Below, in pieces: positions 1 through 64,000 of a DNA stretch of 64,000 nt. A program made the position numbers and the translations under genes. Every line of letters starts with the position of its first letter. The stretch's first letter is position 1. Under the pieces are notes generated by a model that made no database searches, had not been told where the DNA came from, and worked only from the letters and a program-made list of their open reading frames with translations. The stretch comes from Prevotella sp. oral taxon 475 (lineage in GTDB: Bacteria > Bacteroidota > Bacteroidia > Bacteroidales > Bacteroidaceae), in the NCBI RefSeq assembly GCF_018127805.1, contig NZ_CP072334.1:1466001-1530000 (forward strand). The letters are read 5' to 3'.

Positions 1-449
1 CTTCCCACATCGGTCATCAGACAGAACACCACGCCGTTGTGTTCGATTCTGTAGCCCACGTTGTCCATACTGTCGTGCGGAATATGGAAGGGCGTGACGA
101 CAAACTCGCCCAGATGCAGACTTACGCCGTTTTCGACGAGTTTGAGCCGATCGGGGCTCACCTTGCCTCTCACGCAGTAGTTTTTCTCGATGCCCACATG
201 CACACGGTGCGTGGCATAGATGTTCAAGCCGTAGTCGCAACTGAGGCGACCGACAGACTTCACATGGTCGGCATGGTCGTGGGTGATGAGCACGTTTTGG
301 ATGTTGGAGAAGGAGAGATCGTATTCCCGGAAATATTTTTTGAGTGTTCGGATGCCTACGCCTGCATCGATGAGCAGTCCGTTGGTTTTCGTGAACAAGT
401 AATAGCAGTTGCCGCTACTACCGCTTCCGAACGAGATGAAATTCAACAT
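1..449 (-). CDS. MBL-fold metallohydrolase (YycJ/WalJ-like), 3' end cut by window
   Basis: The first 149 residues are visible; the gene runs off the left edge. The N-terminus carries the metallo-beta-lactamase metal motif HDHADH at residues 57-62 after a beta-strand ending LLIDAG. Small single-domain proteins starting like this (FISFGSGSSGNCYYL) belong to the YycJ/WalJ group, thought to act as a 5' exonuclease or nucleic-acid hydrolase with two metal ions in the cytoplasm. Family assignment rests on motif and N-terminus; the substrate is not provable here. The ATG at 449 follows a good promoter at 474-506. The gene is divergent from the lipoprotein at 544. Confidence 0.85.
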   Translation of the reverse strand, partial: MLNFISFGSGSSGNCYYLFTKTNGLLIDAGVGIRTLKKYFREYDLSFSNIQNVLITHDHADHVKSVGRLSCDYGLNIYATHRVHVGIEKNYCVRGKVSPDRLKLVENGVSLHLGEFVVTPFHIPHDSMDNVGYRIEHNGVVFCLMTDVG

Positions 450-473
450 AGGGGGAGTGTGTTTGTTTTATGC

Positions 474-506
474 GCAAAAGTAGGTAAATCCGGCGATATG
501 ACCAAA
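474..506 (-). promoter_or_regulatory. Bacteroidetes-type promoter for the MBL hydrolase
   Basis: On the minus strand a TTTGG (502-506) is followed after 19 bp by TACTTTTGC (474-482), matching the -33 and -7 elements read by the Bacteroidetes primary sigma factor. It lies 25 bp upstream of the start codon at 449. Confidence 0.7.
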
Positions 507-514
507 GTTTTTCC

Positions 515-523
515 TACCTTTGT
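515..523 (+). promoter_or_regulatory. -7 element for the lipoprotein at 544
   Basis: TACCTTTGT fits the TAnnTTTG consensus and lies 20 bp before the chosen ATG. No clear -33 TTTG is seen. It overlaps the upstream part of the divergent promoter at 474-506. Confidence 0.5.
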
Positions 524-543
524 CGGCATTCAAATCGAGAGGT

Positions 544-999
544 ATGAAGATTGTATTTTCCTTATTTTCATTGTGTGCGTGGCTGATGTTCGGAGTTTTC
601 TCAAGTTGCGGCAACCGCACTCGTGCGATGCAGTTCGACGGAAGTGTCGACTCGTTTGCCGTTCATTTCTTCAACTGGCAGTTCACGCGGGCAGTGCCTT
701 TCTGTACGCCCGAATCACGTCTTTGGCTGCGCTATGCGGCAAGCCAGGTGCACCCGGCCGACGTCGAGGTGTTGCGGGGAAAGGAGCGAGATGCCGTGTG
801 CGAGATGGTGGATAGCCGACTACTATCGGGCGATTCTCTGGCAGAGGTGGTGGTGCGTGTGAACCATTTTGTACGGATGGACACCATTGGTCGGGCCGGT
901 CGGGTGATCGGCAGCGGAACGTTCCGCCTGCATGTCGTCAAGCGCGAGGGTCGTTGGCAGGTTCGGCTGCGTGCTTTGCCCAGAATGAGTCGAGAATAA
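544..999 (+). CDS. Small lipoprotein of unknown function
   Basis: This 151-residue protein starts with a hydrophobic signal (residues 3-20) ending in a lipobox around FSSC, with Cys22 as the probable lipidated residue, so it should be anchored in a membrane. An in-frame ATG at 520 exists but would put eight residues in front of the signal and lies next to the -7 box, so 544 is preferred. The mature part alternates polar and aromatic residues and ends in a basic strand-rich stretch, resembling small DUF4878-like or NTF2-like lipoproteins, but I do not recognise the family. A repeat array begins eight bases after its stop. Confidence 0.7.
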   Translation: MKIVFSLFSLCAWLMFGVFSSCGNRTRAMQFDGSVDSFAVHFFNWQFTRAVPFCTPESRLWLRYAASQVHPADVEVLRGKERDAVCEMVDSRLLSGDSLAEVVVRVNHFVRMDTIGRAGRVIGSGTFRLHVVKREGRWQVRLRALPRMSRE

Positions 1000-1006
1000 G
1001 GGCTTC

Positions 1007-1264
1007 TGAACAGTTCAGTAGCCCCATTTTGGTCTCCGCGGCCGTTTTGAACAGTTCAGTAGCATCATTTGGGTCTCCGTGACGGTTTTGAACAGTTCAG
1101 TAGCACCATTTTGGTCTCCGCGACGGTTTTGAACAGTTCAGTAGCATCATTTTGGCCTCCGCGGCCGTTTTGAACAGTTCAGTAGCATCATTTTGGTCTC
1201 CGTGACGGTTTTGAACAGTTCAGTAGCACCATTTTGGTCTCCGTGGCCGTTCTGAACAGTTCAG
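1007..1264. repeat. 41-bp tandem repeat array with palindrome TGAACAGTTCA, 7 copies
   Basis: The palindrome TGAAC-A-GTTCA begins at 1007, 1048, 1089, 1130, 1171, 1212 and 1253, exactly every 41 bp. The connecting sequence is about 30 bp, with consensus GTAGCAxCATTTTGG then TCTCCGxGxCGTTT and a few alternating bases (CGCGG or CGTGA). The array fills the gap between two convergent genes and starts eight bases after the upstream stop. The same unit recurs at 32521-32736. Confidence 0.95.
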
Positions 1265-1300
1265 AAAGCTGCGTTGCTCTCCTTCAATCATCAAGAAATA

Positions 1301-1344
1301 AAAAGTGGCCCAATGGAATCAAAACTCCATTGGGCCACTTTTTT
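1301..1344. terminator. Bidirectional intrinsic terminator
   Basis: A 17-bp stem (AAAAGTGGCCCAATGGA and its complement) with a short loop is flanked by T tracts on both strands. It sits between the convergent genes ending at 999 and 1363 and probably serves both. The 41-bp array would therefore be part of the 3' untranslated region of the plus-strand gene. Confidence 0.88.
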
Positions 1345-1362
1345 AAAGAAGAGGGTAGGGGA

Positions 1363-1971
1363 TTACTTCTTCGCCTCAGAGGCTTTTGCAGGTTTGTAGG
1401 CCTTGTTCAGACCGGCAATCACATCGTTGGTGATGTCAAAAGCCTTGTCGGCATAGAGCAGATTGTCGCCTGCCTTACTCAAGATGAGGCTGTAGCGTTT
1501 GTCTTTGTTATACTCGGCCAGGAAGTGGCGGATGCTGTCGCGCAGGGCAGCGTTATAGCGGTCGGTCTCCACCTGGAATTCGTTGGTCAATCGCTGGTTC
1601 AAGGCCTGCAGGTCATTGTTCTGCTTTTGCAGTCCGGCCTGAATCATCTCTGCCTGTTCGCGGGTGTAGGCATTCTGCTGCACCTTTTGCTGGAAGTTGG
1701 CGGCTGCCGTTTGCAGGGCCTGCTGCTTCGAGGCGAGGGTGTTTTGGATGTTCTGCCCCTTCTTCTGAAGGATGAGCGAATAGTCTTTGCAGAATTTGTA
1801 CTGGCTCATGATGGAGTCTACCTCCACGTAGGCTATCTTCATGCTCGTGGGAGCACCCTTGGCTTTTGTGCCCGAAGGGCTCTCGGCCGGCTCGTTCGAC
1901 TTGTTGCAGGCTGTGAACATCAGCACCGTTGCGCCCGATAGGGCCAGCGTTTTAAGAATGTTTTTCTTCAT
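1363..1971 (-). CDS. OmpH/Skp-family lipoprotein-like periplasmic chaperone
   Basis: This 202-residue protein begins with a signal peptide and a lipobox-like FTAC (Cys22). After a linker, residues 43-60 give the strand that opens OmpH/Skp proteins (MKIAYVEVDSI), followed by a long alpha-helical coiled coil rich in Gln, Lys and Ala at about 65-150. Skp-type proteins form trimers that hold unfolded outer-membrane proteins in the periplasm; a lipidated version is inferred here from the Cys. Its start codon overlaps the stop of the upstream small membrane gene by four bases (ATGA), so the two are translationally coupled. It ends at the strong terminator at 1301-1344. Confidence 0.85.
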   Translation of the reverse strand: MKKNILKTLALSGATVLMFTACNKSNEPAESPSGTKAKGAPTSMKIAYVEVDSIMSQYKFCKDYSLILQKKGQNIQNTLASKQQALQTAAANFQQKVQQNAYTREQAEMIQAGLQKQNNDLQALNQRLTNEFQVETDRYNAALRDSIRHFLAEYNKDKRYSLILSKAGDNLLYADKAFDITNDVIAGLNKAYKPAKASEAKK

Positions 1972-2198
1972 TGTTTATTTGATTGTCTTGTTTCGTTTTC
2001 GTGGATGGCTGTTAGGCTCTGTCGCCGTGCCTCTCTGTCCTGATCGATCACACAGCGGATACCTTGCTTTCTGAGTCCAGGGTTGTCGTGAATGTGCTGC
2101 GAAGAGAATTTTCCGTTTTTTCTTAGAATCAGTTTCACACTGAGCAAAGCGATGGCTATAGTAATTATTAACAGCGATAAAGCCAATGTCTCTTTCAT
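1968..2198 (-). CDS. Small single-pass membrane protein, conserved in Bacteroidales
   Basis: This 76-residue protein has one hydrophobic segment (about residues 5-24) followed by a basic, polar tail containing HIHDNPGLRKQGIRCVIDQD. Small proteins with this tail occur in Bacteroidales next to OmpH-like or cell-envelope genes, but I know of no assigned function. The single cysteine and the charged tail would face the cytoplasm or periplasm depending on topology; positive residues after the segment suggest a cytoplasmic tail. It is first in a two-gene operon with the OmpH-like gene (4-bp overlap), driven by a promoter at 2243-2276. Confidence 0.75.
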   Translation of the reverse strand: MKETLALSLLIITIAIALLSVKLILRKNGKFSSQHIHDNPGLRKQGIRCVIDQDREARRQSLTAIHENETRQSNKQ

Positions 2199-2204
2199 TT
2201 TCTA

Positions 2205-2213
2205 TATTTTTGC
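2205..2213 (+). promoter_or_regulatory. -7 element for pepD
   Basis: TATTTTTGC matches TAnnTTTG and would give a leader of about 70 nt before the pepD ATG at 2291. No good -33 element is visible. It overlaps the leader of the divergent operon. Confidence 0.45.
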
Positions 2214-2242
2214 ATTCCGTAAAATGCGCGTTTCAAAACGCT

Positions 2243-2276
2243 GCAAAGGTAACTAATAAATCACGAAATCACCAAA
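2243..2276 (-). promoter_or_regulatory. Promoter of the small membrane protein-OmpH operon
   Basis: On the minus strand TTTGG (2272-2276) is followed after 20 bp by TACCTTTGC (2243-2251). The transcript would start about 40 nt before the ATG at 2198. It lies face to face with the presumed pepD promoter. Confidence 0.65.
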
Positions 2277-2290
2277 CAAAGAAAGTAAAA

Positions 2291-3748
2291 ATGAGTAAAA
2301 GCAACCTGACCCCCAGCTGTGTTTTCGAGCAGTTCAAAAAGATTAATCAGATTCCGCGTCCCTCAAAACACGAGGAAAAGATAGTGGCCTATCTGAAAGA
2401 GTTCGCCCAGCAGCATGCACTCGACGTCAATGTCGATGCCTCTAACAATGTCATCATTCGAAAACCTGCCACACCGGGCTACGAAAATCGAAAGACGGTG
2501 ATCCTGCAAAGCCATACCGATATGGTGTGCGACAAACTCGTCGACATCGAATTCGACTTCTCCAAAGATGCCATCCAAAGTTATGTAGACGGCGATTGGA
2601 TGAAAGCCAAAGGCACCACGCTCGGGGCAGACGACGGCATCGGAGTGGCCATGGAGCTGGCTGTGCTCGAGAGCAACGACATCCAACACGGACCGCTCGA
2701 GTGCGTCTTCACCAGCGACGAAGAAACACAACTCACTGGTGCCTCGGGCATGGAGGCGGGATTCATGACGGGCGACATGCTCATCAATCTCGATTCTGAA
2801 GACGAGGGGCAGATTTTCGTCTCCTGCGCAGGCGGTCGCAGCACGCATGCCGTGTTCCGATTCACCCACGAAGAAGCTCCCGCCGGATATTTCTTCCTCG
2901 AACTCTCTCTCAAAGGACTCACCGGGGGACACTCGGGAGACGACATCAATAAGAAACGTGCCAATGCCATCAAAATTCTTTCGCGCTTCGTCTACGCCGA
3001 ACAAGAGAAGTTCGACCTGCGCCTGGCCAGTTTTAATTCGGGCAAATTGCACAACGCCATCCCGCGCGACGGTCGTGTCGTGATCGCCGTCCCCGACGAA
3101 GTGAAAGAACAAGTACGTGCCGATTGGAACATCTTTGCCGCCGAGGTGGAAGACGAATTCCACGTAACCGACCGCTCAATGGTGTTCGCTATGGAGAGCA
3201 CCGGTGCAGAAAAGGTTCTTCCAAGAGAAACCGGTCGCCGTCTGATTCAGGCTCTTCAAGCTGTCACCAACGGCATCTTCGCTATGTGTCAAGACAAAGC
3301 TCTGGGCGATTTGGTAGAAACATCGAGCAATCTGGCCGTCGTTAAAACCACAGACAACGAGGTAGACATCCTCGCTTCGCAACGTAGCAACGTGATGAGC
3401 AACCTCACCAATCAATGCAATGCCGTGAAAGCCGCCTTCCAATTGGCCGGAGCCGACGTTGAACAAACCGACGGTTATCCTGCCTGGCAAATGAATCCCG
3501 ACAGCCAGCTCACCCGCCTGGCCGTCGATTCCTATCAAAAACTCTTTGGCAAAGAACCCATCGTGCGCGGCATCCACGCTGGTTTAGAGTGCGGATTGTT
3601 CTCCACTCGATATCCGCATCTCGACATGGTATCGTTCGGTCCCACGCTACGCGATGTGCATACGCCCGACGAACGCCTCCTTATTCCTACCGTCCAAATG
3701 GTGTGGGATCATCTCTTGGAGATTCTCAAGAACGTTCCCGTCAAATAG
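2291..3748 (+). CDS. pepD: Aminoacyl-histidine dipeptidase (peptidase D, M20 family)
   Basis: This 485-residue cytosolic metallopeptidase splits Xaa-His dipeptides such as carnosine-like substrates, releasing amino acids from peptides. Visible M20 features are the first metal ligand in SHTDMVCDK (His75, Asp77), the bridging Asp in GADDGIG (114-115) and the catalytic Glu pair in TSDEET (144-145). A lid/dimerisation domain lies in the middle and SFGPTLRDVHTPDE, with the last histidine ligand, is near the C-terminus. Length matches the family (about 485). The reading frame is open from 2186, but the ATG at 2291 gives the family N-terminus. The next gene follows after five bases. Confidence 0.95.
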   Translation: MSKSNLTPSCVFEQFKKINQIPRPSKHEEKIVAYLKEFAQQHALDVNVDASNNVIIRKPATPGYENRKTVILQSHTDMVCDKLVDIEFDFSKDAIQSYVDGDWMKAKGTTLGADDGIGVAMELAVLESNDIQHGPLECVFTSDEETQLTGASGMEAGFMTGDMLINLDSEDEGQIFVSCAGGRSTHAVFRFTHEEAPAGYFFLELSLKGLTGGHSGDDINKKRANAIKILSRFVYAEQEKFDLRLASFNSGKLHNAIPRDGRVVIAVPDEVKEQVRADWNIFAAEVEDEFHVTDRSMVFAMESTGAEKVLPRETGRRLIQALQAVTNGIFAMCQDKALGDLVETSSNLAVVKTTDNEVDILASQRSNVMSNLTNQCNAVKAAFQLAGADVEQTDGYPAWQMNPDSQLTRLAVDSYQKLFGKEPIVRGIHAGLECGLFSTRYPHLDMVSFGPTLRDVHTPDERLLIPTVQMVWDHLLEILKNVPVK

Positions 3749-3753
3749 CAACC

Positions 3754-4149
3754 ATGAAAACGAACCGCAAAATCTTCGTCTTTGCCTGTCTTTCCGCACT
3801 CCTTATCTTAGGATGCGGAAAACAGCACACGGCGAAACAATTGGTTTCCGATTTCATCGAGCAAAACACCACCGTTGTGCCCTCTATCTCTGAAGTCGGT
3901 TCGCTTGATTCCGCACTCTACGTCACGGATGAAGCGATTGTTCGAATGAGGCAGTCTGCTGGAAAGAACGGCATCTTCAAACCCGGAATACGTTACGGCG
4001 AACGTCCCCAAAACACGTCAACGCTGATGATGCTGTCGGTTACTTACACGCTGGAAGGCAGCCAACGCGCACCGAAAGAATATCGACAAACGTTCTATCT
4101 CGACCCCAATCTCACGCGGGTAGTTGCCGTTAAGAGCGACAACCGATAG
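3754..4149 (+). CDS. Small lipoprotein of unknown function
   Basis: This 131-residue protein has a signal peptide (residues 6-20) and a lipobox LILGC with Cys21. The rest is a compact alpha/beta domain with several Thr- and Tyr-rich strands (TLMMLSVTYTLEG, YRQTFYLDP). Such proteins are common in Bacteroidales as unnamed envelope lipoproteins. It begins five bases after the pepD stop, so it is probably co-transcribed, and a clear terminator follows the stop. No function can be assigned. Confidence 0.75.
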   Translation: MKTNRKIFVFACLSALLILGCGKQHTAKQLVSDFIEQNTTVVPSISEVGSLDSALYVTDEAIVRMRQSAGKNGIFKPGIRYGERPQNTSTLMMLSVTYTLEGSQRAPKEYRQTFYLDPNLTRVVAVKSDNR

Positions 4150-4168
4150 AAACGTTCCTCCTCTATGC

Positions 4169-4212
4169 AACATCCCCTGTTCGACACGACCGTCGGACAG
4201 GGGATGTTTTTT
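4169..4212 (+). terminator. Intrinsic terminator after pepD-lipoprotein operon
   Basis: AACATCCCCTGT and its complement flank a loop and are followed by a T run (GTTTTTTG). It lies about 20 bases after the stop at 4149. Confidence 0.85.
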
Positions 4213-4258
4213 GTTTTGGCTCTGCAAAAAGAGATGTAGTTGCAAGGTCAGGGAGAGA

Positions 4259-6568
4259 TTAATTAAAGAAATTCCAACTCAATCCGAAGTAGATCACTCG
4301 GTCGTTCAGCGGATAATGCGGCGTGAGAAAATAGTTCTTCCTTCCGCTTCCGGCATTGACATGACTGGCCATCAAGAAGAATCGCGCCTGCTTGAGTTGG
4401 AAATTGGCATAGACATTCACGATGGGATAGTTGCCGATCTTCGTCAGACTGTTACTTGCCTGAACAGCGAATTGTCCCAACGCCGGACTGTAGTCGGGGG
4501 CATAATAGCTGGTGAAATAACGCAGATCGGCTCCCAAGTCGCATTTCAACACGCGCGCAATCTTAAAGCGCAGATAGAGATTGGTGTAGACATTGAGAGT
4601 GGGAACGGGCAGAACAGCTTCCTTGCTCGACTTCTGCCAGGTCACGATACTTTCCCAATGAATCGGACCGAGGGTAACATCCTGATTCAGTTCAGCCGTG
4701 AGCAGATTGATGGGTGCACCGCTTTGCTCTACCGTCACCGTATTGGCTGTACGCGTAAAATCGTTATTAATGGTGTAACCCTGCGCAAAGTAAGTATAGT
4801 TTTTCAGTTCATCCACAGCAAAACGCAGCGTAGTTCGGGTCTTTTTGTAGTGAAAAATGCCTTGCAGACGCGTGTGAATGATTTTCGAGAGCGCATCGTT
4901 ATCCCACCAAAAGTGACGCGAATGATAATGCCGATAATAGAATGTGGGATTGAGCCGATAGAAGAACGCACTGGCAGCGAGGGTTACCGTGTCGCCGAAA
5001 AGTCGGAAGTTGAGATCGGTCGTACCATCGATTTTCAGCTGCCCGGCATCCTTTCCCACCAGCCATGTTTCGGCCGTCACCCCGTAATGGAATGTTTTTC
5101 CCTGCGTTTTGCTAAGTTGTCCACCGATGCTAATATTGTGTTCGTTGTAGCTTTGAGCTCGAGCCTGCGTATCGGGGAGCATGAAATGGCGCAATTCGCT
5201 GGTCAGAAACGCCTTCAAGCCCGACTTCGCCCACTTGTTAAACCCCTCAAGCAAAGCCAGCGCAACGGTGTTTTTAAGAACGTAGTGCCGTGTTTCGTCG
5301 TAGATAGAATCGCCCGTAAGTCGACCCGCATTATAATAACTATTGGCATAATAGTTGGTTGGCGTTTGGTGTGCCTCGTAGATACGGCGGTAGTTGTCGA
5401 ATTTCAGCGTATGGATAAAACTCGTCACCGGCACATACTCGTTTTTCAACCACGCCGTATCCTCCTTTTCCTTTCTCTGCATAGCCAGCAAACTATCAGC
5501 TGCAGCTTTCCCGTTAACTGCGATACGCTCTCCGCCAGCCGTCCCTTTAGCGGGTTCTGCACCCATAATCTTAGCATTATCGGGCCGGCCGGCAAAGCTT
5601 TTCTCCTCCTGTCGTTCTTTGTTCGAACTTCCTTCGCTGACTTTTCCTCCCCCTTTTCGTCGTTCACGCTCCTGCTGATCCTTCTTTGCCGCGATGGCAA
5701 ACTTACGCGCTTCGATTTCTTCTTTCGTCATAGGCACCTTACGATGGAAGCCAATGTTGTAGCGATGAGAAAAGAAGAGGTGCTGATTGTCGTTGCGATT
5801 CCAGTTTTTTTGCAGCACAGTAGGGATTTCCGACGTGCTGAACGACTCATTGAACGTTTCCGGATGGGTGATATAATTGTCGTTAGTGATGCCCCCATTC
5901 TCGGTTATCTTCTGATGATTGGTAGAGAAAAGCAAGTGTGCCAGATAGCGATCGCCGATGTAAGAGGCGTACATGGTGTAGTTAAAGAGAGCGGTGCTCT
6001 GGTTTTGGTAATATCCCCGCCCATAGTCATAATCAAACTGAAACCCCGCCCCAATGCGTTTGCCGGCGTTAACGCCGAAGTTGGCCTTGAAACGATCCTC
6101 CCCATCGGTCTTGTCGCCGCAGCTATAATAGCTCAGATTGGTAATGGGCGAGAGCGTATTGGTAAACAGAAACCGCTCTACCGGCACAAGAAAAAAGCTG
6201 TAGGGCTGAGTGAAAATGAACTGAGAGCCATCCGTAGGGCGATGGATAAAGACCCGTGCGATGCGCGGTGCCCCCAAATTACCCAGCGAATTATACTCCC
6301 CATATCGCCCCATGGTGAATGTTGTGTTCATAAACAGGTGCGAGAGCGTGTCGGGACTTGCTGCATTTCTGTCGCCAAAGCGTGCATCCACCGTCCACAC
6401 CTTCATCCCCTTAGGAATCTCTTTGTCGGTTCCCAGCGAGTCGGCACCGTTTTTTTGTTTGTCCGATGTAATGTTTCCATCCTCGTTGATCCTGTTCAGT
6501 TCGTTCTGTGCGAAGACGTTTGTCATCGTCAGGAGCAGTGTAGCGAGGAGTATCGATGTTTTTTTCAT
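4259..6568 (-). CDS. Putative outer-membrane porin (PF14121-type), 769 aa
   Basis: A cleavable signal peptide ends at about residue 20 (VFAQ). The mature protein is rich in aromatic residues, Thr and Asn in alternating strands, as expected for an outer-membrane beta-barrel, and ends with a strand finishing in WNFFN. The N-terminal strands (WTVDARFGDR, TTFTMGRYGEYNSLGNLG, PRIARVFIHR) are typical of the Bacteroidetes putative porin family PF14121. A charged low-complexity insert (about 285-330, Lys/Glu/Arg-rich) probably forms a periplasmic turn or extracellular loop. Substrate unknown. It is last in a three-gene unit with 6569-6775 and 6821-7483. A long antisense open frame over it is not a gene. 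Confidence 0.85.
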   Translation of the reverse strand: MKKTSILLATLLLTMTNVFAQNELNRINEDGNITSDKQKNGADSLGTDKEIPKGMKVWTVDARFGDRNAASPDTLSHLFMNTTFTMGRYGEYNSLGNLGAPRIARVFIHRPTDGSQFIFTQPYSFFLVPVERFLFTNTLSPITNLSYYSCGDKTDGEDRFKANFGVNAGKRIGAGFQFDYDYGRGYYQNQSTALFNYTMYASYIGDRYLAHLLFSTNHQKITENGGITNDNYITHPETFNESFSTSEIPTVLQKNWNRNDNQHLFFSHRYNIGFHRKVPMTKEEIEARKFAIAAKKDQQERERRKGGGKVSEGSSNKERQEEKSFAGRPDNAKIMGAEPAKGTAGGERIAVNGKAAADSLLAMQRKEKEDTAWLKNEYVPVTSFIHTLKFDNYRRIYEAHQTPTNYYANSYYNAGRLTGDSIYDETRHYVLKNTVALALLEGFNKWAKSGLKAFLTSELRHFMLPDTQARAQSYNEHNISIGGQLSKTQGKTFHYGVTAETWLVGKDAGQLKIDGTTDLNFRLFGDTVTLAASAFFYRLNPTFYYRHYHSRHFWWDNDALSKIIHTRLQGIFHYKKTRTTLRFAVDELKNYTYFAQGYTINNDFTRTANTVTVEQSGAPINLLTAELNQDVTLGPIHWESIVTWQKSSKEAVLPVPTLNVYTNLYLRFKIARVLKCDLGADLRYFTSYYAPDYSPALGQFAVQASNSLTKIGNYPIVNVYANFQLKQARFFLMASHVNAGSGRKNYFLTPHYPLNDRVIYFGLSWNFFN

Positions 6569-6775
6569 CTATCGTATAAAGCGTAAAATGCACTCCACAA
6601 TCTTGAAAACCATGGCACCCAGCACCACAAAAGTGCCCATTTGCCGGTTGAAGAAGAAGTAGAGACCGACGCCTACGAGTGCGCCGAGAATAAAAATGAG
6701 ATTCAAAACGTTGCGAATAGGGAGAAAACGGTCTTCCTCCCGACGATGTCTCTTTCTGTTAGCCTGATATTCCAT
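6569..6775 (-). CDS. Small two-pass membrane protein of unknown function
   Basis: This 68-residue protein has a basic N-terminus (ANRKRHRREE) and two hydrophobic segments (about 23-40 and 44-60), so both ends are probably cytoplasmic. The frame is open further upstream to 6802, but the ATG at 6775 precedes the basic N-terminus and leaves normal spacing to the upstream gene. Its stop abuts the porin start codon, which suggests coupling. I do not recognise the family. Confidence 0.65.
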   Translation of the reverse strand: MEYQANRKRHRREEDRFLPIRNVLNLIFILGALVGVGLYFFFNRQMGTFVVLGAMVFKIVECILRFIR

Positions 6776-6820
6776 AAAGATATTGATGTAAAGGGGATGC
6801 AAAAAGATCTGTCGCCAGAG

Positions 6821-7483
6821 CTATTTCAGCACCTGCCGACGGATGATGTCGAAGAGCTCCTCTTTGCGATCGAGAGTTTTTCGACGAAATTTCCCCGACA
6901 TACGGTTCAGTTTCGTCTTGCTCTTGTTGAGTGCATATTCGTCGGTAATCCAATTTTCAGCCGTCGTTTCCAATCCATTTTTGCTGCCTCGGTTGGTTTC
7001 GTAAGCATAACTGATACGCGAAAGAGAGAGGTTGAGATGTCCGTCGCTGCATCTGGCAATAAGGGTATAGTTGAAGAGCGTTCTGTCTAAAGAGAGAAAA
7101 GTGCTTTGAAACACGAGCCACTCTTTGAAGCGAGCTGCGATGATATGCTCCCGTCGGTTCACCAAAGCCACATTGCTCTCGGACAATTGGTTCTCAGTTC
7201 GGGTCAGACTGTCCAGCGTCGTGTAAACAAGATCATAGATTTTTTGCGCGTTTTTGCCCGGAACATCGAGATCAAAGTCGAAAATCACCTTGCCCTCTTT
7301 GAGCGGTATGGCCCCTTGAAGATATTTTTTGTCTTCTATCTCTGCCTTTTCCTTACTGTTTTTACCGTCTTTTTCCTTTTGAGTGGATTGCTGTGTGGCG
7401 GGTTGCTGTGGTTTTTCCCAATCGTTCTGCGCCATGGCACAGAACGGCAGAGCAGCCCAGGCAATGAGGAAGAGTATTTTCAT
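6821..7483 (-). CDS. Secreted DUF4468-like protein
   Basis: This 220-residue protein has a signal peptide ending CAMAQ (about residue 19) and a Lys/Glu/Gln-rich linker. It then has a domain starting KVIFDFDLDVPGKNAQKIYD with FNYTLIARCSDGHLNLSLSRISYAYE further on. This arrangement fits the Bacteroidetes DUF4468 family (predicted TBP-like fold), exported but of unknown role. The ATG at 7483 is preferred to one at 7513 because the signal peptide then begins correctly. It is first in the operon leading to the porin, with a -7 element at 7512-7520. Confidence 0.7.
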   Translation of the reverse strand: MKILFLIAWAALPFCAMAQNDWEKPQQPATQQSTQKEKDGKNSKEKAEIEDKKYLQGAIPLKEGKVIFDFDLDVPGKNAQKIYDLVYTTLDSLTRTENQLSESNVALVNRREHIIAARFKEWLVFQSTFLSLDRTLFNYTLIARCSDGHLNLSLSRISYAYETNRGSKNGLETTAENWITDEYALNKSKTKLNRMSGKFRRKTLDRKEELFDIIRRQVLK

Positions 7484-7511
7484 CTGTCGTTCTTTTGAGT
7501 ATATATTTCGC

Positions 7512-7520
7512 ACAAAATTA
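7512..7520 (-). promoter_or_regulatory. -7 element of the DUF4468-porin operon
   Basis: On the minus strand TAATTTTGT lies about 30 bases before the ATG at 7483 and fits TAnnTTTG. A -33 element is not clear. Confidence 0.45.
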
Positions 7521-7753
7521 CGAATTAATGCGATGGCTCGACTTCAATATTCAATATTTAACTATTGTTCGGAGCCGAATTCGCCAGCATCTGTAGGCCA
7601 GGAAAAGCATTTTCGGCCATCGCCAATCGCCGTTTCTCTTCCATCATAAAGTCCTTTATCATAACCTCCTTCAACAGATTTACGCATACTTTATAACACA
7701 CTGAAAAACAGGCTGTTACAAACCATTACTTAAAACCTTAGTTTTTGGCATGC

Positions 7754-7813
7754 AAAAGCTAAGAAAACGCAACCCAAAAGCTAAGAAAACGCAACCCAAA
7801 AGCTAAGAGAACG
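7754..7813. repeat. 22-bp tandem repeat, motif AAAAGCTAAGA, 3 copies
   Basis: AAAAGCTAAGA begins at 7754, 7776 and 7798, exactly 22 bp apart, with the linker AAACGCAACCC in the first two copies. It lies between divergent genes in an otherwise featureless 480-bp stretch (7484-7961). The same motif recurs at 13864-13955 and 41355-41437. Confidence 0.85.
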
Positions 7814-7903
7814 GAAAACCAGCGAGGAGCGATGACAAAATCGACTCTGAACAAAGACCGACAGTGGAGTGGGGCGGTACACCGTTTTTCGAGAGTTTCG
7901 CAC

Positions 7904-7935
7904 TTGCAGATTTCGCCGAAAAGAGGTAGTTTTGC
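7904..7935 (+). promoter_or_regulatory. Promoter of the omega-amidase-like gene
   Basis: TTG at 7904-7906, 20 bp, then TAGTTTTGC at 7927-7935. It lies 26 bp before the ATG at 7962 and argues against in-frame upstream starts, including the ATG at 7938, which would sit at the transcription start. Confidence 0.65.
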
Positions 7936-7961
7936 AAATGTCAATCCATTTGAACAAGAAA

Positions 7962-8723
7962 ATGAAAATAGCTATATTGCAAACGGATATTGTGTGGGGA
8001 AAGCCGACGGAGAATGTGAAACATGCTGAACAGCTGATGGAACGTTGTCCCAAAGCCGACCTATACATTCTCCCCGAAATGTTCTCTACGGGGTTTGCCG
8101 TTACAGGCGAGGCCTTGTCTGAGTCCGAAGACGGAGAAACGCTGCATTGGATGAGGACAACGGCCGCTCGATGGAATGCCGCTATTGCCGGATCGGTGGC
8201 TATAAAGCAGGGCAAACAGCATTATAACCGTTTTTATTTTGTAGAACCCAACGGGACTGTGCATCACTATGACAAACGGCATCTCTTTGCCTATGGCGGC
8301 GAAGATCGGCGTTACACCAGCGGAGAAAGGCGAGTGGTGGTAAGTTTTCGGGGTGTTCGTTTCCTATTGGAGGTGTGCTACGATCTGCGTTTCCCTGTTT
8401 GGAGTCGGAATCGGGGCGATTACGACGCTCTTCTTTATGTGGCCAATTGGCCCACTGTTCGCCTCTCGGCCTGGAAAACCTTGTTGCGCGCCCGTGCCAT
8501 TGAGAATCAATGTTTTGTCGTAGGCGTTAATCGGGTGGGGAAAGATGCGGCCAACGAATACGGCGGTAGCTCTATCGTGCTCAATCCGCTGGGAGAACCG
8601 CTTGCCCTTTGCGGACCAGAGCGGGAAGAAACAGCCGTGGCAGAACTGGATATAGCCGAGTTGGCCATGCATCAACAGGCCTTCCCCGTGCTGAGAGATG
8701 CCGACAGATTTGTATTGGAATAG
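7962..8723 (+). CDS. Carbon-nitrogen hydrolase, omega-amidase (YafV/Nit2-like)
   Basis: This 253-residue protein has the nitrilase-superfamily triad: Glu39 in LPEMFSTGF, Lys105 in YDKRHLF and Cys139 in LEVCYDLRFP. The phrases around them match the YafV/Nit2 omega-amidases, which hydrolyse alpha-ketoglutaramate and related amides, repairing transamination side products in the cytoplasm. Full length for the family. Start chosen at ATG 7962 because the protein then begins with the family strand MKIAILQTDIVWG and the promoter lies just upstream. Confidence 0.88.
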   Translation: MKIAILQTDIVWGKPTENVKHAEQLMERCPKADLYILPEMFSTGFAVTGEALSESEDGETLHWMRTTAARWNAAIAGSVAIKQGKQHYNRFYFVEPNGTVHHYDKRHLFAYGGEDRRYTSGERRVVVSFRGVRFLLEVCYDLRFPVWSRNRGDYDALLYVANWPTVRLSAWKTLLRARAIENQCFVVGVNRVGKDAANEYGGSSIVLNPLGEPLALCGPEREETAVAELDIAELAMHQQAFPVLRDADRFVLE

Positions 8724-8799
8724 CCTCGGAAGGCTTTTTGGCATGGTGTTTGCTTTGGATAGCATGCAAATCCGCAAATCTTAAACATTATATATTCAT

Positions 8800-10854
8800 A
8801 TGCAAAAAGGAAATATTGGGGTTACAACAGAGAATATCTTCCCCGTGATTAAAAAGTTTCTCTATTCGGATCATGAGATTTTTCTGCGCGAACTGATCTC
8901 GAATGCAGTGGACGCAACACAAAAACTGAAGACGCTGGCCGACCGTGGCGACTTTAAAGGCGAATTGGGCGAACTGGCTGTGCACGTCAATCTGGATACC
9001 GAAAAAGGCACCTTGACCATCAGCGACCGCGGTGTGGGAATGACAGCAGAGGAAATCGACCGCTATATCAACCAAATTGCCTTCTCGGGTGTGAGCGATT
9101 TTCTCGATAAATACAAAGATAACGCCAATGCTATCATCGGTCACTTTGGACTGGGATTCTACTCTTCGTTCATGGTGAGCAAGAAGGTGGAGATTGTTAC
9201 ACGCAGTTATCAAGATGGTGCTGTAGCGGTAAAGTGGAGTTGTGATGGCTCTCCGGCCTACGAAATTGAAGAAGTCGAGAAAAACGACCGCGGTTCGGAC
9301 ATCATTCTCTATATCGACGACGACTGTAAGGAGTTCCTGGAAAAAGGGAAAATTGAAGAACTGCTCAACAAATATTGCAAGTTCTTACCCGTTCCCATTG
9401 CCTTCGGGAAGAAAACCGAATGGAAAGACGGAAAACAAGTGGACACCGAAGAAGATCATATCATCAATAACGTGGAGCCGCTTTGGACAAAAACACCCAG
9501 TACGCTGAAAGATGAGGATTACAAAAACTTCTATCACACGCTTTATCCAATGCAAGATGAACCGCTATTTTGGATTCATCTCAATGTGGATTATCCGTTC
9601 CATCTCACCGGAATTCTCTATTTCCCACGCATTCAGTCGAATATCGAACTGCAACGCAACAAGGTTCAGCTTTATTGCAATCAGGTGTTCGTAACCGATC
9701 AGGTGGAGGGCATCATGCCAGAGTTCCTTACGTTGCTGCACGGCGTTATCGATTCGCCCGATATTCCGTTGAATGTCAGCCGCAGCTATCTGCAAAGCGA
9801 TGCCGATGTAAAGAAAATTTCTACCTACATCACTAAGAAAGTAGCCGACCGACTGCAAGCTCTGTTCAAAGAAAACCGGAAAGATTTTGAAGAGAAATGG
9901 GACCACTTGAAGCTCTTTATCAACTATGGTATGCTCTCACAAGAAGATTTCTACAACCGGGCAAAGGACTTTGCTCTGCTGAAAGATACCGAGGGGAAAT
10001 ATTTTACTTATGAGGAATATCAAACTTTGATTAAAGAACATCAGACCGATAAGGAAGGCCAGCTGGTTTATCTCTATGCCAACGACAAGGAAGAACAGTA
10101 TTCTTACGTGGAAGCTGCTAAGGAAAAAGGTTACAGCGTGCTGTTGTTGGAAGGTCAGCTTGATGTTCCGGTCGTGTCGATGCTGGAACAGAAATTCGAG
10201 AAAAGCCGTTTTGTGCGTGTCGATAGTGACATTATTGAACGGCTCATACCCAAGGCAGACGACTTGAAAAGCGATCTGAGCGATACCGATCGTGAGAATC
10301 TGTCGCAGGTATTCCGCTCTCAAATGCCCCATATAAATAAGGTGGAGTTTATGGCAGAGGTTCAACCGTTGGGTTCAAAAGCACAACCCATCCTCATTAC
10401 GCAAAGCGAATATATGCGCCGAATGAAGGAGATGAGCCGTTTCCAACCGGGTATGAGTTTCTATGCACAGATGCCCGACACGTTCAGCGTGGTACTCAAT
10501 AGCGACCATCAACTGGTGAAGAGAGTACTGGAAGAATGCAAAGCCGATACGGCCGATCGTCTGAAGCCCGTAGACAGCGAGATAAAAGGACTTGAAGCAC
10601 GTCTTGCCGCTCTGCGTCAGTCGCAGAAAGATAAGAAACCCGAAGACGTAACGGCAGAAGAAAAAGAAGAGGTGCAGAAGACGGAAAAGGACATCGCCGA
10701 TCAGCGCAGCAAGAAACAAGAAGTGCTGAACAGCTATGCCAAAGACAACAAGGTGGTTCACCAGCTGATCGACTTGGCCCTCTTGCAAAACGGAATGTTG
10801 AAAGGTGCTGCGCTTGATGCCTTTTTGAAACGTTCGGTAGACCTTATTAAATAA
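8800..10854 (+). CDS. htpG: Molecular chaperone HtpG (Hsp90)
   Basis: This 684-residue protein is a full-length bacterial Hsp90, an ATP-driven homodimeric chaperone in the cytosol. The N-terminal GHKL ATPase domain shows FLRELISNAVDA (nucleotide-binding helix), ISDRGVGM and IGHFGLGFYSSFMV. The middle domain includes LNVSRSYLQ with the conserved ATPase Arg. The C-terminal third holds the dimerisation region, interrupted by a charged Lys/Glu stretch (about 610-645). Upstream spacing from the omega-amidase gene is 76 bp without an obvious terminator; downstream a strong terminator follows. Confidence 0.98.
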   Translation: MQKGNIGVTTENIFPVIKKFLYSDHEIFLRELISNAVDATQKLKTLADRGDFKGELGELAVHVNLDTEKGTLTISDRGVGMTAEEIDRYINQIAFSGVSDFLDKYKDNANAIIGHFGLGFYSSFMVSKKVEIVTRSYQDGAVAVKWSCDGSPAYEIEEVEKNDRGSDIILYIDDDCKEFLEKGKIEELLNKYCKFLPVPIAFGKKTEWKDGKQVDTEEDHIINNVEPLWTKTPSTLKDEDYKNFYHTLYPMQDEPLFWIHLNVDYPFHLTGILYFPRIQSNIELQRNKVQLYCNQVFVTDQVEGIMPEFLTLLHGVIDSPDIPLNVSRSYLQSDADVKKISTYITKKVADRLQALFKENRKDFEEKWDHLKLFINYGMLSQEDFYNRAKDFALLKDTEGKYFTYEEYQTLIKEHQTDKEGQLVYLYANDKEEQYSYVEAAKEKGYSVLLLEGQLDVPVVSMLEQKFEKSRFVRVDSDIIERLIPKADDLKSDLSDTDRENLSQVFRSQMPHINKVEFMAEVQPLGSKAQPILITQSEYMRRMKEMSRFQPGMSFYAQMPDTFSVVLNSDHQLVKRVLEECKADTADRLKPVDSEIKGLEARLAALRQSQKDKKPEDVTAEEKEEVQKTEKDIADQRSKKQEVLNSYAKDNKVVHQLIDLALLQNGMLKGAALDAFLKRSVDLIK

Positions 10855-10870
10855 GGTATATCATCCCATG

Positions 10871-10922
10871 AAAAGGAGATTTTTCAGAAGAAAGAAAACT
10901 TTTTTCAGAAAAATCTCCTTTT
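10871..10922 (+). terminator. Intrinsic terminator of htpG
   Basis: AAAAGGAGATTTTTC and its complement form a 15-bp stem around an A-rich loop, ending in a T run 17 bases after the htpG stop. Its 3' end abuts the tRNA promoter. Confidence 0.85.
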
Positions 10923-10925
10923 ATA

Positions 10926-10958
10926 TTTGGCAGAAACAAAAAAACATTTTACCTTTGC
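10926..10958 (+). promoter_or_regulatory. Consensus promoter for tRNA-Arg
   Basis: TTTG at 10926-10929, 20 bp, then TACCTTTGC at 10950-10958: a perfect match to both Bacteroidetes elements, 18 bp before the tRNA 5' end. Confidence 0.85.
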
Positions 10959-10976
10959 ACACGCAATTCGGGACAA

Positions 10977-11050
10977 GGTTCCGTAGCTCAACTGAATAGA
11001 GCATCTGACTACGGATCAGAAGGTTGTGGGTTTGAATCCCGCCGGAATCA
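10977..11050 (+). tRNA. tRNA-Arg, anticodon ACG
   Basis: A 74-nt cloverleaf can be folded by eye. The acceptor stem GGTTCCG pairs with CGGAATC (one G-U). The D stem is GCTC/GAGC. The anticodon stem TCTGA/TCAGA encloses loop CTACGGA with anticodon ACG. The T stem GTGGG/CCCGC encloses TTTGAAT. The discriminator is A, and CCA is not encoded. The wobble A should be deaminated to inosine by TadA and read CGU, CGC and CGA. Confidence 0.95.
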
Positions 11051-11215
11051 CAAGAATTGAAGGCTGATACATATTTATGTATGAGCCTTTTTCGTTTCTA
11101 TTGCCTTATCGCACACAGCGTAAGAGGTTGAGAGTTAGCCAGTTCGCGCTTCGAGAAAACAATAGACAAAAGGCAAAAAACCTCCGATAAATTTTCTTAT
11201 CACGCAAAAAACTCG

Positions 11216-11224
11216 TATATTTGC
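11216..11224 (+). promoter_or_regulatory. -7 element of the HU gene
   Basis: TATATTTGC matches TAnnTTTG about 53 bp before the HU start codon. The -33 region is T-rich but not a clear TTTG. Confidence 0.6.
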
Positions 11225-11276
11225 AAACCCTATTCAGATAGGATGCAAATGTATAACAATAAATAATAGAGATATA

Positions 11277-11561
11277 ATGACAAAGGCAGATATTATCAAC
11301 GAGATTGCTATACAGACCGGTATGCAGAAAAAAGATGTTTCTGTAGCTGTTGAAAGTTTTATGGAAACAATCAAAAACAGTCTGTTAGACAAGAAAGAGA
11401 ATGTTTACCTTCGTGGGTTCGGAAGCTTTATCATCAAGCATCGTGCAGCAAAAACAGCACGTAACATCGCAAAGAATACCACCATCACCATTGCTGCACA
11501 CGATTTGCCATGCTTCAAACCGGCAAAAAGCTTTGTAGAACAGATGAAAGGTGAGAACTGA
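11277..11561 (+). CDS. HU-family DNA-binding protein
   Basis: This 94-residue protein has the HU/IHF fold. Two N-terminal helices (TKADIINEIAIQTG, VAVESFMETI) are followed by the beta-arm body with VYLRGFGSFIIKHRAAKTARN, where the Arg-rich arm enters the minor groove, and FKPAKSFVEQM at the C-terminus. The arm tip carries NTTITIAAHDLPCF instead of the usual Pro-containing loop, as in Bacteroidetes HU-like paralogs. It bends and compacts DNA as a dimer. The small COX24-like gene follows after 56 bp and may be co-transcribed. Confidence 0.9.
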   Translation: MTKADIINEIAIQTGMQKKDVSVAVESFMETIKNSLLDKKENVYLRGFGSFIIKHRAAKTARNIAKNTTITIAAHDLPCFKPAKSFVEQMKGEN

Positions 11562-11617
11562 CCAACTTGCTAAGATTATATAACAACATCATAATTAAAC
11601 ATTAAAAATTTAGAGCT

Positions 11618-11707
11618 ATGCCAAGCGGAAAGAAAAGAAAAGGCCACAAAATGGCTACACACAAACGTAAAAAAAGACTGAGAAAGAATAGACATAAGAG
11701 CAAATAA
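11618..11707 (+). CDS. 29-residue AURKAIP1/COX24-like ribosome-associated protein
   Basis: The product is only 29 residues, MPSGKKRKGHKMATHKRKKR then nine more mostly basic residues, with 17 Lys, Arg or His after the first four positions. This matches the short AURKAIP1/COX24 (mitochondrial mS38-type) domain proteins conserved in Bacteroidetes, which are thought to sit on the small ribosomal subunit. The motif HKMATHKRKKRLRKNRHK is the recognisable part. An intrinsic terminator follows the stop within about 12 bp. Small genes like this are often missed by length cut-offs. Confidence 0.85.
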   Translation: MPSGKKRKGHKMATHKRKKRLRKNRHKSK

Positions 11708-11718
11708 AAGTCTGTTCT

Positions 11719-11772
11719 TAAAAAGGGGGACGTCAATGCATCCGTCGAGGACATCTTGACGCGCCCCTTTTG
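11719..11772 (+). terminator. Intrinsic terminator after the COX24-like gene
   Basis: GGGGGACGTCAA pairs imperfectly with TTGACGCGCCCC across a loop of about 20 nt, followed by CTTTTG. It precedes the RNase G gene. Confidence 0.7.
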
Positions 11773-11810
11773 CATTTGAAAAGACCACTAAGTATTTGGA
11801 AAAAAGAGAA

Positions 11811-13385
11811 ATGACCAGCGAAGTAGTAATTGATGTTCAACAGAAAGAAATCTCGATTGCTCTTCTGGAAGATAAAAGACTAGTAGAGTATCAAAGCGAA
11901 CCGCGCGCGGTTTCGTTTTCTGTTGGAAACGTCTACGTGGCAAAAGTGAAGAAACTAATGCCAGGACTGAATGCCAGTTTTGTAGATGTAGGTTTTGAAC
12001 GCGATGCTTTTCTCCATTATCTTGACTTAGGAAGTCAATTTGATTCTTATGCAAAGTATCTGAAACAGGTACAAAGCGACAGAAGAAAACTTTATCCTTT
12101 TGCCAAAGCTTCAAGGCTGCCCGACCTAAAAAAGGATGGCAGTGTGCAAACAACACTTACCGTTGGACAGGAGGTTTTGGTGCAGATCGTAAAAGAACCC
12201 ATCTCTACAAAGGGGCCAAGACTTACGTGTGAACTTTCCTTTGCAGGACGGTATCTGATACTGATTCCCTTTAATGATAAAGTATCTGTTTCTTCAAAGA
12301 TTAAAAGCGGCGAAGAACGCGCAAGGTTAAAACAGCTGATTCATAGCATCAAACCGAAGAATTGCGGAGTGATTGTGCGAACTGTGGCAGAAGGAAAAAG
12401 GGTTGCCGAACTGGACGCAGAACTCAAAACGCTGACCAAATATTGGGAAGATGCTATTGAGAAGGTACAGAAAACTCAAAAAAGACCACAGTTGGTTTTT
12501 GAGGAAACCAGCCGAGCTGTAGCCCTGTTGCGCGACTTATTCAATCCGACTTACGAAAACATTCACGTTAATGATGAAGATGTTTTCAAAGAAGTGAAGA
12601 ACTATGTATCAATGATTGCACCCGAAAAGGTCGACATAGTGAAGCTATACAAGGGAAAAGTTCCCATCTTTGACAACTTCAACATTACAAAACAAATCAA
12701 GTCGAGCTTTGGAAAGGCCGTTAATTACAAGCATGGAGCCTACCTCATTATTGAGCATACGGAGGCGTTGCATGTAGTGGATGTCAACAGCGGCAATAGA
12801 ACCCGATCGGAGAAAGGCCAGGAAGCCAATGCCTTAGATGTAAATCTTGGTGCCGCAGACGAGCTTGCCCGCCAGCTGCGTCTTAGAGATATGGGAGGCA
12901 TTATCGTTGTAGACTTCATCGACATGAACTTAGCCGAAGACCGCCAATTGCTTTATGAGCGGATGTGCAAGAACATGCAGCAAGACCGTGCACGGCATAA
13001 CATCTTGCCATTAAGTAAGTTCGGTTTGATGCAAATTACCCGTCAGCGGGTTCGTCCAGCAATGGATGTAAGCGTAGATGAGACCTGTCCCACCTGCTTT
13101 GGTAAGGGAAAGATCAAGTCGAGCATCCTGTTTACAGATCAACTTGAAAGAAAAATTGACCGATTAGTCAACAAAATCGGAGTAAAGAACTTCTATTTGC
13201 ATGTGCATCCTTATGTGGCTGCGTACATCAATCAGGGATTTATTTCCTTGAAGCGTAGGTGGCAGATGAAATACGGATTCGGATTGCACATCGTTTCTTC
13301 TCAAAAGTTAGCTTTCTTGCAATATGAATTCTATGACAGCAAGAAAGAATTTATCGACATGAAGGAAGAAATCGAAACCAAATAG
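11811..13385 (+). CDS. rng: Ribonuclease G (Rne/Rng family)
   Basis: This 524-residue endoribonuclease cuts single-stranded RNA, including rRNA precursors and mRNA, in a 5'-end-sensitive manner. Order: an S1 domain (about 35-130, GNVYVAKVKKLMPGLNASFVDVG), a 5'-sensor region, and a DNase I-like catalytic core with metal ligands Asp324 (VVDVNSGN) and Asp368 (VVDFIDM). The Zn-link CPTCFGKG follows (Cys426, Cys429), then a small C-terminal domain. It lacks the long RNase E tail. The frame is open from a TTG at 11796; the ATG at 11811 is preferred because relatives start with TSE and a purine-rich stretch (AAAAAGAGAA) lies just before it. Confidence 0.93.
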   Translation: MTSEVVIDVQQKEISIALLEDKRLVEYQSEPRAVSFSVGNVYVAKVKKLMPGLNASFVDVGFERDAFLHYLDLGSQFDSYAKYLKQVQSDRRKLYPFAKASRLPDLKKDGSVQTTLTVGQEVLVQIVKEPISTKGPRLTCELSFAGRYLILIPFNDKVSVSSKIKSGEERARLKQLIHSIKPKNCGVIVRTVAEGKRVAELDAELKTLTKYWEDAIEKVQKTQKRPQLVFEETSRAVALLRDLFNPTYENIHVNDEDVFKEVKNYVSMIAPEKVDIVKLYKGKVPIFDNFNITKQIKSSFGKAVNYKHGAYLIIEHTEALHVVDVNSGNRTRSEKGQEANALDVNLGAADELARQLRLRDMGGIIVVDFIDMNLAEDRQLLYERMCKNMQQDRARHNILPLSKFGLMQITRQRVRPAMDVSVDETCPTCFGKGKIKSSILFTDQLERKIDRLVNKIGVKNFYLHVHPYVAAYINQGFISLKRRWQMKYGFGLHIVSSQKLAFLQYEFYDSKKEFIDMKEEIETK

Positions 13386-13395
13386 CAACTCATAG

Positions 13396-13431
13396 AAAAA
13401 GAGGAAAGCCGATCATGACTTTCCTCTTTTT
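13396..13431 (+). terminator. Intrinsic terminator of rng
   Basis: AAAAAGAGGAAAG and CTTTCCTCTTTTT form a stem of about 13 bp with a 10-nt loop and a T run, 10 bases after the rng stop. It also has T-rich flanks on the other strand and may act for both directions. Confidence 0.88.
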
Positions 13432-13494
13432 GTTTATATATCCCTGTGTTTGTCAGCTATCTTGTTGCGTCTTACGGTCAACTCGGTTTTCGTG

Positions 13495-13821
13495 TCATCG
13501 ATTATCGCCATTGCCATGAAGTTTTCCACGTTCATTTCTCGACCGAATCTTCTCAATGTTAAGGGCTACCACCTCATCGAGCGAATAGCCTAAGTCATTT
13601 GCTAAAACAGAGAGATACCATAGGACATCCCCCAGTTCTTTAGCAATTTCCAATCTATCGCTTTTCGAAAAGATACCATTTCTGTCACGAATCACCTTTT
13701 TAACCTTCTCCGCCACTTCGCCCGTCTCCCCGGTGATACCGATGAGTGGGTATATTGTTCTTAGTTCTTGCGGATAGATGGCAGTCTGCAAGGCTTGGCG
13801 TTGGAACTCGTTCATTTCCAT
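13495..13821 (-). CDS. MazG-like nucleotide pyrophosphohydrolase, single domain
   Basis: This 108-residue all-alpha protein has the MazG-type motifs: GETGEVAEKVKK (Mg-binding EExxE equivalent, about 31-42) and ELGDVLWYLSVLANDLG (second EExxD-like, about 62-78). Such short enzymes hydrolyse non-canonical or excess nucleoside triphosphates to monophosphate and pyrophosphate. It is different from the two-domain MazG at 25292. The start may be Met1 or Met3. Followed downstream (13386-13494) by nothing recognisable except the rng terminator. Confidence 0.85.
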   Translation of the reverse strand: MEMNEFQRQALQTAIYPQELRTIYPLIGITGETGEVAEKVKKVIRDRNGIFSKSDRLEIAKELGDVLWYLSVLANDLGYSLDEVVALNIEKIRSRNERGKLHGNGDNR

Positions 13822-13863
13822 GTTCTTATCTTTTTTTATTCCAGTTAATCATCAGATCGTTTT

Positions 13864-13955
13864 CAAAAGCTAAGCTTTTGCACACCGATCTCTTATCTTT
13901 TAGGGTGCATTTTCTTAGCTTTTGGCAGGTCATCTCTTAGCTTTTGGAAAACCAT
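13864..13955. repeat. Degenerate 22-bp repeats with AAAAGCTAAG motif, both orientations
   Basis: The stretch opens with AAAAGCTAAGCTTTT, a palindrome. It continues with reverse-oriented copies TCTTAGCTTTTGG at about 22-bp spacing and a degenerate TCTTATCTTTTAG between them. The same core occurs at 7754-7813 and 41355-41437. It lies between the MazG-like gene and mscL, both on the minus strand. Confidence 0.8.
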
Positions 13956-14052
13956 CTGCGACTTATCCTTCTCAAATATCACTATCAGATCTTAAAAAAG
14001 CACTTGATGAAGAACACCAAGTGCCAATCTACACCTTATTATATAGCGAGAG

Positions 14053-14445
14053 TCAGGATTTATTTTTCAGCAAGTCGCGAATCTCGGCCAGAAGTTTTTC
14101 CTCGTTACTGGGTTGCGGTTCCGCAGCCGGAGCCTCCGGTTCAGGTTTCTTTTTAACCAAAGTATTGACGCCCTTGATAAGCAAGAAGATACAGAAGGCA
14201 ATGATCAAGAAGTCGATCACGTTCTGAAGAAAGTTTCCGTAGGTGATTTTCGCATCTCCGATAGGGAACGAGAGTCCCTTGAAATCAATCCCACCGATGA
14301 TCATTCCCAATACAGGCATCAGCAAATCGTCTACCACGGAAGACACAATTTTTCCGAAGGCACCGCCGATAATCACACCTACAGCCATATCTAACACATT
14401 GCCTCGCATGGCAAAGTCTTTGAACTCATTTAAAATTTTACTCAT
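14053..14445 (-). CDS. mscL: Large-conductance mechanosensitive channel MscL
   Basis: This 130-residue inner-membrane protein opens a large pore when membrane tension rises and rescues cells from osmotic downshock. It shows the N-terminal amphipathic helix ([20 protein letters not shown]), TM1 with the gating glycines, the periplasmic loop ([17 protein letters not shown]), TM2 ([19 protein letters not shown]) and a C-terminal helix after a Pro/Glu-rich linker. It forms a pentamer. ATG 14445 gives the family N-terminus; the frame is open 23 codons further upstream but across the promoter. Confidence 0.95.
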
Positions 14446-14477
14446 TGTTTTTTTGTTTTTTATTAGAAAAATGCAAT

Positions 14478-14486
14478 GCAAATGTA
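14478..14486 (-). promoter_or_regulatory. -7 element of mscL
   Basis: On the minus strand TACATTTGC lies 33 bp before the mscL ATG. It is only 12 bp from the plus-strand -7 element of gapA, so the two promoters overlap back to back. Confidence 0.6.
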
Positions 14487-14498
14487 GAAATAAATTCG

Positions 14499-14507
14499 TA
14501 ACTTTGC
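14499..14507 (+). promoter_or_regulatory. -7 element of gapA
   Basis: TAACTTTGC fits the consensus; it would give a leader of about 120 nt before the gapA ATG at 14632. The leader is A/T-rich and I see no clear stem. Confidence 0.5.
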
Positions 14508-14616
14508 GGAGCAAATAAGGAAAAAAGCATTGTTTAGGCTAACATTTTGATTTTTAAGTTCATTTTGTCATGTCAACTTGCTAAAATGCAATAGATATTT
14601 ATTTTCAACCCAATAA

Positions 14617-15651
<1,035 letters not shown>

Positions 15652-15684
15652 TCTGCAAATCGATTGGTCTTGACCATAAATAAT

Positions 15685-15717
15685 AAGTCGTCCTGTTTTG
15701 CAGGACGACTTTTTTTG
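15685..15717 (+). terminator. Intrinsic terminator of gapA
   Basis: AAGTCGTCCTG and its complement with a TTTT loop, followed by seven T. It lies 34 bases after the gapA stop and ends two bases before the miaA -7 element. Confidence 0.95.
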
Positions 15718-15718
15718 T

Positions 15719-15727
15719 TATCTTTGC
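15719..15727 (+). promoter_or_regulatory. -7 element of miaA, extremely close to the start codon
   Basis: TATCTTTGC ends only four bases before the GTG at 15732 and ten before the ATG at 15738. Transcription would start near 15732-15735, so miaA mRNA would have almost no leader. The -33 position would fall inside the gapA terminator's T run region. Confidence 0.55.
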
Positions 15728-15731
15728 CCTT

Positions 15732-16664
15732 GTGAAGATGATAACCGTTTTAGGACCGACGGCCAGCGGAAAAACCGGTTTGGCTGTTGCGCTTGCCGCA
15801 GAACTGAATGCCGAGATTATCAGTGCAGACAGTAGGCAGGTGTATAAAGGTATGGACATCGGTACGGGAAAAGACTTGGCAGACTATCGCTTGGGCAACA
15901 GACAGATACCCTATCACCTGATAGATATCGAGAAGCCGGGAGCAAAGTATAATCTCTTCCGTTATCAGCAAGACTTCAACACGGTTTACGAAGACCTCGC
16001 AGGGCGGGGCGTTTTACCGATTCTGTGCGGTGGTACGGGGCTTTATATCGAAGCGGTTCTCAAGGGTTATGCTCTTTCGCCCGTTCCACAATGTGCTGCA
16101 TTGCGCAAAAAGCTTTCTCATCGCTCGTTGAGCCAGTTAAAAAGACTGCTCATCGATTTGAAGAAACGCAATCATTCGCATATGCACAACAATAGTGATG
16201 TAGACACAACAAACCGTGCTATACGGGCCATTGAAATAGAGTTTCACCAGTTGCACCATCCGCTCGACAGGCGAATGCTGCCCGGTATCGACTCGCTGAT
16301 TGTAGGAGTAGATATCGATAGAGACTTGCGACGTCGTAAAATCACCGAGAGACTAAAAGCAAGATTAAACGAAGGGATGGTGGAGGAGGTGAGAGCCTTG
16401 CTCAATGGTGGCGTTACTGCCGCCGATTTGATGTATTATGGACTGGAATATAAATATGTAACCGAATATATAATAGGTAGAAGCAATTACGAAGAAATGT
16501 TCCGAGGATTGGAAATTGCCATTCATCAGTTTGCCAAACGTCAGATGACATGGTTCAGAGGAATGGAACGGAGAGGCTTTTCCATTCGTTGGCTGGACGC
16601 TACACTGCCTATGCAGCAGAAAATAGAGCAGGTGAGAGAATGGATAAGAATTGCCAATAAATGA
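15732..16664 (+). CDS. miaA: tRNA dimethylallyltransferase MiaA
   Basis: This 310-residue enzyme transfers dimethylallyl to A37 of tRNAs reading UNN codons. The P-loop GPTASGKT is at residues 8-15; DSRQVYKGMDIGTGK, which binds substrate, follows at about 36-50; CGGTGLYIEAVL lies near 100. The C-terminal part carries MYYGLEYKYVTEYI and KRQMTWFR, family hallmarks. Start may be GTG 15732 or ATG 15738; both lie within a few bases of the predicted transcription start, so the mRNA may be leaderless. The downstream kinase-like gene has its own strong Shine-Dalgarno sequence. Confidence 0.94.
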   Translation: MKMITVLGPTASGKTGLAVALAAELNAEIISADSRQVYKGMDIGTGKDLADYRLGNRQIPYHLIDIEKPGAKYNLFRYQQDFNTVYEDLAGRGVLPILCGGTGLYIEAVLKGYALSPVPQCAALRKKLSHRSLSQLKRLLIDLKKRNHSHMHNNSDVDTTNRAIRAIEIEFHQLHHPLDRRMLPGIDSLIVGVDIDRDLRRRKITERLKARLNEGMVEEVRALLNGGVTAADLMYYGLEYKYVTEYIIGRSNYEEMFRGLEIAIHQFAKRQMTWFRGMERRGFSIRWLDATLPMQQKIEQVREWIRIANK

Positions 16665-16692
16665 TGAGAAACAGGAAAAGGAGGAAAGATTG

Positions 16693-17628
16693 ATGGCAGT
16701 AAATAGTACGCGTTGGGGGGTGTTGTATTGTCCTAAGAGAGGATTGTACAGTTCGGGAGTGCACTGGGACAAGATAGAAAAGAGTCTTGTCGACAATGAT
16801 ATTGAGTTTGATTTGATTCAAAGTGAAAACACTGGCAGTGTGGAACGACTCATTAAAATGCTAGTCAACAATGGATATAAAACAATTATTATCGTTGGTG
16901 GCGACTCCGCTCTCAACGATGCAGTGAACTGTTTGATGCAAGTTGAGAAAGAAATACGAGACGAAATCGCATTGGGAGTGATTCCCAACGGATTGATGAA
17001 CGACTTTGCACATTTCTGGGGTTTGAAAGAAGGCGAGGTGGAAACAATCATCCAAGGACTGAAACAACGACGCATCCGAAAGGTGGATTTGGGCTATATA
17101 CGCTATAAAAACAAGAAAGGAGAAACTTGCCGACGGTATTTTCTCAATTGTATCAATATCGGATTGATTGCTACCATTATGAATCTACGCCGAAAAACAC
17201 GGCGATTTTTCGGTTCACGTACATTATCTTTTATCTTCTCTTTTATTCTCTTAATCTTCCAACGATTGGAATATAAAATGCGCTTGAAGATTAATGAAGA
17301 TGAACTGAAGCGGAAAATGATGACCGTTTGTATAGGTAACAGCGTGGGATATGGACAGACACCCAATGCCGTTCCTTATAATGGATTGCTGGATGTCTCT
17401 GTGGTTTATCATCCACAGATGATGCAATTGTTTGAAGGAATTTATCTGTTCTTGCGCGGTAAGTTTCTCAATCATCGCAATGTGCACCCTTATCGCACAC
17501 GCAGAGTGGAGGTATTGGAGGTAAACCGTGCCCCAATCGGTATTGACGGGCGACAGTTGGCAACTCCTGTAGGCCCTTTTACGATTGAGGTTGAACAGGA
17601 AATCATCAACTTTCTAATGCCTGATTAA
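16693..17628 (+). CDS. Diacylglycerol/lipid kinase family protein (DAGK catalytic domain)
   Basis: This 311-residue protein has a DgkB/YegS-type catalytic domain. The nucleotide-binding loop reads GGDSALND with Gly69-Gly70-Asp71 (usual GGDGT), followed by GVIPNGLMNDFA (usual P-x-GTxND) and VCIGNSVGYGQ. It should phosphorylate a lipid such as diacylglycerol or a sphingoid base at the cytoplasmic membrane face; the Thr-to-Ala change in the loop leaves the exact substrate open. The frame is open from 16651 inside miaA, but ATG 16693 is chosen because AGGAGG lies eight bases before it, an unusually strong site for this phylum. The 3' end overlaps the convergent regulator by four bases. Confidence 0.85.
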   Translation: MAVNSTRWGVLYCPKRGLYSSGVHWDKIEKSLVDNDIEFDLIQSENTGSVERLIKMLVNNGYKTIIIVGGDSALNDAVNCLMQVEKEIRDEIALGVIPNGLMNDFAHFWGLKEGEVETIIQGLKQRRIRKVDLGYIRYKNKKGETCRRYFLNCINIGLIATIMNLRRKTRRFFGSRTLSFIFSFILLIFQRLEYKMRLKINEDELKRKMMTVCIGNSVGYGQTPNAVPYNGLLDVSVVYHPQMMQLFEGIYLFLRGKFLNHRNVHPYRTRRVEVLEVNRAPIGIDGRQLATPVGPFTIEVEQEIINFLMPD

Positions 17629-18329
17629 CCTATCCGGCTCACCTTCCTGAGATCTTTATCCTCTATAATTTTTATTTTTCTGCCGTCTATTTCGATAAGA
17701 TCTTCTGCTGCAAAGGCGGACAATGTGCGTATGGCGTTGTTCGTTGTCATATTAGACATACTGGCTAGATCCTCCCGACTGAGGTAGATACATAATGTCA
17801 CACCATCTTCTTCCACACCGTAACAATCTTTTAAGAAGATCAACGTCTCGGCCAATCTTCCACGAATGTGTTTCTGAGTAAGGCTCACCGTCCGATCATC
17901 AGAGGTTCCGAGCAATTTTGCCAAGTGCTTAAGGAAGAACATACTCATGGCGTTGTTCTCCTTCATCATATTAGCAATGAGTTCAATCGGAAAGAAGGCC
18001 ACTTCACAATCATCAATAGCCATGGCTGAAGTCTTGTAATCTTCTTCGGCAAAGAAAGCCCGATAGCCAAAGAAGTCTATCGATTTGATGGCGCGGAGAA
18101 TATGACTTCTGCCACTGACTCCCTCTTTGTAGACTTTCACCTTGCCAAAAACAAGGCACATCAAGTCTCTAGGGCTGTCGGAACCCCTATAGATAACTTC
18201 GTTCTTTTCGAACTTCCTTATCTTCATACTCTTCAAAAGCACTTTCCGTTGCGCCTTGGTGAGGGGATGCCATAAGGCTGCAATAATCTTAATTGCCTCA
18301 ACCTTGCTGATGCCTATTTCTGTTGCCAT
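17625..18329 (-). CDS. Crp/Fnr-family transcriptional regulator
   Basis: This 234-residue protein has a cyclic-nucleotide-binding fold (about 35-140) with the strand-turn GKVKVYKEGVSGRSHILR and IDFFGYRAFF at the phosphate-binding cassette position. A C-terminal winged helix-turn-helix follows, with YLSREDLASMSNMTTNNAIRTLSAF as recognition region. The Arg-Ser pair of true cAMP-binding CRP is not seen, so the effector may differ or be absent. Four FNR cysteines are not present. It lies divergently from the glycogen operon (246 bp away) and could regulate it; that is inference. Its stop overlaps the stop of the lipid-kinase gene. Confidence 0.88.
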   Translation of the reverse strand: MATEIGISKVEAIKIIAALWHPLTKAQRKVLLKSMKIRKFEKNEVIYRGSDSPRDLMCLVFGKVKVYKEGVSGRSHILRAIKSIDFFGYRAFFAEEDYKTSAMAIDDCEVAFFPIELIANMMKENNAMSMFFLKHLAKLLGTSDDRTVSLTQKHIRGRLAETLIFLKDCYGVEEDGVTLCIYLSREDLASMSNMTTNNAIRTLSAFAAEDLIEIDGRKIKIIEDKDLRKVSRIG

Positions 18330-18377
18330 AGCACAATTGCTTTTGTTTGTTAGATTTATTGCTCTATTTATGAAGTC

Positions 18378-18386
18378 ACAAATTTA
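18378..18386 (-). promoter_or_regulatory. -7 element of the Crp/Fnr regulator
   Basis: On the minus strand TAAATTTGT fits TAnnTTTG and lies about 48 bp before the ATG at 18329. No clear -33 element. Confidence 0.4.
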
Positions 18387-18477
18387 CGACTTTTCTTCTG
18401 TAAGACAGTTTTTTTGTTCTCTTTTTTATTCTTTTCCATATAAAAACATCTCATTTCTACATTTAAACGACTAATAA

Positions 18478-18510
18478 TTTGTTGGAGAAATGATTATTTT
18501 GTACTTTTGA
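18478..18510 (+). promoter_or_regulatory. Promoter of the glycogen operon
   Basis: TTTG at 18478-18481, 20 bp, then TACTTTTGA at 18502-18510. A hairpin ACAGAGG/CCTCTGT follows at 18516-18541 in the leader, before the ATG at 18576; it has no T run, so its role is unclear. Confidence 0.7.
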
Positions 18511-18575
18511 AGTCAACAGAGGTGCAACTACCCTCCTCTGTTTAGCTACTAATATTTAAACCTAAAATATAGCTT

Positions 18576-20522
18576 ATGAGTTATATACGATTTGAAAAAT
18601 CCCTAATGACAAATCTTGAAGAAGCTTTGCCTAAGGAATTATTACGGACAAACAGATCGGGAGCTTACTCGTGTTCGTCTATCGTAGACTGCAATACGAG
18701 GAAGTATCACGGTTTATTGGTTGTTCCGGTTCCTGAACTTGACGATGAGAACCATGTGTTGTTGTCGGCACTGGATGTATCGGTTATCCAACATGGAGCA
18801 GAGTTCAACTTGGGATTGCACAAGTATCAAGGGGACAACTACAGTCCGAAAGGACACAAGTACATCAGAGAATTTAATTGCGATAAAGTGCCAACGACAC
18901 TCTATCGCGTGGGTGGCGTGCTATTAAAGAAGGAAGTGGTTTTCCAACACTTCGAAGATAGAATCCTTATTCGGTACACCTTGGAAGATGCTCATTCGGC
19001 AACAATACTCCATTTCAAACCGTTTTTGGCTTTCCGCAGCGTGCGACAATTCACGCATGAGAATTCTGTGGCCTCGCGTGAATACTTCTCTGTCGAGAAC
19101 GGAATCAAAACTTGTATGTATGCTGGCTATCCCGACTTGTACATGCAGTTCAGCAAGAAGAACAATTTTGTTTTTCAACCGGATTGGTATCACGGCGTAG
19201 AATACACCAAAGAACAAGAACGCGGTTACGCTTCTAATGAAGATTTGTACGTGCCGGGCTATTTCGAGGTGGATATTAAGAAAGGTGAGAGTATCGTTTT
19301 TTCGGCTTCTATCCAAGAGTTTAAAACCAAAGGGCTGAGTAAACTTTTTGAGACAGAGGTGGAAGAACGTAGTCCGCGCGACAATTTCTTTCACTGTCTA
19401 GTGAATGCAGCACACCAATTCCACATCAATACAAACGCAGGCGATCATTATTTGCTGGCTGGTTATCCGTGGTTCAAGTGTCGTGCCCGCGACACCTTTA
19501 TTTCTCTACCAGGACTAACGCTTGCCATTGAAGAGGAAGATTATTTTGAAGCGGTGATGAAAACCGCCGAAAAAGGACTTCGTGAATTCATGAAAGGAAA
19601 ACCCCTTACAGTGAAAATTGCGGAAATAGAACAACCAGATGTTTTGCTCTGGGCCATTTGGGCCATCCAGCAATATGCACGCGAGGTGGGAAAATCTAAA
19701 TGTTTGGAGAAATACGGCCGATTGATAGAAGCCATTATCAATTATATCCTCGCCAGTAAACATCCTAATCTTTTTGTAGAAACAAACGGACTGGTAAGAA
19801 CCAATGGAAAAAACCAAGCTGTAACTTGGATGAATTCTACCATTAACGGACGTCCGGCAGTTCCACGCTCTGGTTTTATCGTCGAGTTCAATGCTCTTTG
19901 GTTCAACGCTCTTAAATTTGCGGCTACGATGGCGGCAGAAAATAGAAACGAGAAGAGAGCCGAAGAACTAGAAAGACATGCTGCTTTATGCAAAAAATCT
20001 TTCGTGACAACTTTCTTGAATGAGTATGGCTATCTATATGATTATGTGGATGGCAACATGGTAGATTGGAGTGTTCGACCCAATATGATATTTGCCGTGG
20101 CGTTGGATTATTCTCCATTGGATCAAAATCAAAAGAAAACGGTGCTGGATGTATGCACTCGTGAATTGCTGACTCCAAAGGGATTGCGGTCTCTTTCACC
20201 AAAAAGTGGCGGTTATAATCCCATGTATGTGGGAGCGCAAATTCAACGTGACTATGCCTATCACCAAGGTACAGCATGGCCCTGGCTGGGCGGCTTTTAT
20301 ATGGAAGCTTGTCTAAAACTCTACAAACGAACACGACTCAGCTTCATCGAGCGACAAATGGTGGGTTATGAAGACGAAATGTTTTACCACTGTTTGGGTA
20401 CAATTCCCGAACTCTTCGACGGTAATCCACCATTCCATGGACGCGGGGCCATTTCGTTTGCAATGAATGTTGCCGAAATACTTCGCACATTAGAATTGCT
20501 TGAAAGGTATTCATATCAATAA
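18576..20522 (+). CDS. Glycogen debranching enzyme (amylo-alpha-1,6-glucosidase, GH133-type)
   Basis: This 648-residue protein has the N-terminal beta domain typical of prokaryotic debranching enzymes (NRSGAYSCSSIVDCNTRKYHGLLVV at about 27-50) and a C-terminal (alpha/alpha)6 barrel. The barrel shows AGYPWFKCRARDTFISLPGL, DYAYHQGTAWPWLGG and GAISFAMNVAEILR, matching PF06202. It removes alpha-1,6 branches from glycogen in the cytoplasm. In many relatives the first barrel motif has WGRD where this protein has RARD. It is first of three co-directional glycogen genes with 14 and 25 bp gaps. Confidence 0.93.
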   Translation: MSYIRFEKSLMTNLEEALPKELLRTNRSGAYSCSSIVDCNTRKYHGLLVVPVPELDDENHVLLSALDVSVIQHGAEFNLGLHKYQGDNYSPKGHKYIREFNCDKVPTTLYRVGGVLLKKEVVFQHFEDRILIRYTLEDAHSATILHFKPFLAFRSVRQFTHENSVASREYFSVENGIKTCMYAGYPDLYMQFSKKNNFVFQPDWYHGVEYTKEQERGYASNEDLYVPGYFEVDIKKGESIVFSASIQEFKTKGLSKLFETEVEERSPRDNFFHCLVNAAHQFHINTNAGDHYLLAGYPWFKCRARDTFISLPGLTLAIEEEDYFEAVMKTAEKGLREFMKGKPLTVKIAEIEQPDVLLWAIWAIQQYAREVGKSKCLEKYGRLIEAIINYILASKHPNLFVETNGLVRTNGKNQAVTWMNSTINGRPAVPRSGFIVEFNALWFNALKFAATMAAENRNEKRAEELERHAALCKKSFVTTFLNEYGYLYDYVDGNMVDWSVRPNMIFAVALDYSPLDQNQKKTVLDVCTRELLTPKGLRSLSPKSGGYNPMYVGAQIQRDYAYHQGTAWPWLGGFYMEACLKLYKRTRLSFIERQMVGYEDEMFYHCLGTIPELFDGNPPFHGRGAISFAMNVAEILRTLELLERYSYQ

Positions 20523-20536
20523 CAGGAGGAACGAAA

Positions 20537-21805
20537 ATGAAAGTACTAATGTTTGGTTGGGAGTATCCTCCTCACATCCTTGGCGGTTTGGGTACAGCGA
20601 GTTTCGGCATTACCGAAGGACTACATGCACAGGGTGACATGCAGATTACTTTCTGTCTGCCCAAACCCTGGGGCGATGAAGACAAGACGGCAGCTAATAT
20701 TGTGGCGATGAACTGCGTGCCGGTAGTATGGAGAGACATTGATCATGAGTATCTGAAAGGACGGTTGAACAATGTCATGGATACCGATTTTTACTACCAA
20801 CTACGCGACCATATCTATGCCGACTTCAGCTATATGAACGTCAACGACTTAGGTTGCATTGAGTTCTCAGGGCGTTATCCGGACAATTTGCACGAAGAAA
20901 TCAACAACTATTCCATCGTAGCCGGTGTGGTAGCACGCCAACAGGAATACGATATTATCCACGCACATGACTGGCTTACCTATCCTGCGGGTATCCATGC
21001 TAAACACGTCTCAGGCAAACCGCTGTGCATCCATGTACATGCCACCGACTTTGATCGCTCTCGTGGAAAGGTAAATCCCACAGTCTATTCCATCGAGAAA
21101 GACGGAATGGATAACGCTGACTGCATTATGTGCGTATCTGAACTGACTCGACAGACCGTCATCAACCAATACCACCAAGACCCACGCAAGTGTTTCACCG
21201 TTCACAACGCCGTTTATCCCTTGGCACAAGAACTGATGGACATTCCGCGACAGAACCACGAAGGGAAGGAAAAATTAGTGACATTCCTCGGAAGAATCAC
21301 TATGCAGAAAGGGCCCGAATATTTTGTCGAGGCTGCCAACATGGTATTACACCGCACCCGTAACGTGCGTTTCTGCATGGCAGGGTCGGGTGATATGATG
21401 GATCAAATGATCTATCTTGCTGCCAACCGCGGCATTGCCGATCGGTTTCATTTCCCTGGTTTTATGCGTGGAAAGCAGGTTTACGAGTGTCTAAAAGCCT
21501 CTGACGTCTACGTGATGCCCTCCGTGAGCGAACCTTTCGGTATCTCGCCACTTGAGGCCATGCAGTGTGGCACACCCACCATCATCTCTAAACAGAGCGG
21601 ATGTGCCGAAATTCTAAATACCTGTATCAAGGTAGACTATTGGGACATCCACGCCATGGCCGACGCAATCTACTCCATCTGCCACAACGATAGTCTCTTC
21701 CACTATCTGCAAGAGGAGGGTAAAAATGAAGTAGACCAAATCACTTGGGAGAAAGTAGGCCGCTGGATTCGCACCCTCTACGAGAGAACCATCAACAACA
21801 ACTAA
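20537..21805 (+). CDS. GT4-family glycosyltransferase, glycogen operon
   Basis: This 422-residue GT-B enzyme has MFGWEYPPHILGGLGTASFGI at the N-terminus (glycogen-synthase-like donor loop), HAHDWLTYPA at about 141-150, and the C-terminal donor-binding motif EPFGISPLEAM with the E-x7-E pair. The retaining GT4 chemistry uses a nucleotide sugar, probably ADP- or UDP-glucose. Its place between the debranching enzyme and a GH57 enzyme suggests a role in alpha-glucan synthesis, either as a second glycogen synthase beside the GT3 enzyme at the right edge or in making primer. AGGAGG lies 14 bases before the ATG. Confidence 0.9.
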   Translation: MKVLMFGWEYPPHILGGLGTASFGITEGLHAQGDMQITFCLPKPWGDEDKTAANIVAMNCVPVVWRDIDHEYLKGRLNNVMDTDFYYQLRDHIYADFSYMNVNDLGCIEFSGRYPDNLHEEINNYSIVAGVVARQQEYDIIHAHDWLTYPAGIHAKHVSGKPLCIHVHATDFDRSRGKVNPTVYSIEKDGMDNADCIMCVSELTRQTVINQYHQDPRKCFTVHNAVYPLAQELMDIPRQNHEGKEKLVTFLGRITMQKGPEYFVEAANMVLHRTRNVRFCMAGSGDMMDQMIYLAANRGIADRFHFPGFMRGKQVYECLKASDVYVMPSVSEPFGISPLEAMQCGTPTIISKQSGCAEILNTCIKVDYWDIHAMADAIYSICHNDSLFHYLQEEGKNEVDQITWEKVGRWIRTLYERTINNN

Positions 21806-21830
21806 TAACAGCACATTAAAAAGAACAACA

Positions 21831-23198
21831 ATGAAAACGATATGTCTATATTTTGAGATACACCAGATTATCCATCTCAAACGCTACCGTTTCTTCGACA
21901 TCGGTACCGACCATTATTATTACGACGACTACGAAAACGAACGTACTATCACCGATATAGCCGAGCGGTCGTACATGCCCGCACTCAATGCCTTATTAGA
22001 GATGGTAAAAGCCAACGACCGATACTTCAAAGTAGCTTTCTCGCTTTCAGGTGTAGGTATCGAACAACTCGAAATGCACGCACCGCAAGTGCTCGATAAG
22101 TTACAGGAACTTAACGAAACTGGTTGTGTAGAATTTCTCGCCGAGCCCTATTCCCACGGACTCTCCTCACTTATCAACGAAGATTGTTTCGAGGCCGAAG
22201 TGAAAAAACAAAGCCAGAAGATCAAAGAATACTTCGGACAGAAGCCCAAAGTGCTACGCAACTCATCGCTCATCTATAACGATGACATTGGACTAAAAGC
22301 TTCGCAGATGGGATTTAAAGGCATGCTCACCGAAGGAGCCAAGCACATTCTCGGCTGGAAGTCACCACACTATCTCTATCATTGCACCCTTTCGCCTAAC
22401 CTCAAACTGCTCCTGCGCGACGTGCGCCTTAGCGACGACATCTCCCTACGCTTCAACAACAGCAATTGGGAAGAATACCCCCTCTTTGCCGACAGTTACA
22501 TCCGTAAAATCTCAGCCCTGCCCGACGAAGAACAAGTCATCAATATCTTCATGGAACTCTCGGCTTTAGGTATCGCCCAACCTCTCTCCAGTAATATCCT
22601 CGAATTTATGAAAGCCCTCCCAGGCTGTGCCAAAGCCGCAGGCATCACTTTCTCCACACCTACCGAACTCTGCACTAAGCTCAAGAGCGTAGGTTCTCTT
22701 GACGTGCCCTACGCCATTTCCTGGACTGATGAAGAACGCGATGTCAGCAGCTGGTTGGGTAACCCCATGCAGCGCGAAGCTTTTAATAAACTCTACAGTG
22801 TAGCCGATCGTGTACGCATTGCCAACGACGTCCGCATCAATCAAGACTGGGACTATCTCCAAGCCTCCAACAACCTGAGATTCATCACCACCAAAGCCTC
22901 TGGCGTAGGCGTAGATCGGGGCATCTACAGTAGCCCCTTTGATGCCTTTACCAACTACATGAACATTCTGGGCGACTTCATCAACCGTGTCAACAGCCTA
23001 TATCCCGAAGACATTGATAATGAAGAACTCAACAGCCTCCTCACCACCATCAAAAACCAAGGCGACGAAATCCAAATGAAAGAAAAGGAGATTGCCCGCC
23101 TGCAAACCAAGATCGCTAAAATCGAGGCCGAAGGAGATAAACTCCGAGCAAAGATGGATAAAACGACAGCAAAGGTTAAAAAGAAAAAAGAAGATTGA
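21831..23198 (+). CDS. GH57-family alpha-glucan-active enzyme with C-terminal coiled coil
   Basis: This 455-residue protein starts with the GH57 strand ICLYFEIHQIIHLKRY and has LSGVGIEQLE, LRNSSLIYNDDIGLKASQMG and MLTEGAKHILGW, where the Glu is the probable nucleophile, all typical of the Bacteroidetes GH57 alpha-amylase/4-alpha-glucanotransferase group. The last 60 residues are a Lys/Glu heptad-like coiled coil ending in a poly-Lys tail, which may promote oligomers. It has no signal peptide, so it acts in the cytoplasm on glycogen or maltodextrins. Last gene of the operon; a strong hairpin follows at 23262-23312. Confidence 0.9.
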   Translation: MKTICLYFEIHQIIHLKRYRFFDIGTDHYYYDDYENERTITDIAERSYMPALNALLEMVKANDRYFKVAFSLSGVGIEQLEMHAPQVLDKLQELNETGCVEFLAEPYSHGLSSLINEDCFEAEVKKQSQKIKEYFGQKPKVLRNSSLIYNDDIGLKASQMGFKGMLTEGAKHILGWKSPHYLYHCTLSPNLKLLLRDVRLSDDISLRFNNSNWEEYPLFADSYIRKISALPDEEQVINIFMELSALGIAQPLSSNILEFMKALPGCAKAAGITFSTPTELCTKLKSVGSLDVPYAISWTDEERDVSSWLGNPMQREAFNKLYSVADRVRIANDVRINQDWDYLQASNNLRFITTKASGVGVDRGIYSSPFDAFTNYMNILGDFINRVNSLYPEDIDNEELNSLLTTIKNQGDEIQMKEKEIARLQTKIAKIEAEGDKLRAKMDKTTAKVKKKKED

Positions 23199-23261
23199 AT
23201 CTTATTAATAGAGGATTTTAATTAATAAGTTAACAAGGTTTCAGTTAACGAGTTAATCATT

Positions 23262-23312
23262 TGACGAGTTGGCAAGGAGGTTCCCCTATGGGTCGTTCTT
23301 GTCAACTCGTCA
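23262..23312. terminator. Long hairpin after the glycogen operon
   Basis: TGACGAGTTGGCAAG and CTTGTCAACTCGTCA pair over 15 positions (one G-T) around a 21-nt loop. Only three T follow, so termination may be weak or need a factor. It lies 63 bases after the GH57 stop. Confidence 0.6.
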
Positions 23313-23378
23313 TTTAAGCCCCAATCGGTCATTAGAGATTTTGCAAGCAAAGTGTTACAAACAAAAACTCTCCATCAA

Positions 23379-23512
23379 AGATATTAAACACTCTTCATCA
23401 AGGGTGTACTACACTCTTCACCAAGGGTGTACTATACTCTTCATTAGGGGTGTACTATACTCTTCATTAGGGGTGTACTATACTCTTCATTAAAGGTGTA
23501 CTATACCATTAT
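23379..23512. repeat. 23-bp tandem repeat array, 5-6 copies
   Basis: GGGTGTACTATACTCTTCAT recurs with exact 23-bp spacing (GGGT ends at 23405, 23428, 23451, 23474, and a GGT at 23497), with more divergent first and last units (ACACTCTTCATCAAG; CTATACCATTATG). It lies in the 400-bp gap between convergent genes (GH57 and pabC). A separate direct repeat CCAATxGGTCATTAG flanks it at about 23323 and 23549. Confidence 0.92.
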
Positions 23513-23597
23513 GAAAGTGGGTTGTACTCGCTTTGTTAACCTCCAATTGGTCATTAGGTCTAAAAACAACTATTCCCTTTGATTTCCTAATAACCAA

Positions 23598-24200
23598 TTA
23601 AGGATTGTCAATTACTCCAATGGGCAATACAACTTCGTGCGCATCAATCATCGCGTTGAAAAGCATCACATACTGGAAGGATGGTAAAGCAGAGGCAGAG
23701 ATATTGGCCTCGACCAAGAGTCCACTCGAGAGAAGAGCGTGGCGCATGGTGCCTTGCAGTAGAGGTTGAGCGGGGGTGAGCCAGCGATGGCCGTCGAAGA
23801 GCGCGATATTGGTGAAAGAGGTATCAGTGAGGAGTCCACGGCGCACGATGAGGATGTCATCGCAATCTCCACGGCATTCTAAAAGATGGAGTAGAGATTG
23901 TCGATCAGTACTTTTGTAGGCATAATCAATCTCATTGTCTATCACCAATCGCAAACGCTCTATCCGGCGTAGAATGTAGGGCTGGTAGGATTTTTCTACA
24001 ACACCATCAGCTCCATAGACGATGCGTGCCTTGATGCGACCGACGGAAGAACGGGGTGCATCTGAAAGCAGTTTGTGTAGAGAAAGGGGGTGTGCCTGAG
24101 GGAAAAACCGGCTACGGGTAGTTTCCATTCGCGCTTGATGCAGAGAAAGATGCAAGGGACGACCATTCTCGATACGAATGGTTTCAATGAATGGGGACAT
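23598..24200 (-). CDS. pabC: Aminodeoxychorismate lyase-like class IV aminotransferase
   Basis: This 200-residue PLP enzyme would release pyruvate from aminodeoxychorismate to give 4-aminobenzoate for folate. Visible are IETIRIENGRPLHLSLHQAR, VGRIKARIVYGADG (a candidate PLP lysine at about 58) and the cofactor-phosphate region TSFTNIALFDG and LLQGTMR. It is shorter than classical PabC (about 270), lacking much of the N-terminal domain, as in the compact forms paired with PabB in Bacteroidetes. Its start overlaps pabB by 17 bp, so the two are translationally coupled. Confidence 0.85.
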   Translation of the reverse strand: MSPFIETIRIENGRPLHLSLHQARMETTRSRFFPQAHPLSLHKLLSDAPRSSVGRIKARIVYGADGVVEKSYQPYILRRIERLRLVIDNEIDYAYKSTDRQSLLHLLECRGDCDDILIVRRGLLTDTSFTNIALFDGHRWLTPAQPLLQGTMRHALLSSGLLVEANISASALPSFQYVMLFNAMIDAHEVVLPIGVIDNP

Positions 24201-25167
24201 ACACTTTATCGATTATCTCTTGGTATTCGTCGCGGCAAAGACTCTTAGCAGTAATACCTCCACCGGCTTTAAAATAGAATTGGCCGTCGGTTTGGTCGAT
24301 GAAGCGAATCATCACGGCACTATCGAGCGAGCCATTGCTCCAACGACCCATCACACCCGTGTAGAAATCGCGACGGTAGGTTTCAGCATCAGCGATAATG
24401 TCCACTGTTTTACGTTTGGGAGCACCAGTGATAGAACCTGCCGGCAATTGTGAGAAAAGGATGTCGCCGGGTCGATGGACGAGATGAGGAAAAAGCCGAC
24501 CGCGAATCTCCGAACTGGTTTGCAAGAGAGGTCCCTTGTGAGTCTGTAGCGTCTCGAGATAGCGATAGCGCACCACCCGCACGCAGTCTGAGACAATACT
24601 CAGGTCGTTGCGAATCAGATCGACGATAGTGGCATGTTCGGCTGCCTCCTTTTCATTACTCATCAGACGGTCAGCAGCATCAAGGAGGGTTGCATCCGCC
24701 GTACCTTTCATCGGAAAAGACGAAATTTCTCCATGACAGATCCTAACAAACGGTTCTGGTGAGAAGCACACTAATGTGTTACGCAACCAAAGGCGATAGG
24801 GCGCATCGGCGCACAGAAATATGTCGCGCAGCGAGAGATCGGTTGTCAGCCCCACGCGACAGGTGAGATTCACCAGATAGCTATTCCCATCCAACAATTG
24901 TTTGCGAACGATATTGAAACTGCGAGCATACTCTTCGAATGTGGGAGGGTGAATCTGCCAATCTATTGGACCGATAGGCTGGCGGTGCAACTGTTCGGCA
25001 TTGCCTACGCCGTTGAAGCTATAGAGTAGTTCGTCGGGATCAATATCCTGCTCAGCTTCCACCAACGCCCGGCTACCTTCATAGTCGATAACAAAAAGAT
25101 AAGGAATACCTTGGCGGGCCAACTCGTTCATTCGACACCGGGCCTCAGTTCTGTCGTAAAACTTCAT
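24184..25167 (-). CDS. pabB: Aminodeoxychorismate synthase component I
   Basis: This 327-residue chorismate-binding enzyme aminates chorismate to aminodeoxychorismate, the first step to 4-aminobenzoate. The family signature PAGSITGAPKRKTVDII, with the Lys nucleophile region, lies at about 250, with FPMKGTADA upstream and GGGITAKSLCRDEYQEI at the C-terminus. It is shorter than PabB with an intact N-terminal half (about 450), typical of the compact form that pairs with a coupled PabC. The glutaminase PabA is not in the window. Confidence 0.92.
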   Translation of the reverse strand: MKFYDRTEARCRMNELARQGIPYLFVIDYEGSRALVEAEQDIDPDELLYSFNGVGNAEQLHRQPIGPIDWQIHPPTFEEYARSFNIVRKQLLDGNSYLVNLTCRVGLTTDLSLRDIFLCADAPYRLWLRNTLVCFSPEPFVRICHGEISSFPMKGTADATLLDAADRLMSNEKEAAEHATIVDLIRNDLSIVSDCVRVVRYRYLETLQTHKGPLLQTSSEIRGRLFPHLVHRPGDILFSQLPAGSITGAPKRKTVDIIADAETYRRDFYTGVMGRWSNGSLDSAVMIRFIDQTDGQFYFKAGGGITAKSLCRDEYQEIIDKVYVPIH

Positions 25168-25189
25168 TGTTCTTCGTGTATTGAATGGC

Positions 25190-25198
25190 GCAAATGTA
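25190..25198 (-). promoter_or_regulatory. -7 element of pabBC
   Basis: On the minus strand TACATTTGC lies 22 bp before the pabB ATG, divergent from and close to the mazG promoter. Confidence 0.55.
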
Positions 25199-25251
25199 CG
25201 AAGAATACACGAAATATGGCTGCATCGGAGACGAAGGCAAACAAATTTTCG

Positions 25252-25260
25252 TAACTTTGC
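25252..25260 (+). promoter_or_regulatory. -7 element of the mazG operon
   Basis: TAACTTTGC lies 31 bp before the mazG ATG at 25292. Its presence makes an upstream in-frame start at 25181 unlikely. Confidence 0.6.
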
Positions 25261-25291
25261 AACACTTTTGAATCACGTAAAGAAATCCATT

Positions 25292-26077
25292 ATGCATACG
25301 AAAGAAGAGAAGTTGGAGGCATTCGGCCGTCTGTTGGATGTGCTGGACGACCTACGCGAAAAGTGTCCCTGGGACAAGAAACAAACCTTTGAGAGTTTGC
25401 GGCCCAACACCATAGAAGAGACTTACGAATTGTACGACGCTTTGGCCAAACGCGACATGAAGAATATCTGTAAAGAACTGGGCGATGTGCTCGAACATGT
25501 TCTTTTTTACTCGCGCATCGGGAGCGAGACAGGTAGCTTCGACATTGCCGACGTCTGTCATCAAGAAGCAGACAAACTGATCTTCCGTCATCCGCATATC
25601 TACGGCGAACAAAAGGCCAACAGCGTGGAACAGGTACTACAAACTTGGGAACAGATCAAACTAAAAGAAAAAGACGGCAACACGAGCGTACTCTCGGGTG
25701 TTCCCGATGCGTTGCCCAGCGTGATCAAGGCTTACCGCATCCAAGATAAGGCCCGGAACGTGGGGTTCGACTGGCGGAATAAAGCCGAAGTGTGGGCAAA
25801 GGTGCGTGAGGAACTCGATGAGTTGGAGGCAGAACTAAAAAAAGAGGACAAGGAACGGTCGACAGAGGAACTGGGCGACTTTCTCTTCAGTATCATCAAC
25901 GCCGCGCGGCTCTATCACCTCAATCCCGACAACGCCCTCGAACGCACCAATCAAAAATTTATCCGTCGCTTCAATTACGTTGAACAACACTCCATCAAAG
26001 CGGGCAAACCGCTCACCGAAATGTCGCTCGAAGAGATGGACCGACTCTGGAACGAAGCGAAGAGAATTGACAATTGA
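25292..26077 (+). CDS. mazG: Nucleoside triphosphate pyrophosphohydrolase MazG
   Basis: This 261-residue protein has two MazG domains. The first shows LREKCPWDKKQTFESLRPNTIEETYEL then ELGDVLEHVLFYSRI; the second shows KVREELDELEAEL then STEELGDFLFSIINAARL, carrying EExxE and ExxD metal ligands. It hydrolyses all NTPs to NMP and pyrophosphate, cleaning nucleotide pools and affecting ppGpp-related stress. Full length for the family. It leads a tight operon with a lipoprotein and rnz (22 and 7 bp gaps). Confidence 0.95.
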   Translation: MHTKEEKLEAFGRLLDVLDDLREKCPWDKKQTFESLRPNTIEETYELYDALAKRDMKNICKELGDVLEHVLFYSRIGSETGSFDIADVCHQEADKLIFRHPHIYGEQKANSVEQVLQTWEQIKLKEKDGNTSVLSGVPDALPSVIKAYRIQDKARNVGFDWRNKAEVWAKVREELDELEAELKKEDKERSTEELGDFLFSIINAARLYHLNPDNALERTNQKFIRRFNYVEQHSIKAGKPLTEMSLEEMDRLWNEAKRIDN

Positions 26078-26099
26078 GTTCCCATTTAATTGAAAAGAT

Positions 26100-26657
26100 A
26101 TGAAGAAGAAGATTTTAACCACGCTATTGTTGATCACGGGCATATTAATAGCCATTTCATGTGTCGACTCTAAGAATAAAAAGAGTGCAGAAACCGATAC
26201 CACTCTTACCGACGAAGCAGGCGATTCCACCCTCTATGGTGTGTGCGGGGAAAACACGGCCATGCATACATTGGAACTGATCACCACGCAGGGCGATACG
26301 CTGACCTATTTGATCGACCTCGACGAAAACTCGCCCGTTCGGGGTGGACTCCTGGCGGGCGACAAGTTGGCGGTGTTGGGCTTCCGGAATGCCGACGGTG
26401 AAAACATTGCCACCAGTGTGATCAATCTCACCACCCTTCTGGGCAAATGGGCAAGCATCGACAAGCAATTTGAGATCATGGAAGACGGAACGGTCAACTC
26501 TGCCATCAAAGAAGAAACACATCCGTGGACGTCGTGGAGAGTGTTCAACGGTAGACTGGTGCTCAACAAAGACACCTTTGAGGTGAATACGTTGGGGGCC
26601 GACTCGCTCTATCTCGAGAACGCGCACGGTATTTTCACCTTTAAACGACAAAAATAG
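26100..26657 (+). CDS. Lipocalin-like lipoprotein
   Basis: This 185-residue protein has a signal peptide with a lipobox ending in ISC (Cys21). The C-terminal half reads LLGKWASIDKQFEIMEDGTVNSAIKEETHPWTSWRVFNGRLVLN in two pieces, a pattern of small beta-barrel lipocalin-like domains common in Bacteroidales lipoproteins; the middle part (DTLTYLIDLDEN) may be another small beta domain. Likely periplasm-facing or surface anchored. Function unknown. It sits between mazG and rnz with short gaps. Confidence 0.75.
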   Translation: MKKKILTTLLLITGILIAISCVDSKNKKSAETDTTLTDEAGDSTLYGVCGENTAMHTLELITTQGDTLTYLIDLDENSPVRGGLLAGDKLAVLGFRNADGENIATSVINLTTLLGKWASIDKQFEIMEDGTVNSAIKEETHPWTSWRVFNGRLVLNKDTFEVNTLGADSLYLENAHGIFTFKRQK

Positions 26658-26664
26658 AAAGGCC

Positions 26665-27579
26665 TTGGAACCCTTCAGAGTGCACATCTTAGGCTGCGGA
26701 AGTGCCCTGCCCACCCTCCGCCACAATGCCACCTCGCAGGTGGTAGAGGTGCGGGGGAAACTTTTTATGGTCGACTGTGGCGAGGGCACACAAGTGCAGT
26801 TGCGCCGTTCGCACATCCGCTTCACCAGGCTCCGGGCCATCTTTATCTCGCATCTGCACGGCGACCACTGCTTCGGACTCATCGGCATGATCTCCACCTT
26901 CGGACTATTAGGTCGAACGGCTCCGCTACAGATCTATGCGCCAGTCGATCTTCAACCTATCCTGCAACAACAGATCGACTTCTTCTGCACAGGACTCGAA
27001 TTCGACATCGATTTTCATCCCGTAGATACGACCCAACGAAACATCATCTACGAAGACAAGAGCCTCACCGTAGAAACCCTCCCCTTAGAGCATCGCATTG
27101 CCTGCTGTGGATTCCTTTTCAAAGAAAAACCGCTACTGCCGCACATCCGTCGCGACATGATCGATTTCTACGGAATTTCACTGAGTCAGATCAACAACAT
27201 CAAACAAGGAGCCGATGGGGTGGGGCGCGACGGACTCCCCATCCCCAACGCGCGACTCGTGCAACCTGCCACTCCGGCTCGTTCTTACGCCTATTGCAGC
27301 GACACACGCTATATGCCGCAGCTACATCAAGAGGTGAAAGGCGCAAATCTGCTCTATCATGAAGCCACATACGGTAGCGAGAGCGAGGGTAGGGCGCGGA
27401 TGTACTACCACAGTACGGCAGCCCAAGCGGCTCAGGTGGCGGCGGCAGCGAAAGTGGGGCAATTGATGTTGGGACATTACAGTGCACGTTACGATAACGA
27501 AAAAGTGCTACTCAACGAGGCGAAAACCATTTTTCCCAACACCATCCTGGCACAGGAAGGACTCGTCATCAACGTATAG
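26665..27579 (+). CDS. rnz: Ribonuclease Z
   Basis: This 304-residue metallo-beta-lactamase enzyme trims tRNA 3' trailers. The metal motif HLHGDH is at 63-68 after SSxxR-like strands, with GCGSALPTLRHNATSQ at the N-terminus and HEATY and HSTAAQAA further on as additional ligands. CCA is not encoded in the tRNA of this window, which fits a need for RNase Z. The start is TTG at 26665 with AGAAAGG five bases before; the only other nearby in-frame option is GTG 26680. The lipoprotein stop is seven bases upstream. A 41-bp repeat array and a terminator follow. Confidence 0.93.
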   Translation: MEPFRVHILGCGSALPTLRHNATSQVVEVRGKLFMVDCGEGTQVQLRRSHIRFTRLRAIFISHLHGDHCFGLIGMISTFGLLGRTAPLQIYAPVDLQPILQQQIDFFCTGLEFDIDFHPVDTTQRNIIYEDKSLTVETLPLEHRIACCGFLFKEKPLLPHIRRDMIDFYGISLSQINNIKQGADGVGRDGLPIPNARLVQPATPARSYAYCSDTRYMPQLHQEVKGANLLYHEATYGSESEGRARMYYHSTAAQAAQVAAAAKVGQLMLGHYSARYDNEKVLLNEAKTIFPNTILAQEGLVINV

Positions 27580-27609
27580 TCTCTCATTGAATCTGCCCCC
27601 GAATGGGCT

Positions 27610-27830
27610 TTCGTAGGGGTACGAAGACCCGTTTCTCCCATTTTCGAGCTTTCGTAGGGGTACGAAGACCTATTCTTCCCATTTTCGAACTTTCGTAGGG
27701 GTACGAAGACCTGTTCTTCCCATTTTCGAGCTTTCGTAGGGGTACGAAGACCTGTTCCTCCCATTTTCGAGCTTTCGTAGGGGTACGAAGACCTGTTCCT
27801 CTCATTTTCGAGCTTTCGTAGGGGTACGAA
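27610..27830. repeat. 41-bp tandem repeat array with palindrome TTCGTA-GGGG-TACGAA, 6 copies
   Basis: The 16-bp palindrome starts at 27610, 27651, 27692, 27733, 27774 and 27815, exactly 41 bp apart. The connector is GACCTGTTCTTCCCATTTTC followed by GAGCT with a few changes (Cs and Ts near the middle). It begins 31 bases after the rnz stop and ends before a terminator at 27851, so it is probably transcribed as the rnz 3' untranslated region. Confidence 0.95.
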
Positions 27831-27850
27831 GCAGAAATCCCGAATCAACC

Positions 27851-27872
27851 ACTTGTGCTTCACAAGTTTTTA
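27851..27872 (+). terminator. Intrinsic terminator of the mazG-rnz operon
   Basis: ACTTGTG-CTT-CACAAGT forms a 7-bp stem with a 3-nt loop followed by TTTTT. It lies directly after the 41-bp array and before the promoter at 27907. Confidence 0.75.
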
Positions 27873-27906
27873 TAAGAGTCGGGCCTCGTTTTCCACCAAA
27901 AAGCCT

Positions 27907-27915
27907 TATATTTGC
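27907..27915 (+). promoter_or_regulatory. -7 element for the mini sorting-domain protein
   Basis: TATATTTGC fits the consensus 27 bp before the ATG at 27943. Confidence 0.6.
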
Positions 27916-27942
27916 AAGCAAATTGCAAAACAAAGCCTACGT

Positions 27943-28251
27943 ATGACAAAAGTTTTACTCACCCTATCCCTTCTCGCAACCATACTAATGGGCAATCCCA
28001 TTGAAACAAGGGCGAATAACGCGATCGAGCTCATCGACAACGATTTTCAGAGTATCGTCATCACCGTCACCGAGTCCACCCTCCACGTTTCGGGAGCCGC
28101 AGGACAGATGCTGGCCATCTACGACGTGGCAGGCATTCGGGTAGTCTATCTCAAGGTGGAGAGTTCGGACAAACGCTTCGAACTCAATCTCCCCAAGGGG
28201 TGCTACATCGTGAAAGTGGGAAAAGTGGTGCGCAAGATCGCAATCAGGTAA
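27943..28251 (+). CDS. Secreted 102-aa protein resembling an isolated T9SS sorting domain
   Basis: A signal peptide (about residues 1-24, ending in ETRA) is followed by only 78 residues. These have the layout of the type IX secretion C-terminal domain: a strand IVITVTESTLHVSG, then MLAIYDVAGIRVV, LPKGCYIVKVG and a basic end VRKIAIR. In normal cargo such a domain follows a large passenger; here there is no passenger. It could be a free CTD-like decoy, a remnant, or a small beta protein that only looks like a CTD. ATG 27943 is chosen because of the promoter and signal peptide. Eleven bases separate it from the L,D-transpeptidase gene. Confidence 0.65.
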   Translation: MTKVLLTLSLLATILMGNPIETRANNAIELIDNDFQSIVITVTESTLHVSGAAGQMLAIYDVAGIRVVYLKVESSDKRFELNLPKGCYIVKVGKVVRKIAIR

Positions 28252-28261
28252 GTTTTCTGAT

Positions 28262-29818
28262 TTGAAAATAGGCAAATACACCTTTCTTGTTGTCCTCTGG
28301 GCGGTGGCGATTGTTTCCTGCCACGAGGAAAAGACCTCATCTAACAAGAATTATTCTTCGGCCGACTATCAAGAGTTAGACTCCTCGGCCTTCAGACTCA
28401 ATTCCCATCGCATCCGAGCCAACATCGTGCGACTGGCACGGGCAGACAACGATTCGTTGCAGCCCGACAGTCGCACACGTCGTTATTATCGTGGCGGCGG
28501 GAATTTTCTGTGGATCGACCGACAGGGAGTAGATGCACGTGCCGACAGTTTGCTGGCCCATCTCCATGAAGTAGAAGCATTGGGCTTCAGTCGGCGGAAA
28601 TTTAGGGTAGAGGAGATAGAAGCTGATCTGCGTCGGGTGCGCACGCTCAAGGTCGACACCGGTAGCAACGCACTCAACCTGGTGATGGCGCGACTGGAAT
28701 ACAATCTCACCAAGGCCTTTCTGCGGTATGTCTCGGGACAGCGATTCGGGTTTGTCAATCCCGCCTGGGTGTTCAATCGGCTTGACGTGCACGAGGGCGA
28801 CTCGACCGGGAAATCCTACCGTGCCCTTTTCGACGTCGCCATGGAACACGCCACCAAAAATTTCTATTGGGCTGCGCTGCGCAAGATTTATAACGATTCG
28901 GTGGCCATCTTCCTGCACGAGGTTCAGCCGAAGAGTCCGCTTTATCAAACATTTTTAGCCAGACTTAAACGACAGAGCCTCTCGCCCTCCGAGAGAATAA
29001 AAACACTCTGCAATCTGGAGCGCAGCAGGTGGCGACTGGCAGACATCCCGCAAAACCATGATCAATACATCTGGGTGAACATCCCCTCCTTCCATCTCGA
29101 CGCCGTGCGGGGCGACAGCGTGCTCACCATGCGCATGGCTTGCGGGAATGTCGCCACGAAGACGCCATTGCTCACCAGTCGAATTATGCGGATGGACATC
29201 AATCCGCAATGGGTTGTCCCGCGGAGCATCATCCGCAAGGAGATGGTGCGCCACGTGGCCGATCCGGCCTATTTCGAATCCCACCGCTATGTTGTGCGCG
29301 AAAGGAGGAGTGGTCGACCCGTCGATCTGAACCGCCTCACGACAGCCCTCCTGCTCAGTCCCGATCACTGCGTCGTGCAGTCTGGCGGCGAAGGCAATGC
29401 ACTGGGCCGAATCATCTTCCGATTCGCCAACAACTTTTCCATCTTCATTCACGACACATCGTCGAAAGAAGCCTTCGCCCGCGACAACCGCGGCGTTTCG
29501 CACGGTTGCATCCGCGTTGAGCAACCGTTCGACTTGGCCGTATTCATGCTCGCCGACAAAGATGAGAGACTCATCGAGAAAATCAAATATTCGATGGAGG
29601 TGAATCTTTATCCTCCCCCATCGGATGCCCAGAGCACGGAATGGAAGAAGCCCGACAGGTCGAAACTGATGAACAGTCTGCGAGTGAATCCAGAGATTCC
29701 CGTCTTCATCGCCTATTACACGCTCTATCCCGACAAGCGGGGCGCGATGCGGTCTTACCCCGATGTTTACGGCTACGACCAGGTGCTGTATGGCTGGCTC
29801 AAGAATTATATCGAATGA
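28262..29818 (+). CDS. L,D-transpeptidase (YcbB-like) lipoprotein
   Basis: This 518-residue protein begins at TTG 28262, which gives a complete lipoprotein signal (LVVLWAVAIVSC, Cys20). The large N-terminal region is helical and resembles the scaffold/substrate domain of YcbB (LdtD). The catalytic YkuD domain ends with FIHDTSSKEAF and GVSHGCIRVE, with His397, His414 and Cys416. Such enzymes make 3-3 peptidoglycan cross-links or attach proteins in the periplasm. The TTG start is supported by the signal peptide and lack of an upstream alternative. A 22-bp repeat array follows the stop. Confidence 0.9.
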   Translation: MKIGKYTFLVVLWAVAIVSCHEEKTSSNKNYSSADYQELDSSAFRLNSHRIRANIVRLARADNDSLQPDSRTRRYYRGGGNFLWIDRQGVDARADSLLAHLHEVEALGFSRRKFRVEEIEADLRRVRTLKVDTGSNALNLVMARLEYNLTKAFLRYVSGQRFGFVNPAWVFNRLDVHEGDSTGKSYRALFDVAMEHATKNFYWAALRKIYNDSVAIFLHEVQPKSPLYQTFLARLKRQSLSPSERIKTLCNLERSRWRLADIPQNHDQYIWVNIPSFHLDAVRGDSVLTMRMACGNVATKTPLLTSRIMRMDINPQWVVPRSIIRKEMVRHVADPAYFESHRYVVRERRSGRPVDLNRLTTALLLSPDHCVVQSGGEGNALGRIIFRFANNFSIFIHDTSSKEAFARDNRGVSHGCIRVEQPFDLAVFMLADKDERLIEKIKYSMEVNLYPPPSDAQSTEWKKPDRSKLMNSLRVNPEIPVFIAYYTLYPDKRGAMRSYPDVYGYDQVLYGWLKNYIE

Positions 29819-29862
29819 GAGATGCACCGGAAGACACCCCCCACCAACCATCGCATGCTATT

Positions 29863-29989
29863 GGGGAGATGATCTCCCACACATCGGGAAGTCATCTCCC
29901 ACACATCGAGAAGTCACCTCCTGCACACCAGGAAGTCATCTCCTGCATACCAGGAAGTCATCTCCTGCATACCAGGAAGTGATCTCCGG
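29863..29989. repeat. 22-bp tandem repeat array with palindromes, 6 units
   Basis: Units of 22 bp such as GGAAGTCATCTCCTGCATAC follow each other. Each holds an interrupted palindrome: GGGAGA-TGA-TCTCCC in the first, CAGGA...TCCTG in later ones. It begins 44 bases after the transpeptidase stop. The array at 56975-57262 belongs to the same family (GGGAGGTGACCTCCCG). Confidence 0.9.
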
Positions 29990-30027
29990 CAAGTAAAGCA
30001 ATCCATCCTCTCCACAAATTTGACCAT

Positions 30028-30063
30028 AAAAAATCCCGATGCTGTTGGCATCGGGATTTTTTT
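30028..30063 (+). terminator. Intrinsic terminator before the symporter gene
   Basis: AAAATCCCGATGC and its complement around a TGTTG loop followed by seven T. It lies after the 22-bp array and 16 bases before the next promoter. Confidence 0.9.
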
Positions 30064-30078
30064 GCCATCTTTTCTTCG

Positions 30079-30087
30079 TACCTTTGC
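30079..30087 (+). promoter_or_regulatory. -7 element of the symporter gene, close to the start codon
   Basis: TACCTTTGC ends eight bases before the ATG at 30096, which leaves a leader of only a few nucleotides. The same arrangement is seen at miaA. Confidence 0.6.
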
Positions 30088-30095
30088 CGCCACTT

Positions 30096-31520
30096 ATGAC
30101 CATCATTCTTACCATCCTTTCGTATTTCAGCCTTCTGCTGCTCGTGAGTCGATTCACCTCGCGCCGCGCCACGAATGCCACATTTTTCCGTGCCGACAAC
30201 CGGTCGCCGTGGTATATGGTGGCCTTCGGCATGGTGGGAGCCTCCATCTCGGGTGTCACCTTCGTGTCGGTGCCGGGCATGGTGAACGTTATCGGCATGA
30301 CCTATCTACAAACCTGCATCGGTTTTATTGCGGGGTATTTCTTAGTGGCATTTCTACTTCTACCCGTCTACTATCGGTTGCGGCTCACCACGATTTATTC
30401 CTATCTGAACCATCGACTGGGTTCATCGGCCTATCGCACGGGAGCCTCCTTCTTCCTGCTCTCGAAGATGACGGGGGCGGCTGTTCGATTCTACGTCGTT
30501 TGTATGATTCTGCAACGTTTCGTGCTTGATGCCCTCGGTGTTCCGTTCGCCCTGACGGTGGTGGCGATGGTGACGCTGATCTGGCTTTACACCCGTCGTG
30601 GTGGCATCAACACGTTGGTATGGACGGATTCTTTCCAGACATTTTGCATGTTTGCGGCTCTGATTCTCATCCTCTACCAGGTGGTGGAGGCTTTGGGGAT
30701 GACGATGGGCCAGGCGGCAGAGGCGGTGATGAGAGATGAGCGCAGCCGCGTGTTTGTGTTCGGCGACTGGCTTTCGACGCAGAACTTTTGGAAACAATTT
30801 CTCAGTGGAGCCTTCATCGTGGTGGTCATGACGGGGCTCGACCAGGATATGATGCAGAAGAATCTTACGTGCAAAACGCTGCGCGAGGCGCAGAAAGATA
30901 TGTGCTGCTATGGATTTGCTTTTGTTCCGGCCAATCTGCTATTTCTCTCGCTGGGCGTACTACTCTCGATGCTTGCCACGCAGCGGGGGATCGCTCTGCC
31001 GGCATCGGGCGACGAACTCTTGCCGATGTTTGCAGCCAGCGGTTCGCTGGGCGGACTGGTGTTGGTGCTCTTCACCATCGGTATCGTAGCGGCCTCGTTC
31101 AGCAGTGCCGACTCGTCGCTCACAGCGCTCACCACCACTTTTTGCGTCGACCTCTGTGGGCGCGCCGACGACGAGTCTTTTCGCAAACGCGTGCACCTGG
31201 CGATGGCCCTGGCATTCGTGGCGTTCATTCTGCTATTTCGGGTGGTGAACTCCACCTCGGTGATCGATGCCATTTACATTCTCTGCTCCTATACCTATGG
31301 ACCGCTGCTCGGACTGTTTGCCTTTGCACTTTTCACACGTCGCCAGGCAAACGGCGTGTGGGTACCGGCGGTGACGATTGCCGCTCCGCTGCTCTGCTTC
31401 GGTCTCGACAGTATGACGCAACGCCTTGCAGACTATCGATTCGGCTACGAACTGCTGTTGCTCAACGGTCTGCTCACCTTTGGCGGATTGCTGCTCGCCA
31501 GTCGTCGAGGTTCCCGGTAG
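30096..31520 (+). CDS. Sodium:solute symporter family transporter
   Basis: This 474-residue inner-membrane protein has about 13 hydrophobic segments of the SSS/LeuT type. Conserved features are GASISGVTFVSVPGM in the first helices, FKAG-like turn replaced by FRADNRSPWYMV, VMTGLDQDMMQKNL in the middle, and SFSSADSSLTALTTTF, which carries the sodium-site Ser/Thr. The substrate (sugar, amino acid, sialate or other) cannot be read from the sequence. The frame is open from 30039 but the promoter and terminator lie in that part, so ATG 30096 is used. Confidence 0.9.
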   Translation: MTIILTILSYFSLLLLVSRFTSRRATNATFFRADNRSPWYMVAFGMVGASISGVTFVSVPGMVNVIGMTYLQTCIGFIAGYFLVAFLLLPVYYRLRLTTIYSYLNHRLGSSAYRTGASFFLLSKMTGAAVRFYVVCMILQRFVLDALGVPFALTVVAMVTLIWLYTRRGGINTLVWTDSFQTFCMFAALILILYQVVEALGMTMGQAAEAVMRDERSRVFVFGDWLSTQNFWKQFLSGAFIVVVMTGLDQDMMQKNLTCKTLREAQKDMCCYGFAFVPANLLFLSLGVLLSMLATQRGIALPASGDELLPMFAASGSLGGLVLVLFTIGIVAASFSSADSSLTALTTTFCVDLCGRADDESFRKRVHLAMALAFVAFILLFRVVNSTSVIDAIYILCSYTYGPLLGLFAFALFTRRQANGVWVPAVTIAAPLLCFGLDSMTQRLADYRFGYELLLLNGLLTFGGLLLASRRGSR

Positions 31521-31530
31521 ATGCATCTCC

Positions 31531-31591
31531 CTTATTCAAGCCAAAGGGTGAAAAGACCATGCATGTCTTTTCACCCTTTGGCTTGAATAAG
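31531..31591. terminator. Perfect 27-bp inverted repeat between convergent genes
   Basis: CTTATTCAAGCCAAAGGGTG plus seven further bases pair perfectly with their complement around a 7-nt loop (CATGCAT). It lies 10 bases after the symporter stop and 13 before the cdsA stop. There is no long T run after either arm, so it may be a bidirectional terminator of an unusual type or an mRNA-stabilising hairpin. Confidence 0.75.
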
Positions 31592-31604
31592 AATCTACGA
31601 GTTC

Positions 31605-32471
31605 TTAGAAGAAGGTCAGCGAATAGAGATAGACCACGGCGGCGGGGATGGCCATGAGCGAGGAGTCGAACCGGTCGAGCATACCGCCGTGTCCGGGCAG
31701 AATCCGACCGCTGTCTTTGATGCCGAGTGTGCGTTTGAAGAGCGATTCCACCAAGTCGCCCCAGGTGCCGAAGACCACCACGACCAGTCCCAATCCCACC
31801 CACTCGGGGATGGAGAGCCCCGAGAGGTGCTCGCCCTGCGTCTCTATATATCCGATGAGCGCGGCCACGAGTAGCACCAGGATTCCGCCGCCGATGCTTC
31901 CCTCCCAACTCTTGGCCGGCGAGATGCGGGGGAAGAGTTTGTGCCGCCCCAGGAGCGACCCGCTGCAATAGGCACCCGTGTCGTTTGTCCACAGGAAAAT
32001 AAAGACACTCAGCGGCAGAAGATAATGAAAGTGGGTGATGCCGTCGGGGCTCTGTCGGAAAGCTAAAACGTTGATCATCGAGAGGGGGAGAGCGATGTAC
32101 ATTTGCGCCAGCATGGTATAGGCCCAGTTGACGACGGGGTGGTGGGCCTTGGTGTAGAGTTCGCTGATGAAGAGATAAACCACCGTCAGGAGATAGGGCA
32201 CAAAAACGGCGTTGGTCTGCACCCATCCGCTGTTGACGCCGGCGATGGCAAGGAAGAAATAGGTTCCGGCCACGGTGGTGATGAAGGGGTTGATGCTGAT
32301 GCCAGACTGTGCGTTGACCAGCGTGGAGAATTCCCACAGACTCAGCGCGGTGATGAGCGTGAAGAGCAGAATCATGGTCTGCGGGCGCAGGAAACTTGTG
32401 ATCATCACGGCCAAAAAGAGAATGCCGGTGATGGTTCGCACCATCAGATTTTGTTTTTTCTCGTTGTTCAT
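31605..32471 (-). CDS. cdsA: Phosphatidate cytidylyltransferase
   Basis: This 288-residue inner-membrane enzyme makes CDP-diacylglycerol from phosphatidate and CTP for all phospholipids. It has about eight hydrophobic segments and the family signature near the C-terminus: SLFKRTLGIKDSGRILPGHG followed by GMLDRFDS, with the metal-binding Asp residues. Length is normal. In this phylum cdsA follows rsfS and ftsH; here the order is kept, but 520 bp containing a 12-unit repeat array separates it from ftsH. Confidence 0.94.
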   Translation of the reverse strand: MNNEKKQNLMVRTITGILFLAVMITSFLRPQTMILLFTLITALSLWEFSTLVNAQSGISINPFITTVAGTYFFLAIAGVNSGWVQTNAVFVPYLLTVVYLFISELYTKAHHPVVNWAYTMLAQMYIALPLSMINVLAFRQSPDGITHFHYLLPLSVFIFLWTNDTGAYCSGSLLGRHKLFPRISPAKSWEGSIGGGILVLLVAALIGYIETQGEHLSGLSIPEWVGLGLVVVVFGTWGDLVESLFKRTLGIKDSGRILPGHGGMLDRFDSSLMAIPAAVVYLYSLTFF

Positions 32472-32520
32472 AATCCTTCGTTTGGGGTCGTCGTTATTTT
32501 TCTTGATGAAAAGATGTCGC

Positions 32521-32985
32521 TGAACAGTTCAGTAGCATCATTTTGGGCTCCGCGGCCGTTCTGAACAGCTCAGTAGCATCATTTTGGCCTCCGCGGCCGT
32601 TTTGAACAGTTCGGTAGCACCATTTTGGTCTCCGCGGCCGTTCTGAACAGTTCAGTAGCACCATTTTGGGCTCCGCGGCCGTTCTGAACAGTTCAGTAGC
32701 ACCATTTTGGTCTCCGCGGCCGTTTTGAACAGTTCAGTAGCCTCATTTTGGCCTCCGCGGCGTTACTGTAGGGTACAGTAGCCTCATTTTGGCCTCCGCG
32801 ACGTCATCGTAGGGTACAATCACGTCATTTTGGTCTCTGATGGCGGTTTTGTAGGGTACAGTGGCCTCATTTTGGCCTCCGCGACGTTATTGTAGGGTAC
32901 AGTAGCACCATTTTTGTCTCCGTGATGGTTTTGTAGGGTACAGTAGCACCATTTCGGTCTCCGCGACGTTACTGTAGGGTACAGT
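32521..32985. repeat. Hybrid 41-bp tandem repeat array, 12 units with two alternative palindromes
   Basis: Six units carry TGAACAGTTCA (starts 32521, 32562, 32603, 32644, 32685, 32726). The next six carry TGTAGGGTACA (32767, 32808, 32850, 32891, 32932, 32973) in the same phase, with one 1-bp slip. The connector (GTAGCAxCATTTTGGxCTCC then GCGGCCGTT or GCGACGTT) is shared by both halves. The right edge is about 7 bp from the ftsH stop. The left half equals the array at 1007-1264. Confidence 0.95.
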
Positions 32986-32991
32986 AACCCG

Positions 32992-34995
<2,004 letters not shown>

Positions 34996-35065
34996 AATTT
35001 TTGGGGTTGATGAAACGGATTTCTTATGAATGATATAGATTCGTTTTCAAATCCTGTGCCAGAAA

Positions 35066-35425
35066 TCAGTCAAGGTCGGGTAGGTGGGTAAGTTTCGCGT
35101 CAGCCCAGAGATGTTCAAGGTCGTAGAAAGTACGCATTTCTGGCAGAAAAACATGAACCATCACATCCACAAAATCTATCGCAACCCATTGGTTGAGTCC
35201 TAACCCAACGACGTGAGTAGGCTTTTCTTTCAATTCCTTACGTACAGTTTCACCGATAGATTCGGCAATGGCTTCGATTTGTGTAGGAGAGTTTCCCTGG
35301 CAGATAACAAAATAGTTGGCAATGGCTCCATCAACGCCGTTGAGGTCTGCAACAACTATCTTTGAACCTTTTTTTTCTTGTATCCCTTTTGTAATCGTTT
35401 CAACTAATCTTTTTGTCTCTGTCAT
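35066..35425 (-). CDS. rsfS: Ribosomal silencing factor RsfS
   Basis: This 119-residue protein binds ribosomal protein uL14 and blocks subunit joining in starvation. The nucleotidyltransferase-like fold is recognisable by KIVVADLNGVDGAIANYFVI, GNSPTQIEAIAESI, HVVGLGLNQWVAIDFVDVMV and FLPEMRTFYDLEHLWADA. Normal family length. It heads the rsfS-ftsH-cdsA unit, with possible promoters at 35451-35459 and 35574-35582. Confidence 0.94.
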   Translation of the reverse strand: MTETKRLVETITKGIQEKKGSKIVVADLNGVDGAIANYFVICQGNSPTQIEAIAESIGETVRKELKEKPTHVVGLGLNQWVAIDFVDVMVHVFLPEMRTFYDLEHLWADAKLTHLPDLD

Positions 35426-35450
35426 TGCGATATTATTTCTTTTTCATTCC

Positions 35451-35459
35451 TCAAAAGTA
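35451..35459 (-). promoter_or_regulatory. -7 element of rsfS-ftsH
   Basis: On the minus strand TACTTTTGA lies 25 bp before the rsfS ATG. A second candidate, TAACTTTGT, is at 35574-35582. The rest of the gap 35426-35765 is A/T-rich with one small inverted repeat (AACTTTG/CAAAGTT, 35565-35582) and no gene. Confidence 0.5.
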
Positions 35460-35765
35460 CATTTTGCCTTTCCACTTCGCTAAAAACTCCGTGCCGGCGA
35501 TTTTCAATTCTCGCCACGACAAAAACCTAAGCAAGCTTGGCTTTGTTCGTTTGGCTGAACGAAAACTTTGAGTACAAAGTTACGCCTTATTCTCGGAATA
35601 AAACGGAAAAGGCTTTTTTATTTGGTATTTTTTAGAAACCTACCAATCAACGTGTTGAGTCAGCCTATGATGAGCTTCTATCCCTGATAGATGGAGTAAA
35701 ATCGGCAAAGGGGCCCCTCCTCTAATATAATGAAAAGAAAACTTTGCTTTATCCTGCAATTGGCG

Positions 35766-35774
35766 TACCTTTGC
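35766..35774 (+). promoter_or_regulatory. -7 element of the map-tsaD operon
   Basis: TACCTTTGC lies 21 bp before the map ATG at 35796 and matches the consensus perfectly. Confidence 0.65.
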
Positions 35775-35795
35775 AGGCGTTAAAAACATCGGATA

Positions 35796-36659
35796 ATGGT
35801 TTTCACAAAAAAAAGAAGATGGCACTGCCTGCCGGGACAACTTCCTACAGACCTGGACAAGCAAGTGATGTATTGGGAAAATAAAGGTAAACTCGTTCCT
35901 ACACGAGAACTGATCAAAACACCCGAACAAATTGAAGGTATCAGACGAAGTGGGGTGGTGAACACCGGCGTGCTCAACGAGGTGGAACGACAAATCTGCG
36001 TCGGGATGACCACAGGCGAAATCGACCGCATCTGCCAAGCCTATTGCACTGCCCACGGAGCTATTCCCGCTTGCCTAAACTACGAGGGATTCCCCAAAAG
36101 CGTGTGCACGAGCATCAATGAGGTGGTGTGTCACGGTATCCCTAAAGATAACGAGGTGCTCCAAGAGGGAGATATCGTTAACGTAGACTTTACCACCATC
36201 CTCGACGGATATTATGCCGATGCCTCGCGCATGTTTATCATCGGAAAAACCTCGCCAGAAAAAGAACAACTGGTGCGCGTGGCAAAAGAATGCTTGGAAA
36301 TCGGTGCTGAAGCCGCAAAACCCTACGGATTCGTAGGCGATATCGGGCATGCCATCTCAAAACACGCCGAGAAATATCATTATGGCGTGGTGAGAGATCT
36401 ATGCGGTCATGGCGTGGGACTGGCTTTCCACGAAGAACCCGAGGTGATGCACTTCGGACATCGCGGACAGGGTATGTTGCTCGTTCCTGGAATGGTCTTC
36501 ACCATCGAACCGATGATTAACATGGGCACTTGGAAAGTATTCATCGATGCCGACGACGAATTCGGCTGGGAGGTCATCACAGGCGACGAACTGCCCAGCG
36601 CACAGTGGGAACATACGTTCTTGATGACGGAACATGGAGTGGAAATCTTGACGCGATGA
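35796..36659 (+). CDS. map: Methionine aminopeptidase, type I
   Basis: This 287-residue enzyme removes initiator methionine from nascent proteins. All five metal ligands are visible: Asp131, Asp142, His205, Glu238 and Glu272, the last in QWEHTFLMTEHG. It has an N-terminal extension of about 40 residues (KKRRWHCLPGQLPTDLDKQV) compared with the minimal E. coli form, like the MAP types that carry a ribosome-docking or SH3-binding leader. The stop overlaps the tsaD start by four bases (ATGA). Confidence 0.95.
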   Translation: MVFTKKRRWHCLPGQLPTDLDKQVMYWENKGKLVPTRELIKTPEQIEGIRRSGVVNTGVLNEVERQICVGMTTGEIDRICQAYCTAHGAIPACLNYEGFPKSVCTSINEVVCHGIPKDNEVLQEGDIVNVDFTTILDGYYADASRMFIIGKTSPEKEQLVRVAKECLEIGAEAAKPYGFVGDIGHAISKHAEKYHYGVVRDLCGHGVGLAFHEEPEVMHFGHRGQGMLLVPGMVFTIEPMINMGTWKVFIDADDEFGWEVITGDELPSAQWEHTFLMTEHGVEILTR

Positions 36660-37687
36660 AAAAACACCTTATATATATATTAGGAATCGAAAGCAGCTGC
36701 GACGACACGTCGGCTGCCGTACTACAAAACGATATTCTGTTGAGCAACGTCACCGCATCGCAAGATGTGCATAAAAATTATGGTGGTGTGGTGCCCGAGT
36801 TAGCCTCACGCGCACATCAACAGAATATTGTACCGGTGGTTGATCAGGCTCTGAAACGTGCCAACATCACAAAAGAAGATCTCTCGGCTGTGGCTTTCAC
36901 ACGCGGACCGGGCTTGATGGGATCGTTACTCGTGGGTGTGAGCTTTGCTAAAGGATTCGCACGCGCATTAAATATTCCCCTGATCGATGTCAATCATTTG
37001 CAGGGGCATGTCATGGCACATTTCATCAAAGAAGAGGGAAATCAGACGCAGGTTCCACCTTATCCCTTTCTGTGTTTGCTGGTCAGCGGTGGCAACTCAC
37101 AAATCGTTAAAGTGAACGCCTATAACGATATGGAGATACTGGGACAAACCATCGACGATGCCGCCGGAGAAGCTATTGATAAATGTTCAAAGGTGATGGG
37201 ATTGGGTTATCCGGGTGGTCCCATCATCGACCGACTCGCTCGACAGGGAAATCCCAAAGCCTTTAAATTCGCAGAACCAAACATCCCCGGCTTAGACTAT
37301 AGCTTTTCTGGTCTGAAAACATCCTTTCTCTATCAGCTTCAGAAGTGGGTAGGGGAGAACCCCGACTTCATCGAACAGCATAAGATAGACATTGCTGCAA
37401 GTCTCGAATTCACAATCGTAGATATTTTAATGAAAAAACTCCGACTCGCTGTAAGGCAGACGGGCATAACACACGTGGCTGTGGCTGGCGGTGTGTCAGC
37501 CAACAACGGTCTTCGCAACGCCTTCCACGAAGCAGCAGAGAAGTTGGGGTGGACTATCTATATTCCCAAATTTAGCTATACAACCGATAATGCTGCCATG
37601 ATAGGTATTACCGGATACTATAAGTTCTTAGATAAGCAATTTTGTGCGATCGACCAACCCGCCTTCTCAAAGGTTACATTCGAGTAG
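36656..37687 (+). CDS. tsaD: tRNA threonylcarbamoyladenosine transferase subunit TsaD
   Basis: This 343-residue ASKHA-fold protein transfers threonylcarbamoyl to A37 of tRNAs reading ANN codons, together with TsaB and TsaE. The metal motif HLQGH (His114, His118) and the N-terminal GIESSCDDTSAAV are diagnostic, as are VSGGNSQIV and GGVSANNGLR near the nucleotide site. Start at ATG 36656 overlapping the map stop; an upstream in-frame opening is inside map. Translational coupling with map is likely. Confidence 0.97.
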   Translation: MKKHLIYILGIESSCDDTSAAVLQNDILLSNVTASQDVHKNYGGVVPELASRAHQQNIVPVVDQALKRANITKEDLSAVAFTRGPGLMGSLLVGVSFAKGFARALNIPLIDVNHLQGHVMAHFIKEEGNQTQVPPYPFLCLLVSGGNSQIVKVNAYNDMEILGQTIDDAAGEAIDKCSKVMGLGYPGGPIIDRLARQGNPKAFKFAEPNIPGLDYSFSGLKTSFLYQLQKWVGENPDFIEQHKIDIAASLEFTIVDILMKKLRLAVRQTGITHVAVAGGVSANNGLRNAFHEAAEKLGWTIYIPKFSYTTDNAAMIGITGYYKFLDKQFCAIDQPAFSKVTFE

Positions 37688-37720
37688 AGATAAATAAACA
37701 AAATCATAAATATCAAAGAT

Positions 37721-38227
37721 ATGGAACTGGAAACAAAAGTCTTGAGCAGAGAATTACAACAACACCTCTATGATAATGGCAAATCTATTGCAACTGCCGA
37801 AAGCTGCACAGGTGGCAGAATCGCAGAGGCTATCATCGCGACACCTGGTGCATCGAAATATTTCAAGGGAGGTGTAATTAGTTATACCAACGAGATAAAA
37901 GAGAAACTTCTAAATGTCGATCCTGAAGTGTTGGAAGAAAATTCAGCCGTATGTGAAGCCGTTGCCATTCAGATGGTGCAAGGCGCATGCGAAACATTGA
38001 ACACTGATTATGCTATTTCCGCAACCGGCTATGCAGGTCCCGTAGCTGGAGATTTTGATGGCATTCCCGTTGGAACGATTTGGCTCGCCTGTGGTTCAAA
38101 GGATAAAACCATGACATTGAAGTTAGAAGAAGATTTTGGTAGAGATATCAATCTCGCTATTGCCACCAATAGAGCACTACGTCTCTTCCTTAATTTTCTG
38201 AAGGAGGAAGAAATAAAAGAAAAATAA
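37721..38227 (+). CDS. CinA C-terminal-type nicotinamide-nucleotide amidohydrolase
   Basis: This 168-residue protein is the stand-alone CinA C-terminal (PncC) domain. It deamidates nicotinamide mononucleotide to nicotinate mononucleotide in NAD recycling. AESCTGGRIAEAI at about 26-38 holds the catalytic Ser, and SATGYAGP and DGIPVGTIWLA match the family. No N-terminal molybdopterin-like domain is present. It follows tsaD after 33 bp. Confidence 0.92.
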   Translation: MELETKVLSRELQQHLYDNGKSIATAESCTGGRIAEAIIATPGASKYFKGGVISYTNEIKEKLLNVDPEVLEENSAVCEAVAIQMVQGACETLNTDYAISATGYAGPVAGDFDGIPVGTIWLACGSKDKTMTLKLEEDFGRDINLAIATNRALRLFLNFLKEEEIKEK

Positions 38228-38310
38228 CATTTTTTCAAGGAAAGAACGGATGTTTTATCTAAAGATCTCCCGATAAAAAAACTTAATTTCTTAGATTCAC
38301 AATAGATTCT

Positions 38311-38343
38311 ATTGTTTTTAAAAAGAATAATTCGTACTTTTGC
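38311..38343 (+). promoter_or_regulatory. Promoter of the rpmB-rpmG-DUF4295 operon
   Basis: ATTG at 38311-38314, 20 bp, then TACTTTTGC at 38335-38343. The leader to the rpmB ATG is about 45 nt. Confidence 0.7.
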
Positions 38344-38392
38344 AACCTGTTTGGAGTAAGTATTAAAAAGAAAACAAAAAATACAAATAGCA

Positions 38393-38656
38393 ATGTCGAA
38401 GATTTGTCAGATTACAGGTAAAAAGGCAATGGTTGGCAACAATGTTTCGCACTCAAAGCATCGTACAAAACGTAGCTTTGATGTAAACTTGTTCAGCAAA
38501 AAGTTCTACTATGTCGAAGAAGAATGCTGGATTAGCTTAAAAATAAGTGCTGCAGGTTTGCGTTTAATCAATAAAGTTGGTCTTGATGCAGCCTTAAAGC
38601 AAGCTGTTGCAAAAGGTCATTGCGATTGGAAGGACATTAAAGTTATAGGAGAATAA
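38393..38656 (+). CDS. rpmB: 50S ribosomal protein L28 (bL28)
   Basis: This 87-residue large-subunit protein shows the bL28 N-terminus [39 protein letters not shown] and [16 protein letters not shown]. It keeps a single cysteine in the first motif where zinc-binding versions have two, so it is the zinc-free type. It heads the conserved L28-L33-DUF4295 unit. Confidence 0.97.
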
Positions 38657-38661
38657 TTATC

Positions 38662-38850
38662 ATGGCAAAGAAAGCTAAGGGTAATAGAGTTCAGGTTGTT
38701 CTTGAATGCACAGAAATGAAGAATAGTGGGTTGGCTGGTACAAGCCGCTATGTTACAACAAAGAATAGAAAGAACACACCTGAACGTATGGAATTAATGA
38801 AATACAATCCAATCATGAAGAAGATGACGCTTCATAAGGAGATAAAATAA
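38662..38850 (+). CDS. rpmG: 50S ribosomal protein L33 (bL33), zinc-free type
   Basis: This 62-residue protein has [34 protein letters not shown] and [13 protein letters not shown]. The CxxC pairs that bind zinc in the C+ form are missing (one Cys in the first position, Asn-Pro-Ile-Met in the second), so this is the zinc-independent form. Six bases separate it from rpmB. Confidence 0.96.
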
Positions 38851-38874
38851 TATCGTCTAAATAGAAAATAAACT

Positions 38875-39033
38875 ATGGCAAAGAAAGTAGTTGCAACCCT
38901 TCGTGATGGTTCAAAAGATGGACGTGCTTACACTAAAGTTATAAAAATGATAAGAAGTCCCAAGACTGGAGCTTACATTTTTGATGAAAAAATGGTTCCT
39001 AACGAAGCTGTACAGGATTTTTTCAAGAAATAA
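38875..39033 (+). CDS. DUF4295 family small basic protein
   Basis: This 52-residue protein (MAKKVVATLRDGSKDGR then AYTKVIKMIRSPKTGAY) is basic and ends VQDFFKK. It belongs to the DUF4295 family, found in Bacteroidetes immediately after rpmG. Its place in a ribosomal operon and its composition suggest a ribosome-linked role; that is inference. A strong terminator follows the stop. Confidence 0.92.
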   Translation: MAKKVVATLRDGSKDGRAYTKVIKMIRSPKTGAYIFDEKMVPNEAVQDFFKK

Positions 39034-39065
39034 AAATCTTTCTTCTGTAAAGAGATCAATATAAC

Positions 39066-39107
39066 AAGACAAGAGAATATCAATCCAAAATATTCTCTTG
39101 TCTTTTT
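39066..39107 (+). terminator. Intrinsic terminator of the rpmB operon
   Basis: AAGACAAGAGAATA and its complement form a 14-bp stem followed by TTTTT, 32 bases after the DUF4295 stop. Confidence 0.93.
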
Positions 39108-39315
39108 GCATCCATTTGTATGTTCATCACTTCGCATTCATCACTTAACTTATGGTTAGTAATAATTTTATTTATCATAATGTTGATTATATTAGAAATA
39201 AAATACAATGATATTTATCCCAAACTGTAGCATACTCCTGTGTTAAAAAAACATATAATCATCCAGTGTCTTCATATTCCCTTGATAAACATAGGGTTAT
39301 GTATTATTTTTATTA

Positions 39316-39324
39316 TAACTTTGC
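39316..39324 (+). promoter_or_regulatory. -7 element of rpsA
   Basis: TAACTTTGC lies 55 bp before the rpsA ATG. The 345-bp gap 39034-39379 otherwise holds the rpmB terminator and A/T-rich sequence with no gene that I can see. Confidence 0.6.
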
Positions 39325-39379
39325 AGGGATTTTCAAATCATATAAAGTCTAACTTTATTAATTTTATTATTTAATTTTT

Positions 39380-41155
39380 ATGTCTAATTTTAAAGATGTG
39401 CAACCGTTGGCCGAGTTCAATTGGAACGAATTTGAGAACGGTAGCTCTGTAGAAGTAAGCAAAGATGCTCTTGAAAAGGCTTACGATGAAACCCTTAACA
39501 AGGTTTCTGAGCATCAGGTTGTTGATGGAACAGTTATTTCTATTGACAAAAAAGAGGTTGTTGTTAATATCGGTTACAAAAGTGACGGTATTATTCCAGC
39601 TTCAGAATTCAGATATAATCCTGATCTGAAAGTTGGTGATGTTGTCGAGGTTTACATTGAAAACCAAGAAGACAAGAAAGGACAATTGATCCTTTCACAC
39701 AAGAAGGCGCGCTTGAGCAAGAGCTGGGAGCGTGTTAACGCAGCTCTTGAAAATGAAGAAGTTATCCAAGGATATATCAAGTGTCGCACAAAAGGCGGCA
39801 TGATTGTAGACGTCTTCGGTATTGAAGCCTTCTTGCCCGGTAGTCAGATTGACGTTCATCCCATCAGAGATTATGACGTATTTGTGGGCAAGACCATGGA
39901 ATTCAAAGTTGTTAAGATCAATCAGGAATTCCGAAATGTCGTTGTGTCGCATAAGGCTCTTATTGAAGCTGAGCTCGAAGCTCAAAAGAAAGAAATCATC
40001 TCCAAGCTCGAAAAAGGACAGATTCTTGAAGGAACCGTTAAGAACATCACTTCTTATGGCGTATTTGTCGACTTGGGTGGTGTTGACGGACTCATTCACA
40101 TCACAGATTTGTCTTGGGGACGTGTCAGCGATCCACACGAAGTGGTTACTTTGGATCAAAAGATCAATGTCGTTATTCTCGACTTTGATGATGAGAAACG
40201 TCGTATTGCACTGGGTTTGAAGCAATTATCTCCCCATCCTTGGGATGCTTTGGATGCAGAATTAAAGGTGGGCGACCATGTTAAAGGTAAGGTTGTTGTC
40301 ATTGCAGATTATGGAGCCTTTGTTGAAATTGCACCGGGTGTAGAAGGACTCATCCATGTTTCGGAAATGTCTTGGAGCCAACATCTACGCAGTGCGCAAG
40401 ATTTCTTGCACGTAGGCGACGATGTTGAAGCCGTAATTCTTACCCTTGACAGAGACGAACGCAAGATGTCTCTTGGCATCAAACAACTGAAAGAAGATCC
40501 TTGGGAGACGATTGAGGTGAAATACCCCATTGGAAGCAAACATACTTCAAGAGTTAGAAACTTCACCAACTTCGGTATTTTCGTTGAATTAGAAGAAGGT
40601 GTTGACGGATTGATTCACATTAGCGACCTTTCTTGGACGAAAAAGGTGAAACATCCTTCTGAATTTACCCAAGTAGGAGCAGAGATAGACGTTATTGTTC
40701 TTGAAATCGACAAGGAGAACAGACGTCTCAGCCTCGGTCATAAACAACTTGAGGAGAATCCCTGGGATACTTATGAGACGGTGTATACCCCCGGAAGCGT
40801 GCATCAAGGTAAGATCTCCGAGATGATGGATAAGGGTGCTGTTATTACACTGAACGAAGGTGGCGAAGGTTTTGCAACTCCTAAACACTTAGTTAAAGAA
40901 GATGGAACCCAAGCTCAACTGGGTGAAGAGCTCGACTTTAAGGTGATAGAGTTTGTGAAAGATACCAAGAGAATCATTCTTTCGCATAGCCGTACCTTTG
41001 AGGAAGGTAAAGACGACATCAAGCCTGCTCGTAAACAACATGCTTCGAAAAAGTCTGAATCATCGGCTCAAATCAACAATGTCGCAGCAGGAACAACGCT
41101 TGGAGACATTGATGTATTAGCTGACTTGAAGGCAAAATTGGAAAAAGGGAACTAA
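39380..41155 (+). CDS. rpsA: 30S ribosomal protein S1
   Basis: This 591-residue protein holds six S1 RNA-binding domains, seen as repeated strands such as GTVISIDKKEVVVNIGYKSDG, GTVKNITSYGVFVDLGGVDG, GKVVVIADYGAFVEIAPGVEG and RNFTNFGIFVELEEGVDG, each ending in a helix with LSLGIKQL or LGHKQL. The acidic N-terminus (about 1-45) should bind uS2. The Lys/Ser-rich tail is poorly structured. In Bacteroidetes, where Shine-Dalgarno use is weak, S1 helps mRNA loading on AU-rich leaders. It stands alone between promoter and terminator. Confidence 0.96.
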   Translation: MSNFKDVQPLAEFNWNEFENGSSVEVSKDALEKAYDETLNKVSEHQVVDGTVISIDKKEVVVNIGYKSDGIIPASEFRYNPDLKVGDVVEVYIENQEDKKGQLILSHKKARLSKSWERVNAALENEEVIQGYIKCRTKGGMIVDVFGIEAFLPGSQIDVHPIRDYDVFVGKTMEFKVVKINQEFRNVVVSHKALIEAELEAQKKEIISKLEKGQILEGTVKNITSYGVFVDLGGVDGLIHITDLSWGRVSDPHEVVTLDQKINVVILDFDDEKRRIALGLKQLSPHPWDALDAELKVGDHVKGKVVVIADYGAFVEIAPGVEGLIHVSEMSWSQHLRSAQDFLHVGDDVEAVILTLDRDERKMSLGIKQLKEDPWETIEVKYPIGSKHTSRVRNFTNFGIFVELEEGVDGLIHISDLSWTKKVKHPSEFTQVGAEIDVIVLEIDKENRRLSLGHKQLEENPWDTYETVYTPGSVHQGKISEMMDKGAVITLNEGGEGFATPKHLVKEDGTQAQLGEELDFKVIEFVKDTKRIILSHSRTFEEGKDDIKPARKQHASKKSESSAQINNVAAGTTLGDIDVLADLKAKLEKGN

Positions 41156-41180
41156 TCCCCCTACCCTTTTCGTTTGAATA

Positions 41181-41212
41181 AAAAGGATATGCCAAAAGGC
41201 ATATCCTTTTTT
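41181..41212 (+). terminator. Intrinsic terminator of rpsA
   Basis: AAAAGGATATGCC-AAAA-GGCATATCCTTTTTT, 13-bp stem with tetraloop and T run, 25 bases after the stop. Confidence 0.95.
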
Positions 41213-41229
41213 ATTTGTCAAATCATGAT

Positions 41230-41335
41230 GAATGTTAATACAAGAAAATTTGAAACTACTCTCAACTACTTCCTACCCCTATAGGTGACAGAAGAGAATG
41301 TTAACGCAAAAGAATTTGGAATTACTCCCAATAAG
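41230..41335. repeat. Imperfect direct repeat of about 36 bp at 66-bp spacing
   Basis: GAATGTTAATACAAGAAAAT (41230) and GAATGTTAACGCAAAAGAAT (41296) start two related segments, each running on into an ACTACTC/ATTACTCCC part. The 66-bp offset equals the period of the array at 56409-56690, although the sequence differs. It lies in the 480-bp gap between rpsA and trmB. Confidence 0.6.
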
Positions 41336-41354
41336 CCTAACAAAGAGCTTTCCG

Positions 41355-41437
41355 TTCTCTTAGCTTTTGCAAGTCAAAAGCTAAGAGATTGCAGTGCGTT
41401 TTCTTAGTTTTTGAGATGCGAAAACTAAGAGATGGTA
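41355..41437. repeat. Inverted copies of the AAAAGCTAAGA motif
   Basis: CTTAGCTTTTGCAAGTCAAAAGCTAAG is written here as arm CTTAGCTTTT, 7-nt spacer, arm AAAAGCTAAG: a perfect 10-bp inverted repeat. A second pair, CTTAGTTTTT/CGAAAACTAAG, follows at about 41402-41431 with both arms carrying the same change. The motif is shared with 7754-7813 and 13864-13955. Confidence 0.85.
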
Positions 41438-41529
41438 GACATAGTTGTAAAATACAGATTTTTAGATGGATAGACATTTAACAGAAAAGAGAAGCTTCAA
41501 GGTAGAAAGATTGATGAGATGGAAAGAAA

Positions 41530-41580
41530 AACAGAGGCCATCGTTGTTTTAAAACAAGAATGACCTCTCTTATTTTTTCT
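41530..41580 (-). terminator. Probable terminator of trmB
   Basis: AGAGGCCAT and ATGACCTCT with an inner TTGTTTTAAAACAA form an imperfect long stem. On the minus strand it is followed by GTTTTTCTTT. It lies about 65 bases after the trmB stop. Confidence 0.65.
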
Positions 41581-41635
41581 TTAATTGCAGACAGAAAGAA
41601 GGGTTGTTTTTTGTTCAGCGATGAGACAAAGGATG

Positions 41636-42406
41636 TTATTTGCCAGTTTCGCACCCACTGCGTTTTGAACGATGATAGCTACGATATTCGTCCAAAGGGA
41701 TTTCAACATCCGGTTCTATCAATTCTCCAGTATGAGGTAACAGGAATTTCAAATACCGAATATTCAGTCCACGCTCTATCCACATATTTTCATAGTATGT
41801 GCGGATAGAGAGTATTTTGCGCGTCTGGGTATCGATACCCTCGGCATGATACAAGTCTTCAGTGCGAAACAATTGCGGGAAACCATTCTTTTCCACCATA
41901 TAAGAAGTGTAGGTAAAGAGGAAATTAGAGTCGGTTTTTAGATGAATCACTCCCCTATCCTCTAAAAAGCGGCGATAACGAGCCATGAAAAACGTACTCG
42001 TAAGCCGTTTATGAACGTTTTTCATCTGTGGGTCGCTGAAAGTAAGCCAGATTTCTTGTACCTCATTTGCTCCAAAAAAATGGTCGATGAATTCAATATT
42101 TGTGCGTAAAAAAGCTACATTCGGCAGCTTTTCCTCTATCGCCATCTTGGCTCCTTTCCACATTCTGGCCCCTTTGATATCAACACCAATAAAATTAACG
42201 CAAGGGAAAAGGCGCGCCAATTCTACGGTATATTCTCCTTTTCCGCAGCCTAGTTCCAAGACAATGGGGTTGGAATTATGGAAATATGCTTCACGCCAAT
42301 GCCCTTTCATCTCGAAGGACCTTTGTTTCAACACCGAAAAAGGATATTGGAAAACATTTGTAAAGGTTTCCATCTCGGCGAATTTCTCTAACTTTCCTTT
42401 GCTCAT
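41636..42406 (-). CDS. trmB: tRNA (guanine-N7-)-methyltransferase TrmB
   Basis: This 256-residue SAM-dependent enzyme methylates G46 in the variable loop of many tRNAs. SAM motif [18 protein letters not shown], the second acidic strand [16 protein letters not shown] and [16 protein letters not shown] (usual FPDPWPKxRHxKRR) are visible. The PWPK part is changed to PQMK, as seen in Bacteroidetes forms. It is slightly longer than E. coli TrmB (239). A hairpin with 9-bp arms lies upstream at 42519-42553. Confidence 0.9.
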
Positions 42407-42518
42407 AGGTTGATTTGTTTACCTTGTATAATTGCTGTTTTAAGTCTGCCCCACATGTGCTTTCTCTCCCTTTTCGAAAAGAAGATTGCATCTTGAGGGG
42501 TGATGTGTATAGTTACAA

Positions 42519-42553
42519 TTGTACCCGCAACCAGCTATAGGTTACGGGTACAA
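42519..42553. repeat. Inverted repeat, 13-bp arms, between DUF975 and trmB
   Basis: TTGTACCCG-C-AACC and GGTT-A-CGGGTACAA pair with one internal mismatch around AGCTATA. It begins 34 bases after the DUF975 stop on the minus strand, without a T run. It may be a terminator of weak type, an operator, or a member of the palindrome-type repeats of this chromosome (it contains GGGTACAA as in the second half of the 32521 array). Confidence 0.65.
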
Positions 42554-42586
42554 AGTTAGTTAAAATCCTCAAGAAAAGGGTGAGCT

Positions 42587-43216
42587 TTATGCTCTAACAG
42601 TCGCCTCTTCCATCATGAAACCTTCGGTCTCGGCTTTCAAATCCTCGTAGAAATGGGCACGGGTAGTTTGGATATAAGGAATGAGAAGTAAGAAACCCAA
42701 ACCTAATGTGAGACAGGAAAGGAGAACCCAGCCAAGGAAACTCAAGTCGAGCAGGAAGAGCTGCATCTTATGTCCTTCCATCATCTTCATACTTTTCTCA
42801 ATGGCTGCATTGTTCTTAAGCGTGGGGTCGTCTTTCAGAATGTAGGACACCATCGAATAAGAATAATATTTGATGATGCCGGGAACAATGAGCAGGAGCG
42901 ACCACAGTATGATGTAGATACCTGAAAGGAATGTGGTGAGAAAGATTCTGACAAAGTCTCTATAACCATCGAAAAGTCTTTCATAAGACAGATCTTCTTC
43001 CCGACGAGCTATTGAGAGAAAATACACGGTAAGTCCCCAAGCCAAGGGTATAACCAACAGACTCCAAAGAGTTCCTGCGTTCTTGACGGCAACGTTCAAT
43101 ACGCCGGAAGGCAGTCCGGCGATGAGCAGATAAATCAGTGTGGCGATGACACCTTTGTCCCATTTGCCCTTCAAACTTTCAAGGGCACTGTCTTTGTAAT
43201 TCGTAATTGATCTCAT
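42587..43216 (-). CDS. DUF975 family integral membrane protein
   Basis: This 209-residue protein has about five hydrophobic segments (such as GVIATLIYLLIAGLPSGVL, WSLLVIPLAWGLTVYFLSI and GIYIILWSLLLIVPGIIKYY). The motif IVPGIIKYYSYSMVSYILKD fits the DUF975 family, whose members have no assigned biochemical role but resemble membrane proteins linked to stress or division. The N-terminal ALESLKGKW is typical too. Its C-terminus is acidic and cytoplasmic. It stands between ilvE and trmB on the same strand. Confidence 0.85.
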   Translation of the reverse strand: MRSITNYKDSALESLKGKWDKGVIATLIYLLIAGLPSGVLNVAVKNAGTLWSLLVIPLAWGLTVYFLSIARREEDLSYERLFDGYRDFVRIFLTTFLSGIYIILWSLLLIVPGIIKYYSYSMVSYILKDDPTLKNNAAIEKSMKMMEGHKMQLFLLDLSFLGWVLLSCLTLGLGFLLLIPYIQTTRAHFYEDLKAETEGFMMEEATVRA

Positions 43217-43323
43217 TATTGTTTTGTTTAAAGTGATGATTGCGGAAAGGTTTCTTCCTTTTGAGCAGAAGGTATATATGCTTTAGACAGAAGAGTGTAT
43301 ACCTTTTTGAGAGAAAAGGGGTG

Positions 43324-44346
43324 CTATTCTACAACAACTTGTGTCCAGCCGTGTACATCTTCTTCTATTCCATACTGAATGTTGCGCAAATGATGGTAGA
43401 GTTTTTGAGAGATGGGGCCGGGCTCTCCGTTCTTACTAAACTGGTATCGTGCACCGGTTTCCCAATCGTCGATATAGGAAATCGGACTGATTACTGCTGC
43501 CGTTCCGCAGGCCCCGGCCTCCTCGAAAGTAGCAAGTTCCTCTTCCAGAATGGCGCGTTGCTCCACTCTCAGGCCCATATCTCGGGCCAGTTGCATGAGG
43601 CTTTTGTTGGTGATGCTCGGCAGGATGGACGAAGATTTTGGAGTAATATAAGTGTTATCCTTAATTCCGAAGAAGTTGGCGGCTCCGCATTCATCGATAT
43701 ATTTTTTTTCTTTAGCGTCGAGATAGAATTCACTGGCGTACCCTTTCTCGTGGGCCAGTGCGTTGGCGCGGAACGATGCGGCATAGTTTCCTCCCACTTT
43801 GAACATACCTGTGCCCAAAGGGGCCGACCGATCGTAGTTGCGCACGATGACATACGGATTGGGTGAGAATCCGCCTTTAAAATAAGGGCCGACCGGTGTT
43901 ACGAGAATCAGGAAGAGATATTCGTTTGCTGGACGGACACCTACCTGCGCACTTGTACCGATCATCAGCGGACGGATGTAAAGCGTAGCCCCACTCTCAT
44001 AGGTTGGTACGTATTCTTGATTCAGACGCACCGCTTTGATGACCATTTCTTCAAACCGGTCGTCGGGCAAGGGCGGCATAAGGATTCCACGACAGGTGTC
44101 TTGCAGTCGGCGAGCATTCTCGTCCATTCTGAACACGCGTATCTTTCCGTCAGGACATCGATAGGCTTTCAGCCCCTCGAAGGCCTCTTGGCCATAGTGT
44201 AAACAGGTCGCAGCCATGTGCAACTTGATGTATTCGTCCGAACAAACTTCAATTTCTCCCCACTTTCCGTCACGGTAATAACAACGAACATTATAGTCGG
44301 TGGGGATGTATCCGAAGGATAAGCTGGCCCAATCTAAATTCTTCAT
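43324..44346 (-). CDS. ilvE: Branched-chain amino acid aminotransferase
   Basis: This 340-residue class IV PLP enzyme interconverts branched-chain amino acids and their keto acids. The PLP lysine is Lys183 in MFKVGGNYAAS; HYGQEAFEGLKAYR and TLYIRPLMIG are substrate-side motifs, and GTAAVISPI follows near the cofactor phosphate. It matches the BCAT-II type (about 340) rather than the shorter E. coli type. It has its own promoter (44385-44416). Confidence 0.95.
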   Translation of the reverse strand: MKNLDWASLSFGYIPTDYNVRCYYRDGKWGEIEVCSDEYIKLHMAATCLHYGQEAFEGLKAYRCPDGKIRVFRMDENARRLQDTCRGILMPPLPDDRFEEMVIKAVRLNQEYVPTYESGATLYIRPLMIGTSAQVGVRPANEYLFLILVTPVGPYFKGGFSPNPYVIVRNYDRSAPLGTGMFKVGGNYAASFRANALAHEKGYASEFYLDAKEKKYIDECGAANFFGIKDNTYITPKSSSILPSITNKSLMQLARDMGLRVEQRAILEEELATFEEAGACGTAAVISPISYIDDWETGARYQFSKNGEPGPISQKLYHHLRNIQYGIEEDVHGWTQVVVE

Positions 44347-44384
44347 AACGTCAAATTTCTTTTATCCTGTTTTATAAAAACAAC

Positions 44385-44416
44385 ACAAAAGTAGCAATTA
44401 TAATGCAAACGGGCAA
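44385..44416 (-). promoter_or_regulatory. Promoter of ilvE
   Basis: On the minus strand TTG (44414-44416), 20 bp, then TACTTTTGT (44385-44393), 38 bp before the ATG. Confidence 0.65.
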
Positions 44417-44445
44417 TTTTTTATTGACAAATGATGCTTACAGCC

Positions 44446-44481
44446 GCGAGGGGAACCTCTGGAAGATGGGGTTCTCCTCGC
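44446..44481 (-). terminator. Hairpin after xseB
   Basis: GCGAGGGGAACC and GGTTCTCCTCGC pair with one mismatch (12-bp arms) around a 12-nt loop, 18 bases after the xseB stop. There is no immediate T run, so it may be a weak terminator. Confidence 0.5.
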
Positions 44482-44499
44482 TCCGGTGACAACGAAAGG

Positions 44500-44694
44500 C
44501 TACTCGTCGTTAAGCATTTTCTTTATCTCAGAATCTGTTTTTGTGAGTTTGTCTTTACAGAGTTTAATGAGTTTTTGCGCCATCTTCAGGTGTGTCGAAA
44601 GCGAATCGACGTCCAGTTCGCCTGTTTCCATCTTGCTGACGATTTCTTCAAGCTGGGCGACGGCTTCTTCATACTTCATTTCTTGTTTTGCCAT
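44500..44694 (-). CDS. xseB: Exodeoxyribonuclease VII small subunit
   Basis: This 64-residue helical protein has the XseB pattern: MKYEEAVAQLEEIVSKMETG, ELDVDSLSTHLKMAQKLIKLC and KLTKTDSEIKKML. Several copies bind each XseA and control its nuclease activity on single-stranded DNA. It follows xseA by 13 bp on the minus strand. Confidence 0.95.
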   Translation of the reverse strand: MAKQEMKYEEAVAQLEEIVSKMETGELDVDSLSTHLKMAQKLIKLCKDKLTKTDSEIKKMLNDE

Positions 44695-44707
44695 ATCTCA
44701 ATAATTA

Positions 44708-46006
44708 TTATTTCACAATGGAGGTAATTTGTCCCTTTTCTACACGGGTCTCGAGGACATCGCCCGGTTGAAGAACTTTTGCATCGTGTACAACCCGTCC
44801 TCTGTGTAGGGTGATGCTATAGCCGCGTTTGAGTAGCACAGCAGGGTCTTGTGCCTGACTGCGCTGTGTCAGCATTGTGATGCGATGTCCTTCTTGTGTA
44901 ATTTTCCGATGAATGAGGGAAGGGATTTGCAGTTCGAGTCTGTCGACATACTGTTTCTCTTGTTGGATTCTTTCTTTGACGGCATGTTGAAGACGCAACG
45001 AGAGTTGGGTCATTCGTTCTTCTCGCCTACTTTTCACGAGGGAGAACAGCACGGGAATTTTTTCAGTCATTCGCTCAAGTCGCATTCCTTCCATTTCCAT
45101 GCGATGTCGGACGAGGTGTGAGAGTTTTTCCTGGGCTTTCACCACGCGATGATACACCTCTGCAAGGTGTTCTACAAGGAGTGTTGCCGCTGCCGTAGGT
45201 GTTTTTACGCGTATGCAGGCCACCATGTCTAAGATGCTCTCGTCTCGGTCGTGTCCTATCCCGGTGATAACGGGCAGAGGGAAGTTGGCTACGTTTTCCG
45301 CCAGAAGAAGACTGTCGAAGCTGCTCAGATCGCTGGTGGCTCCTCCGCCTCGTATCAGTACGACGGCATCAAAGTCTTCTATCCTACTATTGATTCTGTT
45401 CAGTGCATCCACGATGCTACTCTCCGTCTGCTCGCCCTGCATCACGGCCGGGAAGAGCGAAACGTGAAACTGAAGACCGAGTTGATTGTTCTTCAGTTGT
45501 CGATAAAAATCGCCGTAGCCGGCTGCCTGTTCGCTGGAAACAACCGCAATGCGCTGTGCAAAGAGCGGCAGGGAGAGTTCTCTCTGAAGATCGAACACAC
45601 CCTCTGCCTTCAATTGCAGAATGATTTCCCGGCGTTTGCGGGCCATATCGCCCAGTGTAAAGGTGGGATCAAGATCGTTGATGATCCACGAAAATCCATA
45701 TGACTCATGAAAATGGGCATACACTTTGGCCCTCACCTTCAATCCGGCCCGCAAAGTCTGTCCTGCCGTGCGTTCGAAGTATGGACCGAGATACGCCCAT
45801 CGATTTTTCCAGCACTTGGCAGAGGCTTTCGCCAGGGGGATATGGTTATGTGGGTCTTTCTGCACAAGTTCCATATAGCAATGTCCGCGTACTTCTCTAA
45901 GCTCGGATATTTCGGCCTCCACCCAGTATTCATCAGGCATAGTGAGGGTTAGGGCTTCCTTCACCAATTGGTTCAATTCGTATAATGTGAGCGTATCTGT
46001 GTGCAT
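44708..46006 (-). CDS. xseA: Exodeoxyribonuclease VII large subunit
   Basis: This 432-residue nuclease degrades single-stranded DNA from both ends. It has an N-terminal OB-fold (LYELNQLVKEALTLTMPDEYW), the catalytic domain with RIAVVSSEQAAGYGDF, FDAVVLIRGGGATSDLSSF and PVITGIGHDRDESILDMVA, then a long coiled coil and a small C-terminal barrel. The frame is open far upstream through the repeat array into atpG, but the start is at ATG 46006, which gives the family N-terminus. A TTG-rich upstream is empty until the array at 46101. Confidence 0.95.
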   Translation of the reverse strand: MHTDTLTLYELNQLVKEALTLTMPDEYWVEAEISELREVRGHCYMELVQKDPHNHIPLAKASAKCWKNRWAYLGPYFERTAGQTLRAGLKVRAKVYAHFHESYGFSWIINDLDPTFTLGDMARKRREIILQLKAEGVFDLQRELSLPLFAQRIAVVSSEQAAGYGDFYRQLKNNQLGLQFHVSLFPAVMQGEQTESSIVDALNRINSRIEDFDAVVLIRGGGATSDLSSFDSLLLAENVANFPLPVITGIGHDRDESILDMVACIRVKTPTAAATLLVEHLAEVYHRVVKAQEKLSHLVRHRMEMEGMRLERMTEKIPVLFSLVKSRREERMTQLSLRLQHAVKERIQQEKQYVDRLELQIPSLIHRKITQEGHRITMLTQRSQAQDPAVLLKRGYSITLHRGRVVHDAKVLQPGDVLETRVEKGQITSIVK

Positions 46007-46100
46007 CGATTGATGATTTTTCTGTATCGTGCAAAAATAGCACAAATGAGTATGCGCCCAAAATAATGCAACATTATTTAGTTTTTGGGGATGTGGTCGT

Positions 46101-46321
46101 TTCCCGCGGCGGGGAATCCTTCCCTGGGTGCCAGCGGTCATTTCCCGCCACGGGGAACCCTTCCCTGGGTGCCAGCGGCTATTTCCCGCCGCGGGGAATC
46201 CTTCCCTGGATGCCAACGGCCATTTCCCGCCGCGAGGAACCCTTCCCTGGGTGCCAGCGGTCATTTCCCGCCGCGGGGAACCCTTCCCTGGGCGCCAGCG
46301 GCCATTTCCCGCCGCGGGGAA
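46101..46321. repeat. 41-bp tandem repeat array with palindrome TTCCCGC-C-GCGGGGAA, 6 copies
   Basis: The GC-rich palindrome begins at 46101, 46142, 46183, 46224, 46265 and 46306, exactly 41 bp apart; the connector is CCCTTCCCTGGGTGCCAGCG followed by GCCAT. A few copies have a single change inside the palindrome (CCACGGGG, CCGCGAGG). It lies between the atpG terminator and xseA. Its GC content is far above the surroundings. Confidence 0.95.
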
Positions 46322-46334
46322 CGATCTCATCCAT

Positions 46335-46368
46335 AAAAAATGCTGCTCCCGTATGAAGAGAACAGCAT
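46335..46368 (-). terminator. Intrinsic terminator of the atp operon
   Basis: On the minus strand ATGCTG...CAGCAT, with an inner TCTC/GGGA part, is followed by six T. It lies about 65 bases after the atpG stop. Confidence 0.8.
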
Positions 46369-46433
46369 ATCTTTTTATTGGAAAACTTCGCTGCCAAATG
46401 CATGGGTGAGAAAGATCTCCGCCCCGTAACACA

Positions 46434-47399
46434 TCAGTTGTTGACCGTTCCACCCATGATGTCGAGCAATTCGTTGGTGATGGCCTGCTGACGACTCTTA
46501 TTGTATTGCAGATTGAGAACTCGCAAGAGTTCGTCGGCATTATCGGTGGCCGTCTGCATCGCTACCATCCGCGCAGCGTGCTCGCTGGCATTACTATCGA
46601 GCAAAGCAGTGTAGAGCATTAGGTTGAGCTCTTTCGGGATCAGCGTCTCTAAGATCGACTTCATATCCGGCTCTACAATAAAATTGTCATTCAGCGGCTT
46701 CGCTTCGTCCTTCTTCTTTTCCTCAGACGTACGTTTCTTTCGTAGATATTCTTGTGCCTTTGCTGTAACGAGATTCGAGGAGAGATCTCTGTCGTTGTAA
46801 CGACCCACTTCGGTAGAGAGATCAATGGGCAGAAAGGTACGACGGGTGAGTATCTGCGAACCGGCACTCTTGAAGTGGTGATAAATCAATTCCACTTTGT
46901 CGAACTCTTGTCGAGCAAATTTTCCTGCCAGCTCGGTGGCTATGCCAGCACAGACCTGCGCACTGGGCTTTTCGGCCAAATGAGTGAAGTCACCTGCTAA
47001 CGTAAGCCCCAGCTTCGCCGCCTGTTCAGCAGCCTTCCGCCCAATGGGATAAACCACGATGTCCGTCACGCCAGCCTCTCGATAGTGATTCACGGCCTGT
47101 TGCATCATCTTGATGATATTGGCGTTGAATCCACCGCATAGACTGCTATTGCTTGAATAAACCACCAGGGCTATGCGCTTCAGCTCCTTTCGCTCTCTGT
47201 TGAAAACGGTTTGAGCATCGGGCATCGAAACCAAGAAAGCTTTGAGGATATGTTCTAACATGCGTTCATAGGGCAACATGTTCTCTATCATCCCCTGTGC
47301 ATGATGCAATTTGGAGGAGGCTACCATCTTCATGGCACTCGTTATCTTCCGAGTGCTGTTCACAGAGGCTATCCTGTTCTTTATCTCTTTTAAAGACAT
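46434..47399 (-). CDS. atpG: ATP synthase F1 gamma subunit
   Basis: This 321-residue subunit is the rotating central stalk. The N-terminal helix SLKEIKNRIASVNSTRKITSAMKMVA and the C-terminal helix EHAARMVAMQTATDNADELL, ending RQQAITNELLDIMGG, are conserved. It is longer than E. coli gamma (287) because of a charged insert at about 215-235 (Lys/Glu-rich). Last gene of the operon, followed by the terminator. Confidence 0.97.
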   Translation of the reverse strand: MSLKEIKNRIASVNSTRKITSAMKMVASSKLHHAQGMIENMLPYERMLEHILKAFLVSMPDAQTVFNRERKELKRIALVVYSSNSSLCGGFNANIIKMMQQAVNHYREAGVTDIVVYPIGRKAAEQAAKLGLTLAGDFTHLAEKPSAQVCAGIATELAGKFARQEFDKVELIYHHFKSAGSQILTRRTFLPIDLSTEVGRYNDRDLSSNLVTAKAQEYLRKKRTSEEKKKDEAKPLNDNFIVEPDMKSILETLIPKELNLMLYTALLDSNASEHAARMVAMQTATDNADELLRVLNLQYNKSRQQAITNELLDIMGGTVNN

Positions 47400-47412
47400 A
47401 AGGGAATTCGGA

Positions 47413-48996
47413 TTACTTGTATTGTGCAGCGATGTCGGCCATCACATCTTCAATGGTCTTTGTTGCTTTCTCGTCTATCTGACCGCTGGCCAGGAAGTCG
47501 ATAACATCCTGATGCGTGGAACGGAGCTTATCCAAAAATGCTTCTTGACACTCGCGCACCTGCTCAACAGGGACATCATGCATCAAACCGCGGGTTCCAC
47601 AATAAAGAATAGCTATCTGCTCGCCCACCGGCATCGGACTGTATTGCGGCTGAATGAGCAACTGGTTATTCTTTCTTCCTCGGTCGAGTGTCATCGCCGT
47701 AACAGCATCCATATCGCTGGAGAATTTTGAGAAGGCTTCCAACTCACGATACTGTGCCATGTCTATCTTTAACGTTCCCGCTACTTTCTTCATGCTCTTG
47801 ATCTGTGCCGATCCGCCCACACGACTCACCGAAATGCCGACATTGATGGCCGGTCGGAAACCTTGATTGAAGAGGTCGGTCTCAAGATAAATCTGCCCGT
47901 CCGTGATCGAAATTACGTTGGTGGGGATGTAGGCTGAAACGTCCCCAGCCTGAGTCTCAATAATGGGTAGTGCCGTAAGCGAACCGCCTCCCTTTACATG
48001 CCCTTTCAAACATTCGGGCAGATCGTTCATCTGCTCGGCCACTTCCTGCTGGTCGTTAATGCGCGCTGCCCGCTCAAGCAACCTACTGTGCAGGTAGAAC
48101 ACGTCTCCCGGGTAGGCCTCGCGACCGGACGGACGACGAAGAATCAACGACACTTCACGATAGGCCACTGCCTGCTTCGACAAATCGTCGTACACTACAA
48201 GCGCATGTTCGCCTCTATCGCGGAAAAATTCGCCGATGGCTGCTCCTGCAAATGGGGCGTAATATTGCATGGCAGCAGGGTCGGCAGCCGTTGCCGATAC
48301 GATAATGGTGTAGTCTAACGCACCACGCTCTTTCAACGTCTGTACCAATGTTGCAACAGTCGACGCTTTCTGCCCGATGGCCACATAGATGCAATACACG
48401 GGCTTTCCAGCATCGTAAAAGCTCTTTTGGTTGATAATCGTATCAAGCGCAATAGCAGTCTTTCCCGTCTGTCGGTCGCCGATAATCAACTCGCGCTGTC
48501 CACGTCCGATAGGAATCATCGAGTCCACTCCCTTCAATCCTGTCTGTAACGGTTCTTTCACAGGTTGGCGGTAAATCACACCAGGAGCCTTTCTGTCGAG
48601 GGGCATCTCAAAAGAATGGGCTAAGTCAATCTCTCCATTGCCATCAATAGGTTCGCCTAACGGATTGATGACACGCCCAAGCATCTTCTCAGTGACACGA
48701 ATGCTGGCGATGCGGTGGGTACGTTTTACTGTCTGCCCTTCCTTAATTCCCGAAGTAGAACCGAGAAGCACACAACCTACATTGTCTTCTTCTAAGTTCA
48801 TGACAATCGCCATTGTTCCGTTTTCAAACTCAAGCAATTCATTCGCTTCGGCATTACGCAAACCATATATTCGCGCAACACCATCGCTAACAGTGAGAAC
48901 CGTTCCAACTTCATCGAACTTCTCACTCTCATTCATCTGCCTAAGCTGTTGGAACAATATTTCAGAAACCTCGCTGGGCTTTATTTTGTCTGACAT
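47413..48996 (-). CDS. atpA: ATP synthase F1 alpha subunit
   Basis: This 527-residue subunit forms the non-catalytic nucleotide sites of the F1 head. Walker A GDRQTGKT is at 173-180 and the Walker B region at about 265 reads [12 protein letters not shown]. The N-terminal beta-barrel ([15 protein letters not shown]) and C-terminal helical domain are complete. It is placed between delta and gamma, with 13 bp to atpG. Confidence 0.98.
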
Positions 48997-48997
48997 C

Positions 48998-49537
48998 TTA
49001 ATTGTTTTTTAATTCTGTTAGAATGCGGCGAAGCTGTGTCTTCACACTCGCATCCATTCTATACGTATCATACTCCAGGACAAATCCTCCAAGAATATCA
49101 GGATCGATTTCTGTGTTAAACTCTACAGAACCTTGTGTGTACTTTTCCACCAATTGCTTCATACGATTTTCTATAATCGTATTTACTGCAGAAGCCGTAG
49201 TGAGCTTTCCACAAATAATATTCTTATGTTTCCGATAAAGCGTAATATACGATGCAGCCATAAAAAGTAATGCAGCTTCTCTACTTTCTTTTAAGACAAG
49301 GGAAATAAATCGTTCGGTCGATTCGCAGACGTTTTTTCCACAAGCAGCCTTAATCACTTCTTGCTTTTTGTCTTTCGAAAGCATCGGATTGTCTATCGTA
49401 AGTCGCAAATCGGGAACATGAAGATAACATTCCATCAAACATTGCATGTTCTGATAGACTATTCCCTCTTGTTTCTCGATAACAGCATTTTTGAGTAATG
49501 CTCGAGCATATCGAACTGATATTACTCCTACATCCAT
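48998..49537 (-). CDS. atpH: ATP synthase F1 delta subunit
   Basis: This 179-residue stator subunit links the F1 head to the peripheral stalk. The N-terminal helices [19 protein letters not shown] and the C-terminal strand [20 protein letters not shown] are typical, with [12 protein letters not shown] at the end. It starts one base after atpF ends and stops one base before atpA starts, so translation is tightly coupled. Confidence 0.95.
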
Positions 49538-50059
49538 TTACTTAACCTTTCCTCTGACTTCAGAAACTTCATCCAATAATCGATCGATCATTTCCATTTG
49601 TTGCTCGTCCGACGACAGTCTTTCACGAAGTACTTTCTCTGCAATCTGCACACTGAGTTCTGCTACTTGCGACCGAATATCGCGAATGGCATTCTGCTTT
49701 TCTATCTCAATTTGCTTTTTTGCATCTGCAAGTAATCGTGCACTTTCATCACGTGCTTTTTCTTGTGCCTTTTCTACAATAGCATCTCGCGTCTCTGCTG
49801 CCTCCTTCATAATAAAGGCCTGCTTCTCACGAGCTTTTTGCAGAATGGTTTCACCTTCTTGTTGAATGTTTTCAAGTCGTTCGGAAGCCTCATGTGCCTT
49901 GCGCAAACTTTCGTCAATATACTTTTTCCGGTTTTCTACCATATCGATAATGGCCGGGAAACCGTACTTGGCAAGAATAAAAAAGACAACGACGAACGCC
50001 AAGAACATCCAAAAAAGGAGTCCTATATCGGGCGTTAGTATGGATGGCAAATTATCCAT
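49538..50059 (-). CDS. atpF: ATP synthase F0 b subunit
   Basis: This 173-residue peripheral-stalk protein has one membrane segment (about 8-28, PDIGLLFWMFLAFVVVFFIL), the family motif KYGFPAIIDMVENRKKYIDESL, and a long Glu/Lys/Ala-rich coiled coil to the end. It forms a dimer holding the F1 head. Seven bases separate it from atpE. Confidence 0.95.
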   Translation of the reverse strand: MDNLPSILTPDIGLLFWMFLAFVVVFFILAKYGFPAIIDMVENRKKYIDESLRKAHEASERLENIQQEGETILQKAREKQAFIMKEAAETRDAIVEKAQEKARDESARLLADAKKQIEIEKQNAIRDIRSQVAELSVQIAEKVLRERLSSDEQQMEMIDRLLDEVSEVRGKVK

Positions 50060-50066
50060 TCATTTT

Positions 50067-50309
50067 TTATTTAATAAGGAATGCACAAGCTGCAATAGCA
50101 AAAAGGGCACAGCCTTCTACAAATGCCGCTGTCAGAATCATGTTGGTTTGAATTTTACTTGTAGCCTCAGGTTGGCGTGCAATAGCGTCCATCGCACTAC
50201 CACCAATTTTACCGATACCCAAACCTGCACCAATAGTTGCAATTCCTGCACCAATACCGCAGCCCAGCTGTGCCAGACCTTCTGCAGCCAATAATGTTGT
50301 AATCATCAT
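50067..50309 (-). CDS. atpE: ATP synthase F0 c subunit
   Basis: This 80-residue hairpin forms the rotor ring. Helix 1 is Gly-rich (GAGIATIGAGLGIGKIGG), the polar loop ARQPEA includes Arg45-Gln46-Pro47, and helix 2 has the ion-binding Glu65 in AAFVEGCALF. Glu65 is followed by Gly, not Ser or Thr as in most sodium-binding rings, so a proton type is inferred. Confidence 0.96.
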   Translation of the reverse strand: MMITTLLAAEGLAQLGCGIGAGIATIGAGLGIGKIGGSAMDAIARQPEATSKIQTNMILTAAFVEGCALFAIAACAFLIK

Positions 50310-50354
50310 AATTCTATTATTTATTGTTTTGATTAATTTATTTGCAATATGTAA

Positions 50355-51410
50355 TTATTCTACACTGTGATGTTCCTTATGTGCTAAGCCAATAAACACT
50401 GCACTAAGCATTGTAAATACGTAAGCTTGAACAAAAGCAACCAAGACTTCCAATAGATTCATAAAGAGTAGCATCACAGCACTGAACAAGTTCAATCCCA
50501 CTCCGTAGCCTATCCCCATTGACCATCCTAAAAAGATAACGCTCGTAAAACTCAATATGACAGCATGTCCTGCCATCATATTGGCAAAAAGACGAATCAT
50601 CAATGCAAAGGGTTTAGTAAACACCCCAAACAATTCTATTACCGGCATTAATGGTATAGGGCATTTTAAAAACATAGGGACTTCGGGCCAGAAAATTTCT
50701 TTCCAATATTCTTTATTACCAAAAATATTAATGGTAAGCATTGTACAAAGTGCTAAGAACATCGTCACATTAATATTACCCGTCACATTTGCTCCACCAG
50801 GAAAAATGGGGATTAATCCGATTAAATTGCAAGTAAAGATGAAGAAGAAGACGGTCAGCAGATAAGGGGCATACTGTCTATAATACTTTTCACCAATAGA
50901 AGGACGTATTAAATCATCATGAATCGTAATAACGAACATCTCCATCATTCCCACAAATCCTCGTGGAGCATCACTTTTCTCATCCACCTTCTTATACCAG
51001 TGAGCACACGATAGAAAGACTGTTATCATCACAAAAACTACGATCCAAATCTGCGCAACCGTCTTAGTTATACTTAAATCTATAGGACGGACAGATCGGC
51101 CATCTTCCATTTTCTCGTAAATCTTACCATGATGATTAGCATCAAAAAAGAAGTTTGTCGGCAGATGATGAGCTGTACCCACATACCATTTTCCTGTAGC
51201 GGTACTACGAACAATAATTGGAAGGGGAATACTTAAATGTCTTCCTTCGTAAGAGGCTATGTGCCATTCATACGAATCAGATAGGTGCTCAAGCACAATC
51301 TCAGGTATGTCAATTTCGCCCTTTCCCTCTTGCTTATTACCCTGAGCAGGAAGTTGGAAAGAAAAAAGCAAAATAACGAGCAAAGAGAGAATTGACTTTA
51401 TCTGTTTCAT
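50355..51410 (-). CDS. atpB: ATP synthase F0 a subunit
   Basis: This 351-residue subunit gives the ion half-channels. It starts with a signal-peptide-like hydrophobic stretch and about 90 residues before the first channel helix, an extension typical of Bacteroidetes. The essential Arg lies in LMIRLFANMMAGH, with NLIGLIPIFPGGANVTGNI upstream and LVAFVQAYVFTMLSAVFIG at the end. C-terminus is His-rich (KEHHSVE). Confidence 0.95.
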   Translation of the reverse strand: MKQIKSILSLLVILLFSFQLPAQGNKQEGKGEIDIPEIVLEHLSDSYEWHIASYEGRHLSIPLPIIVRSTATGKWYVGTAHHLPTNFFFDANHHGKIYEKMEDGRSVRPIDLSITKTVAQIWIVVFVMITVFLSCAHWYKKVDEKSDAPRGFVGMMEMFVITIHDDLIRPSIGEKYYRQYAPYLLTVFFFIFTCNLIGLIPIFPGGANVTGNINVTMFLALCTMLTINIFGNKEYWKEIFWPEVPMFLKCPIPLMPVIELFGVFTKPFALMIRLFANMMAGHAVILSFTSVIFLGWSMGIGYGVGLNLFSAVMLLFMNLLEVLVAFVQAYVFTMLSAVFIGLAHKEHHSVE

Positions 51411-51443
51411 TTTTATTCTATCATTAATAGCAAAAGTCCTGTA

Positions 51444-51833
51444 TTACTTACGTTCACATGCAAAAAAGGTTGTATGATGAACGAGGAGCACAACATAGAA
51501 CATAGCAAAGATTAGGAAGAAAAGAAACATCGTATTTCGATCTGCAACAAGATAATAGACAAACATAACACCTATTCCCAACAACATGCGGAATCCCGAT
51601 ACCCCCATAAAAAAAGTAGGCAGGTTCTCGGGTGAACGTTTTGCAATACGCGCCCAAATCATAATATCGATATTCTCCACTATCAATGAAAAGACAGTGC
51701 TAACGATAAGAGGTGTGAGACTATCATTCTGAAACCAAACCTTCATTCCGATAAAAGCAATGAGCGTCAGTCCTGCAATCAACAATATGCTTTGCTTCCT
51801 ATAGTACCAACTCAATTTATCGATATCTGCCAT
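51444..51833 (-). CDS. Small four-helix membrane protein in the atp operon (AtpI/AtpR-like)
   Basis: This 129-residue protein has about four hydrophobic segments (ILLIAGLTLIAFIGMKVW, LIVSTVFSLIVENIDIMIW, MLLGIGVMFVYYLVAD and MFLFFLIFAMFYVVLLV). It lies between atpC and atpB, where other bacteria have AtpI or AtpZ-like helpers for c-ring assembly, but I cannot show homology. It is probably an assembly or stability factor of the ATP synthase; that is inference from position. Confidence 0.75.
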   Translation of the reverse strand: MADIDKLSWYYRKQSILLIAGLTLIAFIGMKVWFQNDSLTPLIVSTVFSLIVENIDIMIWARIAKRSPENLPTFFMGVSGFRMLLGIGVMFVYYLVADRNTMFLFFLIFAMFYVVLLVHHTTFFACERK

Positions 51834-51861
51834 GAATCATTTTATTGTGTCTATAAAGACG

Positions 51862-52104
51862 TTAGACCTCTACACACAAACTCACTTCATTCTTTTGTAC
51901 CTCCACAAATCCCCCTGCAATGTTGATCTCCATCTTACCTTCATTCGGTACAACAAACGTCATCTTACCGGCATTTAATGAAGAAATGATAGGAGCATGA
52001 TTCTCAAGGACCTCAAATTCACCAAGTGTCCCTGGAACAGTAACACTTTCCACGTCACCATCGAAAAGTATCTTTTCAGGAGAGATAACTTTCAGTCTCA
52101 GCAT
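51862..52104 (-). CDS. atpC: ATP synthase F1 epsilon subunit
   Basis: This 80-residue protein holds only the N-terminal beta-sandwich of epsilon: LRLKVISPEKILFDGDVESV, TLGEFEVLENHAPIISSL and MEINIAGGFVEVQKNEVSL. The C-terminal two-helix domain that inhibits ATP hydrolysis in E. coli is absent, so inhibition by that route is not possible. This short form is common in Bacteroidetes. Confidence 0.95.
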   Translation of the reverse strand: MLRLKVISPEKILFDGDVESVTVPGTLGEFEVLENHAPIISSLNAGKMTFVVPNEGKMEINIAGGFVEVQKNEVSLCVEV

Positions 52105-52133
52105 AAGAATGTTCTATTTAGCATATTCTTTTG

Positions 52134-53672
<1,539 letters not shown>

Positions 53673-53705
53673 TTATTTTGTTATCTAATACTTCATCTAT
53701 CTGCG

Positions 53706-53737
53706 GCAAAAGTAAACATAAAAACCGAAAACAACAA
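53706..53737 (-). promoter_or_regulatory. Promoter of the atp operon
   Basis: On the minus strand TTG (53735-53737), 20 bp, then TACTTTTGC (53706-53714), 45 bp before the atpD ATG. Confidence 0.7.
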
Positions 53738-53796
53738 GCTGACTCCCGTTTTTAATCTTAAAAGAGTTAAATGAAGAAGAGGATTAGAGTATTCTT

Positions 53797-54774
53797 TTAA
53801 ATGCTCAATTCGTCGAGAACCGTAATCAGTTTTTTATCGAAAGGTTTGTCGCTGCGGATAGCCTCAATCAGAGGCACGTATACGATTTCGTTGTTTCGAA
53901 TTCCGATCATCACGTTGCGTTGTCCCTGCAAAATGGCATCGATGGCTCCGACACCCGTTCTACTGGCAAGGATTCGATCGTGAGCCGTAGGCCGTCCACC
54001 GCGCTGCAAATGTCCGAGAATAGACACCCGAACGTCATAGTCGGGGAATTCCTTTTTTACCCGATCGGCATAATAAAGCGCACCGCACTTCGGACTTTCC
54101 GAAACAATCACAATACAACTTTTCTTCGACTTGCGAATACCTCGTTCCATAAAGCGCGACAACTGGTCTACATCTGTCGAGTCTTCCGGAATGATGGCTG
54201 CCTCTGCACCGGCAGCGATAGCACTGTTTTGTGCCAGGAAGCCGGCATCGCGCCCCATCACTTCAACAAAAAAGATGCGTTCGTGGCTCTGTGCTGTATC
54301 ACGAATACGGTCTACGCAGTCTACGATGGTATTCATTGTCGTGTCATAGCCAATGGTAGAATCCGTTCCGTACAGGTCATTATCGATAGTTCCGGGCAGA
54401 CCGATGCAGCAGATGTCGTACTCTTCGGCAAACACTTTGGCACCTGTCAGCGAACCGTTTCCGCCAATCACCACCAAGGCATCAATTCCTTCCTTCTGAA
54501 TATTTTCATATGCCTTCTGCTTTCCCTCGTCGGTCATGAAGTCATTGCTCCGTGCGGTTTTCAATATGGTTCCGCCCTGCATGATGATACCGCTCACGTT
54601 CTCAGTGGTGAAAGGTTTTATCTCGCCGTTGATAAGTCCATCGTAGCCTCGATAAATCCCTTTCACATTAAATCCATTACAGATACCTGCGCGGGTCACT
54701 GCTCGTATGGCAGCATTCATGCCTGGGGCATCTCCTCCCGACGTCATCACGCCTATTGTTTTTATTCTTGCCAT
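53797..54774 (-). CDS. pfkA: 6-phosphofructokinase, ATP-dependent type
   Basis: This 325-residue glycolytic enzyme phosphorylates fructose 6-phosphate. GGDAPGMN (13-20), GGNGSLTGA (104-112), [13 protein letters not shown] (127-138) and [13 protein letters not shown] are diagnostic. Gly after Asn in the second motif (position equivalent to E. coli 104) fits ATP rather than pyrophosphate use, since PPi enzymes have Asp there. ATG 54774 gives the family N-terminus [15 protein letters not shown]; an upstream in-frame Met exists at 54819. It follows nhaD by 54 bp. Confidence 0.95.
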
Positions 54775-54828
54775 TTTTATACCGTTTATTAAAAGATGTG
54801 TATCCGCCTGAGGATGCACCTTTTCTGA

Positions 54829-56223
54829 TTATACAATACTCCACAAGAGAGCCATACCGACGATTCCGCCGATCAATGCCCGCCATCCCACATTGCGGAA
54901 ATACCATCCTACGCGCATCCGCTCTGTTCTCAGCAGTGCCAAACCGCTAATAGAGCCTATCGGTAGAATATTTCCACCCGCCATCGACATGAATGCCACT
55001 ACCTTCCAGTAGCTGCCATTCTGTACAAAATAGGCAAGATAGCTGCCGGCAGAGGAGCACAAGCCTTCTCCCTCGACAACTGAATGCATCGAGATGGCAG
55101 TCATCATCGTGGCGAATCCATCCAACACACTACTCGTCACACTGCACATCAGTCCCACGATCCAAATGTTGCCCACTTCTCTATCCACATATACCGATGC
55201 CTGTTGCAACACGCCCGTTTCGCCTACAACGCCCAGTGCCAGCATGATACCCATCACGAAGAGAATCATTTGAAACGAGCCATATTGCAGCACACGGGGG
55301 ATGCGTCGCTGAATCATTTCGTCGGTGTTCATCAATTTGCGATTAAAGATTTCATTGACAACCCACAGAATTGAGAGCACGCAGAGTGCACCGAGGAACG
55401 GGCTGAGCTTGGTGATGTTGTGAAACGTAGGGATGAACCACAATCCGCCGATTCCAACGACAAGCATCAACAGTCGTTGCCACACGTTAAGGTTCGTATC
55501 GTCTCCCCGGTAGGGCAGTCTGCCAAACTCCATCTCAATGCGCTCCGGCATTGTGCGAGCGATGAGCCAAGTAGGCACAACCCACGCTGCCAGGCACGGC
55601 AGAGCCATATGAAGCGAATAGTCGGTAGCCGTGATGGCACCCATATTCCACAGCACCAATCCTTCGGGTGCACCGATCACCGTGAGAGCCCCTCCGCTAT
55701 TGGCTGCCAACACGGCCACGCTTCCGTAGATCATGCGGTATCGACGATTAGGGATGAGGCGATGAATCAGCGTCAGTGTCATCACCGTCGTAGTGAGATT
55801 ATCGAGATTGGCCGAAACAAGAAACACACCCAGGCCCATCAGCCACAACAGACGCCTACTGTTTCTCGTTCGAGCCCATACGCCCAGGAAGTCGAAACAA
55901 CCGTTATTGTTAAGTATCTCAACGATTGTCATCGTAGACAGGAGAAAGAGAACGATCTCTGCCGCCTTTCCCACGTAACGTAGAAAAATATTCCGGGCGA
56001 TAAATTCCTTGACGGCCGAACTGCTGTGCGCACTGCCTTCAAGGAAGTTGAGGTAGGCCGTTTGATGTTGTGTCATCACAAAGTCGGTGCCATACGAAAC
56101 ATAAAGCACCCACCCCACCGTACCCATGAAAATGGCCACGGCTGCCTTATTGACATTGGTCATATTCTCAGTGGCGATGAGAACATACCCAAGAAGTAAT
56201 ATGGCAACAATGATGAGCGTCAT
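54829..56223 (-). CDS. nhaD: NhaD-type sodium:proton antiporter
   Basis: This 464-residue inner-membrane protein has about 12 hydrophobic segments of the ion-transporter superfamily. The NhaD/ArsB-type motifs are IARNIFLRYVGKAAEIVLFL, ENMTNVNKAAVAIF near the N-terminus, SANLDNLTTTVMTLTLIHRL and AVLAANSGGALTVIGAPEGL, the last two forming the ion-binding hairpins. It exports sodium in exchange for protons and complements the sodium-linked transport seen at 30096. The promoter is at 56243-56274. Confidence 0.92.
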   Translation of the reverse strand: MTLIIVAILLLGYVLIATENMTNVNKAAVAIFMGTVGWVLYVSYGTDFVMTQHQTAYLNFLEGSAHSSSAVKEFIARNIFLRYVGKAAEIVLFLLSTMTIVEILNNNGCFDFLGVWARTRNSRRLLWLMGLGVFLVSANLDNLTTTVMTLTLIHRLIPNRRYRMIYGSVAVLAANSGGALTVIGAPEGLVLWNMGAITATDYSLHMALPCLAAWVVPTWLIARTMPERIEMEFGRLPYRGDDTNLNVWQRLLMLVVGIGGLWFIPTFHNITKLSPFLGALCVLSILWVVNEIFNRKLMNTDEMIQRRIPRVLQYGSFQMILFVMGIMLALGVVGETGVLQQASVYVDREVGNIWIVGLMCSVTSSVLDGFATMMTAISMHSVVEGEGLCSSAGSYLAYFVQNGSYWKVVAFMSMAGGNILPIGSISGLALLRTERMRVGWYFRNVGWRALIGGIVGMALLWSIV

Positions 56224-56242
56224 AACGATTGATTAAACTTAG

Positions 56243-56274
56243 GCAAAGGTAACAAATTCCAGGAAACACACAAA
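56243..56274 (-). promoter_or_regulatory. Promoter of nhaD
   Basis: On the minus strand TTTG (56271-56274), 19 bp, then TACCTTTGC (56243-56251), 19 bp before the ATG. Confidence 0.7.
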
Positions 56275-56285
56275 CGGAGCGACTA

Positions 56286-56340
56286 TTTTTTTAAGTCGAC
56301 CTCTCACACCACCGTACGTGCCGTTTAGGCATTACCCCAT
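56286..56340 (-). other. Possible remnant of a group II intron 3' end
   Basis: On the minus strand the sequence contains ATGCC-TAAA-CGGCACGTACGG followed by TGGTGTGAGAGGTCG. GTACGGTGGTGTGAGAGG is a phrase I associate with the domain V region of bacterial group II introns. The 5' half of the expected domain V stem is only partly matched and no reverse-transcriptase frame is present, so at most a fragment remains. It abuts the 66-bp repeat array. Confidence 0.35.
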
Positions 56341-56408
56341 TGATCTTCTCCCGCTATAGGACGGATGAGAGATTTACATCCATTAGAATCAAATACCCCT
56401 CACGCTAA

Positions 56409-56690
56409 CAACCGTATAGCGGTTGCCCCATTGACAATTTATTCAGAACAGATGCCAAACATCCCTCGCACGAACAACCCCAAGGGGGTTAGTCCATTGA
56501 TAACCTATTCAGAACAGATGCCAAACACCTCTCGCACGAACAACCACAAGGGAGTTAGTCCATTGATAGCCTATTCAGAACAGATGCCAAACACCTCTCG
56601 CACTAACAACCCCAAGGGGGTTAATCCATTGATAGCCTATTCAGAACAAATGCCAAATATTCCTCACGCCAACAACCGCGTAGCGGTTGG
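56409..56690. repeat. 66-bp tandem repeat array with covarying hairpins, 5 units
   Basis: Units start with a hairpin at 56409, 56475, 56541, 56607 and 56673 (66 bp apart): CAACCG/CGGTTG, CAACCCC/GGGGTTA, CAACCAC/GGAGTTA, CAACCCC/GGGGTTA and CAACCGC/GCGGTTG. The connector is TCCATTGATAGCCTATTCAG followed by AACAGATGCCAAACACCTCT. The arms change together in the outer versus inner units while the connector stays nearly constant. Confidence 0.9.
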
Positions 56691-56957
56691 TCTGTTGGTA
56701 GAGCAGGGTTGGCGAGTGAAACGAGCCTACCCTGTCTACGACGTGCAAAGAGAAAACAAGGCCGTAGGTCTTGGTCTATTTAAATCTCTTAAGTTAGGGA
56801 GGGTGGAAGGGCATTTTAGCATTCTGAATTAGAGGAATGATCAATTAAAACAGACCAACCCCGTTGGGGTTGTTATGGGTGGGGGCCGCTTAAACAGGGT
56901 AGGCTCGTTTCACTCGCCAACCCTGCTCTACCAACGGACCAACCCCCTTGGGGTTGT
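56671..56957. repeat. Large inverted repeat, arms of about 64 bp, loop of about 158 bp
   Basis: The left arm (56671-56735) and right arm (56894-56957) are complementary over GTTGGTAGAGCAGGGTTGGC and GAGTGAAACGAGCCTACCCT without mismatch. Each arm starts with a small hairpin, CAACCGCGTAGCGGTTG on the left and the CAACCCC/GGGGTTG type on the right, so the hairpin differs while the flank is identical. A third copy of the hairpin flank lies at 56851-56877. Confidence 0.88.
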
Positions 56958-56974
56958 TTATGCACAGTGTTCCC

Positions 56975-57262
56975 AATAGGTGGTAGATACGATTTTAATG
57001 CATGGCAGATGACCTCCTGATGCACGGCAAACATAAATCCAAAGCATAGCAGTTACGATTCCAATACATAACAAATGATTTTCTTATGCATGGCAGATGG
57101 TCTACCAATGTATGACAAATGCTATTTCGATATATGGCAAATGACCTCACGATTCATGGCAGATGATTTCCCAATATGCAGGAGATGACCTCCTGATGCG
57201 CGGGAGGTGACCTCCCGATACGCAAGAGGTGACCTCCCGATATGCGGGAAGTCACCTCTGCT
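56975..57262. repeat. 22-bp tandem repeat array, about 13 units, decaying with distance from the gene
   Basis: Units of 22 bp can be aligned from about 56975. Those nearest the fimbrillin stop are close copies with perfect palindromes (CGGGAGG-TGA-CCTCCCG at 57204, AGAGGTGACCTC next), while those further away are degenerate (ATGGCAGATGACCTCCTG, ATAACAAATGATTTTCTT, AGCAGTTACGATTCC). The family is the same as at 29863-29989. Confidence 0.88.
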
Positions 57263-57296
57263 ATTTTAAATGATGGCTATAGGCCGTTTTGATGCC

Positions 57297-60119
57297 CTAT
57301 TCCGTCACGGGTCGCACTGCGAAACCATAAGCCCGATCGGGGATGGCCAGCGGATACACGTTGCCCGAGCGGAAGCTCAGGCAGCAACTGCCGTTGTACA
57401 ACACGTCGCTCGGAACGGCCGACCGATAGTAACCGCCGAACTTCACGCCGTCGACCGAACCATCGGCGATACTGCGAAAGCCTGAAGCGGGGAAATAAAT
57501 CGTGGAGGCATTGCTGCCATCGGTAAAGAAGTTCCAACCAAAATTAGCACTGAAGTTGGTGGCATCCTTTGTGCCCTGCACGTTCATTTCTTCTGCTTGG
57601 GTGGAATTGACTCCCGTAGTAGTGAACCGCGTAAAGGCATTGTTAGCAGGCAATTTAAAGCCGACAGGGCTGGGGTCGTAAACGGTTTTGATCACAGGAA
57701 GGTCATTACCGGTGTTGGAATTCTGCGTAGTGGTATTGTTGGCCGACCACAGGTTGTAATAAGAGTAACCCGCAGGAGGAGTGCTATACCAGGAAGTACC
57801 CCAAGTGTAGAAGCTACCGGGGTTTTGAATACCCTTGGTGATGGACATGTTGTCGCCCGCATTCTTATTGAACAGCTGACCGGCGGGATAGAGGGTGGGC
57901 TCCGTGTTTCCAGTCAGTCCGCCGGGGAAGGCATCTTTGCGACCATATTGGTAGAACGTATTGCTGCCCTCTTTTGTGCTGCCGGCGTTCTGCGTGATAA
58001 TGATGTCGCCCGGTTGATGAGAGCCTACCTGCTGAATGCGCACTTTTACCCGACGAGGCTGTTGTTGAGCTGAGCTATTCCAAGAGGTATATTTCCAACC
58101 CAGGTTTTCGGTGGAGAAGTTATAAGTGTAGGCTGTGGGTGTGCTGCGGTTGACCACGGGGATAGGATCGAGCACATTATCGGGTGCAAACCATAGGTGC
58201 CAAGACCATACGATGGTATTACCTTTCTTGACTGCTACCACGGCATTGCCGCTTTTAATGTCGGCCGCCTTTACTTCGAACTTTAAGTAGGTTTCATTGC
58301 CACTACGTTCAATGGGATTGGCATCGAAGTGTACCAAGTCTTTCTCGTCTTCCCAAACAATCTGTGCACCATCGATGCCGTTGTTGGCTCCGCCGTTCGT
58401 CTTTTCAATCCACGGGTCGGTGATGTTCTGTCCATTATGGTCTTTAAAGTTCTTCAACACGTAGCCAATGTTAGGGTCGGTGAGGCTGCCGTTATAGGTG
58501 TAGGACGCTGTATTGTTTATTCCATTAGTAATGGCGTTGCCATATACCAAGGGCAGTTTGTAAAAGCCCGGGTGAGAGATGACATAGCAGTTGGCCGTGC
58601 TACGCGCAGCACGGGTATGGCCCTTGATGTCATGCATCGAAAGGTCGTAATAATGGGTACTGCTGCCTTTGGGGTCGAGTTTGAGGGCATCGTTGCGCTC
58701 TTTGAGCAGGTCTTTCATAGGCATCTTCTTAATCGTAGCCTGACCCTGATCGGCTGCCACATAGTTCTCAGTTTGGGTGCGGACGTTACTCAAACCCTCC
58801 AACCAGTCGGGCTTGTTCATGCTCTTGTCCTCCCAGGCGTTCGTGGCATAGTTGTATTCCTCGTAGCCTACAATCTTCCAAGCCACGGCATGCTTGACGC
58901 CGGGTGCAGAGCCGTCGGTGCGGAAGCTCTCCACAGTGTACGTGCCACCGTTGGTCTCGTTGTAAGCAGCAGCAGTGGTGGGGCTCGTCACCGTAAAGCT
59001 ATAGTTCCAATTGCTGGTGGTGTTGCTCAGTTTGTAGGTACGCGTGGTGGCAGGTCGCCAGGTACCGCTCAAAGGGATGTTGATGTCGGCTGCATCGCTG
59101 AACTCAATATGAAGGGTGATACCGGCCAGGGGTTGCGGAAGCATGTAGAACGTATAACTGTCGTTATCCTTGCCTACGAGCACCTGATTGGGCAGACTGC
59201 TCGTGCTGATGCCAGGCGTGCCCAGGGTGAGCGAGAAGTTCGTTTTCGAGCCGGCATCCACTGTCCATTGCAAGCCCTTACCGTTGGTGCTATCCGTGAG
59301 TTGAAGCCGACCTTTGCTGCAGGCGTTGCGCAGTTCTACCTTCGTGATGTGTTTGTTCCACGAGAGGTTCTGACCTACAGCGATCTTCACGGCCGTGAGG
59401 GCGTGATAGAACTCGAGGTTGGTCTTGGGGGCTTGGTGGCGTGTGGCATACTCTACTTCGCCCGAACAGGCCACCATGAGGTCGACTTGGTCGGTGATGT
59501 TCGGCTTGACCTCGAAATCGAGATAAGGGGTGCCGCTATGCGTGGTAGGCGAGAGGGCGATGCCGTTGGCCGTGGTGGCCTCGGGATAGACCGCATAGAA
59601 GCGGGCATAGCGTTGAGTCCAGGCCCATTGAAGCGGCGTGACCAAGGTACCGGCAGCGTTGGTGGGAGCACTGTAGAACCATTCGGGGCGGCCCACCGTA
59701 AAGCCGGCCGTCGCGCTGCGATAGCCCAGCGAACTGAAGCGGGCGTCGATGGCGGTTTTCACGCTGGCCCGTGTACCAGGTTGGGGCAGCACGGCGTTGA
59801 TGCCCTCGGTGGTAGTTTCGATCAGGCAGGTGTTGGGCAGACCTTGCACTTCAAGGCGACGCGTGGCCAGGTCTTCACTCGAAAGGCCTTGTGCCTGCTG
59901 GCGGGCAATGATGGCAGCACGCGTGGCGGGGGCACTCTGCGGCTGGGACAGTCGGTTTTCCTGCGCGGTGCTCACATCGAAAGAGACGTTTACGCCGCGG
60001 TCGCCCTGCTCTTGTTGATTACTGATAGGGTCGTCGGCACAGGAACCGATGGACAGACAGGCGATGCCGGCCAGCATGGCGGCAAGGCATCGATGAAGAA
60101 TGGAATAGGAATGTTTCAT
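57297..60119 (-). CDS. Fimbrillin-family lipoprotein, 940 aa, with C-terminal FSPD-like domain
   Basis: This protein has a lipoprotein signal (lipobox SIGSC, Cys27), then an N-terminal fimbrillin-like part (about 60-380) with FYHALTAVKIAVGQNL and ITKVELRNACSKGRLQL, the fold used by FimA/Mfa1-type pilins and their tip proteins. The middle (about 390-680) has Ig-like beta segments. The C-terminal 250 residues, including YDPSPVGFKLPANNAFTRF, IYFPASGFRS and RSGNVYPLAIPDRAYGFAVRPV, resemble the Fibrobacter major paralogous/C-type-lectin-like domain seen on Bacteroidales pilus tip or surface proteins. Likely exposed on the cell surface. It is preceded by a small gene at 60270 and a microsatellite in the presumed leader, suggesting variable expression. 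Function is inferred from fold only. Confidence 0.82.
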   Translation of the reverse strand: MKHSYSILHRCLAAMLAGIACLSIGSCADDPISNQQEQGDRGVNVSFDVSTAQENRLSQPQSAPATRAAIIARQQAQGLSSEDLATRRLEVQGLPNTCLIETTTEGINAVLPQPGTRASVKTAIDARFSSLGYRSATAGFTVGRPEWFYSAPTNAAGTLVTPLQWAWTQRYARFYAVYPEATTANGIALSPTTHSGTPYLDFEVKPNITDQVDLMVACSGEVEYATRHQAPKTNLEFYHALTAVKIAVGQNLSWNKHITKVELRNACSKGRLQLTDSTNGKGLQWTVDAGSKTNFSLTLGTPGISTSSLPNQVLVGKDNDSYTFYMLPQPLAGITLHIEFSDAADINIPLSGTWRPATTRTYKLSNTTSNWNYSFTVTSPTTAAAYNETNGGTYTVESFRTDGSAPGVKHAVAWKIVGYEEYNYATNAWEDKSMNKPDWLEGLSNVRTQTENYVAADQGQATIKKMPMKDLLKERNDALKLDPKGSSTHYYDLSMHDIKGHTRAARSTANCYVISHPGFYKLPLVYGNAITNGINNTASYTYNGSLTDPNIGYVLKNFKDHNGQNITDPWIEKTNGGANNGIDGAQIVWEDEKDLVHFDANPIERSGNETYLKFEVKAADIKSGNAVVAVKKGNTIVWSWHLWFAPDNVLDPIPVVNRSTPTAYTYNFSTENLGWKYTSWNSSAQQQPRRVKVRIQQVGSHQPGDIIITQNAGSTKEGSNTFYQYGRKDAFPGGLTGNTEPTLYPAGQLFNKNAGDNMSITKGIQNPGSFYTWGTSWYSTPPAGYSYYNLWSANNTTTQNSNTGNDLPVIKTVYDPSPVGFKLPANNAFTRFTTTGVNSTQAEEMNVQGTKDATNFSANFGWNFFTDGSNASTIYFPASGFRSIADGSVDGVKFGGYYRSAVPSDVLYNGSCCLSFRSGNVYPLAIPDRAYGFAVRPVTE

Positions 60120-60269
60120 TGTTATTATTCTTTATTGGGGGTAGCACGCTTCGCCCTACCACATCTCACCGCCATGCAGCTGTGATCGACGGTGATGATC
60201 CGCAGTTGTTAGCGGAGAGGGCGTGAAGCGACTACTTACTACTTTACTACTTACTACTTTTACTACTTA
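60120..60269. other. Spacer between small gene and fimbrillin with short TACTACTT repeats
   Basis: The stretch holds a small hairpin (TCCGC/GCGGA, about 60207-60224) and a run of ACTACTTACTACTTT units at 60230-60271 that partly repeats every 15-17 bp. No start or stop signals for a gene are seen. The run overlaps the C-terminal codons of the small gene only at its edge. Confidence 0.5.
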
Positions 60270-60503
60270 CTACTCAATGGTCTCTTCCTCCCAAACCCAT
60301 CCGCTCCAGGGTTTGGCACCGGCCACTTCGTTGTCGCCGTCTTCGTTATCCTCGGGTGCGGGGTTGACATGAACGGTTCCGCCACCGCCCCCTCCGGGCT
60401 GCACCTGGGGACTGGCGGCCAGTAGGCCCACCTCCTGTTGCAAACACATGATTTGAATTTGGGGCGAGCAGTAGGCTCGACCGCTGACTTGATTTCTTTT
60501 CAT
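60270..60503 (-). CDS. Small 77-aa protein upstream of the fimbrillin gene
   Basis: The product begins MKRNQVSGRAYCSPQIQIMC followed by LQQEVGLLAASPQVQPGGGG, then an acidic stretch (PEDNEDGDNE) and a Trp-rich end (WSGWVWEEETIE). Small proteins of this layout (P-x-I-x-hydrophobic, then LLAASP or LLALSG) are very common in Prevotella and Bacteroides, often beside fimbrillin or surface genes, without a known role. There is no classical signal peptide. It is co-directional with the fimbrillin gene and 150 bp upstream. Confidence 0.7.
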   Translation of the reverse strand: MKRNQVSGRAYCSPQIQIMCLQQEVGLLAASPQVQPGGGGGGTVHVNPAPEDNEDGDNEVAGAKPWSGWVWEEETIE

Positions 60504-60693
60504 AACACAATGAAAATTTATAGATAAAACATATGGGGAAAATACGATTCATTCTTCTTTCATCACTGCGGGTAGTGGACACGAAAAGAGAAGCAAAGGG
60601 AACTCCGAAGAGCCCTTTGCTAATAAGGGTTGCGCTCGCTTCTCGCGCGCGTAGGAAAAAGCTAAAAAGTGTTACACTACAATAGGTGCGAAC

Positions 60694-60748
<55 letters not shown>

Positions 60749-60898
60749 GGTAGCGAATTCCTGTGACACTACCAAACAATGGGCGTTAAAAGATGCAGAA
60801 AAGTTCGCCCTTTTCTGCTCCGCTGTGATACCTGTATGGAGATGCACGCTACACATTATATATAATATATCCTTTGCGATATGACCTCAAACACGGTG

Positions 60899-60930
60899 GC
60901 AAAGGTAAGCAATATATCCTAAACGAACAA
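60899..60930 (-). promoter_or_regulatory. Promoter of the small gene-fimbrillin unit
   Basis: On the minus strand TTG (60928-60930), 20 bp, then TACCTTTGC (60899-60907). It is 12 bp beyond the glgP terminator and would give a leader of about 390 nt to the ATG at 60503 that spans the microsatellite. The rest of this 530-bp gap shows no gene. Confidence 0.65.
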
Positions 60931-60941
60931 GAGAAGAAGCG

Positions 60942-60978
60942 AAAAAGGCCGCTCTGCGCGAGACAGAGCGGCCTTTTT
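60942..60978 (-). terminator. Intrinsic terminator of glgP
   Basis: AAAAAGGCCGCTCTG and its complement with a 7-nt loop; A and T runs on both sides allow termination on either strand. It lies about 60 bases after the glgP stop. Confidence 0.93.
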
Positions 60979-61036
60979 GGTGAAAAGAAATCCTGTGAGC
61001 GACACGGCTAAAGTGTCGTTCACCAGAAGTTATGGC

Positions 61037-63598
61037 TTAGTCGAGCCACTTCACATAGGAGAAGTCTTGGCGATGCGGCAAGAGAGGATTGTTGGGGAAC
61101 ATACGCACGCAACTGCGGAAAGAGCCAGCGTTGGAGGGCTCGATTTCGGCTTCAAAGGTGAAGAGGTTGCCTTCACGAGCCACTACTCGGAAAGGATGAG
61201 TGCTGTAGACCTGGCGGTCGGAGGCGTTCTTGTCGTCATACAGCGAAACGAGTTCGAGGCCAATGGCATCGTCGAGGCCTTGTTCATCGATGACGTAGCG
61301 GATACGATAGGTTTTGCCCGTCTCTCCACCATTTTCAAGGAACGAGGTTTCTTTCGACACGACATGAATGCCGTCCCATCGCTCGGCAACGGTCTCTTTC
61401 CACAAAGCAATACGTTTGGCCAGAGCGTTGTTGTCGGCACGGAGCTGAGCTGAACGTTGAGCCTGACGGTTGTAGAACTTATCAAAGTAGTCGTCCAGTT
61501 GCCGCTTCATCGTGTAATGCGGCGCGATAGTAGCAATGGAGTTTTTGATGACTTTGATCCAGTTCTCACTGTATCCCTTCTTATTCTTGTGGTAGTAGAG
61601 AGGAATGATCTCGTTTTCCAGCAATCCGTAGATCGTAGCGGCATCAAGTTTGTCCTGATACTCCTGATTCTGATAGGTGCGCTTCTCGTCGAGGGCCCAT
61701 CCTGCTCCTTTGCGGTAACCTTCGACCCACCATCCGTCAAGCACAGAGAGATTGACCACGCCGTTGAGCTCGGCTTTCTCTCCGGAAGTGCCGGATGCTT
61801 CGAGGGGACGTGTGGGGGTGTTCATCCAAATGTCTACGCCTGAGACAAGACGGCGGGCGAGTTCCATATCATAATCTTCGAGGAAGATAATTTTGCCAAG
61901 GAATTCAGGACGCTGACTGATTTCAAAGATTTTCTTGATGAGGCCCTGTCCGGCTCCGTCGGCGGGGTGAGCTTTACCCGAGAAGAAGAAGAGAACGGGG
62001 TGTTCGGGGTCGTTGACGATTTTGGAGAGCCGGTCGATGTCGGTAAAGAGCAGATGAGCGCGCTTATAGGTGGCAAACCGACGACAGAAGCCAATCATTA
62101 GGGCATTGGGATTGATGCGCTCGAGCAAGGAGACCACACGTGAGGGATCACCTTGGTTTTTGAGCCAGGTCTCGGTGAATTTCTCGCGGATGAATTGCAC
62201 GAGTTTATTTTTCAGGGCCATGCGGGTGGTCCAAATCTCATCGTCGGAGACGTTGTAGATAGCGTGCCAAATGCTCTCGTTACTCTGATCGGCCATGAAA
62301 GCGGGATCGAAGTATTTGTCGTAGAGTTGTCGCCATTCAGTGGCGGTCCAAGTGGGCAGGTGTACACCGTTGGTAACATAGCCTACATGGTTTTCTTCAG
62401 GATAGTAGCCGCGCCAGATGGGAGAGAACATTTTTTGGCTCACCCAGCCGTGGAGCCGGCTCACGCCATTCACTTCCTGGCAAGTGTTGCAAGCGAAGAC
62501 GGACATGCAGAAGCGTTCGTCGTGGTTGTCGGGATTTTCACGACCCATGCCGATGAATTCGTCCCAGGAGAGGCCAAGTCGCTGAGGATAGCCGCCCATG
62601 TATTTGCCGAAGAGCTGTTCGTCGAAGTAGTCGTGTCCAGCGGGAACGGGGGTATGGACGGTATAGAGCGAGGAGGCACGAACGAGCTCGAGGGCTTCGT
62701 TGAAAGGAGTCCCTGCATCAACGTAGTCGCAGAGTCGCTGTAGGTTGCAGAGGGCGGCATGGCCTTCATTACAGTGATAGATCTGCTTTTCGATACCTAA
62801 TTTTTTCAGGGTGAGGATGCCGCCCATGCCGAGGAGAATTTCCTGTTTGAGACGATTTTCATTATCACCGCCATAAAGGGCGTGGGTAATGGGACGGTCG
62901 TACTCGGAGTTGAGTTCGTTATCGGTGTCAAGAAGGTAGAGGCTAATTCGGCCTACGTTCATACGCCATACATAGGCGTGAACCTGATAGTTCATATAGG
63001 GTACGTCGACAACGAGGGGGTTGCCTTCTTGGTCAAGCTGTCGCTCGATGGGCAGGGAGTTGAAGTTTTGAGCATCGTAGTTGGCAATCTGCTGTCCGTC
63101 CATACTGAGCGACTGCTTGAAGTAGCCGTAGCGGTAGAGGAAGCCAACGGCGCAGAGGTCAACATTACTATCAGAGGCCTCTTTGAGATAGTCGCCGGCA
63201 AGCATACCCAATCCACCCGAATAGATTTTAACCACTTGGTTAATGCCGTATTCCATACTGAAATAGGCAACAGAGGGACGTTTCTTATCGGGCTCTACAT
63301 CCATATATTTGCGAAAGGCGGTGTAGACGTCTTTCACTTTCTTCATCAGGGCTTTGTCTTTAACGATGGCTTCTTTGCGATCGTAACTCAGACGCTCGAG
63401 AAGCAATACGGGATTGTGACCTACTTCTTCGTAGAGATTTTCGTCGAGACTCTTCCAGAGGTCGCGCGCTTCGTAGTTCCAGGCCCACCACATGTTGTGT
63501 GCCAGCTGGTCTAAGCATTGCAGTTGTTCCGGCAGACGCGACTTGATGGAGAATTCCTTCCATACCGGAGTGTTTGAATAATCGGCTTTAATCTTCAT
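61037..63598 (-). CDS. glgP: Alpha-glucan (glycogen) phosphorylase
   Basis: This 853-residue enzyme releases glucose 1-phosphate from the non-reducing ends of glycogen or maltodextrin. It belongs to the DUF3417-containing type: the N-terminal about 110 residues ([20 protein letters not shown]) precede the phosphorylase core with YFSMEYGI and [19 protein letters not shown]. The PLP-site neighbourhood reads [20 protein letters not shown] followed by [14 protein letters not shown] 63598 gives the family start [13 protein letters not shown]; an upstream in-frame Met lies at 63652 inside the gap to the synthase gene. It lies 19 bp after a GT3 glycogen synthase gene. Confidence 0.95.
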
Positions 63599-63617
63599 AA
63601 TTCTCAAATTCTGTGGT

Positions 63618-64000
63618 TTATGATTTTGTATTCTTGTTTCTTTCTTCTGCACGGCGCAGAGCGAAGTCGTAGGCCGTTGCGTAATAGGCGATGAACCGGG
63701 TCCATAAGGCTTTTTTCGAGAGGGCCTTAGCGTTGCGTTGAGCGGTCTCCACTTCTGGTTTGGTTAGGGAGGCATATTGAACGATGGTGGACTGGATCTC
63801 GTCGGCTACGTCGTGGTAATTGTAGTCGGTTCGGTGAATCACCTTCACGCCGCTTTCGATTCCGGGTCGCGCCATCTGCGTATTGGCCCAAAGTCCAAAA
63901 CCGGCCAAGTCGGTGGTGATGCAAGGGATACCGAAAGCAATGGCTTCAAGCGGGGTATAACCCCAGGGCTCGTAGTAGGAAGGATAGACGCAGAGGTCGT
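63618..64000 (-). CDS. Glycogen synthase, GT3 (eukaryote-like) family, 5' part cut by window
   Basis: Only the last 127 codons are in the window. They contain [20 protein letters not shown], the GT3 donor-site motif with the paired Glu residues, then [15 protein letters not shown] and [17 protein letters not shown], typical of the C-terminal region of the yeast-type GT3 glycogen synthase used by Bacteroidetes. It uses UDP-glucose to extend glycogen. Together with glgP it forms a synthesis-breakdown pair, while the debranching enzyme, a GT4 enzyme and GH57 are 40 kb away. Confidence 0.88.

What the first reader, a model, noticed from the sequence alone, without database searches (positions are those of the whole stretch)
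1007..57262. A chromosome-wide family of palindrome-bearing tandem repeats with shared periods (22-23, 41 and 66 bp) in intergenic gaps
Seen directly: arrays at 1007, 27610, 32521 and 46101 all have an exact 41-bp period although their palindromes differ completely (TGAACAGTTCA; TTCGTAGGGGTACGAA; TGTAGGGTACA; TTCCCGCCGCGGGGAA). Arrays at 7754, 29863 and 56975 have 22 bp, one at 23379 has 23 bp, and one at 56409 has 66 bp. All lie between genes, most right after a stop codon. The periods are close to 2, 4 and 6 helical turns, which would place all palindromes on one face of DNA. Inference: a common mechanism (a protein that binds phased palindromes, an RNA-hairpin element, or a copying process acting on a fixed unit length) makes and keeps these arrays, while the palindrome itself is free to change. 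I recall direct-repeat classes of similar length in Porphyromonas but cannot verify a match.
Basis: partly seen in the sequence, partly recalled or inferred. Interest (0 to 1): 0.85.

Follow-up and report, generated by a model that had tools for sequence, protein, structure and literature searches.

The report
Fixed-spacing intergenic site arrays in Prevotella
In a Prevotella-type bacterium the gaps between genes carry many short repeats spaced exactly 22 or 41 letters apart, and relatives keep the 22-letter spacing with unrelated sequences, which suggests that the spacing, not the sequence, is what is being kept.

Summary
In 864 kb of this genome 76 of 132 noncoding tandem arrays (periods 18-60 bp) have period 22 and 33 have 41; a count without the repeat finder gives the same peaks. 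In 2.27 Mb of relatives 81 of 159 are at 22, with unrelated sequences; Segatella maculosa also peaks at 41. Small samples of other Bacteroidota show neither. The 66-bp array is a separate thing: REP hairpins of RAYT-like transposases.

The 22-bp core family here is a rigid lattice: 299 of 299 core pairs within 100 bp lie at 22n, or 22n+/-4 when inverted, yet neighbouring units are no more alike in their variable positions than units of different arrays, so recent tandem copying did not make it. The 41-bp class is a palindrome (arms covary) plus about 24 bp, tending to start and end at palindromes. It is rare near the replication origin and commoner towards the terminus; the 22-bp core family does the reverse.

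Best reading: spacing-constrained sites for DNA-binding proteins (0.4). Close rival: REP/MITE-like selfish repeats (0.3). 41, 23 and 22 nt repeats are already reported in Porphyromonas gingivalis.

The parts
1007..1264 (+). 41-bp array, palindrome TGAACAGTTCA plus spacer S1 (CATTTTGGTCTCCGCGG); begins and ends with the palindrome
7753..7813 (+). 22-bp lattice of core AAAGCTAAG (dispersed family)
13913..13957 (-). 22-bp lattice of core AAAGCTAAG, two units
23390..23506 (.). 23-bp array ACTCTTCATTAAGGGTGTACTAT
27607..27831 (.). 41-bp array, palindrome TTCGTAGGGGTACGAA plus 25-bp spacer; both ends are palindromes
29872..29991 (.). 22-bp array, consensus ATCTCCTGCACACCAGGAAGTC (TCCTG...CAGGA dyad)
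32520..32986 (+). 41-bp array, spacer S1; palindrome changes from TGAACAGTTCA to TGTAGGGTACA within the array
46100..46322 (.). 41-bp array, palindrome TTTCCCGCCGCGGGGAA plus spacer S3 (TTCCCTGGGTGCCAGCGG); inside an upstream extension of the xseA reading frame that is not codon-like
56409..56680 (.). 66-bp array bordered by hairpins of the kind AACAACCGCGTAGCGGTTGGTCTGTT; similar repeats flank both Y1 transposase genes of this genome, one of them with its own 66-bp array; not part of the 22/41 classes
56975..57258 (.). 22-bp array of GGGAGGTGACCTCCC-type dyads, strongly diverged units in its first half

Best explanation
The arrays are regularly spaced DNA sites, palindromes or oriented half-sites, whose centre-to-centre spacing (22 bp, or 41 bp) is held constant while the sequence between the sites is freer to change. 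SHOWN here by computation: fixed spacing; species-specific sites; lower divergence of palindrome arms; intergenic location; no recent-duplication signature in the own 22-bp core family; opposite slopes of the 22-bp core family and the 41-bp class along the origin-terminus axis in this one genome. INFERRED: the sites are occupied by DNA-binding proteins, probably dimers, that contact their neighbours, so that spacing is fixed by protein geometry; protein and site coevolve and turn over between species; the two classes mark different parts of the chromosome, i.e. a nucleoid-organising role.
For: Period peaks exactly at 22 and 41 in noncoding DNA. Rigid lattice: own core, 232 sites, 299 of 299 pairs within 100 bp at 22n or 22n+/-4. 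Within 70 bp, for motifs that I picked from the arrays: H. loescheii TGGAAC same-strand only 22/44/66, inverted only 9/31/53 and 13/35/57; P. lacticifex AAACGG 22/44/66, 7/29/51 and 15/37/59 with 4 exceptions among 61 pairs; S. maculosa TGGAAC mainly multiples of 11, with some at 23/46/69 and a few others. Adjacent units no more alike in the variable positions (0.40, 45 pairs) than units of different arrays (0.42); 1 of 45 identical. In 21 palindromic 22/23-bp arrays of relatives the arms differ from consensus at 6.5% against 17.2% elsewhere in the unit, p=4e-12. Palindrome interiors of the 41-bp class covary: 48 distinct windows, 0.63 paired against 0.34 shuffled; both-sided changes stay paired in 23 of 26 cells of 25 own 41-bp arrays. 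41/42-bp arrays by quarter of distance from the origin 1/7/12/15, 0 of 5000 permutations as extreme; 22-bp core arrays 20/13/6/8, p=0.005. Origin placed by GC skew and by 4 of 4 16S genes reading away from it. 41-bp subfamilies with different spacers all lean to the terminus: S1 p=0.007 (12), S2 p=0.0006 (7), S3 p=0.08 (6), others p=0.05 (10).
Against: No binding protein identified; no expression or binding data. Palindrome sequences vary inside one genome, so one sequence-specific protein cannot explain the 41-bp class. S1 units are more alike within arrays (0.84) than between (0.76), so local copying acts there. 41 bp is not a whole number of helical turns. 55 of 97 arrays of 22/23 bp in relatives and 73 of 81 in the own genome are not palindromic at p<0.05. 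In all 47 arrays of 21-23 bp in relatives only 5 of 15 both-sided changes stay paired; the arm-versus-rest contrast is also present in that mixed set (ratio 1.9) and may be partly inflated by how arms are chosen. The covariation cells are not independent events. The no-duplication test was made only for the own core family. GU mismatches exceed AC 30 to 16 on the transcribed strand in same-direction gaps, p=0.054, a lean to RNA. The gradient was measured in one genome, and repeats may simply be better tolerated near the terminus.
Confidence: 0.4

Rival explanations
1. Selfish dispersed repeats of the REP/BIME or MITE-minisatellite kind: a palindrome-recognising enzyme copies and inserts units of fixed length, and host selection confines them to gaps between genes, more so in the terminus half.
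For: Dispersed, high copy, species-specific: the S1 array query matches 0 of 298 other genus genomes (131 of the 299 searched are at least 90% complete) and 0 of 50 others of the phylum. 41-bp arrays tend to start and end at palindromes: 25 of 45 left and 28 of 45 right ends lie 5-15 bp from the palindrome centre, about 11 expected. Palindrome and spacer modules are mixed between loci. P. gingivalis has MITEs with 23 and 41 nt minisatellites (PMC4596501). Two Y1 transposases are present, and 22-bp arrays lie in both 3.3 kb loci.
Against: By eye no common terminal repeats or leader/tail in the 60-nt flanks of 42 arrays; by BLAST of flanks 31-150 nt out, 16 similar rows, confined to 9 of 45 arrays in three groups. 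The repeats right beside the Y1 genes are of the REP/66-bp family, and no 41-bp array is in those two loci. Does not explain the opposite slope of the 22-bp core family or its rigid lattice without duplication signature.
Confidence: 0.3
2. RNA hairpins: arrays are transcribed from upstream genes and act as 3' end stabilisers, processing or termination elements.
For: Covarying arms; GU over AC 30 to 16 on the transcribed strand in same-direction gaps, with 25 to 22 in convergent gaps and 28 mismatches of other kinds in same-direction gaps; 41-bp arrays in 3 of 44 divergent gaps against 26 of 162 background gaps (p=0.15); S2 spacer read with the gene in 7 of 8 same-direction gaps.
Against: None of these location or GU tests reaches p<0.05. 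Own non-palindromic 21-23-bp arrays are if anything commoner in divergent gaps (21 of 76 against 25 of 161, p=0.03). RNA function does not demand exact 22 or 41 spacing. 20 of 42 palindromic 22/23-bp units have 0-2 unpaired nt at the scored axis, too short for an RNA loop without opening pairs.
Confidence: 0.13
3. Ordinary minisatellites grown by replication slippage, with palindromes helping misalignment.
For: Units more alike within than between arrays in the S1 41-bp family; intergenic location.
Against: Slippage gives no reason for exactly 22 and 41 shared by unrelated sequences and species, nor for random spacers with rigid core spacing.
Confidence: 0.1

Closest known systems
P. gingivalis PgRS/MITE464 (41-nt repeats) and BrickBuilt (23-nt repeats); 41, 23, 22 nt repeats of strain W83
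   Same: Same unit lengths, intergenic, multicopy (PMC4596501: abstract, sections 3 and 5, part 1 of section 7 read)
   Different: Those MITEs have IS5-like terminal repeats and leader/tail or repetitive flanks; the 41-bp arrays here have mostly unique flanks and tend to end at palindromes. Sequence comparison with P. gingivalis was not made
REP/BIME repeats with RAYT (Y1) transposases
   Same: Palindromic, extragenic, clustered, both orientations; the 66-bp array of the window is of this kind
   Different: 22/41 classes have fixed lattice spacing; the repeats right beside the two Y1 genes are another family
matS/MatP (E. coli Ter macrodomain)
   Same: Sites concentrated towards the terminus (start of the abstract of PMC3330122 seen in the listing)
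   Different: matS is one 13-bp target repeated 23 times over 800 kb; here arrays with many different palindromes
ARG boxes / ArgR-type paired operators (recalled, no call)
   Same: About 18-bp palindromes separated by about 3 bp, centre spacing about 21
   Different: Single operators, not dispersed arrays; no ArgR link tested

Membership tests
PgRS/BrickBuilt-type MITE | Tandem 23 or 41 nt core, intergenic | tested here: met
PgRS/BrickBuilt-type MITE | Terminal inverted repeats and conserved leader/tail around the tandem core (41-bp class) | tested here: not met
   60-nt flanks of 42 arrays read by eye; BLAST of flanks 31-150 nt out: 16 similar rows in 9 of 45 arrays, three groups
PgRS/BrickBuilt-type MITE | Sequence homology with the P. 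gingivalis elements | not tested
   no P. gingivalis sequence was identified or fetched
REP/RAYT (for the 22/41 classes) | Same repeats flank the RAYT gene | tested here: inconclusive
   both Y1 loci are flanked by the REP/66-bp family; 22-bp arrays also lie within each 3.3 kb locus, no 41-bp array
REP/RAYT (for the 66-bp array) | REP hairpin shared with the flanks of a Y1 transposase gene | tested here: met
CRISPR array | Unique spacers between identical repeats | tested here: not met
   in 41-bp arrays spacers repeat within and between arrays; cas genes were not searched
Slippage minisatellite (own 22-bp core family) | Neighbouring units more alike than distant ones | tested here: not met
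   0.40 adjacent against 0.42 between arrays
Slippage minisatellite (41-bp class, S1) | Units within an array more alike than between arrays | tested here: met
   0.84 against 0.76
Protein-bound site lattice | A protein that binds with 22- or 41-bp spacing | not testable with these tools
   needs binding experiments

The most novel reading that the evidence does not exclude
Prevotellaceae, and perhaps other Bacteroidales, carry a chromosome-wide nucleoprotein code in which site spacing (22 or 41 bp) is the conserved information and site sequence is free to turn over; the two spacings mark opposite ends of the origin-terminus axis, a chromosome-domain system unrelated in sequence to MatP/matS or SlmA/Noc.
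Probability: 0.25. Interest if true: 0.93.

Novelty: new variant of a known kind. Interest (0 to 1): 0.74.

Why it matters
Repeat families are normally recognised by shared sequence; here unrelated sequences in several species share an exact spacing, with site sequence constrained and the sequence between freer. That makes the open question of what the 22/23/41-nt repeats of Bacteroidales are for directly testable, by pull-down, spacing mutants and contact maps. If the origin-terminus gradients hold in other species they point to a chromosome-organising system in a phylum where I know of none (recalled; one search).

Tried and rejected
Helical phasing as the sole cause: 22 and 41 are not both whole numbers of turns under one helical repeat (arithmetic). 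Equal loop and linker in 22-bp dyads (an 11-bp half-site lattice): only a mild trend, 27 of 42 with a difference of 2 or less against 19.3 expected; it holds for TGGAAC and TTATACA in S. maculosa, not in H. loescheii or P. lacticifex. H. buccalis motifs gave too few pairs (10 and 9 hits). An orthologous gap after the GH57 gene filled with different arrays: dropped, because the gap length and the next gene's strand and length differ between loci; 9 of 79 loci (74 with at least 700 nt downstream) had an array there. Strand preference of S1 with replication: 15-17 of 39 on the leading strand, none. Divergent-gap avoidance of 41-bp arrays: not significant. Phage or plasmid origin of the S1 family: no match. 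Known RNA family: only a tRNA in the window at gathering score. The 27607 array has no convincing match in ten genomes behind named loci (best E 0.31).

Rows dropped before counts: L095 (duplicate of L092) from the relatives sets; the two shortest of 66 S1 matches from the cluster count; L151-L152 left out of pooled sets from then on, because G003 has the same first-contig length as G064 (P. vespertina); L226-L229 (contigs under 700 bases, H. pleuritidis) left out of the counts. Several asked stretches did not exist or were shorter than asked. Control sets are small: 273 kb from 20 genomes and 364 kb from 8 genomes.

Literature: searches (listings). PMC4596501 was found and read in part. PMC3733652 and PMC6006769: passages only.
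Full report
WHAT WAS CHECKED. Tandem Repeats Finder confirms the nine arrays in the window. The window is 1,466,001-1,530,000 of a single 2.56 Mb contig. The host is a Prevotellaceae; the closest named relative by its GH57 protein is Hoylesella loescheii, 88% identity (records of the own species may be left out there). The species itself was not named by any tool.

PERIODS. I took 40 systematic 20-kb stretches of the own genome plus the window, 864 kb. With codon-scored gene calls, 132 noncoding arrays have periods of 18-60 bp: 76 at 22, 33 at 41, 6 at 23, 2 at 42, 2 at 21. In 2.27 Mb from relatives (79 GH57 loci of Prevotella and kin, plus stretches of further genomes), 81 of 159 are at 22, 19 at 21, 13 at 23, 3 at 40 and 5 at 41/42. 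In 273 kb of other Bacteroidales families it is 1 of 4 at 22 and 2 of 4 at 23; in 364 kb from elsewhere in the phylum 1 of 5 at 22; no 41/42 in either. These controls are small. Without any repeat finder, the distance between identical 8-mers in noncoding DNA peaks at 41 (2843), 82 (2146), 22 (799) and 44 (429) against a median of 9 in the own genome. The highest value is at 22, followed by 44, in H. loescheii, P. vespertina, H. buccalis and the remaining relatives; 22, 41 and 44 lead in Segatella maculosa; P. lacticifex has only a weak 22 (35, ninth in rank). In the two control sets 22 reaches 5 and 20 and is not the leading value (leaders 16 and 68).

THE 22-BP CLASS. The commonest 22-bp family in the own genome is built on AAAGCTAAG. 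Of 171 exact hits of AAAGCTAAGA in 864 kb only 2 lie in genes. For the 9-mer, 232 sites give 299 pairs within 100 bp: same-strand distances only 22, 44, 66; inverted ones only 26/48/70 and 18/40/62. The variable positions between cores are not shared by neighbours: identity 0.40 for adjacent units, 0.42 for units of different arrays, 1 of 45 adjacent pairs identical. This is what spacing-constrained sites look like, and not what recent tandem duplication gives. With motifs picked from their own arrays, other species show the same rule with other dyad phases: TGGAAC in H. loescheii (only multiples of 22, inverted offsets 9 and 13), AAACGG in P. lacticifex (offsets 7 and 15, 4 exceptions among 61 pairs), TGGAAC and TTATACA in S. 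maculosa (offset 11, with additional 23-bp spacings and a few others for TGGAAC); H. buccalis had too few pairs to judge. In relatives 42 of 97 arrays of 22/23 bp are palindromic at p<0.05, and in 21 of them with enough copies the arms differ from consensus at 6.5% of positions against 17.2% elsewhere. Both-sided changes there stay paired in 5 of 6 cells, but in only 5 of 15 when all 47 arrays of 21-23 bp are taken. Arrays in relatives were found by TRF, which favours similar copies, so the no-duplication test was not made there.

THE 41-BP CLASS. The unit is typically a 16-17 bp palindrome, often TTC...GAA, plus a 24-25 bp spacer of a few types (S1 CATTTTGGTCTCCGCGG, S2 AAAAATGAGAAAAAC, S3 TTCCCTGGGTGCCAGCGG); 16 of 35 consensus units are palindromic at p<0.05. 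Palindromes and spacers are mixed between loci. Among TTC-N10/11-GAA windows in arrays, 48 distinct, interior pairing is 0.63 against 0.34 when right arms are dealt out anew (maximum 0.45 in 2000) and 0.26 in 721 windows elsewhere; the 48 include close variants, so they are not 48 independent events. Array ends cluster at the palindrome: 25 of 45 left and 28 of 45 right ends lie 5-15 bp from its centre, about 11 expected, Rayleigh p=0.0017 and 4.5e-5; stronger conservation of the palindrome may pull the fitted ends towards it. Flanks are mostly unique. Units are more alike within S1 arrays than between them (0.84 against 0.76). The S1 query finds 0 of 298 other genomes sampled from the genus (E 1e-5), 0 of 50 others from the phylum, and no phage or plasmid record. 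In relatives the 41/42-bp arrays are few: S. maculosa has most of them, e.g. TTTCCAACCCCTTGGAAA plus 24 bp.

CHROMOSOME POSITION. Cumulative GC skew has its minimum at about position 0 and its maximum at about 1.47-1.53 Mb, and the four 16S genes all read away from position 0, so the origin is probably near 0 and the terminus near the window. dnaA lies at 1.80 Mb, so it does not mark that origin. Arrays of 41/42 bp by quarters of distance from the origin number 1, 7, 12, 15 (in 220, 200, 200, 244 kb; mean distance 894 kb, null 630 +/- 63, 0 of 5000 permutations). All 22/23-bp arrays number 33, 18, 12, 20 (p=0.015), the core family 20, 13, 6, 8 (p=0.005), and the other 22/23-bp arrays show no slope (36 arrays, p=0.34). 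Genome-wide S1 clusters are 3, 6, 16, 14 of 39 (p=0.0002). The 41-bp subfamilies lean the same way: S1 p=0.007 (12), S2 p=0.0006 (7), S3 p=0.08 (6), others p=0.05 (10). This is one genome, and a bias of repeats towards the terminus can also arise from tolerance; the opposite slope of the 22-bp core family is what a general tolerance effect does not explain.

THE 66-BP ARRAY. The genome has two Y1 transposase genes over the Pfam cut-off. Both loci carry hairpin repeats of the kind AACAACCGCGTAGCGGTTGGTCTGTT that border the window's 66-bp array, and one has a 66-bp array of its own beside the gene.

HOW IT MOST LIKELY WORKS. Constraint on sites and on spacing, more freedom of what lies between, and a chromosome-scale distribution fit arrays of protein sites whose spacing is set by contacts between neighbouring bound proteins. 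No protein is known, so this step is inference. The palindrome-bounded ends, module mixing and local similarity of the 41-bp class fit a REP- or MITE-like copying process almost as well; the two classes may have different causes. An RNA role has weak hints (GU over AC 30 to 16, p=0.054).

WHAT IS KNOWN. P. gingivalis W83 is reported to have 41, 23 and 22 nt tandem repeats, and the species the MITEs PgRS (41) and BrickBuilt (23) (PMC4596501: abstract, sections 3 and 5, part 1 of section 7). I found no report of a fixed-spacing rule across Prevotellaceae or of the gradients in searches, which cover open-access papers only and whose listings were capped.

Noticed in passing
G000 positions 44270 and 1098172 (L188, L189): Two Y1 (RAYT-like) transposase genes flanked by the REP family of the window's 66-bp array; 22-bp arrays also lie within both 3.3 kb loci.
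   Followed up: partly
G000 C1, whole chromosome: dnaA at 1.80 Mb while GC skew and 16S orientation place the origin near position 0.
   Followed up: partly
window 60696-60746: A perfect (TG)25.5 run, a possible phase-variable tract.
   Followed up: no
L111, L114, L147 and others in the own-genome sample: A further 22-bp family, purine-rich (such as TAAGGAGTAAAGAGAGAAGGAG), several times right beside AAAGCTAAG arrays.
   Followed up: no
L125 and L126, beside 41-bp arrays: Terminator-like hairpins with TCTGAACTGTTCAGA-type stems next to S3 arrays, resembling the S1 palindrome.
   Followed up: partly
L204:9579-10113, L206:11876-12075, L209:15866-16266 (S. maculosa): Long arrays of 87-174 bp sharing a GGACGCACGG-CTCGTGCGTCC-like hairpin.
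   Followed up: no
GH57 loci of relatives (L031-L110): The 900 nt just downstream of the GH57 gene hold more 21-44 bp arrays than the rest of the loci (2.2 against 0.47 per 10 kb).
   Followed up: partly
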